64,000 nucleotides of DNA, taken from assembly GCA_949361645.1 (NCBI GenBank), contig OX442435.1, forward strand, positions 6,583,045 to 6,647,044, written 5' to 3'. The translations under genes were made by a program, and so were the position numbers. This DNA is from Spongilla lacustris (Eukaryota; Porifera; Demospongiae; Spongillida; Spongillidae). Positions 1 to 64,000 of the stretch are shown here, piece after piece. Below the pieces are notes generated by a model. The model saw only the letters and a list, made by a program, of their open reading frames with translations. It was not told the DNA's origin and did not search any database. Within the stretch, counting starts at the first letter, position 1. Each line of letters opens with the position of its first letter.

Positions 1-146
1 AAGAAGTGTATTACCGTCTATGATTAGTGCCCCTATGGTTTAATATAAATCTTTAGAGTGATTGGTAGCTCTGAAAAGAGCTGTGACTAGATTGGTTCCT
101 AGGTGATAATGAGATATGATGATGATGCAAAAGAATGGGTAATTTA

Positions 147-1151
147 TTAGTTGGCTGCATTACTTATTAAAAGATGGTTTTCAATGGAACCAAGGCCAGG
201 TACTGAGTGATCTTCTACAAACACTGCATTTTCACTCACATCTTCACTAAACACCAAGGATAGATCTGCAAAGCCCAGTGTGTGTACTACCTCTTCTACA
301 TTACCAGAAGAAAGAGCTTCATCTATGCGAGCCACTGCATGGTGATGTTTGCGCACAGAGTACAAAAGCCACAGAAATCTTCTCAGCATTGGATAGTGTG
401 TTGAGGCTGCTCGAATCACTCTTAGTGGACATGCACATGACAGCATCTCACAAGATATAGGATGTCCATGCAGTTCACTGACCCGAGGTTGTTCTCCATT
501 GTCTAGTGTGTCAGGAATAGTAGCCTGTGCCTGTTGAACTAATGTACAACCTCTGTCTATTTTGTCAAGCCCCTGACATATTTTATCTAGTGACATTTTA
601 AAGAGGGACTTTGTGGTACATATTACCTCTATCTCCTCCTGACTGGGCTGTCTGCACTCACTAGAACACTCCCACTTTAGTGGCCTCATGCTCATTGTCC
701 CTATCTCCTTACTGACAACACAGCGACCATGCTGGTCTACTGGCATGGCTCGTACGTGTTTGACTGGTGTGTAAGAACTATCATAAAAATATGGCTCTGA
801 GCCCACAGTGTGACAACGCTCCCAACTGTCTACATTAGAATGTGAAAAGCTCAAAGCATTGATGGAGCGCACACCATTAATGATCACCCCAGCATGTACT
901 CTACGCAGGCTCAAAGCTTTGCTTACCAAAGCATTTGCGCATATCTTAGCTACTGCTTCACTAGCAGTTCGTGTGAGTACCTTTGGAGCTAGACTGGGAT
1001 TAACTTTATTGAAGGCATCATTTAACTCTCCAAGTAATGAGCTATTCTTACGAAGGGCTTTATTTAGCTCACACTTGTATGTACCCTGTACAGTATCATT
1101 GGGCTCAAACAGAGTGTATCTAAAGGGAGAAGAACAGAAATCCTCAATCAA
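147..1151 (-). CDS. Unrecognised 334-aa protein, multicopy family
   Basis: A single open frame of 334 codons starts at the Met at 1151 and stops at 147. I recognise no domain. The N-terminal third is polar (SPFRYTLFEPNDTV, then a Lys-rich helix-like stretch). A central segment has VGSEPYFYDSSYTP and MPVDQHGRC, followed by a Cys/His-containing region (ECSSECRQ; HGHPISCEMLSCAC) that could bind metal, though no standard finger spacing is clear. The frame is real in the sense that a diverged copy at 18380-18760 keeps the same residues (LYEPNDSV, SEPYFYDTSY, IPVDLNG). Presence of a decayed relative within 20 kb suggests a gene carried by a mobile element or a rapidly duplicating family. It may be only part of a longer spliced gene. 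Confidence 0.5.
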   Translation of the reverse strand: MIEDFCSSPFRYTLFEPNDTVQGTYKCELNKALRKNSSLLGELNDAFNKVNPSLAPKVLTRTASEAVAKICANALVSKALSLRRVHAGVIINGVRSINALSFSHSNVDSWERCHTVGSEPYFYDSSYTPVKHVRAMPVDQHGRCVVSKEIGTMSMRPLKWECSSECRQPSQEEIEVICTTKSLFKMSLDKICQGLDKIDRGCTLVQQAQATIPDTLDNGEQPRVSELHGHPISCEMLSCACPLRVIRAASTHYPMLRRFLWLLYSVRKHHHAVARIDEALSSGNVEEVVHTLGFADLSLVFSEDVSENAVFVEDHSVPGLGSIENHLLISNAAN

Positions 1152-1584
1152 ATCTAAAACATGTTAATGTAAATTTTAAACTAATAACACACGACAAATT
1201 ACAGCCTAATAGTAAACTATAGGTTACGATGTATAAGTCAACCGTCTAAAAATGTAAATAAGTTTTAGATGACAATACCATATACTTTATTATGCACATC
1301 CTTGTTTATCCATCAATTTAACCCACTCGCTAGCTTGCTATCTATAACTCGCAGACTACTCACAAGAAACGAATAATGCATACAGTATACCGGTCCCTTG
1401 CGCGTGAATAAAAGTTGGACATATTGCACCCAAATGGTATAGTACACTGCATGCAAACACTCCTACCTCGTAGGATTTCTTTTCCTGCGGCTGTTTTTTT
1501 TCCTTGAGATAACTCTCTTGGCCTTTGGATTTGTCTGATTTTGAGCTTGTTTGGAGGCTAAAATCAGTTCTCGATTTTGATCGT
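1152..1584. other. No gene seen
   Basis: AT-rich sequence after the unknown gene's start. I see no convincing exon, RNA gene or repeat structure here. Confidence 0.5.
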
Positions 1585-1710
1585 AGTAAGCCTTCACGCT
1601 TTCCTTCTTACTTTCCGGATCAAGCCAGTATTGGACCTTCACGCTCTCCTTCCAAGGGCGGATCCAACGAGGGGGTCCTGGGGGTCCGGACCCCCCCCCC
1701 CCCCCCCCCT
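1585..1710 (-). repeat. Fragment of QYWLDPESKKES-type element plus poly(C)
   Basis: Read on the minus strand, 1590-1665 encodes about one and a half units of a 15-residue repeat (QYWLDPESKKES). The same unit occurs twice in the fragment at 4600-4710. It is followed by a GGATCC-containing end (GCGGATCC at about 1657) and a run of about 19 C (1690-1708). This is the decayed end of a transposon whose other fragment lies 3 kb away. Confidence 0.5.
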
Positions 1711-1829
1711 CAGGACCATGATGAATATAATTACTATTAATACCCCAGTCACGTGCGCATAAAGTCGACGACGCGTCGTTTAAAAGCGCATTCTTCGTAT
1801 ATCATATAGGCGTCGGAAGGTATTTAACC

Positions 1830-1894
1830 TGGGGAGGGGGGGGGGGGGGGGGGGGGGGGAGGGGGGGGGGGGGGGGGAGGGGGGGGGGGGGGGT
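1830..1894. repeat. Poly(G) tract with scattered A
   Basis: About 60 bases of G interrupted by a few single A bases. It is a low-complexity tract; any proline-rich frame read from it is an artefact. Confidence 0.9.
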
Positions 1895-2066
1895 AGGCGG
1901 CTGATTTAATTTCATACAATGACATCGTTCGTACACGCGACAGTGACATAGAGACGATATACTATCTCTGGTGACGCGTAAAACTGCATGAATGCGTCGC
2001 CTATATGTGATTCCCGCGATTTTTTTTCTATAACTCACTTGACCAGCATTTATACGTGCAAGAGTA

Positions 2067-4372
2067 GGTACTTTAATAAATTTTTGAAAATTAATATAAC
2101 GAGAACTTTTATGTATAGCCTAACAGAGCAAAATGAATGCATCAAAATATGCTTTTGCCAATGAAAACAGATTATTTCAAAAGTTATAGCGTTTCAAACA
2201 TTGCATCGCCGGTGATTAACAATGTACGCAATGTGAATGGACCGCGATATAAAAAACTGTGACCGCTTGACTTCTCCGTGCAGCTGCTGTACAAGTATTG
2301 AAGATAATGATGCCACAATTGCATAAAATACAAGATAGATACTCTTGATAAGGCTCACAGTGTCAAATACACATTGCAACTAAATTTAGGTCTCCCTTTA
2401 TACAATCCACTGCCAATAGCCCATATAGTGATATTGTAATGTTCGCCGTCATCCTTCCAATATGTAATAATTACTTTAGGACTTCTTTGATTGCTTTACA
2501 CATATTATATAGCTGCACCATAGCTGTTCAAAATACAGACCATTAATGACACATGAAATAAAATATTGTATTCCTTTTGCAGTATCTGGAAATTCATTTG
2601 ATAATTCAACTTTCTTTTGTGCCACACATTGCAACTTCTTTTCTATCTTCCTCCTTAAACTGCTCCAGCTCATCTTATTTTTAGGTCTCTGCTCTTATAA
2701 TATAAAAATGTTGTTTACTAACTAGATTTAGCTGTATTTTCTTGCTCGTTCTGGGAGTGTACACACAACCACTGCATTGTCCTATTTTACTTTTCCAACA
2801 AGGAACCCTACTTTAATATTAGACGCTTCTCCTATATCATGGTCGCATCACCCAATCCACTTTGACGTATAATTGGTGCTGTAGATGCCGACACCATACA
2901 AAATGTCACATGACATGATCCTAATACTACTGAGAACCTACATACAGAACAGGGACCAACTACCTATATAGCTAAGCTTTGATTTTGAGCCTACATATTT
3001 AGAGATGGTAGGCCCATACCACCTTAGGGGAACTGAAGTGAGGGGAAAAATCATGCTGGCTCTAGTCAAACAAAATATCACGACATGGCATATAGCCACA
3101 ACTGATAAACATTTGTATTATAATTAAGAATCATGATGCTTCCTGATCTGCTGCCACTGGCCTGCTTCTTCTCCAGATCTCTAGAAGCCTGTGCATAAGA
3201 TAAAGCACCACAAGGGGGGGACAGTGCACATGACACCTAGAATGCTCACATACATGTACATGTATCTGCAGAAACCATCTCTTGTACCACATGGCACTAT
3301 GTGTATGTATATCGAACACTCATCAACAGCCCAACACAGAGGCCATGACATTGTATTCAACATACCAGGATATCAACACCCTTCAACAGCTATACCTTAA
3401 CATACAAATTGTTAGTCGCTACACTCAAACTGCATTCCTATAGGAGCATATTTTGCTCCTCAACCGACAGAAAAGTGCATTTCTATATAGGCATAGCCAG
3501 CCAGGCCAAGGGTGTGTTCAGCAAACATATTGTCCACTGGTGCTGACAATGTTTGCCAGGTCTATATTAATGTATAGCACCAACCCATTCCTTATTTCAG
3601 GAACTAGCAGTTTGTAATGCTCATCTGAAGATTTGAACAGTTCTCATTCTAAACAGCAATAGAAATAGCATGCATTTCTCAATGTTAATGCATAGCTAAC
3701 ATTAATATATTGTCTTGAAAAATACGCTGTGTGGGCACCATCATATCACAATAATACAGCTATTTTTAATGACATGAGGATCCGTACTGTAAAACAGTTT
3801 CAATAACTAACGTGCACCTTGACGAATTTGGTGTGTATTAAATAGAGCTATCAAAAAACTCTTTGGCACACAAAGAAAATAGATTGTCTATGCATTGAAA
3901 ATACTAAAATTAAGTTTAATTCACAGGGCTCTAACATAGAAATACCAGGTTAAGCAGTATTATGTCGAGCTCTAAGCAATCCAACAGTAAACACCTGTGC
4001 CGTTAAATGGACCCTTGGGCACCATCCAAAGTTCATGAAATTGTATCCTGATATAGACTAAGACCTAATATATATGGCAAATGCTTCCTCAAGTTGGCAC
4101 CTTTAAAAACTAGCGAATGGCTAATCGCGATAGAATACTATGAAAATCAACGAGGCACACACAATTACGCCGTATGCTGCCTTACATTTCGAAACCATTA
4201 GTGTACCGTGCAACCCCTTTTCTTCTTTAACCTAGCAATAAAGTCCTAAATACCTTCCAAACAACTTTACAAAACGCGTATCTTCTTGAGCACTCGTAGA
4301 GAAATCCAAAATACGGTCACAATTTTCGACGCACCAGTTTCCGCCTACGTACACGCAATTTATTAAAGTACC
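2067..4372. mobile_element. TIR DNA transposon, copy 1 (about 2.3 kb)
   Basis: The ends are perfect 14-bp terminal inverted repeats, GGTACTTTAATAAA at 2067-2080 and its complement at 4359-4372, each flanked by TA, so the target duplication is probably TA (Tc1/mariner-like style). A second copy with identical ends lies inverted at 42090-44236, and internal segments match between the copies (for example 4210-4370 with 42100-42250, and 2090-2290 with 44030-44220). The centre (about 3120-3660) is not shared with copy 2; part of it (2990-3200) matches 47807-48091. No long transposase frame is visible, so this looks non-autonomous or decayed. Confidence 0.75.
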
Positions 4373-4552
4373 TACCAAGAGCTAGGTGGTTTTCAAACTG
4401 CAGGCCACACCCATTTAAAATCCACATAAGCCTGGGAACAAGAACTTAACTGAGTGCAAGTCACTGCCGCCGTTTCCATGCAATCTTTCTGTGGATCATG
4501 GAATAACTAACATGCAAAAAAAATTGCGCGCGCGATGCGCGCGCCCCTCCCC

Positions 4553-4861
4553 TCATCTATTATTAATGTCGGACCCCCCCCCTCGCCAAATTCCTGGATC
4601 CGCCACTGCCTTCTTACTTTCCGGATCAAGCCAGTACTGGGCCTTCGCGCTCTCCTTCTTACTTTCCGGATCAAGCCAGTACTGGGCCTTCGCGCTCTCC
4701 TTCTTACTCTCAGAATTGGCCTTCTTTTTTTCATGCGCTTCTTGAAAACTGTCACGCTCCTCACATTCATCTTGCGACTCGTCAGCACAGCTGTCCTCAT
4801 TTAACTTGGCAATCTTCTTAGCTAGATTTCTTTCTCTTCGAGCTCTCCGACGTGAAGGCAT
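4553..4861 (-). pseudogene. N-terminal fragment of a transposon-type protein
   Basis: From an ATG at 4861 the minus strand encodes a basic start (MPSRRRARRERNLAKK), an acidic stretch (DECEERDS), then two 15-residue repeats with QYWLDPESKKES. It runs straight into DPGIWRGGG, encoded by the GGATCC/poly(C) element end at 4575-4610, and stops. Proteins starting with a basic patch and carrying xYxxDPExK repeats are common in transposon-encoded proteins of sponges and cnidarians (general knowledge; the exact family is not assigned). The fragment is truncated by the low-complexity end. Confidence 0.4.
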
Positions 4862-7440
4862 TTTGACAAAAACAAGCCGTTGCACGTCAAAACTTTCACA
4901 AAGACAAAATGGATGCTTTGAATAATGCTCAGGGGTATATAGTATCGCTATACATGATATACACGTGTTTCCAGTGCTACTGTAGGCAGGCACTTCAGTG
5001 GTTTCTGGCCACCACTGGCTTCCAAAGATCGAAATTGTGTTCAGTATAACTCAAAATAGAAAAGTAATAGCACCAAACAAATTCGGCAGAAAGTTTCTAA
5101 CTTATCTCCTACAGTTCCTTTTGATAACAGCAAACATTACGCTTCAATCGTGACAAAGATACAGTCCAATAAACCTTTTATCCGAGCGAATCTTATCTTA
5201 TCAGATCTGGAAGAAGAAGAAGGAATCGTGTTTTCCCATGTTTTCAGGTTCTAGTGTGGGAACGAGTGAGCGTTATCTCTGTTGTCTGAGCTTTCTAAGC
5301 GTCGGCAGTTTTACTACATTGTAGGTAATCGTTGGCTGTATCCAAATACGCTCGCTAAATTCCAACTGATTCTACGGCGTATCGGCAATAATGAAATCTG
5401 GTGTTTTGCTAATCGTATTCATGACACTTCAAATTCTACATAGGACCTACTAACGTAGGTCCCGATACTCAAATATTACTCCCTTTAATACCTCTCCGCC
5501 CACCCCCAAATGTTAAATAATACACCAAACGCAAGTCTAGGGAAGTTGTACTTAATGGGGGGTGATGGTTTTCCCCGATGTCTGAAAGAATCTATTGAAA
5601 GTTAGCGTCGATTGAACACTAAAATTAATACAATGTAACTATAAAATCATAAATGTGACTGGTTTATAAAATTAGAAACAAAAGAATAGCAGCTGATTGC
5701 AATTACATGTACGTGTAGCTATTCAATGGCCCAGAACAAAACAAATATGAAACTTTTTTGCGGGTAACCTGTGAATATAATAATTATCCATACCGGGTAT
5801 GCACACAATTTTACATAGTTTTCAGCCGTTTTACGAGGTGGACCTTGGGCAAAAAGAGGTCAGGTTATAGCTCGAATGCCTGACCGGCTGCTACGGTATG
5901 GAACGCCAAAATGGACAAAATTATATCATCCTCGTTTGCAACGATCATGACTATCGAATATTTAGGAGTCTGACTACTGATTTAAATAATAGAGATGCTT
6001 TTGAGGCGCGGGATTTTAAGCAGGCTTTCTTTAAAATATCATATATAGCGCGTGAAGGTCTACGGACCAGTCGAGATGAGAACAAGTCAGTGACCTGTGC
6101 TCAAAGGCCTACATGTTCTTTGTAACGAATACCAACCTGGTAACCCCACGGCCAGCATATATTGTGTATATAGGTATGTAAAATACATTAGAATGGATTG
6201 AACTCTAGCAACTTGAGGTTCCACGTCAGCTAGCTCGAGCGCCTGATATCGATCCGGCCGTGCTTGTGGTCGTAGGATTTTTTTAATCGTGAAGGCGTGC
6301 TGTATAGAAACTTAAGCAAATCTGTGTATTCATGACAGGATCGTGTTGTTTGAATTATACTTATACGGTAATCTACGTTTTATTCATACATGTATAAATG
6401 CTAATCACTGACACATCGAACCAACTCATATACACACGTGTATGTACATTAATTTTGTTGCACAGGCCTAGGAATCTTTGCATGTTGATTGTGGATTAAA
6501 AAACTGACCTAGTCAATTATGTACCTATACATGCATAATAAATAAATCAGACAGGTATCCCAAGCAATCTTCATTCCATGTCATTAAATATTGACAAGGC
6601 TTCCTTGCCAAACAGATTGATTATAATGCCATGTTTGTAAATCAGCTATATACCTTCTCCCAGTCTCAACCTCAACCCGGCTCCACTTTGACCCATCTGT
6701 GTTCCTCATTATGGCCATATCATGCATGTACATGCTCTGCCCTAGTGACCATCTCAAATGGTGTCCTGTGTCCATGCAATGCATACCTTGACTCAAGGTC
6801 ACCATGCTTTATTAACATGTGGTCTCTGTGACTGTTGTTGACTGGCTTACACATGTAGGTCCTGGAAGTGGCTCTTTCAAGTTCAGAAGCATGACAAGCT
6901 CTATAGCTGAAATCTGCGAAGCTGTCACTAAGGTGGTTGTGCCTTTAGACTACATCACCACCTGAATAACATATCATGATCAGGACATGGTGCCCATGAA
7001 TGTTCGTGTTCATGTTCATCTGCATCTGTGATAACATTTGCTAAAATTATTCGTTGCGAAAGAACAGAGCATACATGTAATAGCAACAAAATATTCTGTC
7101 AAGGTACATGAAGCAAGGAATACTAATTCCAAATCAGGATTTCATGGGGTTTTTCATTATACCTCTATAGCCTCCTGACACAGACACAATTTGAATGCAT
7201 AATCTTTCAAGTCAGATTTTTTTTTCTGAAATAAAGTACATCAGAAATGCCAGCTTGCCTGGACTAACATTAAAAGTTATTGCAGCCAATAGTTTAACAA
7301 GATCAAGCAGTTAGGTAAAGTGTAGTAACGGGCAGCACACTAAATATAATTTATACCCCTTGATTCTCATCTGCCATGCAAGTAAAAATAATAATAATAA
7401 TAAAGGCCTCACCAACAGACACTGAGCACATGTATATGCA
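4862..7440. other. No gene recognised
   Basis: AT-rich sequence with only short open frames, for example 5898-6125 on the plus strand and 6584-6805 on the minus strand. Neither has recognisable domains, homopolymer-free exon borders or a paralogue in the window. I see no RNA gene. Confidence 0.4.
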
Positions 7441-7512
7441 TGTATAACCCCCACCCCCATCCCACCCCACCCTACCCCACCCCCATCCCACCCCACCCCA
7501 CCCCACCCCCAT
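7441..7512. repeat. C-rich (CCCCA)n-type simple repeat
   Basis: Irregular tandem CCCCA/CCCCACC units. Glycine/tryptophan-rich frames on the minus strand across this tract are repeat artefacts. Confidence 0.85.
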
Positions 7513-8402
7513 TCTTCGCAGTGGAATTGACCAGAGAATAAATGAAAAACTGAACTGATGTGATAAAGAAGAGAAGTGGATCATAGTAGACAAGGGCCAC
7601 CACATTCATGCCAGTATTCAAACAATCAGGCCAGTATTCAAACAACTGATCTGGACTCCAATGCATGGGCCATCATCACACTTCATATCTCATCAAAGAT
7701 GATAGAATCAAAGGACTCAATCGCTTTGGTTAAAAATGTCCAAATGGCTACAAAATGGTCCTATGGAAGTGTGCACGTGATAGCAAGGGGCGCTGCCTGC
7801 TGCAACACCCTGGCCTATTCTATATCACATGTTGACTTTTGCATCTAGGGATGTCACCCACACGCCACCATAATTAGTGACAGCAAAAGTTTCAGCCACC
7901 CTGTGCAGCATCTCTCAGTGCCTGTACTCTTTCCATTCTCATGCATGTTTAATTATGCAAATGTAATTCATTATTGGGTGCATCATTTTGCTGTGGTGTT
8001 TATTATTATTAGCTCATGTTTTATGATTGCACTGTGCATGTCTACTATCAAGAACAGGGCTGAACCTAATTGTTGATGCAATCAAAGGAAAGGGGACTTT
8101 TTACATGCTGCTGGATCACAACAAGAAATGGGGCAATATTATGCATGCATAAGAGCCTTATACATTATGATCATACTAGACAAGAAGCAATTCTAGGCAC
8201 TTTAAAAAGGTGAGCATTACACAGTTCAATTGATGGTAAAACCTCTGCTTGGCTAATTGCATTGCTACTGCTTTCACATCATATTGATTTGTTTGCAACA
8301 TAATTCCGTGATGCCCTGTCTATGAGATATTAGAGACCTTTACTTAACATGCCCACAACCTATGGTTCAGTACTTAATCTTAAGCATGCCATGGACTGTA
8401 AA
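7513..8402. other. No gene recognised
   Basis: Contains an open frame of 90 codons at 7576-7848 without recognisable features. Nothing else is supportable. Confidence 0.4.
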
Positions 8403-8730
8403 ACAGGAGTCCTAGTCACCCAGCGCCACAATGAAGTAAGAGATTCACTGGGCGATCTGGCCTCAATAGTGTTCAATAATGTGCTAAATAGAGCCAGTAG
8501 TGAGCCAGGAGGCTAACACCAGGGACAGTACTCCCACATCAGTAGCATTGTCTCCACAGCAGAACAGAAGAAAAGGAATTACAGTGATGCTACTCCACTG
8601 ATAAAATGTTCGGCTGAGAAGCAAACTTCTTACTTAAAAAGAGGATTAACCTCTTGGACAAAGCATAGGCTATGCACAAGGCTCTCTTTTGCTATCCTCA
8701 GAGCCACACACCAGGTGGAACAGTGGAATT
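8403..8730 (+). pseudogene. Decayed retroelement protein, C-terminal part
   Basis: The first 37 codons are open (GVLVTQRHNEVRDSLGD...). After a stop at about 8514 the similarity continues as IVSTAEQKKRNYSDA and then RLSFAILRAT. The last two motifs correspond to LLSAENEKKKKYLDA and LVFAILRAT in the fragment at 10447-10947, in the same order and much closer together, so this copy has internal deletions. These motifs belong to the C-terminal region of reverse-transcriptase-bearing retroelement proteins common in invertebrate genomes (established by recollection of the family, not a search). It is dead. Confidence 0.6.
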
Positions 8731-9689
8731 GGGACATATGATAGTGCAGGGCTGTCAATGGAGTTATCAAGCTTTGACTCTTCTTTGTCTTTATAGATAT
8801 ACATTGTAAAGATAATTATTGTGAATATATAATTATTTTTGTATAACAATAAGTATCACATCACATACAAGAGAATACATGAATGGAAATTATGCTACTA
8901 CCTACTGTACTTTACCTAACACAACAGTTTACAGAGAGCGGGATAGGATGGCTCGGGAATTTGCTCTTACAAGGGCCAAACTGAGTCTACCAACAATTTC
9001 ATTGCAAATAAGTGACTTGGGACTTCCCTGTCTAGTGGACAAACAGGTAGCACGTCTTGACAGTGCTTGAATATATACATATATTATAATATTAAGTTTT
9101 GTGCTGTTGCATTCATACAGTTACACATATACATTACAAACAAAAGGGTTAATGGTTCTACAGATATTCCTAATCATTACAGGAGTGCTTGTGAGCTAGC
9201 TCACATCAAAGTCAGGCTAAGACTTGTAGCGATTTCCCCTGGTGGCTAAGTGTGCTGCATGGCTTCTGCACCCCAGCACCGGTACCCATAAGTCTCCACT
9301 GCTATGGGGATACATGTCCAGCCAAGCTCTGAGCACTTGGCAACATTCGAATTGTGCTTGCACGCCTCGGCTGCCAGAGCTGCAGATCTATTGTATTTAT
9401 TTATTTAGTTGTTATTAGTTATTCAGTTACATGCAGATGCTGATTATATTATAATGTCATGTAGGTAAAATGATGTATACAACTAGACTACACAGTGTGT
9501 ACACAAAACAAAACATTACAAAATTAAAAATGAATAAGAGAAGGGGAGTAAAAAGTAAGGAAACAAGCAATTGAGGAAAAAATATGCATTTGTTAATATT
9601 ACAGACCTATATCATTTAGCAAATCTATCTGCCTGAAATTTATGTAAGTATGTAATATGTAGAATGCATAATTTCTATAGACTCAAGCT
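8731..9689. other. No intact gene; possible retroelement flank
   Basis: A 63-codon frame at 8879-9070 ends with a plausible but unrecognised peptide (REFALTRAKLSLPTISLQ). The rest is AT-rich. Position between two retroelement fragments suggests retroelement-derived flank, but I cannot show it. Confidence 0.3.
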
Positions 9690-10260
9690 GTTCTTCTGGT
9701 AAGACCAGTGGCCTTGGAATTAGTAGTGCTTTGCAGCTGGCACCTTCTGCCTTCTTGGCTTCTGCTGCTGCCTCCTCCCCTCTAGTCCATCAGATTCTTT
9801 CCCCACAGCTCAGTGATACTCATACAGGAAGCTCTTGCCTTATAGACCTGCAGCTGTAACCAATCTCCTCCAGAAGGTATTACTTCCTGTCACCAAAAGT
9901 CATGGGACATACAAATAATCCTAGCCATCAAGGAGGACATATTTAACTCAGCAACAAATGAGACATCCAAAAGTCGCTATCTAGCAGCTTTTGCAGAAGA
10001 ATCAGGCATTTGGCTTAATGCACTGCCATTGTCTTCATTGGGTCTTCGGATGGATGATTCCATGCACCTTTCAGATTGCTATCAGCCTCCGGCTTGGCTT
10101 GGCATTTTGTAAACCCCATTGTTGCCATCACTGTGGTTGTGAGGTCACCACCTTTGCCACCCATGGCCTTAGTTGTGTCCAAAGCCAAGGTCGTTATAAC
10201 CATCATATCTTTGAATGATATCATTCACAGAGCTTTAGGGACATTCAGTTATTATGTTAT
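9690..10260 (+). pseudogene. Decayed retroelement protein, post-RT region
   Basis: Frames switch along the fragment, but motif order is that of the region after reverse transcriptase in a family of invertebrate retroelement proteins: GLGISSALQLAPSAFLASAA, then WLNALPLSSLGLRMDD, then LRLGLAFCKPHCC with CGCEVTTFATHGLSC (a Cys/His cluster), then GRYNHHI and LNDIIHRAL. At least two frameshifts and several stops (for example near 9855 and 9945) break it. It is on the strand opposite to the 10447-10947 fragment, so the two are not one insertion in simple order. Confidence 0.65.
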
Positions 10261-10446
10261 TTATTATTTTTATTTTTTAAAGTTGTTCTCAACTTGATCC
10301 CTCCTATGGATAGGTATAACATGATAATATATACATAGTAATATCCTTACAAAAATAAAAATAATAAATACAGGATAATCATAAAATACAAAGGAATAAA
10401 TAACATACTCAGGACATGTGCACACAAATCATAGCACATACAAATT

Positions 10447-10947
10447 CTATTCATAAGCTGATGTGGGTAGTCCAGCCCCATCATCCATGTGCACTGCACT
10501 TCTCCGTTTCACTCTGTTTCCTCTTATGCACAGATCTGTGGCTCTTAGTATAGCAAACACCAACGTCACCCTTACCCATCCAGTCACTTCACTTAGTGAT
10601 TTTTCCCACATTAATGCTATTTTGGTTGCTAAAAGCTTTATGACAGAGTTAGCTTCTCGAGCTAGGACACCATCAATTGAGGTGACAAAAGGGGTAAAAG
10701 ACGCATGTCTAGCCTCAACAGCATCCAGGTATTTCTTTTTCTTCTCATTTTCAGCTGATAGGAGAACAGAATCAACAGTGCGGCTGTTATATGACTGGGC
10801 GTCAGTGTCCATGACACAAATATCAAGTAAGGCCTCAGTCTGGGCAGCCCACAATCCTCTCACACCAAGATCAGCTACCATGGCAGGTAGACCTCTTACA
10901 GGATCAGCATCTCTCACAATTGGGCTGGGGGGCTTTAGCCCCTCCAA
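10447..10947 (-). pseudogene. Retroelement protein C-terminus, open fragment
   Basis: A 166-codon open segment carrying ADLGVRGLWAAQTEALLDI, DTDAQSYNSRTV, LLSAENEKKKKYLDA, FTPFVTSIDGVL and WVRVTLVFAILRAT. This is the typical C-terminal module downstream of the reverse transcriptase in invertebrate retroelements (family recollection). The upstream part is missing: the frame begins right beside a poly(G)/poly(C) tract at 10960-11010. It shares its final motifs with the dead copy at 8403-8730. Confidence 0.6.
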
Positions 10948-10957
10948 TCGTGACGAA

Positions 10958-11010
10958 GGGGGGGGGGGGGGGGGGGGGGGGGGGCTGAGCCCCCCCCCCC
11001 CCCCCCCAAT
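10958..11010. repeat. Poly(G) and poly(C) hairpin tract
   Basis: A run of about 23 G, then GGCTGAGCC, then about 18 C. The arms are complementary, so the stretch could fold on itself. It marks the end of the retroelement fragment. Confidence 0.85.
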
Positions 11011-11318
11011 CAGAAAAAGGACAACTTAGATCCTGATAAGTACAGAAATAGTTGTATCCAGTTAGTAGCGTTATAAAATGTAGTATGCCTCGCTTAGATC
11101 ATGTAGTACGTATACAGCGGGAGATTTATTCATTGCGGATTGCGCGGATTGCTCAGTAATCAGTTGTCTGCTACATGTGTATGAATGATACTATAGAAGG
11201 GCGGGGGGCTTTAAATCTCCCTAGATATACAGTAACTGATGTGCTGCACGATGGCCAACAGTGGTGGCGCATGCAGACACCTCAAGTCTCACGCCTTAAT
11301 GTCTATCTGCGCAAGCAT

Positions 11319-13674
11319 CACGTTCCCCAGGGGTAACGCGTATAACATTATAGATTACAATGAAGCAAGCAAAGCAAAATTACACTACTCATAAGACTCC
11401 ATAGTGTTACATGTAAAAGTGCATAGTTTTATAGTTCAGGTATGCCGTGCTCCCTATGCCAATCCATGCAGCGAGAGCCTCTAGCTGATGACATTCCACA
11501 TACAGTCACTATTAAACTTTGAGAAGGTCGACTGCATGTTGTGCAGAAGTAATGGCCATTGTTCTGCTCTTTGAACACACGTACACACACAAGGCACTTT
11601 CTCCTAGCCCCTCCAGCACTGCCCTGCTTTGACTCATACTGGTGTATTGTGGTCAGAGGCATAAAGAGATGAGTTGTATGTGAAGATGCAGTTTCAGATT
11701 GTTGTGGGGACCTTAGGGACCTAGTGTGGGGCGACACTGGAACACCGTATGTGTTGGTAATAAGAGAGAGGGCCAATTTCTCTGTGAATGTGCGGTGTTC
11801 CATGCTTTTGCCATCTAAATGAAGGGCCGAATACAGTAGGAATGCATCCACCTCCACCATTCCCAAAATGGTTGCAAAGACACGATGGTGCCATTTCCTA
11901 GCCCCCCAAGCTTCCTCTAGTGCCAGAGAACCTTGGCGAAGGTGGTATGTACATCTATTTTGCTAGCACTGTCAAAGTATTCTTCTACTAGCTTGGGTCT
12001 TTTCACAGTCTTGCAAAATATCTCTGATGACTCTCCACCTTCGGACACATGGTATCTTTTCTTTGTGTGTCGCTGGCCTTCCACTGTAGTCCCACAAGTT
12101 GACAAGAACCTCTTTAGTGTCTTATCTTTCCAGGCCAAAGCAATCATTGGAACACCTTCAATTGTTGCAGTTGCAGCTTGGTGGTCACCCCTCTGGTACT
12201 GACAATTGTCCAAGTACTTTGCAGGGAACTCTTTAGTTGCCCCCTTCACGATGCCCTGTAAAAATAAGCCTCTTTTCCCCAGCATAACAGCTGCTGTTGT
12301 ACTAGTGAATGCCGAGTCTGCTCTAACGATGCGATGGCTTCCAAAGTAGGGCTCACACAGCCGAAGCAACCATGCTGTGCCAGCAGGGAGTGCTGACCAA
12401 TCTTTATCTGCCATATCACTTTTCTTTTCTTGTATTTCTAACCTCAACATGACACCAGTCACACCATCCGCAAGGTTTTTAAATTCTGTGCCAACACCTT
12501 TTGGCTTGCGAATTATCTTTTGGGTGTGTGGGAGAGCATCTGGCATGTCATCTGGCTTTCTGCTAATCCAGGATGCAAATGACTCATCTACAACAAGACA
12601 GCTGGAAGGACGAATCTTATCAAGCCTGCGCTGATTGAAAGCATCGACAAGTGTGCGGACTGAGTGCCACCTGTCACTTTCATTGTAAATTGTGGGATCA
12701 TGAAAAGTCAAATAGCGAAGGATAGTTTCAAACCTTCTTTGCCCCATACCAAATCGATTTCCCCATGCTGGAGCAGGAAAGAGGCTATCCTTACTTTTGT
12801 CGACACTCCAATACCTGTGACGGTCTCCATATGGATGCACAGTCATGCCATACAAAAAACCAAGCACCTTCAGTACCTCCTGTGGTGATGTTTCTGCCTG
12901 CCCAGCATCTTTCAGCACTGTTGACGTCCAAAATGCAAAATCAGCCAGCATATGGGTTGGAAACATCAGCAGGAAAAAGTCATACACGGATCTACTGAAA
13001 ATGTGTGCATCATCTCCCCACAGAATCCTCATGCTGTGATGATCTCCATCGAAGTGGTCAGCAGTGATGGCATCAACTGCTGTCCATTTTATTCCATCTA
13101 CAACAAGCGGATTATCGGGAGGGGCGGGTCTCGCGAGAGTGGCTTCAATAACGGGGTTCTCTTCAGGAGCATCATCTGAAGACTCATTTTCATCCCCATC
13201 GATATCGTCGCAAGAACTGTTCATATCGTCATCTTCAGGCTCAAGGTCGCTAGTCTCACGAGTGAGACTGCGCGCGTTCAGCAGCATATCGATATCTGGT
13301 TTGTCCCACCTTACTCGCCACTTTGCCGACGGTCCTGCTCCTACCTTTTCCGTCACTTTTCCACGCAATTGGACCTTGGATGCCTGCTTCCCAAACTCGG
13401 CTGTAGCTTTTCTGGAGCCAAGAACCTTTGTAGCATTTGCGCACACTCTATCACCAACACTCAAGCCCTTCGCCATTATCGCAACGTACAAACAATGTGA
13501 AACAGTGGAAAACAAAAGAAGCGTAGCGCAAAGCGCAGATATCACTATCAGTTTTTACGTGCAGGCGGATGTTGGGATCAGATAATAGTGCCACATAGTG
13601 AAGGATTTATGCGTTGCCATTATATCTAGTGAGATGTAGAGGCCAGCAAATGTGCGTTACCCTTGGGGAACGTT
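11319..13674 (-). mobile_element. piggyBac-type DNA transposon
   Basis: A transposase gene is framed by an inverted pair: CGTTCCCCAGGGGTAACGCG at 11319-11338 and the near complement of it at 13655-13674. The distance from each to the coding region is short (about 90 and 200 bp), as expected for a compact element. The right end is immediately followed by a further copy of the same sequence in opposite orientation (13675-13694). No TTAA target duplication is obvious at these positions, so the exact borders are uncertain; the transposase itself is not. Confidence 0.6.
11429..13476 (-). pseudogene. piggyBac transposase with one frameshift
   Basis: DDE transposase of the piggyBac family, which cuts and pastes DNA at TTAA. 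I place the start at the Met at 13476 (MAKGLSVGDRV) rather than the upstream Met at 13545, because the 23 extra residues look like random hydrophobic sequence. The N-terminus resembles a small chromo/Tudor-like barrel (KWRVRWD) followed by an acidic linker. The three catalytic Asp positions are present: CLVVDESF, IVRADSAFTS and ALAWKDKTLKRFLS. The frame breaks by one base near 11935, after KIDVHTT. Continuing in the shifted frame gives RQGSLALEEAWGARKWHH, then MVEVDAFLLYSALH and the C-terminal zinc-ribbon-like tail with CLVC and CTTC pairs, ending at 11429. A single indel, real or from sequencing, separates this copy from an intact gene. Confidence 0.85.
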
Positions 13675-15420
13675 CGTTCCCCAAGGGTAATGCGTGATCA
13701 TTTAAACATTAAGCGTGAGTCTCACGCATAAGAGTCCAATCTCAAGCTCTCACGCACAGCCCATTTGATCTCACGCATTCGTGAGATCAAATGATATCCC
13801 TATCACTAATATTAATGAATTAATCGCGACCGAAGGTGTGGTATCACGATCGTAAATTGCATGCACGTGCACGCAAATGAATGGTTGAAGAGAATGATGA
13901 ATTTATATACATAGTGTCCAACAAAGAGGAAGTTGAGGCAAGGCCTGGACCATCAAAAAAGCGAGCTAAGTATGCAACATGCAGCTGCAGGTGCTGGAAA
14001 TTATCATACTAAATTTTGGTTCCATCGTGAGTGATTTGGCCATTTATCGTCACTTGAGATCAGAGACAATCCGTTTGCGTTTCAATGTACTTTGCATCTT
14101 CGCCAGATAAGTTGTAGACGTATTGGTAAAGCTGATGTAGAACGGCATATCAGCACGCCCATGCATGTCTCAAATGTTAAGGCTACAAAATCAACTGCAA
14201 CATGGGAGTATAATAAAACACATTGAAGGAAACTGTTTGTATTGCGTGTTTATAAGCCCTACACCTAGTGTCGTACCTAATCGTGTAAAACGTACGGTAC
14301 CGCGTAGCGTTTGGCTATATGAGACTAGCGCGAGATAAAAAAGAAAATTCTGATGATGTGAAATGATCTTAACATGCTACGTATACTTTATACTAATCTC
14401 ACGCCTAGAGCTGCTAATCTCACGCTTAATAACCCACTGCCTCACGCTTACAAAATAAACACCTTGAGATCTATACGCATAATCACACACGACTTATCGT
14501 ATGTGATGTGCATCTAAACGAATTGGAGGCATGAAGAGAAGGCAGATAGGTTTGAGCGAAGCGTGGATAAGGCAAAAGAAGCAGGATTGTGGTGAACCAG
14601 CTGATGATGCTGGGGCAAGTAGCACGAGTTTGAGAGAGCTAAATTCTGCTCCATCCGATACATATGTATGAATTTCATTGTCTCTAATTTAAACAGCGCC
14701 CCCCAATAATTTTGCCCTTCCGCCGCCGCTGTTAGACAGATCGAAGACCAAATTTTCCTCACTACCTCGATTTCTACAATAACAATAACTCCATACTACT
14801 TAAACTTTACGTACACGTTGCCTTCCACCATAGATAGTACTATCTATGCCTCCACTCATCGTCGTTTAAATCATTTGGTCACGCACTGCTTTTAGGGGGT
14901 ATACGCCTTATCACCGAAATCACCAAATTTAAGGTTAACTTTTGACATAATATTTCCAATGCGTAAACAGAGACATTATATAATTACCACCTTTACACCA
15001 TTGCGTAAACATCAGGTTTGCTTCGTGTAAACATGAGGAAATGTTTGTATAAATGAAACCTGACCTTTACGTTACGTTTATACGTCGTGTACGACCGCTA
15101 GCGTAAACCCGTGTATTATACGCGCGCAGTGAAATGCGATCATAATAAGATGATGTTTTGGTTCATCGTTATTCTTGCATACTCACTGCATACTGCTAGC
15201 TGCACAACAACAAAAAGTGCTTAGAATTATTTAAATTAGGCAAATGACATGAGAAACTAATCAATGCTTATGAATATATAGGTACATGAGGGTCAGCAGT
15301 GCATGCACTGATATGATTTTATGGACTCACTGATACCAGGTTGCCATGGTATTAGTCATAACATTATTCTGACCAGCAATACCATACTGGATGATATAAT
15401 ATGTCCTCCATTATCCCCAG
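13675..15420. other. Repeat-rich spacer with TCTCACGC motifs
   Basis: No recognised gene. The octamer TCTCACGC or a close form recurs at about 13717, 13753, 13771, 14396, 14419 and 14442, and once at 11287 on the other side of the piggyBac element, suggesting subterminal repeats of a transposon. A hairpin of about 16-bp arms lies at 13765-13795. A 48-codon frame at 14531-14677 (MKRRQIGLSEAWIRQKKQD) looks like the basic start of a transposon protein, but nothing follows. Confidence 0.4.
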
Positions 15421-15449
15421 GGGGGGGGGGGGGGGGGGGGGGGGGGGGG
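15420..15449. repeat. Poly(G) tract
   Basis: About 30 consecutive G bases. Confidence 0.9.
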
Positions 15450-15935
15450 CTCCAGGTAAGGTTGAATGAAGTGGAGGTTATCACTGTAGCCAACAGACCT
15501 GTAATTGCCATTGGGGCTGGGGAGGAGGGAAGGCTTTTAGGTGCTGATACGTGTAGTTTGCTTAATGTTGATGCTCAAATACTTTTTTTATGATAGTGAT
15601 TCACTGAATTAGTAAGGGGGGAGGGGGGTGAATACAATGTAATAAAAAGGAATGAATTACATTTAGTTGAATGGAAATGGAGAAGTCCCTTACCTTGGAT
15701 CCGTCCTAACTAGTACATGTAGCTTATGGAAGTATGTGTGGTGTGTTGTATCCCCTATCTATGTGGGCATTTGGTACACCTTCAATTTACATTGGAAGGA
15801 AGGGGGTTGCCATGATTGCCATGGCAACCGTGAACACCTATATGAACCACCAGATACAATGTGTCATACTACAACAATGGCTGACCACACTGGGGGGGAG
15901 GTGCCCAGGCCACTCCCACATCTCACCTTACACAG

Positions 15936-16235
15936 TCATATGCATAATAGGAATGTGAATGTGGAGGTGGACTGGAGCATGAAGTGACCCTTGGAGGAGG
16001 ACTGGTAAGCTACTGTGGAGTTTCCAGATGATGGTGGGAATGTACTGTGTACTGAAGCAGATGAAGAGTTTGATATGGTGTTGCCACTAGGGTCAAGCCA
16101 TGACTGGCCACCCCACCCCTGGCTAACAATAGCTGGGGTAATAGTGATCACATTGCTACATGCCAGGTTCAATGTATCTGTCTCATTCACATAAGTTACA
16201 ACCTGAGGGACCACTGGAGCAGCTATGCCCACTGT
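15936..16235 (-). pseudogene. Inverted decayed copy of an Ig exon
   Basis: The minus strand encodes VPQVVTYVNETDTLNLAC and then SWLDPSGNTISNSSSASV, matching exon 3 of gene A (19311-19619) almost word for word. It then jumps to GHFMLQSTSTFTF, which matches the second Ig exon (19676-19963), so parts of two exons have been fused by deletion. The C-terminal half of the first Ig domain is missing. It forms an inverted repeat with the gene A 5' exons. Confidence 0.8.
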
Positions 16236-16318
16236 GTGAAGAGAAGCCTGAAGAAATTAAACAAAGGTACACCTACATTGTGCGATCTCCAACCCCATTA
16301 CCAATCCCCCAGGTAGTA

Positions 16319-16662
16319 GGGTGTGTAACCTTTGTCATAAATCAAAATCAATTATTTCGATTATGGAAAGACGTCCAATCGATTTTTCAGGTTTATAGTG
16401 ACTTGCAAATCGATTATTAAATCAATTTTGGCGATTATACTAATACACCCAATGATTACTTAGGTTTTTCCAGGTTTCCAGATTTTAGATATTGGCACTA
16501 TAAATCACGAGTCTCTACACACATAATCAGTTGTATTGCTTACCAGCTGCTTATGCCAACTTTTAATCATTAAAACTATAGTTACACATGTGCACGTGCC
16601 CTATAGTATCCACAGGGACTGCGAACGATACATAAATAACCTGCAAAATCCGTTACACACCC
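16319..16662. mobile_element. 344-bp MITE with GGGTGTGTAACC ends
   Basis: Starts with GGGTGTGTAACC (16319-16330) and ends with CGTTACACACCC (16651-16662). Its first 280 bp match, in reverse orientation, the right end of the larger element at 44603-45637. It sits between the inverted Ig and exon-2 copies, i.e. in what was an intron of the duplicated gene. A left-end fragment of the same family is at 17541-17600. Confidence 0.75.
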
Positions 16663-16679
16663 TTAACAGGTAGCTTGTC

Positions 16680-16959
16680 CAAAATACAATGAATGTGTTT
16701 GCAGATGATGTCAGGTATTGTATGTACGGTGCTGCAGGTATCCCATGTACGTTTAGTCTCTCGTGCCAAGCAATATACATTATGTCATGGGACAGAGAAT
16801 ATGTAGGGTTATACCTACCGAAACGGACCACATATTAAAGGTACATTAATTGTAGTGTTGGAGCATATCAGACACACTGGCATGGATCAGACTGGGTGAT
16901 GATAACAATTTTAGCAGTACGAATTGTGTAGTTGTACAGTCATGGTTGGCTGGTTGCTG
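16680..16959 (-). pseudogene. Inverted decayed copy of gene A exon 2
   Basis: Minus-strand sequence matches exon 2 of gene A (19000-19251), including the acceptor-proximal CAACCAGCCAACCATG, the ATCACCCAGTCTG stretch and a later segment encoding GIPAAPYIQYLTS (GIPGAPYILYITS in gene A). Frames are broken. With the Ig copy at 15936-16235 it shows that a 5' piece of gene A was duplicated in inverted orientation. Confidence 0.7.
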
Positions 16960-16977
16960 AATAGGGACCAGTAGTGG

Positions 16978-17011
16978 TGGGGGGGGGGGGGGGGGAGGGG
17001 GGAGGGGGGGA
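16978..17011. repeat. Poly(G) tract
   Basis: Interrupted poly(G), about 30 bases, next to the inverted exon-2 copy. Confidence 0.9.
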
Positions 17012-17212
17012 GAGGAACACGTGTATACTAGCGTATGTGTGATGTAAAGTTCTAACAAAGCCATGCACATCCATTAAATTATAAATGTACATGTAATGTG
17101 TGAGACTTACACTTTGTCTTTTGCTCCACTCGGCGTTGCGTTGAGCCGAACATGCATTTTTAGCGTCATACCAAACGTCACAATGCATGATGCTAGTGTT
17201 CCAAAATGTTAT

Positions 17213-17251
17213 GTGCGCTTGCGCAGATGTCCTTTTCTGCGGTGTATAAAA
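17213..17251 (+). promoter_or_regulatory. Candidate core promoter of gene A
   Basis: TGCGCTTGCGCA (17213-17224) resembles the palindromic NRF-1-type site TGCGCATGCGCA, and TATAAAA lies at 17245-17251, about 94 bases before the proposed start codon at 17345. Spacing fits a short 5' UTR. This is sequence inference only. Confidence 0.4.
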
Positions 17252-17344
17252 TCCTATGTATGTTTATGTGTTGCCAGTTCTCATTGTATGCTGCCCTGAC
17301 CTGGAGTGGCGATACGCGCGCTACAAGCCTATAGAGTACGTGTG

Positions 17345-17399
17345 ATGACTCTTTCCAAGTTTATAGCACTACTAGTACTGTGTCAGCTATGTAGACGAG
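17345..17399 (+). CDS. Gene A exon 1: signal peptide
   Basis: ATG followed by MTLSKFIALLVLCQLCRR, a basic start and hydrophobic core typical of a secretory signal. The exon ends one base into a codon at GTGAGC. That phase matches the next proposed exon at 19000. Chosen because it is the only signal-like exon upstream of the Ig exons, although the 1.6-kb intron leaves room for others. Confidence 0.55.
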
Positions 17400-20300
17400 G
17401 TGAGCTCGAGTATTTTAGCAGAAAACTATTACTGAAGTACCATGCACTAAGAAATTCACTTCTTCACAGCGATATGTATTTTGACGCCATAATACACGTA
17501 GTTGGCAATAAGCTAGCTATAGGATTGCCGATCTAGTTGAGGGTGTGTAACCGATCGAGCGATTTTCTTAGGTTAATCGATTATTTAATACCTGCATGAG
17601 CGCTTCGGAAGACACGTCTTCGTCTCTAGTAGTTGGGCGTAGCCCTACCTACGTGTTCTAGCGAAGGTCGTATAGCCAACGCACTCGTAAAGAAGGAGCC
17701 CGTAGAGGAGCCAAGGAGAGTTGAGCAGCCCAGTAAAGTCGCTCCATTGCCTTCAAATCCTATACACCACTAACGTTCTCAGAGAGAATGTTTTTTATAT
17801 CATTTTTTTTTACATTGGGTTGCTTTAATATAACTAGGTACCAGTATGGCATTGTATACCTGCTATCTAGTACAGGCAAGTGCATTCATCAGAACCTGTA
17901 CCTGTATGTACATTTATGTAACTCAGAAATGTGATATACACTTGCTTGGGTGATGGGCCATTAGTGGTAGAGAGAAAAGGATCATTCATTTATACCAGCT
18001 CCCACCAAAATGCTAACTTTACATGCCAAAGGCATGTTAACTTCAGGAGATAAAATTAGGGCTCTAGGGTTGGGGCTACAAGGCGCGAAGCGCCGACAAT
18101 GCCGACTCCGAATCCGGGGTCAAATTGCACCCGCGGTGCTGTCCAGACACTCTTCATTGATAAAAACGAGCACCCGTAACAAAATTGAACAGCCTCGCCC
18201 ACACTACAATGCCTATGCTTACCCATGTCCAGCTGTAGCAACACTGCATGAACATGTCACTGCCTAGCAAAATCATGTTTTGTGGTTTGTTGGAAGCAAA
18301 TAACATCAAACTTATAAACTCCTGGGGTTATCTGATTGTGACTTATTTTAGGCAAATGAACTGCTTGGACAATCAGCTGATAACACACCTACCATTGAGG
18401 TCTACTGGTATAGGCCCATGCTGTTTTGTGTGATTGTAAGAGGTATCATAGAAATAGGGTTCTGAGGCAGCACTATGATGCCTTACCCCAGCTAAAATAT
18501 CATTTTCTGTTAATTTTATTGTATTAATGGCACGAACATCTTTTAAGAACCCCCCTGCTTTTGTTCTTCGAATGTTCAGTGCACAGTAGCATGTGCAGAT
18601 CTAGTGGTTACCTTTTGTGCTAACCATGGATGGGTCTTGCAAAAGGCATCATATAACTCATCTAGCAACGTCCTATTGCTTAGAATAGCCTTTTCAAGGC
18701 CACCCTTATACTCCATTAGAACACTATCATTGGGTTCGTACAGGGAGTTGCTAAAATGATTAAGGAGATGGAAACATGCAGTCAGTACTTAAATTTACTT
18801 ACTTTCACACTGGTAATACATGTAGAAGCCACATGTATATATATATATATATACATCCTGCAAAATCATGTCCTTTGATTTTAGCATGCAACAATTTGAA
18901 TTCATCAATTGGAAAAGTTTATTTCATTGTCAATACCACAGTACCATGTATCATGTTACATGGTAGTAAACATGCGTACATGCATCACAATCCATGCAGG
19001 TACCAGCCAGCCATGTCTTTACAACTACACCATTGGCTATTCATTTATCATCACCCAGTCTGCCCCAGTGTGTCTGATATGCTATTACACTTACTATACT
19101 ATATGGACCATTGATGGCATAAGTGGCGACATACCTGGAATACCTGGAGCCCCTTACATATTGTATATTACATCACCCACTACCACATTCACTAGTGGTC
19201 CAGAAGTTCGTTGTTGGAATGCAGCACACGTTTACTATACTGTAAGCTATGGTAAGTGTAACTTTGTGTTGATCATTCAGATGGAAACCATAAACTTTCT
19301 TTTTACACAGCAAATATAGCTGTTCCTGTGGTCCCTCAGGTTGTGACTTATGTGAATGAGACAGATACATTGAACCTTGCATGTAACAGTGTGATCACTG
19401 TTTCTAAATCTTCTATACATTTTTCCCCACCATTTCAGGGAATTCCGTTCCTTGCAGCCCAATCTTGGTTTGGCCCTAGTGGCAACACCATATCAAACTC
19501 CTCATCTGCTTCAGTACCTTCTATTAGCCGTACAGCTGCTGGGAACTATACATGTGTTACATCGCTGAATTCGCATGTAATTAGTATCATAAATGCTTCT
19601 ACCGTGGTGGTAGTCTACTGTGAGTGTCCTCCATATTGGGGGAACATGTTCCTCATGTTTCCCTTGTTCCCTCAGACCCTCCCAACATAATATCTCCCCA
19701 GCCCTCTGTCTTCATGCCCCAAGGCCTCAGTGTGCAGCTGAACTGTTCCTTTGATGGCCTCCCTGTCCCCACCATCACCTGGACTCTCCCCAGTGGGAGT
19801 GTCCTTACCTCCTCCCGGGGTCGCTTTATGCTTCAGTCCACCTCCACCTTCACATCCCTCACCATATCATCCCTGGTGGGGGGAGGGGACAATGGGACCT
19901 ACACTTGTACTGCCTCCAATTTGAGGGGAGTGGCCTCCAGCAGTGTGCAGCTGACTGTGCAAGGTGAGAGGTGGGCATGGCCTGAAAGGGGGCCAAGCAT
20001 TGCTGTGGTAGGAAACATTGAATCTGGTGGTGGGTGGGGCCAAACAAACTAGAGTATGGAGATGGTTATTTATTACCAACTCTATTACCCCACTGTCATC
20101 TACTCCTCCCCAGTCCTCCCTCCTGATGCTCCTACCAATTTGGCGGTAGCCTACATAGACAACTCCTCCATCTCTCTCAGCTGAACCAATGGGTTTAATG
20201 GCTACTCTAACCTGTCAGCTGTTGTCATTAGCTATGAGGTGGACAGGTACCCTCAGGATGGTACGAGGTCCCAGACCTTCCCCATGGGCACATCTGCTAC

Positions 20301-23300
20301 TCTCACTGGCCTCCACCCATACTCAAACTACACCATCCATGTCATGCTGACCAATGTTGTTGGTCTGGTCAGTAACTCTACCAACATTACTGTACCTACT
20401 GCTTCTTTGAGTAAGTCCTTGCAGATAATGCAACATAGCCTTAACCCTTCTATCACCACAGGACCAATGGCTCCCTCCATCACTAGTGTGGTGGCTAACA
20501 ACTCTACCCAACTACACATCATGTGGACAGTGAGCCCTCCCTCCCTCCCTCCCTCCCTCCCTCCCTCCCTCCCTCCCTCCCTCCCTCCCTCCCTCCCTCC
20601 CTCCCTCCCTCCCTCCCTCCCTCCCTCCCTCCCTCCCTCCCTCCCTCCCTCCCTCCCTCCCTCCCTCCCTCCCTCCCTCCCTCCCTCCCTCCCTCCCTCC
20701 CTCCCTCCCTCCCTCCCTCCCTCCCTCCCTCCCTCCCTCCCTCCCTCCCTCCCTCCCTCCCTCCCTCCCTCCCTCCCTCCCTCCCTCCCTCCCTCCCTCC
20801 CTCCCTCCCTCCCTCCCTCCCTCCCTCCCTCCCTCCCTCCCTCCCTCCCTCCCTCCCTCCCTCCCTCCCTCCCTCCCTCCCTCCCTCCCTCCCTCCCTCC
20901 CTCCCTCCCTCCCTCCCTCCCTCCCTCCCTCCCTCCCTCCCTCCCTCCCTCCCTCCCTCCCTCCCTCCCTCCCTCCCTCCCTCCCTCCCTCCCTCCCTCC
21001 CTCCCTCCCTCCCTCCCTCCCTCCCTCCCTCCCTCCCTCCCTCCCTCCCTCCCTCCCTCCCTCCCTCCCTCCCTCCCTCCCTCCCTCCCTCCCTCCCTCC
21101 CTCCCTCCCTCCCTCCCTCCCTCCCTCCCTCCCTCCCTCCCTCCCTCCCTCCCTCCCTCCCTCCCTCCCTCCCTCCCTCCCTCCCTCCCTCCCTCCCTCC
21201 CTCCCTCCCTCCCTCCCTCCCTCCCTCCCTCCCTCCCTCCCTCCCTCCCTCCCTCCCTCCCTCCCTCCCTCCCTCCCTCCCTCCCTCCCTCCCTCCCTCC
21301 CTCCCTCCCTCCCTCCCTCCCTCCCTCCCTCCCTCCCTCCCTCCCTCCCTCCCTCCCTCCCTCCCTCCCTCCCTCCCTCCCTCCCTCCCTCCCTCCCTCT
21401 GATTGAGTAAGATCAATGGATGAAGGTGTGAAGGATTACTTAGTTAAGGGGAGGTGGTATGAAGGGATGTGGATGCTATTGAGGTCCTCTTGTACCATGT
21501 ATAGTACTAAGGAAGTTCATGAGTAGGCCCAGAGCACAGGATGAGGGGTGTGTCTGACCATACCAGATACATTGCCATATCACCTCATATGGCACACAGG
21601 GGCGTTTATAACTACTAAGTTTCAGTAGCATGTAAAGATGTACTTCATTGAATGCATCAGTTACAAGTAATTCAAGAGGTATCTAAACCACCTGACAGAT
21701 ACTAACTGACACTACAGCTGAACCATCAGTAGGATGCACATCCACAGGATGCATATGCTCTCTTATTAGAATCGTTCATGTTGAGGTGGTGATTGAGAGT
21801 GTCACATAGGTATTTGGCACACACTACAAGAGTGACCTTTGTACTCTTAGGCCCCACCCATCAACAGTTCCACCACTGCACCTTTGACCTCTTGGACCAT
21901 TAGCTACACATGCTTCTCTTCATGGAGCCCTAGCTGTCCTTCTGGTACCATCACATCCATCCCTCCCTCCTCCTCCTCCTACTCCATCTCTGGACTAGTG
22001 AAGGGTTCTAGCTACACATTTGTGGTGGGAGGGGTCAACAGTGGAGCTGTTGGTGACCTGTCACCACCGGCAACCAATCAAACCACAGTGGACCGTGAGT
22101 TACCTGATTCTGCTTTCTCCACTCATAAAAATATCATTAAGCTGCTAAATCATAATATAATTATGTCATAAATAATAATAAGGGAATCACTAATGTGCCA
22201 CAGCATTTAAATTGAAGGCTGTACCCAGAAGGGTTGTACAGTCAATTAGTACACACACCTCAGTCTATTCAGAATCAATCAATCTTGTGGAGTGCAGTAC
22301 ATGTATTTACATGATCATACACTACATTTATACCCAGATGTAAGCATGTTTACACAGTGCCAAAAAATAAAATAAAAAATTCAATTTAATAGCAGCTGCC
22401 ACACAGCAATTTTACCTTGGGTACACCAGTACTATGGGGTACACCAGTACTATGGGGTACACCAGTACTATGGGGTACACCAGTATAGTACTATGGGGTA
22501 CACCAGTACTATGGGGTACACCAGTACTATGGGGTACACCAGTACTATGGGGTACACCAGTACTATGGGGTACACCAGTACTATGGGGTACACCAGTACT
22601 ATGGGGTACACCAGTACTGTGGGGTACACCAGTACTATGGGGTACACCAGTACTATGGGGTACACCAGTACTATGGGGTACACCAGTACTGTGGGGTACA
22701 CCAGTACTATGGGGTACACCAGTACTATGGGGTACACCAGTACTATGGGGTACACCAGTACTATGGGGTACACCAGTGCTATGGGGTACACCAGTACTAT
22801 GGGGTACACCAGTACTATGGGGTACACCAGTACTATGGGGTACACCAGTACTATGGGGTACACCAGTACTATGGAGTACGCCAGTACTATGGGGTACACC
22901 AGTACTGTGGGGTACACCAGTACTATGGGGTACACCAGTACTATGGGGTACATCCGGGTACACCAAAATACTATGGGATATTTAACTAGTAAAAAGTCAA
23001 TGAAATTTCATACTCTTTCAAAGTTTATCTGCATGCAGTTTATAAAACTCATAAAAAGTTGTCATACATTATTTGTCATATTACTTAATTGCAAGTTTTT
23101 ATAATTTGATTTTTGAACCATTAAAGGTAAATAATGCAGTTTGTATTTGCCTACTTACTACATAAATTCATTTACTTAGCATGATAATACTATTAAAAAA
23201 TAAAAGCATTGTGCCCATTTGTGGACACTGTATATGATATAAGGTGGAGTATTGTATTATAAAAAGAATGTTACGAAGTGCTGATCAATATACAGATATG

Positions 23301-25056
23301 TATAGACCGTAAAATAGGAATTGCATGCCAAATGTCTAAGCATATCTGTAGGTTATTCAGATCATTGCTGATTGAACTGGCTGGAAAAATCATTGTGAAT
23401 GAATTTTTCAGTTCCATCATCTCCATCAAACATCTTGTTGTCTCCTGCTTCTGGCTCTCCAACTGCCCTCTTTGCTAACTGGTCTGTACCCATAGCAAGG
23501 AATGGTATCATCACTGCATACACTGTGTACTGTAACACTTCTGCAAGTCAAGCATATCCTGAGCAAGTGATTGGTCCAAATCTTCCAACCATCAGATCTG
23601 TAGCCAATGGGACAACACTGGCTGTAACATTCAACACAAGACTCAACCCATACACACAGTATAGCTGTTATGTGACTGCTAATACATCAGCAGGAGTGGG
23701 AAGCCCTTCAATGGTGGTCACTGCAAGAACTGTTGAAAATGGTGAGACACTACATGTATGCATTCCATTAATTTCTGAGTGTAAAAGATTACATTGTAAC
23801 TCATTTGGATCTCTCACAGCACTGCCAATTAATGTTTGTTATCTTATACAGTTCCATCTTGTGTTTTTAACTTCACACTGTCTCCTGTTCCTGGCACTCC
23901 ACCTATATTGTTTGCTAACTGGTCTGCACCCATACCAAAGAATGGTGTCATCACTGGATACACTGTGTACTGTAACACTTCTGAAAGTCAAGCATATCCT
24001 GAGCAAGTGATTGGTCCAAATCTTCCAACCATCAGATCTGTAGCCAATGGGACAAAACTGGCTGTAACATTCAACACAGGACTCAACCCATACACACAGT
24101 ATAGCTGTTATGTGACTGCTAATACATCAGCAGGAGAGGGAAGCCCTTCAGTGGTTGTCACAGCAAGAACACTTCAAGGAGGTGAATTACGAATTCAAGC
24201 CCATACCTTATATGTACTATCTCACAAACTTTATTTATCAAATGTCTTCCACCTTATGCAATACTAGATACACTTAAGCATATAAGTGGTGAGCTTAATA
24301 GCAGATGTTTCCATTGTACAGTGTGCTAGATATCATCGTGCTAGGTGATTTCTCAAGCGAATGAAAAATTGCATGGCCGGAATGTTATACTCACGGTAAT
24401 ATATTATTAATTGCATCATTCATAAAAGAAAGGATAAGTGCATTTATGGCAGTTATGAAATTTATATACCCTAACCTCTAAATAACTGTAGTACAATACT
24501 TGGCACTTAATCACTTTCCTAGACTCTCAATGTATTTAATTTCAACCCTTAATTATACTGATTTAGTTCTTTGATATACAGGGTGATCCTAACTCGTGCA
24601 AATTTTTTGAGTAATACAATGCGTGACTTGCTATATATACATAGTTCTATCTCAACATGTCCACTATTGCCCAACCCATCAGGTCCCTCTACTGGCTGTG
24701 ATTCATGCACAGTAGCAGCTGGGGCATCAGCATCTGTCACCTTTGCAGTGTCCTTTCTTGGAGTGTTGGTGGCTTCTGTTCTCTGCTACATTTCAAAAAG
24801 GTGTATAAAATCATATAAACTAAGTTCACATGCTGATCCTATGTATGATGAGGTAGGCACTAATAAGAAGATGAAGGGAGATGTCATGGAGATGGATACA
24901 AACACTGCATATGGCTCACATATTATGGAGATGGATACAAACACTGCATATGGCTCACATATTATGGAGATGGATACAAACACTGCATATGGTTCACATG
25001 TTATGGAGATTGATACAAACACTGCACATAGCTTGCCATTTGAACCAATACAGTGA
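17345..25056 (+). CDS. Gene A: Ig/FN3 single-pass cell-surface receptor (ten exons, one in-frame stop)
   Basis: Predicted exons: 17345-17399, 19000-19251, 19311-19619, 19676-19963, 20114-20410, 20462-20529, 21851-22094, 23412-23741, 23852-24181, 24683-25056. All junctions have GT-AG ends and compatible phases (1-1 except one 0-0 junction inside an FN3). Product: signal peptide, novel exon-2 domain, two Ig domains, four FN3 domains, one transmembrane helix and a roughly 90-residue tail. It would be a type I membrane protein for adhesion or ligand binding; the tail has Tyr motifs suited to phosphotyrosine signalling. The odd point is a TGA at 20182-20184 in place of the conserved FN3 Trp, so the reference allele may be null. 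Its FN3 cassettes are near-identical to those of genes B, C and D. Confidence 0.7.
17400..18999. other. Gene A intron 1 with transposon debris
   Basis: Contains the MITE end at 17541-17600, the decayed unknown-gene copy at 18380-18760 and otherwise no recognised feature. At 17630-17774 a short open stretch on the plus strand ends in KKEPVEEPRRVEQPSK; it could be a stray terminal exon but nothing supports it further. Confidence 0.4.
18380..18760 (-). pseudogene. Decayed paralogue of the 147-1151 gene
   Basis: On the minus strand LYEPNDSVLMEYKGGLEKA...RTLLDELYDAF...LAQKVTTRSA lines up with LFEPNDTVQGTYKCELNKA...LLGELNDAF...LAPKVLTRTA. After a stop at about 18571, with some residues lost, RRTKAGGFLKDVRAINT, SEPYFYDTSY and IPVDLNG follow in the same order. 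It therefore has a stop, a deletion and about 40-50% identity by eye. It lies inside gene A intron 1 on the opposite strand. Confidence 0.75.
19000..19251 (+). CDS. Gene A exon 2: novel Cys/Tyr-rich extracellular segment
   Basis: 84 codons, phase 1-1. Hydrophobic and aromatic with four Cys (PCLYNY, VCLICYYTYY, EVRCWNAAH), ending VYYTVSY. I recognise no domain family. The ...YYTVSY end and Cys pattern suggest a beta-rich fold. A decayed inverted copy at 16680-16959 shows it belongs to the gene's original 5' part. Confidence 0.6.
19311..19619 (+). CDS. Gene A exon 3: Ig-like domain 1
   Basis: Phase 1-1 exon. Ig hallmarks: first Cys in TLNLAC, Trp in QSWFGPSG, and the second-Cys motif AAGNYTCV. 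Several N-glycosylation sequons occur (NET, NSS, NYT, NAS). Confidence 0.8.
19676..19963 (+). CDS. Gene A exon 4: Ig-like domain 2 (I-set/C2 type)
   Basis: Phase 1-1 exon. SVQLNCSFDG, PTITWTLPSG and NGTYTCTASNLRG are the classic Cys, Trp and DxGxYxC positions. The domain ends SVQLTVQ just before the donor. Confidence 0.88.
20114..20410 (+). CDS. Gene A exon 5: FN3 domain with in-frame TGA
   Basis: Phase 1-1 exon. PPDAPTNLAVAYIDNSSISLS is followed by TGA (20182-20184) exactly where FN3 domains have their conserved Trp (TGG to TGA is one base), then TNGFNGYSNLSAVV, VISYEVDRY and LTGLHPYSNYTIHVMLTNVVG. The rest of the exon is open and well conserved as FN3. Confidence 0.8.
20462..22094 (+). CDS. 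Gene A exons 6-7: split FN3 domain
   Basis: Exon 20462-20529 encodes PMAPSITSVVANNSTQLHIM plus WT and stops at GTGAGC. Exon 21851-22094 continues in phase 0 with TSWTISYTCFSSWSPSCPSG and VKGSSYTFVVGGVNS. An intron between the two FN3 sheets in phase 0 also occurs in the other FN3s of this family (30887/30940). The intron holds the giant CCCT repeat. The second exon recurs at 48312-48522. Confidence 0.7.
20535..21399. repeat. (CCCT)n microsatellite, about 216 units
   Basis: An uninterrupted tetranucleotide array of about 865 bp beginning five bases inside the intron after the donor GTGAG. Long Ser-Leu-Pro-Pro and Gly-Arg-Glu-Gly frames across it are artefacts. Its length may be an assembly estimate. 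Confidence 0.97.
22424..22968. repeat. 18-bp minisatellite array 1
   Basis: About 30 tandem copies of GGGGTACACCAGTACTAT with rare single-base variants (one unit enlarged at about 22480-22495). It lies in the intron before FN3 exon 23412-23741. All three plus frames stay open because 18 is a multiple of three; I do not consider them coding. Confidence 0.95.
23412..23741 (+). CDS. Gene A exon 8: FN3 cassette
   Basis: 330-bp phase 1-1 exon. PSSPSNILLSPASGSPTALF leads to ANWSVPIARNGIITAYTVYC and LNPYTQYSCYVTANTSAG, a full FN3. Near-identical cassettes are at 23852, 27596, 29122 and 49822. Confidence 0.88.
23852..24181 (+). CDS. Gene A exon 9: FN3 cassette
   Basis: 330-bp phase 1-1 exon with FANWSAPIPKNGVITGYTVY and the same C-terminal half as exon 8; the two differ mainly in the first 25 residues. 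Their separation of only 110 bp indicates a recent tandem exon duplication. Confidence 0.88.
24182..24682. other. Gene A last intron
   Basis: AT-rich intron. An alternative acceptor at about 24581 is excluded because it would give an immediate stop in phase 1. Confidence 0.5.
24683..25056 (+). CDS. Gene A exon 10: transmembrane helix and repeat tail
   Basis: Begins GPSTGCDSCTVAAGAS, then a hydrophobic helix (VTFAVSFLGVLVASVLCYI) and a basic stop-transfer (SKRCIKSYK). The tail has MYDEV, an SH2-ligand-like Tyr motif, then three MEMDTNTAYGSHI/V units and a diverged fourth (MEIDTNTAHS) before the stop at 25056. The acceptor after CCCATCAG is in the right phase with exon 9. An FN3 chain ending in this exon is a single-pass receptor. 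Genes C and D lack any equivalent exon. Confidence 0.75.
24884..25032 (+). repeat. 39-bp coding minisatellite in the receptor tail
   Basis: Four tandem 39-bp units (the last diverged) encoding MEMDTNTAYGSHI. Copy number can change without frame loss, adding or removing one Tyr per unit. Confidence 0.85.
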
Positions 25057-26458
25057 TTTCAAAATAGAGGGACAGCAATAATTAGATGTAGTAGCTGCTT
25101 TTGTCACTTGTATTCCCTTTGCTATTATTATGCCTTTGTTGACTCATTAAGTTTTGTTACTGTTGCGTGTGTGTGAGTGTGTGTGCGTGTTCATGTATCT
25201 ATGTCTGTTTAATTACATGGGACAGTATCCAGCATAATCATGCTTGTGAGACAATATTATTTGCTAATAACTGCATGATGGATATTAATTCCAATTTATA
25301 TAGGAACTTTTATTTCAGAGGAGATTTTTTAATGCCGGAAAACTTATACAACTGCCCTGATTTTACTGCATGGACATTGTTTTTATGTGGTCATTAGATG
25401 GTGGCTGGAGTATGGCACATCTGGTGCATGTGCCCATTCTGCCTTGATAGACCCCCATGTTCAACATGCAGGCATGAGGGAGATGTGTGTGCCCATCTGA
25501 GTGCTGAGAAGTCTCACTGTGAGACCATACACACCTAACCAGCATCACTGACTCATCACTGGATGGGGCAGCCAGCAGTACCCACACATCACCTCTCTGC
25601 CCTGCCATCTTGGGTGATTCCTTATAGCAAGTCCCATGCAAATGTCAGTCATTGGGCCAGACATGCATTCAACAGGCTTGTGGTAATGGCTGACACGTAC
25701 AGCAAGTGGGAAGTGTATGCTTAACTGGCTGTAGCTTTCTTAGTTTGGTAGCTTTGAGCATACAAAATGGTTTAAGTGCAATGTAAAAACATACCATCTC
25801 TGCCAGGCTGTTTCCCCAAAATCACATTTTGGTGCAATCGAAATTTACACAGTCTCCCGACTTTTCAGTGCTGATATTGATTCACTGCACACCATCACTC
25901 AAAGCCTACCAAGACACAAGAAATGTGCTATGAAAGGTTTCACATTTGTGGAGTTTTCAACTTTCCAAAAGGCAAAGATGCAGTCTCCCAAACCTGATGC
26001 TTTTGTATAAAGGTAGTACATGTGGTCTGCATGTGATGTACATGTGATGTACATGTGATGGTATACACGGCTGTTTCAAGCTGGACATTAGGTTGTTAAT
26101 TAGAATACATTCGAACATTACGGTATTTTGGTGTTTGGGATCCTGAAGGAGCTAATTATTTTGTGGTTTACGTTACAAGGCTCTTTTTGCCACTACAAAT
26201 TCAATACACACAACCATTATAATTTTCAGCTGTTCCACAACCAATTTCGTACTTAAAAAGAATAGTACGCACAGTCAAAGTAAGTTCTCTTTTGCTCTAT
26301 AATTGCCGCGCATGTGACTACTGAAGGCACACCTCTTATTGTTTTTATTAAGTGCTCAAGCGGCAACCGATTTTTCTCGAAACGCCCCAAGCAGATGGTT
26401 TTAAAACCTACTCCTACTCAAAGAGCAATCATTGTACATCACCTTTGCGTTTAGTGCA
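25057..26458. other. Between gene A tail exon and second minisatellite
   Basis: Holds the presumed 3' UTR of gene A (AT-rich to about 25350) and unique sequence. A 92-codon minus-strand frame at 25363-25641 is not recognised. Direct repeats of ACATGTGATGT occur at 26026-26060. No supported gene. Confidence 0.4.
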
Positions 26459-27245
26459 TGCTGGGTACACCAGTACTATGGGGTACACCAGTACTATGGG
26501 GTACACCAGTACTATGGGGTACACCAGTACTATGGGGTTCACCAGTACTATGGGGTACACCAGTACTATGGGGTACACCAGTACTATGGGGTACACCAGT
26601 ACTATGGGGTACACCAGTGCTATGGGGTACACCAGTACTATGGGGTACACCAGTACTATGGGGTACACCAGTACTATGGGGTACACCAGTACTATGGGGT
26701 ACACCAGTACTATGGAGTACACCAGTACTATGGGGTACACCAGTACTATGGGGTATACCAGTACTATGAGGTACACCAGTGCTATGGGGTACACCAGCAC
26801 TATGGGGTACACCAGTACTATGGAGTACACCAGTACTATGGGGTACACCAGTACTATGGGGTACACCAGTACTATGGGGTACACCAGTGCTATGGGGTAC
26901 ACCAGTGCTATGGGGTACACCAGTACTATGGAGTACACCAGTACTATGGGGTACACCAGTGCTATGGGGTACACCAGTACTATGGGGTACACCAGTACTA
27001 TGGAGTACACCAGTACTATGGGGTACACCAGTACTATGGGGTACACCAGTGCTATGGGGTACACCAGTACTATGGAGTACACCAGTACTATGGGGTACAC
27101 CAGTACTATGGGGTACACCAGTACTATGGGGTACACCAGTGCTATGGGGTACACCAGTACTATGGGGTACACCAGTGCTATGGGGTACACGGGGTACACC
27201 AGTACTATGGGGTACACCAGTACTATGGGGTACACCAGTACTATG
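26459..27245. repeat. 18-bp minisatellite array 2
   Basis: About 44 copies of the same GGGGTACACCAGTACTAT unit as array 1, with more G/A variants, and one shortened unit near 27190. It lies about 350 bp before an FN3 cassette exon (27596), the same relative position as array 1. Confidence 0.95.
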
Positions 27246-27595
27246 TAATCTTAATAAAAAATATTGTCATACATTGTTGTGTCATATTAATTAATTGGAA
27301 GTATTTTGACTTTTTTTTTTAGGTAATCCATGCAGTTCGTATTTGCCTACTTTAGTTACTTTATATTCATAAATTCAGTTAGAGTGATAATCCATTAAGG
27401 AATAAAAGCATTGTGACACCCTGTATATGATATAAGTTGGAGTATTGTATCATAGAAAGACTGTATGTTGCAAAGTGCTGAAAACAAAATCAATACTCAG
27501 ATATACAGATACATATAGACAGTAAAATAGCAATTGTGTCTAAGGATAATCAGATCATAGGTGATTGAACTGGCTGGAAAATTCATTGTTTTCAG

Positions 27596-29451
27596 TTCCA
27601 TCATCTCCATCGAACTTCTTGTTGTCACCTGTTCCTGGCTCTCCAACTGCCCTCTTTGGTAACTGGTCTGTACCCATACCAGGGGATGGAATCATCACTG
27701 GGTACACTGTGTACTGTAACAGTTCTGCAAGTCAAGCATATCCTGAGCAAGTGATTGGTCCAAATATTCCCACCATCAGATCTGTAGCCAATGGGACAAC
27801 ACTGGCTGTAACATTCACAGGACTCAACCCATATACACAATACAGTTGTTATGTGACTGCTAATACATCAGCAGGAGAGGGAAGCCCTTCAGCGATACTC
27901 ACTGTGAGGACAGGAGGAGGTGAGTGTATTGGTGTTTTTCAACAATATTGCATAATTGGTTTTCTTTTTTTAAATACATGCATATTGTCTTTTAACAACA
28001 TGGTGTATTGGTTGATACCATATCCTCTATGCTATTTAATTAGGGTTGCTGGTAACAATGTGAGTATTACACTTAATTTTGACAATATGATTGTTGAAAT
28101 AAGAATTTGGTTTCAACATTGTTATTACAGATGTACTTCAAAATCTTAATCCTTTCTAGTGATACATTTGAGAGTGCCATGAACAGATGCTATATAGATC
28201 TCAAGCTTAGGACACAGGACATAGTGGCATCACCTACTAAGCCACACTATAAAGTGGTGTCTGGTCTAATTTGGGTTTGATGTTCTAATTCCCAATCCTG
28301 TTTTTAGCAGTGACACATGAGCGCATGGTGAATAGTAAATTTAGTAATCCTTCACAGTTATTTTGATTGTAATTTTACACAATGCAGTGACAGTGTGACC
28401 GACCATTCATTTACTTTTTTTAAAAGTCCTAAGACTCCAGTATCAGTTAAATACTTTCATATTCTTTCATTTTCAGTTTTCAGTGGTGCTCCAGGCAAGG
28501 TAGTATACCCAATTGAGGCAATGTAAGAAGGCCATTATACCTTGGACCGAGAAATCCTTACTAATTGATTATCTAGTTACATAAATAAAACCAGTTAAGT
28601 TGAGGTAATTTTCGTGCTTAACAATATGCACTGAGTTATGTTATAGTTAACTACCACCTGGCTATATAGGTGTAAGTTAAGTTAATAACTGCAATAATTG
28701 ACTTAACTGACCCAAGTTAAGTTTAAAAGTAGTTAACTATCCCAACACTATATTACACTATAGCTGTTTGGGTTTTACATACATAATGAATTTATTGCAA
28801 TAGATAGTGATGAGCATCTAAAGGTACAATTGACTTCCACTGGACTCCTCAAGTGCTTGCAATAGTTCAAAAGGAAATAATGAATGATGTAAAGCAACAC
28901 TTGTTCATTGAGAGCTGCTTTCATAAGATTCTCAGAAGAATGTGTAGAAACAGATTACTGTCTATGTATTCGTATATCTATGTATTACAACACTCTTCCT
29001 ATAACAAACATGGATAGGAATTGTGTTCCAAGTATTCAAGCTAATCAGATAATAGGTTATTCAGATTATTGCTGATTTAACTGTAAAAATTAATTGTGAA
29101 CACTGTCATTGTCATTTTCAGTTCTTTCATCTCCATCAAACTTCTTGTTGTCTCCTGTTCCCGGCTCTCCAACTGCCCTCTTTGCTAACTGGTCTGTACC
29201 CATTGCAAGGAATGGTATCGTCCCTGGATACACTGTGTACTGTAACACTTCTGCAAGTCAAGCATATCCTGAGCAAATGATTGGTCCAAATATTCCCACC
29301 ATCAGATCTGTAGTCAATGGGACAACACTGGCTGTAACATTTAACACAGGACTCAACCCATACACACAATATAGTTGTTATGTGACTGCTAATACATCAG
29401 CTGGAGAGGGAAGCCCTTCAGAAATACTCACTGTAAGGACAGGAGAAGGAG
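27596..29451 (+). CDS. Gene B FN3 cassette exons (two)
   Basis: Exons 27596-27919 and 29122-29451 each encode one FN3 (SNFLLSPVPGSPTALF, GYTVYCN, LNPYTQYSCYVTANTSAGEG), phase 1-1. The segments 27596-28520 and 29122-30060 are direct duplicates including 500-plus bp of intron. At 28477-28525 the first copy keeps only the start of the next exon (GAPGKV), after which the similarity ends. Confidence 0.85.
28477..28525 (+). pseudogene. Truncated FN3 exon remnant
   Basis: After CATTTTCAG the sequence reads TTTTCAGTGGTGCTCCAGGCAA, matching the first 25-30 bases of exon 30019-30321, then diverges into a stop. It marks the break point of the tandem duplication. Confidence 0.75.
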
Positions 29452-30018
29452 GTGAGTGTGTTGGTGTTTTTCAACAATACTGCATAATTGGCTTTTTTTT
29501 TAAATGCATGCATATTGTCTTTTAACAACATGCATGGTATATTGGTTGGTACCATATTCTCTATGGTGTTTAATCAGGGTTGCTGGCAACAATCTATCAC
29601 ATGACTGACACACTTGATTTTGAAAAATAATGATTTCAATTGTTGAAATGATAAATTTGGTTTCAACATTGTTATTACAGATGTGCTTCAAAATCTTAAT
29701 CCTTCTTGTGATACATTTGAGAGTACCATGAACAGGTGCTATATAGATCTCAAGCTTAGGACACAGGACATAGTGGCATCACCTACTAAGCCACACTATA
29801 AAGTGGTGTCTGGTCTAATTTGGGTTTGATGTTCTAATTCCCAATCCTGTTTTTAGCAGTGACACATGAGCGCATGGTGAATAGTAAATTTAGTAATCCT
29901 TCACAATTTTTTTGACTTTAATTTAACACAATCTAGTGACAGTGTGACCATTATTTTAGTTTAAAAAGTCCTAAGGCTCCAGTATCAGTTAAATACTTTC
30001 ACATTCTTTCATTTCCAG

Positions 30019-31111
30019 TTCCTAGTGGTGCTCCAGGCAAAGTAACAGCCATCACAGTGGCACCAACTTCAGTCAATGTCAGTTGGAATCAGCTACCCAA
30101 TACTTCAAGAAATGGTATCATCATAGCCTATGAAGTGGCATACACATGGTCCCTGGGCAATGGACAGATTGCTACCAACTCTGTGAACACCAGTGGTGCC
30201 CAAAATCAGCTACAGCTAAATATGCTCCAGGAGTGTGTGCAGTACAACATATCTGTGAGAGCTTACACCAGCCAAGGGCCTGGACCATATAGTGTACCAG
30301 TCCTTGATTCATCCCTAAACAGTGAGTTCACACTGGACCATATAGTTACAGCAATGTAAGTGATCTGGCTGTGCACACACAGTGTATGCTGAGGTCCCAC
30401 AACTTCCAGAAGTTCTACTCAGTGCCCTCACTGCAACTTCTGCCAATCTAACTTGGAGCTGTCCTCTGGAGAAGAATTATACAATCATTTCCTACTCTGT
30501 AATTGTCACTGTTGATGACCCCAGTTCTATTGATGCAGACTGTGTAAATGGACAAAACCTAAGTTACTACATTACAGTTCCTGGATATCAGAGATATGTT
30601 TTACTCAATGACATGTTGCTTTGTAAGTGTAATTAAATGTAACCTAGCTTGTGTGCTCATAATTCTACACCAATGTTTCCCCAGTACCCTTCACATCTTA
30701 TTCCTTTGAAGTGATGGCAAATACAACTCAGGGAGAAGGAGTGTTCTCCATACCTCGGTCATTCACCACCCTCCAGGCCCCTCCTACTTCCCCCCTCAAT
30801 ATAAATGTCAGTGTCCTCACTTACAGCAGTCTGCTTGTATCATGGAACCCACCAACATGCAGTAATGGAATAATATCAGGATACATGGTGAGGTGAAATA
30901 TGATATGCAAGCTATTGTAGTTATGATGTGCTAACATAGGTGACATACACTCCATCAATCGGCATTCCATCAAGTTCCTACAATGTGTCAAATGCTACTA
31001 CACTTCTGCTTCAAAGCCTTTTAAATAACACACAGTATACAATCTTTCTGTGTGCATGCACAGCAGGGGGATGTGGTCCTACCATCACTGCAAATGGTAC
31101 AACATTTCCCG
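30019..31111 (+). CDS. Gene B further FN3 domains
   Basis: Exon 30019-30321: SGAPGKVTAI, VSWNQLPNTSRNGIIIAYEV, QYNISVRAYTSQGPGPYS. Exon 30383-30622 plus the start of 30685-30887: ANLTWSCPLEKNYTIISYSV and YSFEVMANTTQGEG. The rest of 30685-30887 plus 30940-31111: LLVSWNPPTCSNGIISGYM, then VTYTPSIG and NTQYTIFLCACTAGGCGP. This makes three FN3s, the last split by a phase-0 intron. Confidence 0.85.
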
Positions 31112-31165
31112 GTAAATTTCACCCATGCTGAAAAGTGACATAATAAACATTTAATTTACATTTAG

Positions 31166-31654
31166 GACCTACCACAAATCCTAGGGTTTTGTACTTACGA
31201 GTGTCCACACTAACAAATATTGAAAACCACCAAAATGATGCAGCTCTTTCACAGCTACAAAATCAGGTGAGCAGTAGAAGAATCTTGAAAAAATCTGTAA
31301 TGCTTCCCCCCCCCCCCCCCCCCCCCCCCCACTTACAGTTGTATAGTGCTGTAACTAATTCATTTCCTGGAAGCAAGACATCTGAATTGGGCATATCATG
31401 TGCAGCTGTACAAATGTAATGAATACCTGAATTACATAAAAGGGATATAGAATACATAAGGGGATAGTTACACAAGGGATACTTAGTACTAATGTATATA
31501 TGAATTTATAGGTGTGAAACTGGACAGTACAGGATTGAGTGTAAAATGTTTATATTTCTCAACGTGGATGTGAATAATATTATACAGCCACTTAGTATGA
31601 TGAACATAAGTGTGGCTTCACTTATTCCTCTGGTGAACACAGAAAGCATATCAG
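31166..31654 (+). CDS. Gene B SEA-like segment (three exons)
   Basis: Exons 31166-31266, 31339-31415 and 31512-31654. NPRVLYLRVSTLTNIENH, DAALSQLQNQLYSAVTNSF, then CETGQYRIECKMFIFLNVDV. Alternating strand-helix pattern with an L-x-x-Q-L-x-x-A-V helix is reminiscent of SEA domains, which often precede HRM/GAIN in adhesion GPCRs; this assignment is inference. Small exons and their phases (0, 2, 1) are identical in genes C and D. Confidence 0.6.
31303..31331. repeat. Poly(C) at a 3' splice site
   Basis: About 28 C directly before ACTTACAG, the acceptor of exon 31339-31415. Gene C has about 36 C at the same acceptor (52020-52055), while gene D has a short run (62151-62160). Confidence 0.85.
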
Positions 31655-31713
31655 GTTATGTTTATTCACAAGTTAGTAATTACAAAGGGTTGATGTATGA
31701 AATTCTTTTGAAG

Positions 31714-31943
31714 TAAATGGATTTTGTAATTGTGAGCTAAATGTGATGAGTGACCGAGGAACATACAACTGGCCTGAAGCAAGGCCCAATCACATTGATT
31801 CTCAATTGTGTCAGTATGGGGTGATGATTGGTCAAAACATTACAAGATATTGCAATACAAACCTAACATGGACTGAAGACTCTTCTAAGTGTCCTACAGT
31901 AGTGACAAATCAGTTTGCCCAACTGAACGCGATAATAAAAAAT
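31714..31943 (+). CDS. Gene B HRM exon
   Basis: Hormone-receptor-motif pattern: FCNCELNVMSDRGTYNW, DSQLCQYG, NITRYCNTNLTW, DSSKCPTVV, with the expected Cys and two Trp. Twelve extra bases at the 3' end relative to genes C and D keep the frame. Confidence 0.8.
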
Positions 31944-31998
31944 GTAATAGAACTCAAACATCTGTGCCATTATTACTAACTTGTATTCATAATGCCAG

Positions 31999-32870
31999 CT
32001 AACAGTCACTACACAGAATGTGGTAAACGTCACAGCACAGCTACAGACTGTGGTGTCCCAAGCTACACAAGTGGTGGACCAGAGTGCTTCTAACCTGGCT
32101 GTTGTGGCAGCTGTGTTCACTCAAATTTCCAACATATCATCAACAGCACCAGTGCAGAATAGTGTAGGTGCATGCATGTTATTGTGGTAGGTACTATTAG
32201 AATTTATGTGTCTTCCTCAGACCATCATGAATGTTGTTTCAGTGCTCAGCAGTATCCAAACATGGCCACCAATGGTGTTAAGTACAAGTGGTTCTATGTA
32301 AATGGTACCTTCAGTTATAATGCTTATTAATATGGCCTCTTTTCACAGCATTGTTCAAAATTTTTAGAAGATAGCAACATCATTTGTTCAGCAAGACAAT
32401 TTTACCTCATTCAATGTTACAAATGATCAAACTGTATTTGTTGCTCAAAAGGTTCTCCTTGATGCATGCAGTTTAATTATGATTGAATTTGTTTGTTTAC
32501 TTTTACTGAATAGATTCCACTGGAAACCCTTACTACCCAAGGAAAGAATTTTGCAACTGAAAACAATGTCCAAACTTCAGAAAACAGATCTGCAAGCATA
32601 ACTCCTCCCCCTAGTAGTTCAGCCAAGCTGACAGCTTCAGTTTTTCTACCACAGTCATTATTCAGTCTGCCTACAACAGATAACACTACTAATAATACTA
32701 ATGATGTTGGAATTTTCTTTACTATCTACAAAAGTGCATCATTCTTTCCATTAGCAAGTACACCAAATTCAACCATTGTAGCACCTCTGGTTGTTGGTGT
32801 TACAGTCGTGGGCATAAACACAAGTGTTCTGGTGGATCCAATTGAGCTAAATTTCAGCACTCCAAACACA
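31999..32870 (+). CDS. Gene B GAIN-domain exons with TAG
   Basis: Exons 31999-32163, 32221-32297, 32349-32451, 32514-32870. Helical GAIN-A part (ATQVVDQSASNLAVVAAVFT) followed by the beta-rich GAIN-B part (NDVGIFFTIYKSASFFPLAS, VVGVTVVGINTSVLVDPIEL). The third exon has TAG at 32365-32367 where gene D has GAG. Confidence 0.8.
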
Positions 32871-32928
32871 GTAAGCTATCTCATAATGCCAGCACAAAGC
32901 TCGATTATTATTGTATTTTTTTGTACAG

Positions 32929-33197
32929 AATAATAATTCAAATTATGTTTGTGTGAGCTGGGATTTCACAGCAGCAGGTATGAAAGGAGATGGGTTGTGA
33001 GGGCTGGGAAGGTGTGCAACTAGTAATTTTCCTCCATGCTTCCAGCACAATATGTAGTTAATGTACAGTATTCATCTAAACTAGGCAATAATGGCAATTG
33101 GACAACTTATGGATGCTACACAACCCAGGTGAATACAAGCAACACCACAAGAATTCAAATTGATGTTGGACTCAAGCAATTGGAAAGTGAACTTTGA
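32929..33197 (+). CDS. Gene B broken GPS and fused tail
   Basis: Exons 32929-32977 (NYVCVSWDFTAAG) and 33085-33197 (NNGNWTTYGCYTTQVNTSNT). After RIQI the sequence switches to DVGLKQLESEL and a stop. DVGL and the bases after it equal the last codons and 3' UTR of the seven-helix exons at 57580-57620 and 58800-58825. The CxCxHLT cleavage motif is gone. Confidence 0.85.
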
Positions 33198-33911
33198 TTG
33201 TAATGGACTACAACAGGGTTTGATAAAAATACAGCTTAAATTTAAACCTGCATGCTTTGTCCTTTGCTGAAGACTTTATGCTGCATTTTACTAATTATAT
33301 GTGTGTGCTTGGAGATGTTGTGTTTATTTGAAGTTTGCCATACCCTGGAAAGAATGTACACCCAGCATCAAGGACGGGTCAAAGTGTGATGGGCACCTGT
33401 GATGCAGGGAAGCTCATGGTGGTCATAATAAGGCATGAACTGAAGTTGGGAGGATTAGGTGGGCAATGGATGGAAGTTTGCTTTCACATTCATTTAAGTG
33501 GATATAGTTTATGTCTTTGTTTATTATTCCAATCCACATGCCTTTTTCCAGCATTAAAAATACTCACCTGCAACACAAGAGACACTATCAGTCATTACAT
33601 ACATGCATGTAGGCAGTACGTAGCTAGTCGCTTTTTAATGATATTTTTATGACGCGACTTAAGTGTACGCTTTTTTCTGCTCCAATTATGATGCGACTCA
33701 AGTACACACTTCTTTACTGCTCACCTATTAGCCCATTTCCATCGACGTTCTTTCTGTAATTCAATACCTCATCTTCAATAGTGAGAGCTCTCATGCTGAC
33801 AAGGCATGTCCACTCTCTGTTGTCACATCTCCATAGCCCATAACACCCTTTGGATCATCTAGGACACTCTTGGATCATCTAGGATATCATGCATGCCATA
33901 CCATGTAAACA
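33198..33911. other. Gene B 3' flank, shared with gene D
   Basis: 33198-33500 matches, in the same relation to the gene end, the flank of gene D (58460-58800 read on the minus strand), confirming a segmental duplication. A short direct repeat with GACGCGACT(T/C)AAGT lies at 33650-33720. No gene. Confidence 0.6.
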
Positions 33912-34503
33912 TGTGGTCCATGTAGGTATCCCTACCATCTTCATCGGGCCTATGTGTGTGGTCCATGTAGGTATCCCTACCATCTTCATCGGGCCTATGT
34001 GTGTGGTCCATGTAGGTATCCCTACCATCTTCATCAGGCCTATGTGTGTGGTCCATGTAGGTATCCCTACCATCTTCATCAGGCCTATGTGTGTGGTCCA
34101 TGTAGGTATTCCTACCATCTTCATCAGGCCTATGTGTGTGATCCATGTAGGTATCCCTACCATCTTCATCAGGCCTATGTGTGTGGTCCATGTAGGTATC
34201 CCTACCACCTTCATCAGGCCTATGTGTGTGGTCCATGTAGGTATCCCTACCACCATCATCAGGCCTATGTGTGTGGTCCATGTAGCTATCCCTACCATCT
34301 TCATCAGGCCTATGTGTGTGGTCCATGTAGGTATCCCTACCACCTTCATCAGGCCTATGTGTGTGGTCCATGTAGGTATCCCTACCACCTTCATCGGGCC
34401 TATTGTGTGGTCCATGTAGGTATCCCTACCACCTTCATCAGGCCTATGTGTGTGGTCCATGTAGGTATCCCTACCACCTTCATCAGGCCTATGTGTGTGG
34501 TCC
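33912..34503. repeat. 45-bp minisatellite, about 13 units
   Basis: Tandem 45-bp units starting GTCCATGTAGGTATCCCTAC. Because the period is a multiple of three, frames on both strands are open (minus strand MDHTHRPDEDGRDTY repeats). No start context, splice site or flanking coding sequence supports translation. Confidence 0.95.
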
Positions 34504-36029
34504 CCTTCAAACCTGCCATTGTGCCTGCATCAGTGCCAAGGCAGAAGTTGGCAGTGGACTTGGATGTGAGCTCCAGCACACATCTGACATCCTAGCTTCT
34601 AATTATCGTTGCAGCCATCTAACCCATTCATTCTCCCTGAAGTACCGCTTAGCTAAAAAAGCACTCAGCTAGTCAATGATGTCAAGTGCTCTGAGCTGGG
34701 GTGGACATGCTTGTGGCAGAGTGACATGTAGCTTGGGCCAGAGAAGCTGTACAAGTATTTCACAGCTGGATCACACCTTGCCCCAAGGATCAATACCCCC
34801 CAAGTCCAAGGTGGTCTCCAACCTGTAAGGCTGCCTTAATATGACTCGTGTGTGAGCCGCTGCATAGGCCGCTCCACCTGCTATTTGGTATCTTGCTCAG
34901 GGGGAGGGTGGTAGTTCCTCTATATACACTTTGTAGCTTTGTAGCTTTGTATAAATGTATATATGCACATTGATAAGAAACTTTATCCGCTAATTCTCGG
35001 GAACAAGGCATTTTTATGAACATTCAGTTCCTCCTTGCATATTGCTCTTAATACTTTATGCACAAGGAAGCTACTGGCACTAGATTATTCTTTTACTTTT
35101 GGGGAGGAGGTGGGGCGGGGGCGGGGTGCAGAACCTTTATAGATACTAATACTAATGACCTATGAGTCTCTCCCACTACGAAGTCAAAATAGCTATCATG
35201 ATCCTCCTAGCTTAAATATTTCTGTTCACTGATCTGATCTGGTAAGTTCTTATTTTCTCTTCAAATACCATATCAAGATGTATGCACGTATATAATAATA
35301 TTCATAATATATGCATGTATAGACCTAACCGTACGTCTTGGACGTAAGACTTCATAAAAGTGGTATAAACACCGGTGATTCATTTGTTGTCACTGGGAAT
35401 GATCTCAGCCAACTTGTAACATAGGGGGAATTCAGGTATTGTGGTGGACATAAATAATCTATGCCTGCACTACATTTAGAACGTCGCTTTCGACATCTGC
35501 CAGTAAACATAGTACGTCAATTACATGCATGCATGCATCACTGCAGAACTGCCGGACATTCTGAAAAACCAAATAGTTCATTGTAAACGTGGTACATACA
35601 TGTGATATTGAAAATTACTGTTGCTACGCGAGCCAATTAATACAACGCCTCTCCGCTATTGGTTAGTCTCGTTTCCAGACCCTCTAACCGCAGCTGCGGC
35701 CGGATGGATTATATCACCGCTACGCGGAAAGTCCTTTTTCGTGACCAGTGGGAGGCCATAATTAAATTCGCTAGTACCCCTGTCACACAATATGTGTTAC
35801 ATTGCGGTGATGTAACACATGCAAGGGGGGATTATTTAGGATTTTAGGGGCAAACAGACAAGGGAATACAATGAGTTTCATCAACTACCAATCCGACCAG
35901 GTTTTCCTTGTACAATGACGCGCATACTAGTATATCATGCTACGCCACTTGCCTGGGGGGCGGTAAGAAGCATTTCTATAAGCATTTCTATAAACTTAAT
36001 TTCAGTAGTCAGATCGATATCATACAAAA
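34504..36029. other. No gene recognised
   Basis: A/T- and G-rich mixed spacer with no supported exon or RNA gene. GC-rich, CTACGCG-containing sequence from 35620 onward probably belongs to the inverted-repeat element at 36030-36585. Confidence 0.4.
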
Positions 36030-36585
36030 TTACGTTTCCGCTACGCTTGCATAGGGTCTGGAGTCATGTTTGTGCCGAGCAGGGCCCAATGTTTACACGT
36101 TAATGTCAGATTATAAACATACCGTCATGTGACACATGAGGTGGCTGCTGTGCCTATGGTGTGCTCTAAACAAAGTAGGAAAAAAGTAAACGGAGCTCTG
36201 TTTTGCCAGTCGTTATCCATTGAAGCGTTTAAGGCCCGGGAGGTTAGAATGTGTTTATACCGCCGTGTTTCTATAAGGCCTATAAAACGGCTACTTGGCT
36301 TAGACTCCCAAACATATGCGGTTGTACTAGCTACGAACGCGCTCCAAACAACAGCACCAATCTTCATGCAGCCACGCCAACAAGCTTTCTTTCTTTGCTT
36401 CGCGAGTTATGGCATTATCGATTATAATGGCATCATTCTTATTGCTAACAGTCACGCGTTTTTAATTATATTCATCTTAAACACGAAATCTGATTGGTTG
36501 CGTTGCAAATCCTTCGCCCTGCAGGGCACAAACATTGTACGCGAACAGACCCTACGCAAGCGTAGCGGTAATGTATTCATCCGCA
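36030..36585. mobile_element. Inverted-repeat element, about 550 bp
   Basis: 36030-36090 (TTTCCGCTACGCTTGCATAG...) pairs with 36515-36585 (GACCCTACGCAAGCGTAGCG...) as imperfect inverted repeats of about 60 bp. The 187-codon plus-strand frame spanning 36129-36692 crosses the right arm and is probably fortuitous. Likely a MITE. Confidence 0.5.
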
Positions 36586-36835
36586 TGCAGCTGCGATGCA
36601 GTTATCTTCAATTACAGGAATTGAATTCAGCGTTGCATGTGTACGCATTAGTTTTTAGATTCTTATTTGGCTTCTGGAGTGCCGCGTTATAGCATCTCTT
36701 TATTGTGTGGAACGTTTGTGTTGCCTGCTTGCGATTGCTACCGTACAGCTTGCCTTTCTTCGATCTTCATCTCGCGCTGTTAATTTGATCCAGTCACATT
36801 GCAGGCCATTTTGCCTAGGCGTTTGCATAATGTTT

Positions 36836-36967
36836 CACTGCAAAAAACAAAGAGTGAGATTTAATCTATTGAAGATTAAACCACAGTCAAAAACGATTTA
36901 ATCTAATCAATTTACGATTGTGGTTTAATCTTCAATAGGTTAAATCCACTCTTTGTTTTTAGCAGTG
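36836..36967. repeat. Hairpin of about 50-bp arms
   Basis: CACTGCAAAAAACAAAGAGT at the left pairs with the complement at the right; the arms stay paired with few mismatches for about 50 bases, around a roughly 30-base AT-rich loop. A foldback MITE is likely. Confidence 0.8.
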
Positions 36968-37067
36968 TTCTGATGTTTATTCACATGCTTTAAATCTTCC
37001 GGTGGTACATATTTCATTCAAATCAAAAGAATTTTAGCTCATACCCACATTTCAATTATTTAACTTT

Positions 37068-37489
37068 TTATGCTTTTGCATGTAAAGTATAAATCATAAC
37101 CGACAATCTTTGGAGATTGGGATTGGCACTGATCCAATCCTGACAATTTAAGTAATTTCTTTGGGGGTAGGTTTTCTTGAGCGTAGAATAAAGCATATTC
37201 TGAATTTCACTCATCACATCTGCTGTTCGGCAGTAAGCAGACAAATCATCACACGAAAATGATTGCCCAAGCGACGATGATAGCTGCGATGTCACGGTTG
37301 AAAACAGTAAATAAACACGCAGTACATGTATATTTTTCTACTTACCCCTGAGCAGGAGTTATTGATAATGGCTTCCTTCATTGCAAATAGATCACCAGAA
37401 TCTGTTGTATTTTCACGTGACCATGGATAGTTCTTCAAGAGACACACAGAGACAAGCACAGTGCGTGCCGCATTGGTGATATTTGGCAA
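37068..37489 (-). CDS. Candidate two-exon 3' end of an unrecognised gene
   Basis: Minus strand. Exon 37346-37489 follows an acceptor GCATGCAG and encodes LPNITNAARTVLVSVCLLKN, then ...AIINNSCSG, with donor GTAAGT. Exon 37068-37283 follows an acceptor ACATCGCAG and encodes LSSSLGQSFSCDDLSAYCRT, then LKKTYPQRNYLNCQDWISAN, to a stop. Both exons are phase 0 and open throughout, separated by a 62-bp intron, the size seen in genes B-D. I recognise no domain and see no upstream exon in 37.5-38.6 kb. It could be a fragment. Confidence 0.4.
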
Positions 37490-39560
37490 CTGCATGCAAT
37501 GAAACAATTTAACTGTATTTGGGATTGAAGGTCAAATAGTCATTCTGTTTATCCGGCACCCTACAGAATGGTTTCACAGAGCTTGGAGTCCACACATCTG
37601 ATGTACTTCCTTCATCATGAGGCCTGGTACAATGACTGATATGGAGGCCCAGCTCAAGTGGGTGGGGAGGGGTTACATGTAGGTGACATTAGGAAGGAGG
37701 AAGAGTAGGTGGGAGGGATTATTTAGTGGTAAGAGTGAGTGGAGATGTGCCTGTGCATTGGGTGACTATTTGATATGTAATATGCTGTTCCTGTCTACAT
37801 TGTAGGATTCTGGGTGCTCAGCTAAATATTTGGAGAGTCCAAGGTTACATTCCAAAGGGAAGCCTCACACTATATGCCTGCAGCCATTAGTGCATAAAAG
37901 GAAGCACTAAGAAAAACTCTTCTCCACAAGGTGTTTTTTTTTTCGTTGTATTTTTGTCGTTCCTTTGTGTGTGTGTTTTTTTTTTTGGTTTTTTTTTTTG
38001 GTTTTTTTTTTTGCTTAGTACAATTACAAGGTCTTACAGTACAAGCCGTGCGCGGGCCCAACGCCAGTCATGTACTCATTTGGGTAGAAAAATGACGGAG
38101 ATGCAAAGGCAATCGGAACGATAAAAATCCATGTAGCACATCAAGATTTGACACTCTAACCTACTAGTAAAGATTCTAGGTCGACGTCCGGTCGGTCATG
38201 TGCACGTGATGATTTACCTTTGAGCCACGCTCACCTTTCATACTGACGTAAAACCTCACAGTGCTTGTACAACATGTAACAGTGATTAGTAAGTATACAG
38301 AAAGGTACATGCATGGATAAGAACTAAGAACACAATACAACTCGCGGTTTCGAGAACAAATTAACGACACAAACGTAAATCAGTTGTACATGTAGGGGAA
38401 CCGTAAAGGGCGCGATCAAGTACTAAGAAGCACTTGATCTGCCCGTTTTTACACTGTAAAAACGACGTAGCCAGAAGGTCTGTGCGAGAATCCAAAGAGC
38501 TCAAAACTGCGCCATTGTAAAGATGTTCAACTCACGTGACTTCCGGTTGGATCCAGGCGCCTTTTATACGCAAATTTGCGCTCAGATTGCGCGGCCTGCG
38601 CAACTATTTACGTACCACCTCCTCCTTTAAATTCACTTGATAAATAAAGGTGAATGCAGTTTATTGGCTACAAGGTGTTAATCACAAATGTATACATAGC
38701 AATCCTTTGCAGCCCTTATTAATATAGCTGCACTGATTATTTTAGTTAAACACGTACAACCCTGTAAGGGCTATGTTATGATGCCATGACCTTGACTATA
38801 GTGCATGTTCAGTGATTGAAAAGCATGAAAATGTAGCATTGTTATGCCTCACATATAAAAATGACCGCTTTAAAAGTTTTTATTCTTTGACAATAGGAAA
38901 GAGCAGGTTTTATTCTACTGTTACAATGTATATCTAGCTTCTACAGCGGGACGGAACTGGGTTCCGTTGATCATGAAATGATATAGATCTACATGTATAG
39001 AAAAGAGCGAGTCTCTTTGGAAATTTGTTCTGTTTGTTCGATTGAATTCATGGAATGAGCTTATCCCTAGAAACTCTCAAATAGAATTTTAAAAACCTTT
39101 AACTTGAAATATCGTGAAAACCACGTTTCATTGAGACATCCAGTGCACAGATATTGTATGCAGCATCACAATACAGATGGAATCCCAAACACAAATGTAA
39201 AAGTGGAAGCTGTAGCGGAACTAAGGCACTATGATTACGGGGATACATAAATGGTAAAAATTGTAGCTTTTTATTCTATGCGATAGAATAAAATAGAGGT
39301 GAACGCTAGTATAATTTATGCTTTTTAGTAAAGTGTAAGTGGCTTAAGTCCGCTTAACTGAAATGAGATTATGTACAATTTATAAATATAGCTGTTCAGC
39401 ATTGAGCAATAATCACGGCCAGCTATTATCCCTCAGTAGAAACCTGCAAATAGAATTAAAAAAATTCTAGGGTTATCGAGAGTTAAGGCGTTTCGTCACT
39501 AGCAACCGCAAGCTACTCCACACTACTGTACATGTACATGTACAGTAGCTAATTAGTATT
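37490..39560. other. No gene recognised; T-rich tract and small hairpins
   Basis: A T-rich stretch at 37930-38015 could be the A-tail of a minus-strand retroposed copy. Two adjacent short hairpins are at 38412-38463 (GATCAAGT/ACTTGATC and CGTTTTTAC/GTAAAAACG). A GTACAT simple repeat is at 39527-39543. No exon can be supported. Confidence 0.4.
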
Positions 39561-40063
39561 CATCAACCAACCGCGTACCGAATCAAGGGGGTATGGGGGA
39601 GCGCTGTAAATTCCCCCATCGGGGCCGGGGGCGGAGCCCCAGAAGCTTTCACATTTTTCGCTTCAAACCACGCTAAAAATCAGCGTATTCGCAGCGCAGT
39701 GAATTTTTATAAAAGAATTTACATACGCGCGAAAGACAACGAAGTTTATTGCGACAACGCGCGCCTCGTAACGGCCGTCAACAGGCGCCTGAAATATTGG
39801 ATACGCTCGCGTGAGCAAACCGGCCGTACTTCTCCTCTATATTTGTCGTTGGGGTGTATGTAAATCGCTTTAGAAGCATGGTAATCTAGCAATCGAAGCA
39901 GCAGCAGCTGTGAAAATGTTTCGCCATTTGCATCTTTTACGGAACGGTGAACCCTTTAGTGACAATCGGTAAACCATATACATTTTTTAAAGGCTGAAAC
40001 TTTGTTCAGTATTGTTCAGTGATTCAGTTAAGTTAGCGTGCGCCTATGCATAGGCGGCGGAGA

Positions 40064-40099
<36 letters not shown>

Positions 40100-40337
40100 G
40101 GGGGCTAGGGGGCCTTTGCCCCCCCACTTTTGCCATAGGGGGTCGGAAGTATCATTCAGCCCCCCAGATTTTTGCAGGTATAGTACAGCTATTTCATTAC
40201 ATTAAATTCTGTAAGCATGCATGACTTCCGCGAGTTATATTCTAATTAATGGTATATAGATCTGATGCGCGTGCGTTATAAGTAACGCATGCGCTTCAAT
40301 GTAGCATAAACCATAAACCGGTGTCACAGGCATACGG

Positions 40338-40379
<42 letters not shown>

Positions 40380-41437
40380 ATTTTGGGTCCGGGGGGACCC
40401 ATATGCCTAGGCAACTGGGTCCCCCCCGGACCCAGTTGCCTAAGCATGTGGGTCCCCCCGGACCTAGATGCCTAGATGTAAAAAAATAATTATCCCGGAC
40501 CCAAATGCCTAGGCAACCTGGTCCCCCCCGGACCCAGCTGCCTGTTAGCAAAATAATACATATATATAAACATTTTAGAGAAAGCATATATATGCTTCGT
40601 GACCATAGGATAGGTGTCCGTCGATGAGACGCAAGGGGGGGGGGAGGTGGGCGTATGCCCCCCCGCCCTGCGTCCCCCAACTAATTACCACATGCAGACT
40701 GATGCAGTGAAGAAAGTTTCCTAGCGTGTGCGATCGACAGGTCAATCATTAAGTCCCTTATGATACGAAGAAACAGTTGTGTACTCCTTGAACATGACCC
40801 ATTCATTGTTTGTATATGCTCAACATGTTTTGTTTTGTTTTTCAATTGGGTATATTATCACAATTATAACACACTAAATAATAACTACTTATTAAACAGA
40901 CTACCACAAAGTACCTAAGCCTAACTAATGTTTCAGACATAGGATACTCAAATGATTAGGGCAGACCTCTCGTCAAAATAGCTCTTGCTGTGCTACGAGT
41001 TAGCACCAGACTAAGTCTGCCAAAAAGATCAGCAGTGACCCCTCGGCAGAGAAAGACAGATGGCAAGCCGAGTGGCTGTTACAAAGTGTAACAGCTGACG
41101 GACTCTAACTTACCGTTGAGAAAGTAACAACAAATGTGTCTATCGTATCAAAACCGGCCGGTGCCAGTAAATAAAAACCCTTAGGAAACTCGGTCCCCCC
41201 CTCCGCCCCCCTACCCGGACCAAGATGCCTGGATGTACAAATAATTACCCGGACCCATATGCCTAGGCATTTGGGTCCGGGGGGGACCCAGTTGCCTCAT
41301 AAACCGCTTCGCTACATCGGATCGGGCTTTGTTGTCGCAATGAACTTTCGTCTGGCGCTATAGCTTGCGCATATTCTTTTTAAAATACATGCGTGAAAAA
41401 TTATATTTATATTGTCCACCGCGATATATCCCCCCTC
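39561..41437. repeat. GC-rich repeat cluster with poly(G)/(C) and GGGTCC motifs
   Basis: Includes poly(G) at 40066-40098, about 40 C at 40340-40379, and repeated blocks of GGACCC...TGCCTAGGCA...GGGTCC at 40381-40550 and 41190-41300, often palindromic around CCTAGG. Frames across them are Gly/Pro-rich artefacts. No gene. Confidence 0.7.
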
Positions 41438-41634
41438 CGCCCCCACCGAAAAAATGGCCCGTGGCCCCGTGTTTAAACGAGCGTATCGACGTAATTGTGA
41501 ACTCAGCTGCGGCTATCCTGTTGGAGTACCAGTTCTTTCCTGAAATGTTTAAACAGGTACATGGAAGCGTTAACGAGTACGAAGAAGATATATGCGGCGC
41601 GTTTAAACACGGGCCATTTTTTCTTTCGGTGGGG
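41438..41634. mobile_element. About 200-bp MITE
   Basis: The left end CCACCGAAAAAATGGCCCGTG...GTGTTTAAACG pairs with CGTTTAAACACGGGCCATTTTTTC...GGTGG at the right (about 30-bp TIRs with few mismatches). The open frame running through it is not considered a gene. Confidence 0.65.
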
Positions 41635-41837
41635 GTACATGTTCATGTATTAGCACGGCAGCCGACTAATTTTTAGCGGAGTAAAGTGTGAAAGCTTCTG
41701 GGGGTCTGGGGACTTACAGCACTCATCCCCACCCCCCTTGCTGGCGAGAGGGAGGTGCCTCGGCCGCTAGACGAGAGTGCCGGTTGGAAACGCCGTAGTA
41801 TAGAAGAGCCATCCAGTAGTGGATGTGGGGACCCCAT

Positions 41838-41972
41838 GCACCTGTCACGCGAAAATTGGTCCGGGCAAAAAGTGGTCCGGGCGGACCACTTTTCGCTGCC
41901 AAAATTGGTCCGACCCCGGACCACTTTTGGTTGCCAAATTTGGTCCGGGTTGCCAAAAGTGGTCCGGGTTTT
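41838..41972. repeat. GGTCCGG / AAAAGTGGTCC repeat block
   Basis: Repeats of GGTCCGGGTTGCCAAAAG and CGGACCACTTTT in both orientations, about 135 bp. An inverted copy is at 46470-46600. Probably a transposon end. Confidence 0.75.
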
Positions 41973-42089
41973 ATAAACTTGAATGAAACCAGTCCTTGCA
42001 CTGTTAAGTTCATATATATGGTGTTTTATTAAATATGATCCGAAGTAATAGGTGTGTGCAGTAAATATAAGCGTACGTACATGTAGTTA

Positions 42090-44236
42090 GGTACTTTAAT
42101 AAATTGCGTTTGCGTAGGCGGAAACTGGTGATCTAAATTTCGTCGAAAATTGTGACCGTATTTAGGATTTCTCTACGAGTGCTTAAGAAGACGCGCGCTT
42201 TGTAAAGTTGTTTGCAAGGTATTTAGGACTTTATTGCTATAATACAGAACAAAAAGGGTTGCCCGATACACTATTGGTATCTAAATGTAAGCCAGCATAC
42301 GGCGTTATTTTGTGTGCCTCGTTGATTTCCATAGTAATCGGTCGCGATTAGCCATTCCCTAGATTCTTAAAGCACTCACTTGAGGAAGCGTTTCCCATGT
42401 TTATTAGGTCCTAGCCTATATCAGGATAAAATTTCATGAGCTTTGGATGGTGCCCAAGGGTCCATTTATCGGCACAGGTGTTTACTGTTGGATTGCTTAG
42501 AGCTTGACATAATAATGCTTAACCTGGTATTTCTGTGTTAGAGCCCTGGGAATTAAACTTATTTTTTGTATTTTCAACGCATGCACAATCCATTTTGTTT
42601 ATGTGTCAAAGAGTTGTGTGATAGTTCTATTTAATACGCACCGAATTCGTCAAGGCACGCGTTAGTTATAGAAAGTATTGTACAGCATGGACCGCCATAT
42701 CATTAAAAACAGCTCAATCATCAAAATATGATGGTGCCCACACAGCGTATTTTTCAAGACAATATTTTCATGTTAGTGTATCCTAGCTATGCAGTAACAT
42801 TGAGAAATACATCTACCCATAACCAGCATATGCCCAGTTATTGAAGTAGCTTTGGATCAAATGGCAGGTGCTCTCCCTGAACCTTGAACTACAAAATTCT
42901 GCACGTGACACAACAGAACAAGATAAGATAATAGATATTGTAGTACACTAACTACTAGAAGTATGTGTAATATAGTAGACACAGTTGCATGGCTACCTTG
43001 AAGGTACTTTAGCTCATCTATCACCATCCATTGTTCACCAAGTATGTTTGCTGAACACAATGCACCTTTGGCCTGGCTGATTACCTTTATAGAAAAGCAT
43101 CTAATGTTAAATGATGGAAACGTAAGATGTAAAATTAATGGAACAATGCATGCAGTGGTTGTGTGCACACTCTCAGAACAAGCAAGAAAATTTAGCCCGG
43201 TAAAATTTTGCATCTGACAAGCTTAGAGAGTAAAGTTAGTTAGTAAACAACATGAACACAACATTTCTATATTGCAAGATCAGCAACTTAACGATAGGAT
43301 TCAAAAGAAGGAGAACAGTTCAAGGAGGAAGATAGAATAGAAGTTGCAATGTGTGGCAGAAAAGGAAGTGGAATTATCTAATGAGTTTCCTAATATCTCA
43401 TAATGAAAAAAAATTAATGTAATATTTTTGAAGCGTTGTATCCAACGTTTCAGTTATTTGTGATAATAAAATAATGAAGGTAAGCATAAACAATGCACAA
43501 TAAGTAACTATACTAATAAAACGATACAGAATCCATAACAGAAGCAGCATTTCCACATTGTACTGCAACTGATAGCCTTTGTAGCAAGTAAGAGTCTACA
43601 TTGCACTCTCCTCATGCCTGCCTAAGGTGATGGTCAAGCTCTCTCCTGATGTCTCAATGGCTATGGGCGTGATCAGTTATTAATGGTCTGTATATTGAAC
43701 ACCTATGGTATGTGGATCATCAAAACTGATGTGCTATACAATGGACATATAAATACGGGTAAATCAATCAAAGAAGTCTCAAGTTCCCTAAAGTAATTAT
43801 TACACATTGGAAGAATGATGAATGGGAATAAATAGGGGAGAACATTACTATATCGCTATACGGGCTATTGCCGTATTGGCAGCTAGATTATACATGTATA
43901 ATGAGACAGCTAAATTTAGATGTAATGTGTATTTGACTCTGTGAACCTTATAAAGAGTACCTATGTTGTATTTTATGCAAATATGGCATCATTATCTTGA
44001 ATACTTTTACAGTAGTAGCATGGAGAAGTCAAGCGGTCACAGTTTTTTATATCGCGGTCCATTCACATCGCGTACATTGTTAGTCACCAGCGACGTAATG
44101 TTTGAAACGTTATAACTTTTGAAATAGTAATCTGTTTTCCGTGGCAAAAGCATATTTTTGATGCATTCAATTTGCTCTTTTAGGCTATGCATAAAAGTTC
44201 TAGTTTTATTCATTTTCAAAAATTTATTAAAGTACC
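42090..44236. mobile_element. TIR DNA transposon, copy 2 (about 2.1 kb)
   Basis: GGTACTTTAATAAA at 42090-42103 and its complement at 44223-44236, each flanked by TA. Inverted relative to copy 1 at 2067-4372; homologous along both end regions (42100-42790 with 3700-4370; 43300-44220 with 2090-2690). The centre differs from copy 1. No long transposase frame. Confidence 0.75.
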
Positions 44237-44602
44237 TAATGTAGTAACATGAATTTGTCCTGCTGCTGATTTTAGCTTGAAACTGAGATTCATATATGTA
44301 TGACTGAATAGTCAACACAACTTACATGTACAACTTTTTAATGCTTGGCTAATGAATCATGTCCTGCACAAATCTTATCAGCCTTTGCTACATGTAGCTC
44401 TTTCAGGATGGCCTTCCGTCATATAATATGAACATGCACTGATAAATTAACGATTTTAAAGTACACATGCATGCATGGAAGCGTGTCAAGTTACATTTTT
44501 AAAAAAATTGTCTCAACGTATATCTTGAACTCGTTGAGGGTTGAAGGCGTGTTTTGGAGGATTGTAAACCAAATATAGACCCTGATTTCATGATGGCACA
44601 TA

Positions 44603-45637
44603 GGGTGTGTAACCGATTTTCAGGTTTTTTAGGTTAACCGATTATTCGCGATTACCTATTCGGTCGACTATGCATTTAGTAGAATAGCAGGTTACCGATT
44701 TCAGAATTTCCTTTAGTCGAAATAACCGGTTCTGTTTTTCTTAGTCGCGATTAGTCGATATTCGTTTCCTTAATACGCAGAAATCGTTACAAAATCGATT
44801 ACCCCTTTTTATATGCCCTTCCTTTTTCCCGCCTGCAGTACAAGGGTTAATTGATGACAATAAACAGGAACATTGTTGACATGATGTAATAACGTTAGTC
44901 TGGGGACCCGGCTGACATAGTCATCGTACCCAGACCCACCATGACGTAAGCGTTTATCGCTTATAGTATAGTGTTTATACTGTAAGCGATAAACACTTAC
45001 GTCATGGTTAAACACTGCCATATCCCGCAACAAAACACTCGGTGCTGCCTGCATGTGAACGCGCAGTGGGCACGGTAATTTAAATACGTTCGCAGTATAG
45101 TACATGTGAGTTCATCCAACGCGCTACGTACTCTTGCACAGCAGCGCAGGTGTGGCTCTTTTCCAGACGTTCGGACATAACATTATGAATAACGTACATG
45201 TCTTGATTGGTGGTTTTGTCATTTGCATAGAACGGTGTTCCACTCCATCCACCCAACATGTGAAAAAATATCCATCCAACGCCATTGAATTATTCCCACC
45301 AGTGGGTGTGGCATCACTTTGGAATCCCAGTACTATCTTATAAGGACTTGTAACTGTTTTAATGTTGGCATAAGCAGCAGATAAGCAATAAAACTGGCTT
45401 AACGTGTATGGGGACTTGAGAAACTGTGATTTATTTGGCCAATATCAAAAATCGGAAAAACCTCGCCGTAAAACCTAGGTAATCGTTTGCAAATTAATGT
45501 TGCGCTAATCGCCAAAATCGATTTAATGCATGTTTCTAATAACCGATTTGCAAGTTGCTATTAACCTGAAAAATCGATTGGACTTTTTTTCATAGTCGAA
45601 ATAATCGATTTTGGTTTATGAAAAAGGTTACACACCC
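44603..45637. mobile_element. 1.03-kb element with GGGTGTGTAACC TIRs
   Basis: GGGTGTGTAACC at 44603-44614 and the exact complement at 45626-45637, with TA on both sides. Ends contain repeated CGATT/AATCG motifs. A 344-bp deletion form is at 16319-16662 and an end fragment at 17541. Internal hairpin at 44938-45006. No transposase frame, so non-autonomous. Confidence 0.8.
44938..45006. repeat. Hairpin with about 33-bp arms
   Basis: ACCATGACGTAAGCGTTTAT pairs with ATAAACACTTACGTCATGGT across a very short loop, with two or three mismatches. Lies inside the 44603-45637 element. Confidence 0.85.
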
Positions 45638-46469
45638 TAATGGCACAACAGTATTCCTATGATCCATGCAAGCGCACAGCAAGTACAATTGAAATGAAAA
45701 CAGCAGGCTTTTATCCTTGCCGTTGCTAAAGAAATGACTTCCGTTGGTGTTCTTGAGTCCAAAGTTATACCAAAAGGTTTTTAGCTTATATTGCATCAAC
45801 ACCTTGCTTTGTACCAGTGCATAATGCACTGCCAGATGCAGGCATAAGAACCAAGCAATGAACTATATTCATCGGCTTTAAACAGTACGTGCATGCACAA
45901 TTGATATGCATATAGGACCTTATTCAAAGTTATCATATTCACAATTCCTCCAAAAACATCCTTGTGTGCATGGAGCTTTAATTACCTTGGAACTTACATG
46001 TATTCCAAAGAGATTTCTATAATCACGAACCTTGCTGAAAATCAATCATTTTGTCTTAATGTTATGTATCATAAGAGCCACAGGTGATATATATGTTCCC
46101 ATGGCTAGCATCGAATTCATCCTCATCTTCTCTGGCAATGAACAAGCACCAGGCCAGGCCTCCATAGGTGTAGAAGGTTTGGTGAATAGAGTAGCGGAGC
46201 TAAGAGCTGTTCCTATATAGGGTATTAGCACATGCATGGAGCCTATAATTCAACATTATCTTCTAATCTGCATGAGCCCTATATATATGTCTAGTGGATG
46301 CTGTTCAGCAGTACATGCTCGCACATATTTGCCATGCATATATATATATATATATGAATACATGTATGTACGCTTATATGCAATTACTGCGGCTGCATAT
46401 AGAAATGGAAATGGGTCCTATACAAACGTCGATTCTGAAGGCAAGGAACGGTTTCCTGCACGCTGATAT
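45638..46469. other. No gene recognised
   Basis: AT-rich spacer with a (TA)n run at 46340-46356. No supported feature. Confidence 0.4.
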
Positions 46470-46600
46470 ACCCGGACCACTTTTGGCAACCCGGACCATT
46501 TTTGGCAACCAAAAGTGGTCCGGGGTCAGACCAATTTTGGCAGCGAAAAGTGGTCCGCCCGGGCCACTTTTCGCCCGGACCAAGTTTCGCGTGACATCCC
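46470..46600. repeat. Inverted copy of the GGTCCGG repeat block
   Basis: CCCGGACCACTTTTGGCAAC and related units in the reverse order of 41838-41972, followed by a poly(C) run. Confidence 0.75.
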
Positions 46601-46910
46601 CCCCCCCCCCCCTCCCCGGTCGTATTTGGCCAATCTCCTCCCCCCCAGTTTTACTTTTCTGAACTTTTGCATTATCAAGAAATTGCCGCCCCCGACACAC
46701 AAAAGGTGTGCTTTCTAGATGCGCGTGCGTTACCTACGGTAGGTAGTGCGCGCGCACACGCATCATGTGTGTGGGGGGAGGGGGGGCGGCAATTTCATGA
46801 CAGGGGCGGCATTTAATATGAATGGGGGGGGGGGGGGGGGGGGGGGGGGCTGCGGCCCCCCCCCCCAAGGCTATGCTTCCCCCCCCCCCCCCCCCCCCCC
46901 CTTCCCCCGC
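46600..46910. repeat. Poly(C)/poly(G) cluster
   Basis: C-run at 46597-46612, G-run at 46826-46849, a GGCTGCGGCC link, and C-runs at 46856-46866 and 46879-46901. The G-run and C-runs are complementary and could form a hairpin. Confidence 0.85.
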
Positions 46911-47217
46911 AAAACCTGTTATTAAAAACTCATGACTTCTTACGGTACGCACGACGATACTGAACGCGCAACGATCCCTAATTCCAATAGTGGCAGGTGT
47001 GATTGTTATAAATGTCCCAGCCCACAGGATGTAGTGAAATATTCCGATCTATATATACAAACCTAACCATACATTGCGTTGAGCGGGTACCGTATATCGA
47101 TCGTTATGCCGTTCAATACTACAGGAAAGTCTGGAAGCAAGTAATTTACGGTTCTAGCATGTTTCTACGCAATTATGCTATGTTTTGTGACATTAAAAGT
47201 GCAAAATGTGCAAAACG

Positions 47218-47282
47218 GCTGGGTCTGGGGCGGATGGGGGAGCTACAGCGGCTGTAGCTCCCCCATCCGCCCCAGACCCAGC
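47218..47282. repeat. Perfect 32-bp inverted repeat, 1-base spacer
   Basis: Left arm 47218-47249 starts GCTGGGTCTGGGGCGG and right arm 47251-47282 is its exact complement. GC-rich; it would extrude as a cruciform or fold into a very stable RNA stem. Confidence 0.95.
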
Positions 47283-47806
47283 AGTGAGCGCTCCCCCTTG
47301 CTGGTGATAGGCCACCCCTTGCACTTATATCACTTTGCCCCCCCCCCCCCCCATCCAGGCCCTTGAAGCCACTTTCTTATGAATGGTATTTTCTTATGAA
47401 ACACAGCACTGTTCTTGAAGCCATTTTCTTATGAATGGCATTTTCTTATGAAACGCAACACTGAACTTGAAGCCATTTAGACTACTTACGGCCATGATTC
47501 CCGTCACCGCTGCAGATATGCCGGTATGTGTTTTTAATGGTGAGTTAATGCTCTGGCAAGGCAGCTACAGAGTTCGTTAATACACCTTTCTGTAGGTTGA
47601 GGAACGAATTATGCTCCTATAGATATGCTGGTATGCTTATGCAATGGGTATCAGGTGTCGTATGTTGGATGCAATGTCATGGCCTCGTGCTAGGCTGTTG
47701 ATAAGCGTTGGATATGCGTGCGCATAGGGTCATGTGGTCAGATATGGTTTCTTCTGTGTGCACGGTTACTGTACTGGACTTCCCCCCCCCCCCCCCCCCC
47801 CCCCCA

Positions 47807-48091
47807 AGTGATGTAATATCTTATGCACAGGCTTCTGGAGGTCTGGAGGAGAAGCAGGACAGGGCAGCAGATATGGAAGCATCAGTATTTTTGTGCTACG
47901 CCTTGTCATTATATCAGTTTTTTTGAACAGAGCAGTAAACATATGGTTTTTTACTCACTCAGTGAGGTTTGTTCCCCTGACAGAGGTGGTGTGGGCCCAC
48001 CACCTCTAAATAATGTAGGCTCAAAATCAAACTTAGCTGTAGGTAGCTGGCCCTGCTCTGTAGGTAGCTGGCTCTGCTCTTTAGGTTCTAG
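47807..48091. mobile_element. Fragment of the copy-1 transposon interior
   Basis: Matches 2990-3200 of copy 1 in inverted orientation (ATCTTATGCACAGGCTTCT..., and GTAGGCTCAAAATCAAA...). Preceded by about 25 C (47780-47806). It runs almost to the assembly gap. Confidence 0.65.
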
Positions 48092-48111
48092 TATGTACAT
48101 GTAAATCATGT

Positions 48112-48311
48112 NNNNNNNNNNNNNNNNNNNNNNNNNNNNNNNNNNNNNNNNNNNNNNNNNNNNNNNNNNNNNNNNNNNNNNNNNNNNNNNNNNNNNNNNN
48201 NNNNNNNNNNNNNNNNNNNNNNNNNNNNNNNNNNNNNNNNNNNNNNNNNNNNNNNNNNNNNNNNNNNNNNNNNNNNNNNNNNNNNNNNNNNNNNNNNNNN
48301 NNNNNNNNNNN
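48112..48311. other. Assembly gap, 200 N
   Basis: Exactly 200 undetermined bases, a conventional placeholder. The 5' part of gene C is missing or lies beyond it. Confidence 0.99.
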
Positions 48312-55502
<7,191 letters not shown>

Positions 55503-56439
55503 TTAAAACTGATTTTAATGGACGCTAAATTGAAATTATGGCTGTTCACGTTTAGCTTTTGTCAGACACTACATGGGCATATGCTATCTGTCACTTATGT
55601 TAAGTAACTCTGATCTGAGGGGGTTAACAAATGGATGGATCTGAAAAGTAGAAATGGGGATACAAAATATACTTTTACAAATCCATTTTCTTCCGGTAGC
55701 TACAGATTTGTTGGGTAAAATAATATAAAACGAGGTAGCTAAAGCTGATGTTTGACAGCATTTCAGTTTTCTTTACATTTGGTACCACATTGGAACCCAT
55801 TATCTTATCTCATCTTCAATGGTGATTATGGGTTACACCGCTTATCTTTCAATATCATTCATTACCATGATATTATATTCAATTCATTATCTTAAAGCCT
55901 CCTCCAAGTGCATTGACTGTTGTGAATGTCAAGCATTCCATATTTTGCTTACTCATCACATTTCATTCATTCTTGATATTTTAATTACAATCTGAATAGG
56001 AATTTTCAACAGGCATGAATGCAAGCAAACTGATCAGGCCAGTAAGGACAAATTTAAACAGCAAAATAAACTGACAGACCAACTATGAAATCACACATTA
56101 AACATTTGTCCTGATGAATTGAAATTCAAGGTAGAACTAGTGGATTGGAAGAATCATATGTTCTGTGCACATGCATTGTTTAATTTCTCCAACATCACAC
56201 TATCATTTTAAGGACCATATAAATTAATCCTAAACATACACATGTCTATGCAGGCATCACCAATCAAGCTGCCCTTTGATACTTCTGTCAAGTGCCAGTT
56301 TAAGTGTATTGAGAGACTTCCAGTAGTACGTTGCCCACTTCTGAAAAAAAATCTTACCCGCTATATCACAATAGTTTTGTAAACCTGTATTTATGTCATC
56401 AATTGATTAGCAAATTGACCTAGCAAAATTGACCTACAC
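55503..56439. other. Gene C 3' flank
   Basis: 3' UTR and spacer. 55900-55960 has weak similarity to the TM7 exon (GCATTGACTGTTGTGAATGT...), suggesting a further eroded fragment. No gene. Confidence 0.4.
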
Positions 56440-57597
56440 ATTATACCACCACATCCATCCCACCCAGTAATGGGTTCTAGCTACATATTTGTGGTGGGAG
56501 AGGTCAAAAGTGGAGATGTTGGTGACCTGTCACCACTGGCAACCAATTCAACCTTTGATGTGGATGGGGGCGGAGGCCTTGTTCATGTTCCAGAAGATTG
56601 TCATTGTGTTTTTCCAGATCACCACACGCTACATTGTTGTTCTGTCCCTCATCTGCTGGGGTAGGTAATAACCCCTACAAGGATTGGTATGGAATGAGAC
56701 ATGTTGAATTTGGGCAAGAAGTAAGGGGTGGGAGGGGAGAGGGAAGGATCCACTTTGATCAAATCTTATACCCCTCCAGTGACTCTGCTGGTTCCAGTTA
56801 TCATCCCTCTGGCAATAGATAGAAATTTGCTTGTGAAACAGATACATAATAATAATTCAACAATGGGATAGTAAGTTGAGTAATTTTTACTTGCCGTTTC
56901 AGACTCCCTTTCTCTTACTTACAGCTGCTTCATCAGTAATGTTGGAGTATTTTTTGGTGCTTTTTTGGGACCCATTCTGTTAGTACTTGCCTTCAATATG
57001 ATCATATTCATTATTGTGATAGTGGTACTGTTGAGGCATCTTCACAATGATCCAAAGAGCATAACAAGAAGGTTGGTAATCTTAAACCGATGGCAAATAT
57101 CACTGGGATAGCCTTTCTATTTGGTCTTACCTGGCTCTTTGGAGCATTAACTGTTGTGAATTTTGATCAAGCATTCCAGACTTTGTTCACATTTGCCAAC
57201 TCCTTTCAAGGATTCCTTTATTCATTTTTCCCTGCGTACTAAACAGGGATGTTCGATTCACATGCAGGATGCAGAAGGTATTAGGGAAACATCTTGCCAT
57301 GCAAACCAGTGCTCACAAGCAGTCCACATATTTCCGAGACCAACAGGACATATCTGAATGTGTTGTCACCGAACACATATCGTCACCTGCAAAACTTACG
57401 TGTACCATCTCTTCCAATTAAAAAAATCACAGGAATGAGGTGGTGGAGGTGACATTTGATGAGTTGGATAAACCACATCAATAAGAACTTCTGGAATCTA
57501 TTATCACTGAAGACATGCATAAGCTCCACATGGAAGAAGTGGTACAGCTTAAGTATGATGAGCAAGAAGCTAGGAGATATGATGTTGGACTCTAACA
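56440..57597 (+). pseudogene. Chimeric pseudogene: FN3 half fused to 7TM exons
   Basis: 56470-56550 encodes GSSYIFVVGEVKSGDVGDLS, as in gene A exon 7, and within a few bases joins TM3-TM4 sequence (56553-56664; MWMGAEALFMFQKIVIVF in its proper frame). 56780-56870 matches the loop exon and 56925-57237 the TM5-TM7 exon, with frameshifts near 57040 and 57215. The tail to 57597 resembles gene D (HMEEVVQLK..., RRYDVGL). Non-functional. It is an inverted partial copy of gene D's 3' half. Confidence 0.8.
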
Positions 57598-58818
57598 ATC
57601 TGAAAATGAACTGTGATTTTAATGGGCTATGTTTTGTGGATAATGTAGGTTAAAATTAAAATTATATGTTTAGTGCTTTGCTGAAGACTTTCATTAATCA
57701 TATGCATGTGCTTAGAGATGTTTTTTCAACTACAGCTAGGGTTTGATACAAATGAAGCGTATATTTAAACTTATACATTTAGTCCTTTGCTGAAAGACTT
57801 TTTATGCAGTATATTAGTAATCATATGCACCTGCTTGGAGATGTTTTGTTGATTTAAAATTAGATATAGTAATACTTTGTATCAAGGAAGTGAATCAGAA
57901 TGCTAGGTAAATTTGCTAATGAAATGGTGTAGATCTGTAATATAGTGCACAATATCTGTAATTCATATTAATAGTTTCCTTACTTTTTATACAACTATTG
58001 TCTAGAAATTTATAAACACGCAACTGTTCGTAAACGTAATCCTGATACTGGTTCATTGCCATTCACTTGGGTTTAGGGACGTGGGTTTGGATAGGTGCAA
58101 GGTATGGAGGTCTAGCATGTCTTATTTTGATGGCTTTGCTAATGACATTGGTTTTGGAAATATCATCATCTTACACCCAACCCACCACATGCTGGTGTGG
58201 ATTTAGAGGCATGGGTTGGGTGCAAGATGATAGATTTCCTAAACCAATGCCTTTGTGATGATTAGCAAAGCCTTCAAAATAAGACACGCAATTCTAGACC
58301 TCAAACCCACAATCCTAAACCCAAGTGAATGGCAATTAACCAGTACCAGGATTATGTTTACAAACAGTTGCATTTTTTTGGCCAGAAAATTCTAGAAACC
58401 AGGTCTGTAAAAGTATGGAAACTAGGAATTACTGAATAGCTGAAAGAGATCCTGCTTAAAAGCAAACTTCCATCCATTGCCCACCTAATCCTCCCAAATT
58501 CAGTTCATGTGAATCAAGTTCTCACTTCCTGATCCTGGCCACCATGAACTTTCCTCCTGTTGCTGACACACTATATAAAAACATCATCATCACAACTGAA
58601 CAAAAATAAGTTGTGATCCATGAGCCATAGTCACCTTTTGATTGATGGTGGGCATGCCTTGTTTGCAAGGTGTGGCAATTAAAAAACATCTCCAAGCACA
58701 TGCATATAATGGACATCATAGAAAGTCTTCAGCAAAGCACTAAACATGTAAGTTTAAATTTAAGCTGATTTTTTTACCAAAACATAGTCCATTAAAATCA
58801 CAGTTCATTTTCAGATTG
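57598..58818. repeat. Inverted duplication centre between pseudogene and gene D
   Basis: About 58000-58183 and 58211-58390 are imperfect inverted arms (CCATTCACTTGGGTTTAGG on the left, its complement on the right). Similarity continues outward with gaps, so 57598 and 58818 are the mirrored gene ends, about 600 bp from the centre. No gene inside. Confidence 0.75.
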
Positions 58819-60220
58819 TTAGAGTCCAACATCATATCTCCTAGCTTCTTGCTCATCATGCTTAAGCTGTACCACTTCTTCCATGTTCAGTTCATCAAAT
58901 GTTCCTTCCACCAACTCATGCATGTGATGTTTCTTGGAAGTGATGGTAGGTGTCAGTTTTGCAGATAATTCCAGAGTTGCTATGTCTTCTGTGACAACAC
59001 ATTCAGGCTGCTCTGATATGTCCTTTTTGTCTTGAGAAAGTGTGGACTGCTTTGTGAGCACTGTTTGCACGGCAAGACGTGTCCTGAGTACCTTCAGCTT
59101 CCCGCATGCTAATTGAACATCACTGTTGAGGACGCAGTAGAAAATGAATATAAGGAACCCTTGAAATGAGTTGGCGAGTGTGAACAAAATCTGGAATGCT
59201 TGATCAAAATTCACAACAGTTAGTGCTCCAAAGAGCCAGGTAAGACCAAATAGAAAGGCTATCCCAGTGATTTTTGCCATCAGTTCCAGATTACCAACCT
59301 TCTTGTTATGCTCTTTTGATCGTTTGCGAAGATGTCGTAACAGTACCACCATCACAATAATGAATATGATCATATTGAAGGCAAGTACTAACAGAATGGG
59401 TCCCAAAAAAGCACCAAAAAATACTCCAACATTACTGATGAAGCAGCTGTAAATAAGAGAAAGGGAGACTGAAACACCATGTGAAAATTACTCAACTTAC
59501 TATCCCATTGTTGAATTATTATTATGTATCTGTTTCACAAGCAAATTTCTATCTATTGCCAGAGGGATGATTACTGGAACCAGCGGAGTCACTGGGTGGG
59601 TGGGGGGGGGGGGGGGGGGGGGGGGGTAAGATAAATTTGATCAAAATGGATCCTTCCCTCTCCCCTTCTACCCCTTCCTTCTTGCCCAACTTCCACATGT
59701 CTCGTTCCATTTTCATTCCCTCTTGCCTTCCCCCCACCAATCCTCTTGGGGGTTATTACTTACCCCAGCAGATAAGAGATAGAATAACAATGTAGAGGGG
59801 GGAGGAGATCTCGACAAACACAATGACAATCTTCTGGAACATGAACAAGGCCTCCGCCCCCATCCACATCACAGCCACCAGAGTGAAGTAGTGGATCAAC
59901 ACTGACACAGTCACACAGCCTCCAAAGTTTCCAGTCTTGTCTATCCCAGTTACAAACACCAACAGCATACCAATGAGAGCACAACACAACTGGATGTGGT
60001 ACTTGGAAGCATCTCTCTGTCTTAGCTTTCTGAAAGTACATTATGAAATAAAAAGATACTGCAAACAATAGTTAACCTACTTTATCAGCAAAAGTGAGAT
60101 GACTGTCACCACTAGACCAAAAAGGGACAGTGATACTCCAATGTAGGTGATGGCCTCATTCACAATAGATGGTATAAGTGACATATTTGATGGGATATTA
60201 TTGATTCTACTTGATATGTC
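58819..60220 (-). CDS. Gene D seven-helix region and tail
   Basis: TM1 exon 60220-60081, TM2-4 exon 60029-59764 (ALIGMLLVFVTGIDKTGNFG), loop exon 59591-59501, TM5-7 and tail exon 59446-58819 (GLTWLFGALTVVNFDQAFQI, SFQGFLIFIFY). The tail has KHHMHELVEG and ends RRYDVGL; it lacks gene C's ILYAEL motif. Confidence 0.93.
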
Positions 60221-63200
60221 CTAAGATAATAAAGATGTGTCACATTAGAACACAGTGGCATTTTCTCTTACCACAAGGACAGCAAAGTTTGTCAAATGGT
60301 AGCATTTGCATTGAATTTGAATGCTTGTGGTGTTGCTTGCATTCACCTGGGTTGTGTAGCACCCATCAGATGTCCAATTGCCCTTATTACCTAGTTTGGA
60401 TAAATACTATATACTTTGCTGGATGCATGGAGGTAAATTACTAGTTGTTCCTCTCACAACTATCTGACCCCCCCCCCCCCCCCCCCCCCCCCCCATCTTT
60501 TTTCTTACCTGCTGCTGTGAAATCCCAGCTCACACATGTGTAATTTGGATTATTATTCTGTACATACATGTAGACAAAATGATTAGAATGTATGTTGCAG
60601 CTGGTTTTATGCTGGCATTAGGAGATAGCTTACTGTGTTTGGAATGCTGAAATTTAGCTCAATTGGATCACCCAGAATGCTTGTGTTCATGCCCACGACT
60701 GTAACACCAACAACTAGGGGTGCTACAATGGTTGAATTTGGTGTACTTGCTAATGGAAAGAATGATGCACTTTTGTAGATAGTAGAGAAAATTCCAACAT
60801 CATTAGTATTGTTAGTAGTGTTATCTGTTGTTGGCAGACTGAATAATGACTGTGGTAGAAAAATTGAAGCTGTCAGCTTGGCTGAACTACTAGGAGGAGG
60901 AGTTATGTTTGCAGAACTGTTTTCTGATGTTTGGTCATTGTTTTCAGTTGCAAAACTCTTTCCTTGGGTAGTGACGGTTTCCAGTGGAATCTATTCAGTA
61001 GAATTGAACAAACAAATTTCATCATAATTACACTGCATGCATCATTGAGAACCTTTTCAGCACCAAATACAATTTCATTATTTGTAGCATCAAATGATGT
61101 AAAATTGTCTTGCTGAACAAAGGATGTTGCTATCTTCTCAAAATTTTGAACAATGCTTTGAAAAAAGGCCATATTAATAAACATTATAATTCAAGTCACT
61201 ATTTACATAGAACCAGTTGTACTTAACACCATTGGTGGCCATGTTTGGATACTGCTGAGCACTGAAACAACATTCATGATGGTCTGAGGAAGACATAAAA
61301 TACAGTACCTGCCACAATAACATGCATGCACATACATTAGTCTGCACCTGTGCTTGAGACAATATGTTGGAAATTTGAGTGAACCATGCTGCCACAACAG
61401 CCAGGTTAGAAGCACTCTGGTCCACCACTTGTGTAGCTTGGGACACCACAGTCTGTAGCTGTGCTGTGACGTTTGCCACATTCTGTGTAGTGACTGTTAA
61501 CTGGCATTATGAATACAAGTTAGTAATGATGAGAACAGATGTGTACATTATATTACATTATTCAGTTCAGCAAACTGATTTGTCACTACTGTAGGACATT
61601 TCGAAGAGTCTTCAGTCCATGTTAGGTTTGTATTACAATATCTTGTAATGTTTTGGCCAATCATAACCCCATACTGACACAATTGAGAATCAATGTGATT
61701 GGGCTCTGCTTCAGGCCAGTTGTATGTTCCATGGTCACTCGTCACATTTAGCTCACAATTACAAAATCCATTTGCTGCAAAAGAATTTCATACATCAACT
61801 CTCTGTAATTACTAACTTGTGAATAAACATAACCTGATATGCTTTCCGTGTTCACTAGAAGAATAGGTGAAGCCACACTAATGTTTATCATACTAAGTGC
61901 CTGCACAATAGTATTCATATCCACTTTCAGAAATATCAATATTTTACATTCAACCCTGTACTGTCCAGTTTCACACCTATAAAGGCATGTGTACATTAAT
62001 ACCACGTATCTCAAAGTATCCCTTATGCAATTATGCCTTATGTATTCATTATGGTTTAGGTATTTATTACATTTGCACAGCTGCACATGATATGCCCATA
62101 TCAGATCTCTTGCTTTCAGGAACTGAATTAGTTACAGCACTATATAACTGGAAGGGGGGGAAAAGCATTACATGTTTTCATGGCTCTTCTGCTGCTCACC
62201 TGATTCTGAAGCTGGTGAAGAGCTGCATCATTTTGGTGGTTTCCAATATTTGTTAGTGTAGACAATCGTAAGTATATAATGCTAGGATTTGTGGTAGGTC
62301 CTAAATGTTAATTGGATGTCTCTTTTTCTATATATTACACAGGTGAAATTTACCGGGAAATGTTGTACCATTTGCAGTCATGTTCGGACCACATCCCCCT
62401 GCTGTGCATGCACACAGAAGAATTGTATACTGTGTGTTATTTAACAGGTTTTGAAGTAGAAGTGTGGTAACATTTGACACATTGTAAGAACTAGATGGAA
62501 AGCCACTTGATGGTGTGTATGTCACCTATGTTAGCAAATCATCAGTACAATAGCTTGCATATCATATTTCACCTCACCATGTATCCTGATACAATTCTAT
62601 TTCTGCATGCTGGTGGGTTCCATGATACAAGCAGACTGCTGTAACTGAGAACACTGACATTTAGATTGAGGGGGGAAGTAGGAGGGGGCTGGAGGGTGAT
62701 GAATGAACGAGGTATGGAGAACACTCCTTCTCCCTGAGTGGTATGTGCCAATACTTCAAATAAGTAAGATGTGAAGGGTACTGGGGAAACATTGGTGCAG
62801 AATTATGAGCATAGAAGCTAGGCTATATTTAATCACACTTACAAAGCAACATGCCCTTTAGTAAAACATATCTCTGATATCCAGGAACTGTAATGTAGTA
62901 ACTTAGGTTTTGTCCATTTACACAGTCTGCATCAATAGAACTGGGGTCAGTAACTGTGACATTTACAGAGTAGGAAATGATTATATAATTCTTCTCCAGA
63001 GGACAGCTCCAAGTTAGATTGGCAGAAGTCGAATTGAGGTTACTGAGTAGAACTTCTGGAGGTTGTGGGACCTGAGCATACACTGTGTGTGCACAACCAG
63101 ACCACTTGCATTGCTGTAACTATATGGTCCAGTGTGAACTCACTGTTTAGTGATGAATCAAGGACTGGTACACTATATGGTCCAGGCCCTTGGCTGGTGT

Positions 63201-64000
63201 AAGCTCTCACAGATATGTTGTACTGCACACACTCCTGGAGCATATTTATCATTAGCTGATTTTGGGTACCACTGGTGTTCACAGAGTTGGTAGCAAGCTG
63301 TCCATTACCCAGGGACCATGTGTATGCCACTTCATAGGCTATGATGATACCATTCCTTGAAGTATTGGGTAGCTGATTCCAACTGACATTGACTGAAGTT
63401 GGTGCAACTGTGATGGCTGCTACTGTGCCTGGAGCACCACTAGGAACTGGAAATGAAAGTATCTATATGATTTTAACCAATATTAATGGTCACACTAATA
63501 CTGCATCTTGTTAATTAAAGCCACTGCAAAATATGCCATTTTTACTATTCACCGTGCGCTTGAATAAGTAAAAAAAAGTCCAGCTATCAATAGGATGGGG
63601 TAGTATTAAATGCTAGTACATGTATATAGTGTGGCTTAGTAGATGATGCCACTAGGTTTAAGCTTGAAACATATGGCCCTTGTTCCCGGTATACGACATC
63701 ACTGTAAGAATTTTAGGATTTATAAAACACACCAGTAATGTTAGAACCAAAATTTTATTTCTTCATTTCAATGTTTATTTTTCACTTTTAAAATTTAAGT
63801 GTACGATAAACATGATTTATTGTTACCAGCAACCCTAATTAAACAGCATATAGGGTACTGTTACCACCATTGTAAAAAGTAAATATGCAGGCATAAAAAC
63901 AATCATTTCTTAGTCATTGGTGCAATGTTGTTGAAAACACCAACAGACCCACCTCCTTCTCCTGTCCTCATAGTGAGTATCTTTGAAGGACTTCCCTCTC
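58819..64000 (-). CDS. Gene D: adhesion G-protein-coupled receptor (5' part beyond window)
   Basis: Minus-strand exons: 64000-63953 (partial), 63446-63144, 63082-62843, 62780-62578, 62525-62354, 62300-62200, 62147-62071, 61976-61834, 61774-61557, 61500-61336, 61283-61207, 61155-61053, 60990-60634, 60557-60509, 60390-60272, 60220-60081, 60029-59764, 59591-59501, 59446-58819. Most lengths equal those of gene C, and no stop interrupts any exon. Same order: FN3s, SEA-like, HRM, GAIN, GPS, seven helices, tail. Expected to be a surface receptor cleaved at the GPS. The acceptor of exon 61155 lacks a strong pyrimidine tract. N-terminal exons lie outside the window. Confidence 0.87.
59596..59627. repeat. 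Poly(G) (poly(C) on the gene D strand) at a splice acceptor
   Basis: On the minus strand about 22 C plus CACCCACCCAG precedes exon 59591-59501, replacing an ordinary pyrimidine tract. Confidence 0.85.
60272..61774 (-). CDS. Gene D HRM, GAIN and GPS exons
   Basis: HRM exon 61774-61557 (DHGTYNWPEAEPNHIDSQLC, NITRYCNTNLTW). GAIN exons 61500-60634, with NFEKIATSFVQQ where gene B has its stop. GPS exons 60557-60509 and 60390-60272: CVSWDF, GNWTSDGCYTTQ, CKCYHLTNFAVLV with the HLT site intact. Confidence 0.9.
60468..60494. repeat. Poly(C) tract in a gene D intron
   Basis: About 26 C in the short intron between the two GPS exons of gene D (poly(G) on the transcribed sense strand). Confidence 0.9.
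61834..63446 (-). CDS. Gene D FN3 and SEA-like exons
   Basis: Exons from 63446 to 62354 encode FN3s (VSWNQLPNTSRNGIIIAYEV; ANLTWSCPLEKNYIIISYSV; LLVSWNPPACRN with VTYTPSSGFPSSSYNVSNVT). Exons 62300-62200, 62147-62071 and 61976-61834 encode the SEA-like part (CETGQYRVECKILIFLKVDM). Confidence 0.85.
63447..63952. other. Gene D intron between FN3 exons
   Basis: 506-bp intron matching in part the introns after the FN3 cassettes at 49822 and 29122 (for example the GTTGCTGGTAAC-type segment). No other feature. Confidence 0.6.

Follow-up and report, generated by a model that had tools for sequence, protein, structure and literature searches.

A cluster of receptor genes in the sponge Spongilla lacustris, probably mosaic, in which one Ig head precedes single-pass and seven-pass ends

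Introduction

The origin of ectodomain variety among adhesion GPCRs (aGPCRs) is usually inferred from distant domain architectures. The best PDB matches of the sponge receptors described here are ADGRG2 and ADGRG6 (GPR126), with which they share the 7TM and a GPS with the HLT triplet, together with a putative GAIN part and a SEA-HormR-GAIN order that can be aligned. The ADGRG6 ectodomain has CUB and pentraxin domains where the sponge units carry Ig domains and FN3 cassettes, and Pfam misses the sponge SEA, HRM and GAIN parts. In paired immune receptors such as CEACAM and KIR, near-identical ectodomains stand on different signalling tails and clusters turn over; the sponge case resembles them in having an ectodomain common to different tails and in cluster turnover, but differs in that one of the tails is a 7TM GPCR.

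Amphimedon queenslandica has aGPCRs with fn3, Ig, EGF and HRM domains (PMC4302439), so that the architecture found here, called unusual in a sequence-only reading of the locus, is less so than claimed; the available text of that account does not mention cassette identities or clusters, nor anything shared with one-pass receptors. A 2025 study suggests extensive domain shuffling in aGPCRs (PMC12716839). For the sea-urchin Sp185/333 genes, another protein family, it has been proposed that the diversified family gains and loses copies through tandem repeats that lie at the edges of its genes (PMC5103432); the sponge repeat differs in being intronic and in lying at a module seam. Domain shuffling in aGPCRs and sponge aGPCRs with fn3 and Ig domains are already known, and what is new here is a young case that crosses receptor classes. 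Literature titles and the starts of abstracts yielded no description of a head common to one-pass receptors and an aGPCR, which is not proof of its absence from print.

Results

The window analysed here is the 64,000-nucleotide stretch 6,583,045-6,647,044 of S. lacustris OX442435.1 (contig C22), and it holds a receptor cluster of intact and broken gene copies. Four parallel units, all of them GPCRs, had been proposed; we find three head+7TM units (A+B, C and D) and one fragment. A and B are one unit, as 18,973-33,484 is collinear with D, and A terminates in a single-TM exon (24,683-25,056), which is the end of a one-pass receptor. The same reading was right that related units lie in both orientations (B and C on the + strand, D on the - strand) and that intact copies (C and D, open) accompany broken ones (A, with an in-frame stop in its first FN3, and B, with an in-frame stop in the GAIN region and the 7TM absent). 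The unit extends beyond the window, D's 5' exons lying outside it. The features of D and of the fragment are as follows.

58819-63446, - strand: D core, FN3b (63446-63144) to stop (58819), 18 exons, open
64279-63953, - strand: D F3-3, crossing the window edge
C22:6,648,047-6,653,307, - strand: D Ig exons, FN3-1, FN3-2 and first two F3 exons, outside the window
56466-57726, + strand: fragment, a piece of FN3-2 fused mid-exon to a piece of the TM2-4 exon, followed by TM5-7 and a tail resembling D's, with frame breaks

D is a predicted gene model of 26 exons and 1,865 residues that runs past the window without internal stop, with the architecture Ig-Ig-FN3x8-(SEA-like, HormR-like, GAIN)-GPS-7TM (eight fn3 stretches, Ig, GPS at 1.3e-11, 7tm_2 at 2.1e-32). 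There is no N within its 16-kb region, and a signal-peptide exon was not found for D. The fragment resembles what would remain of a head+7TM unit after an internal deletion. Unit C, downstream of an assembly gap, is laid out as follows.

48112-48311: assembly gap of 200 N, truncating C's FN3-2 exon
48312-48522, + strand: C head, 3' part of FN3-2, 95.2% identical to D over 210 bases
48902-49408, - strand: 18-bp minisatellite array (TRF), placed between FN3-2 and F3 like those of A and D, but running opposite to the gene
49822-50148, + strand: F3 (GT-AG, phases)
50723-51823, + strand: FN3b-d (fn3 Pfam; GT-AG, phases)
51885-52390, + strand: SEA-like (ADGRG6 alignment; GT-AG, phases)
52452-52669, + strand: HormR-like (ADGRG6 alignment; GT-AG, phases)
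52726-53617, + strand: GAIN (ADGRG6 alignment; GT-AG, phases)
53677-53902, + strand: GPS, two exons, HLT triplet (Pfam GPS 4e-12; alignment)
53962-55502, + strand: 7TM, four exons, and cytoplasmic tail to stop (Pfam 7tm_2 2.3e-31)

The C model has 19 exons, every internal border being GT-AG and in phase, a Pfam fn3 match at 2.5e-45, and a cytoplasmic tail unlike that of D. A single degenerate minisatellite copy lies in the sense direction at 48868-48894. Because C adjoins the gap, its 5' adjacency is unproven; very likely it has, like D, a head before its 7TM core.

On their 7tm_2 and GPS domains C and D are adhesion GPCRs (class B2), and both carry HLT. The proposed order FN3, SEA-like, HRM, GAIN, GPS, 7TM, with or without Ig, rests on Pfam for Ig, fn3, GPS and 7tm_2; its SEA, HRM and GAIN parts, which have no Pfam match at E ≤ 1 in C, come from alignment to ADGRG6 and from a low-confidence model. 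The SEA-HormR-GAIN order of C can be aligned with the ADGRG6 ectodomain 6v55 (5e-10), its GAIN part with the aGPCR ectodomains 6v55, 7qu8 and 9s9u, and ADGRG2 (7xke) matches from GAIN to TM7 at 1.4e-49. Lacking a Pfam match, the HRM part is called only HormR-like, with the YxWPE motif and nearby cysteines retained in the 6v55 alignment. In an AlphaFold model of an Ephydatia muelleri homologue, of low confidence (mean pLDDT 56.9), the GAIN part is a helix-rich portion followed by strands and the SEA part runs strand-helix-strand-strand-helix-strand; at this pLDDT its fold matches to 6v55, 4dlq and 4dlo (ranks 3, 14 and 17) are weak support.

The core exons of B, C and D match one to one, and aligned core pieces are mostly 85-92% identical, or 74-77% in parts of the GAIN region (tandem repeats masked). 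From the second FN3 onwards, exon lengths, which had been thought identical, are equal in 12 of 18 exons between C and D and in 9 of 13 complete exons between C and B; the remainder differ by multiples of 3. Unit A+B is composed as follows.

19311-19619, + strand: A head, Ig1 (splice sites and phases consistent, collinear with D)
19676-19963, + strand: A head, Ig2 (I-set Pfam 1.4e-15)
20114-20410, + strand: A head, FN3-1, in-frame stop at 20182-20184
20462-20529 and 21851-22094, + strand: A head, FN3-2, two exons (splice sites and phases consistent)
20535-21399: (CCCT)216 repeat (TRF, 100% matches), within the intron splitting FN3-2
22419-22952, + strand: 18-bp minisatellite array 1 (TRF), between FN3-2 and the F3 cassettes of A
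23412-23741 and 23852-24181, + strand: A's two F3-type FN3 cassettes, 330 bp each, phase 1-1
24683-25056, + strand: A's terminal single-TM exon, cytoplasmic tail with YDEV motif and 39-bp tandem repeats (phase-1 acceptor and stop)
26463-27245, + strand: 18-bp minisatellite array 2 (TRF), after the TM exon of A and before the first F3 cassette of B
27596-27919 (324 bp) and 29122-29451 (330 bp), + strand: B's two F3 cassettes
30019-32977, + strand: B core, FN3b to first GPS exon, each exon with its homologue in C and D; a single in-frame stop, within the GAIN region
33085-33161, + strand: B second GPS exon, cut at 33161

A+B is collinear with D apart from an extra FN3-FN3-single-TM block and a 7TM deletion, and it has in-frame stops. 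Since the B exon is cut at 33161 and homology restarts at the 3' end of D (58834), about 1.48 kb including the 7TM exons has been deleted. D carries the CCCT repeat at its own copy, with 240 copies (TRF). A long SLPP frame, considered as a coding repeat, was discarded: it is the (CCCT)216 of the intron that splits FN3-2. A putative 39-bp intron in A's Ig1 has a length divisible by 3 and no stop. A's single-TM exon has 40 matches in the genome, loci with a repeated tail contributing several each. Among the 15 distinct tails caught by the search pattern, TVYDEV occurs in 7 and YDEV in 12, A reading PMYDEV; the ITSM/ITIM motif of immune receptors is TxYxx[VI].

The 31 F3-type cassettes, from the window and fetched loci (duplicates of overlapping loci merged, matches below ~90 aligned residues unused, four cut by locus ends dropped), measure 312-333 bp, with 18 of 330 and 8 of 327, and are phase 1-1, as proposed for FN3 cassettes of 324-330 bp. 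A first border scan had sought AG and GT in that frame only, so a scan at one fixed codon offset is the fairer test; it finds AG in 28 and GT in 29 of the 31. Phase 1-1 borders also hold for most extracellular domains, namely Ig1, Ig2, F1, FN3b and the first FN3c exon, while F2, FN3c-d and the SEA-like part are 1-1 as blocks; the exons from HormR-like to 7TM are not 1-1. The F3 codon pattern has 354 matches genome-wide (control 0), and contig C24 has a three-cassette repeat of ~1,305 bp. In a cassette tree the F3s of two one-pass genes group with two F3s in the region upstream of a 7TM core on another contig (100/98); 7 of its 28 inner branches are starred, most forks are weak, and gene history is not resolved.

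The 18-bp minisatellite gave 33 exact 45-mer matches and 121 27-mer matches with up to 3 mismatches in the genome (reversed controls 0), all 121 (98+19+4) at five places on C22 and nowhere else. It sits at the head/tail seam in A+B, C and D; the fifth place is off the seam, where a few copies precede the N-terminal exon of a further head gene. The spacers behind arrays 1 and 2 are homologous.

Identity differs between modules of the same units. A and D are 96.6% identical over Ig2+F1+F2b (dS 0.064), A's F3s are 81.5-86.7% identical to D's F3-1 and F3-3 (dS 0.23-0.38), and B and D, behind array 2, are 93.4% identical over FN3b-d (dS 0.108); the step from F2b to F3-1 at array 1 has p = 2e-5 (Fisher, one post hoc comparison). 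Over aligned models dS is 0.22 for C-D and 0.16 for C-B, and dN/dS is below 1 in every domain compared. At eight head loci dS is higher in Ig1 than in Ig2 in all 28 pairs (medians 0.392 and 0.089, fourfold), and the 56-bp intron between these exons is little changed. These are eight of the nine places with Ig2 of at least 86%, C20:2,651,365 being left out; the N-terminal exon was taken from seven of the eight (c22_6554 short) and F1 from four of five (c20_2719 short), and Ig1 of c20_2719 is partial (192 bp).

The head exons on C6 and C20 lead into a single-TM exon, and no 7TM match lies nearby; a head with a 7TM is seen only in this C22 cluster. In the head search, which was capped at 7,986 scored candidates of 0.55-1.75 times the query length, 7tm_2 was found in none of the best 120 of 211 head matches. 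Further members lie on C24, C1, C6 and C15; C24:4,973,395 has FN3b and the HormR exon near but no TM5-7 match, so core and 7TM are not always together. In E. muelleri the C-terminal region is matched at 57%, with exon joins that agree by eye. Among the E. muelleri models (P0001-P0008, P0010; P0041, P0043, P0045, P0050; P0054) we find the same core (53-65% identity over 31-100% of the region), F3 and the head family. P0005, P0006 and P0010 combine the core with EGF, LDLa or other Ig domains, and F3 also occurs on a NIDO-tyrosine-kinase protein. The head is on single-pass models: three of four viewed show one TM by eye, P0041 none.

Discussion

We give a probability of about 0.68 to the explanation that the receptor genes of this region are mosaics in a young cluster, whose modules are joined at phase-1 introns and have been changed by unequal exchange and conversion between copies. 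The modules would be (i) a head, N-terminal exon-Ig1-Ig2-FN3-FN3, native to a single-pass receptor family, (ii) copies of one F3-type FN3 cassette in an array that can expand, and (iii) a C-terminal module of one of two kinds: a tyrosine-motif tail with its single TM in one exon, or an ADGRG-like adhesion GPCR core of 18 exons (FN3b-c-d/SEA-like/HormR-like/GAIN/GPS/7TM). Of the exon-cassette shuffling proposed earlier, the notion of four parallel GPCR units falls away, and what stands is that phase 1-1 cassettes were duplicated, recombined and joined to different C-termini. This is supported by the identity step at the seam, the dS gap between Ig1 and Ig2, the grouping of F3s in the tree and the C24 repeat.

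The likeliest site of exchange would be the 18-bp minisatellite, whose role as a recombination site at the head/tail seam is plausible and unproven. Recombination between arrays 1 and 2 in A+B would delete the FN3-FN3-TM block and give the order of C and D; either A+B may have gained the block or C and D may have lost it. We infer both that the arrays caused the exchange and the direction that it took. The head genes on C6 and C20 are without an 18-bp array, so the array cannot be a general route of module exchange, and since the array of C is inverted, simple exchange between arrays does not explain C.

That the likeness reflects whole-gene descent and constraint, a multidomain aGPCR having simply been duplicated in tandem and then decayed without module exchange, we consider improbable. 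The one-to-one core exons of B, C and D and the dN/dS below 1 in all compared domains agree with such a history, and constraint could account for part of the low dS of Ig2-F2; but neighbouring exons differ fourfold in dS at eight loci across a little-changed intron, the same head has different ends on other contigs, and identity steps at array 1. A single gene with two ends, A's single-TM exon being an alternative last exon so that splicing yields a one-pass or a seven-pass receptor, is equally doubtful: A+B is broken, the open genes D and C have no such exon (the best tblastn match to a remnant in D or in 48,312-56,400 has 9 residues, E 1.2), and the heads on C6 and C20 run into the TM exon without a 7TM match nearby, even though the exon's phase-1 acceptor is compatible with the cassettes before it and the exons of B follow on that strand, ordered as in D. 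Collapsed or misplaced haplotypes are very improbable. Although a 200-N gap lies at C's 5' end and long perfect tandem repeats assemble poorly, D is free of N over 16 kb, the copies lie on one scaffold in both orientations with different architectures, core dS is 0.11-0.22, and there are more members on C24, C1, C6 and C15.

Under the mosaic explanation, the presence of a head before a 7TM core in D, very likely in C, in broken A+B and in the fragment implies that the same recognition ectodomain could signal through a tyrosine-motif tail in some receptors and through a tethered-agonist GPCR in others. The predicted receptor genes are presumably expressed, and the predicted receptors may act in cell-cell or foreign-cell recognition. 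It is an unlikely extension that this is a sponge recognition system in which a variable Ig head (N-terminal exon and Ig1) on a homogenised Ig2-FN3-FN3 stalk would be coupled now to a tyrosine-motif one-pass tail, now to a tethered-agonist GPCR, a private intronic minisatellite making the rewiring recur between individuals, in effect a class-crossing paired-receptor system at the base of the animals.

A single genome here allows related one-pass head genes to be set beside head+7TM genes, broken copies and a candidate site of exchange, at ~75-97% DNA identity, which makes the route testable. How new receptors are built from exchanged exon cassettes can thus be read from young copies, with one Ig head on one-pass and seven-pass tails, and a sponge might in this way connect a single recognition head to two signalling systems.

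Structure of genes C and D

In gene C, 19 exons lie between 49,822 and 55,502 and encode 1,267 residues with no internal stops (reading of 48.3-55.6 kb); its internal borders are AG/GT throughout and its phases are all consistent. Upstream, an FN3-2 exon is interrupted by a gap of 200 N. Pfam recognizes fn3 in four stretches (2.5e-45), GPS (4e-12) and 7tm_2 (2.3e-31), while the SEA, HRM and GAIN models give no match in C at E <= 1. In comparisons with solved structures, the part from the SEA-like domain to the GPS aligns to the ADGRG6 ectodomain (6v55, 5e-10, query 67-466), and the part from GAIN to TM7 aligns to ADGRG2 (7xke, 1.4e-49). The AlphaFold model of the Ephydatia muelleri homologue has the strand-helix order of SEA and matches the folds of 6v55, 4dlq and 4dlo, which lends weak support to the ectodomain assignment because the mean pLDDT is 56.9. 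The named proteins closest to the C-terminal region of C are E. muelleri gene models (P0001-P0008, by name or 'Em' identifier), of which P0001 aligns along 100% of that region at 57% identity, followed by a Halichondria panicea protein (35%). Judged by eye, the exon joins of C are also present in E. muelleri models, which supports the predicted splicing.

With the adjoining stretch L085, gene D forms a 26-exon open frame of 1,865 residues in a 16-kb region free of N, in the order Ig1, Ig2, F1, F2 (FN3-1 and FN3-2), three F3 cassettes, FN3b-d, SEA-like, HormR-like, putative GAIN, GPS, 7TM and tail; Pfam finds eight fn3 stretches, Ig, GPS and 7tm_2. One exon is visible 5' of Ig1, and a signal peptide, looked for upstream of Ig1, was not found there. 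The exons of C project onto both D and B, although the first GPS exon begins 3 bp earlier in D and B than projected. From FN3b to the end, exon lengths are identical for 12 of 18 exons between C and D and for 9 of 13 between C and B, the remainder differing by multiples of 3.

Broken copies in the window

Unit A reads Ig1-Ig2-F1-F2-F3-F3, then a single-TM exon with a stop at 24,683-25,056. Its F1 is interrupted by an in-frame stop, as is the GAIN region of B. A and B are a single broken head+7TM unit containing an extra block, because 18,973 to 33,484 is collinear with D (BLAST of 15-34 kb) in the order head, extra F3-F3-TM block, two F3s and core, and because at 33,161 the match skips from 13,687 to 15,167 of D, so that the last GPS exon is cut short and the 7TM is gone. 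In the fragment at 56,466-57,726 an FN3-2 piece is fused mid-exon to TM exons, as would be left by an internal deletion in another head+7TM unit. An inverted stretch (15936-16256, minus strand) matches part of Ig1 at the DNA level and, judged by eye, part of Ig2; it is presumably another broken head copy. Other features are:

150-1163, minus strand: open frame of 338 residues, no Pfam match at E <= 0.01
11917-13554, minus strand: DDE_Tnp_1_7 transposase frame, 545 residues (Pfam 4e-38), which we take to be of piggyBac type
20535-21399: (CCCT)n, 216 copies, 100% matches, FN3-2 intron of A
33912-34503: 45-bp tandem repeat, 13.2 copies at 97%, directly 3' of the broken end of B
OX442435.1 (C22):6650576-6651534: (CCCT)n, 240 copies, same FN3-2 intron in D

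The (CCCT)n arrays of A and D are likely polymorphic. Scattered inverted matches (75-93%) between 2065-4374 and 42088-48036 are probably a dispersed repeat.

Parts of probably different age

A and D are 96.6% identical over Ig2, F1 and F2b, the second F2 exon (dS 0.064), and B and D 93.4% over FN3b-d (dS 0.108); the F3 cassettes of A match F3-1 and F3-3 of D at 81.5-86.7% (dS 0.23-0.38), and F3-2 of D is more distant from all other cassettes (75.8% at best). Ig1, one short intron 5' of Ig2, is only 75.9% identical between A and D (dS 0.36). Across eight head loci (six on C22, one each on contigs C6 and C20), Ig1 exceeds Ig2 in dS in all 28 pairs, which are not independent (medians 0.392 vs 0.089). 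The N-terminal exon resembles Ig1 (dS 0.573; 7 loci, 21 pairs) and F1 resembles Ig2 (0.132; 4 loci, 6 pairs), and the 56-bp Ig1/Ig2 intron has changed little. These values would be best explained if the Ig2-F1-F2 block had been converted, or had recently spread, beneath an older variable head; an account by constraint alone would need it to affect synonymous positions and an intron as well.

The cytoplasmic tails of C and D differ widely (dN 0.96, dS 1.24 over 89 codons). The 3' end of C appears to be an additional join, because its tail is unlike that of D while the fragment tail and the stretch 3' of B match D. At 55178-55502 the C tail is unlike those of D and the fragment, yet the exon that it shares with TM5-7 is similar over the TM5-7 portion. 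Since dN/dS is below 1 in each comparison (C-D 0.59 overall, 0.09 for HormR-like, 0.34 for 7TM; highest 0.86, C-B over FN3b-d), no positive selection is claimed.

Head, core and F3 across the genome

In searches covering 248.6 Mb (51 contigs), the TM5-7 exon gave 66 matches from 87 candidates, clustered at C22 6.05-6.64 Mb, C24, C1 and elsewhere, and the HormR-like exon 37 from 47. FN3b gave at least 62 (best 150 of 247 candidates scored); a TM5-7 match follows 8 of the 10 scored copies at 89% or more, the exceptions being B and C24:4,973,395. F2b gave 17 matches from 37 candidates, including eight strong ones (E at most 2e-23). Within about 2 kb, a single-TM exon follows F2b on C6 (5,652,258, then 5,650,271) and at two loci on C20 (2,650,156, then 2,648,022; and 2,814,201, then 2,812,400, with stops), and the TM5-7 search found no 7TM match near these three loci. 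Among four E. muelleri head models viewed, P0043, P0045 and P0050 have one TM by eye and P0041 none. No 7tm_2 occurs in the 120 matches listed of 211 (head search, D full length), among which only P0044 of E. muelleri has the whole head in common (64% over 98%). Within these gene models and matches listed, the head+7TM combination was thus seen only in this cluster. In further fetched stretches (L043-L061) a conserved-tail single-TM exon follows frames of quite different kinds, which to the eye look Ig-like on C13 and like other FN3 types on C3, C15 and C22; the exon behaves as if it may itself be a shuffled terminal exon.

F3 has at least 150 matches at 75% or more (all of the best 150 of 599 candidates scored), and its typical CYVTANTS codon pattern has 354 exact matches (positions given for the first 100; reversed control 0). 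A run of eight cassettes at C24:5,099,769-5,103,110 is built on a three-cassette unit that recurs about every 1,305 bp. In a tree of 31 cassettes (7 of 28 inner branches starred), F3s beside one-pass genes on C22 (6.511 and 6.547 Mb) cluster, at 100/98, with a pair of F3s from stretch L086, which lies 5' of the TM match at C24 5.059 Mb. The E. muelleri NIDO-tyrosine-kinase protein P0054 also carries F3. A dense F3 array lies at C21:1850972-1955853, on a contig whose sole TM5-7 match is weak and at 4.6 Mb; it is perhaps another receptor class using the cassette.

The minisatellite at the seam

An 18-bp minisatellite occupies the FN3-2/F3 intron of A, C and D, at the seam between head and tail, and recurs between the TM exon of A and F3 of B. 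An exact 45-mer has 33 matches in the genome, in five places, all on C22; 27-mers with up to 3 mismatches number 121 (98 in the window, 19 in L085 with D and 4 in stretch L078), and reversed and shuffled controls give 0. One of the five places, a short run, lies 5' of the N-terminal exon of a different head gene, and the array is therefore linked to C22 head genes, not to seams alone; the genome search found none at the head genes of C6 and C20. The spacers 3' of the two arrays of A+B are homologous to each other, and exchange between these arrays would yield the order of C and D. We propose such exchange as a mechanism only; the array of C is inverted, and either direction of change is possible.

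Tails and possible function

YDEV is present in 12 of the 15 distinct one-pass tails caught by pattern search and TVYDEV in 7, the latter agreeing with what we take to be the ITSM consensus. In the GPCR, HLT at the GPS suggests that signalling may use a tethered agonist. Fn3, Ig, EGF, HRM and SRCR have been reported on sponge aGPCRs (PMC4302439), domain shuffling has been suggested as a route of aGPCR diversification (PMC12716839), and turnover driven by repeats has been proposed for Sp185/333 (PMC5103432). What is new here is a head common to one-pass receptors and an aGPCR, in a case young enough to read, for which a recognition role with two outputs would, by inference, be the likeliest reading.
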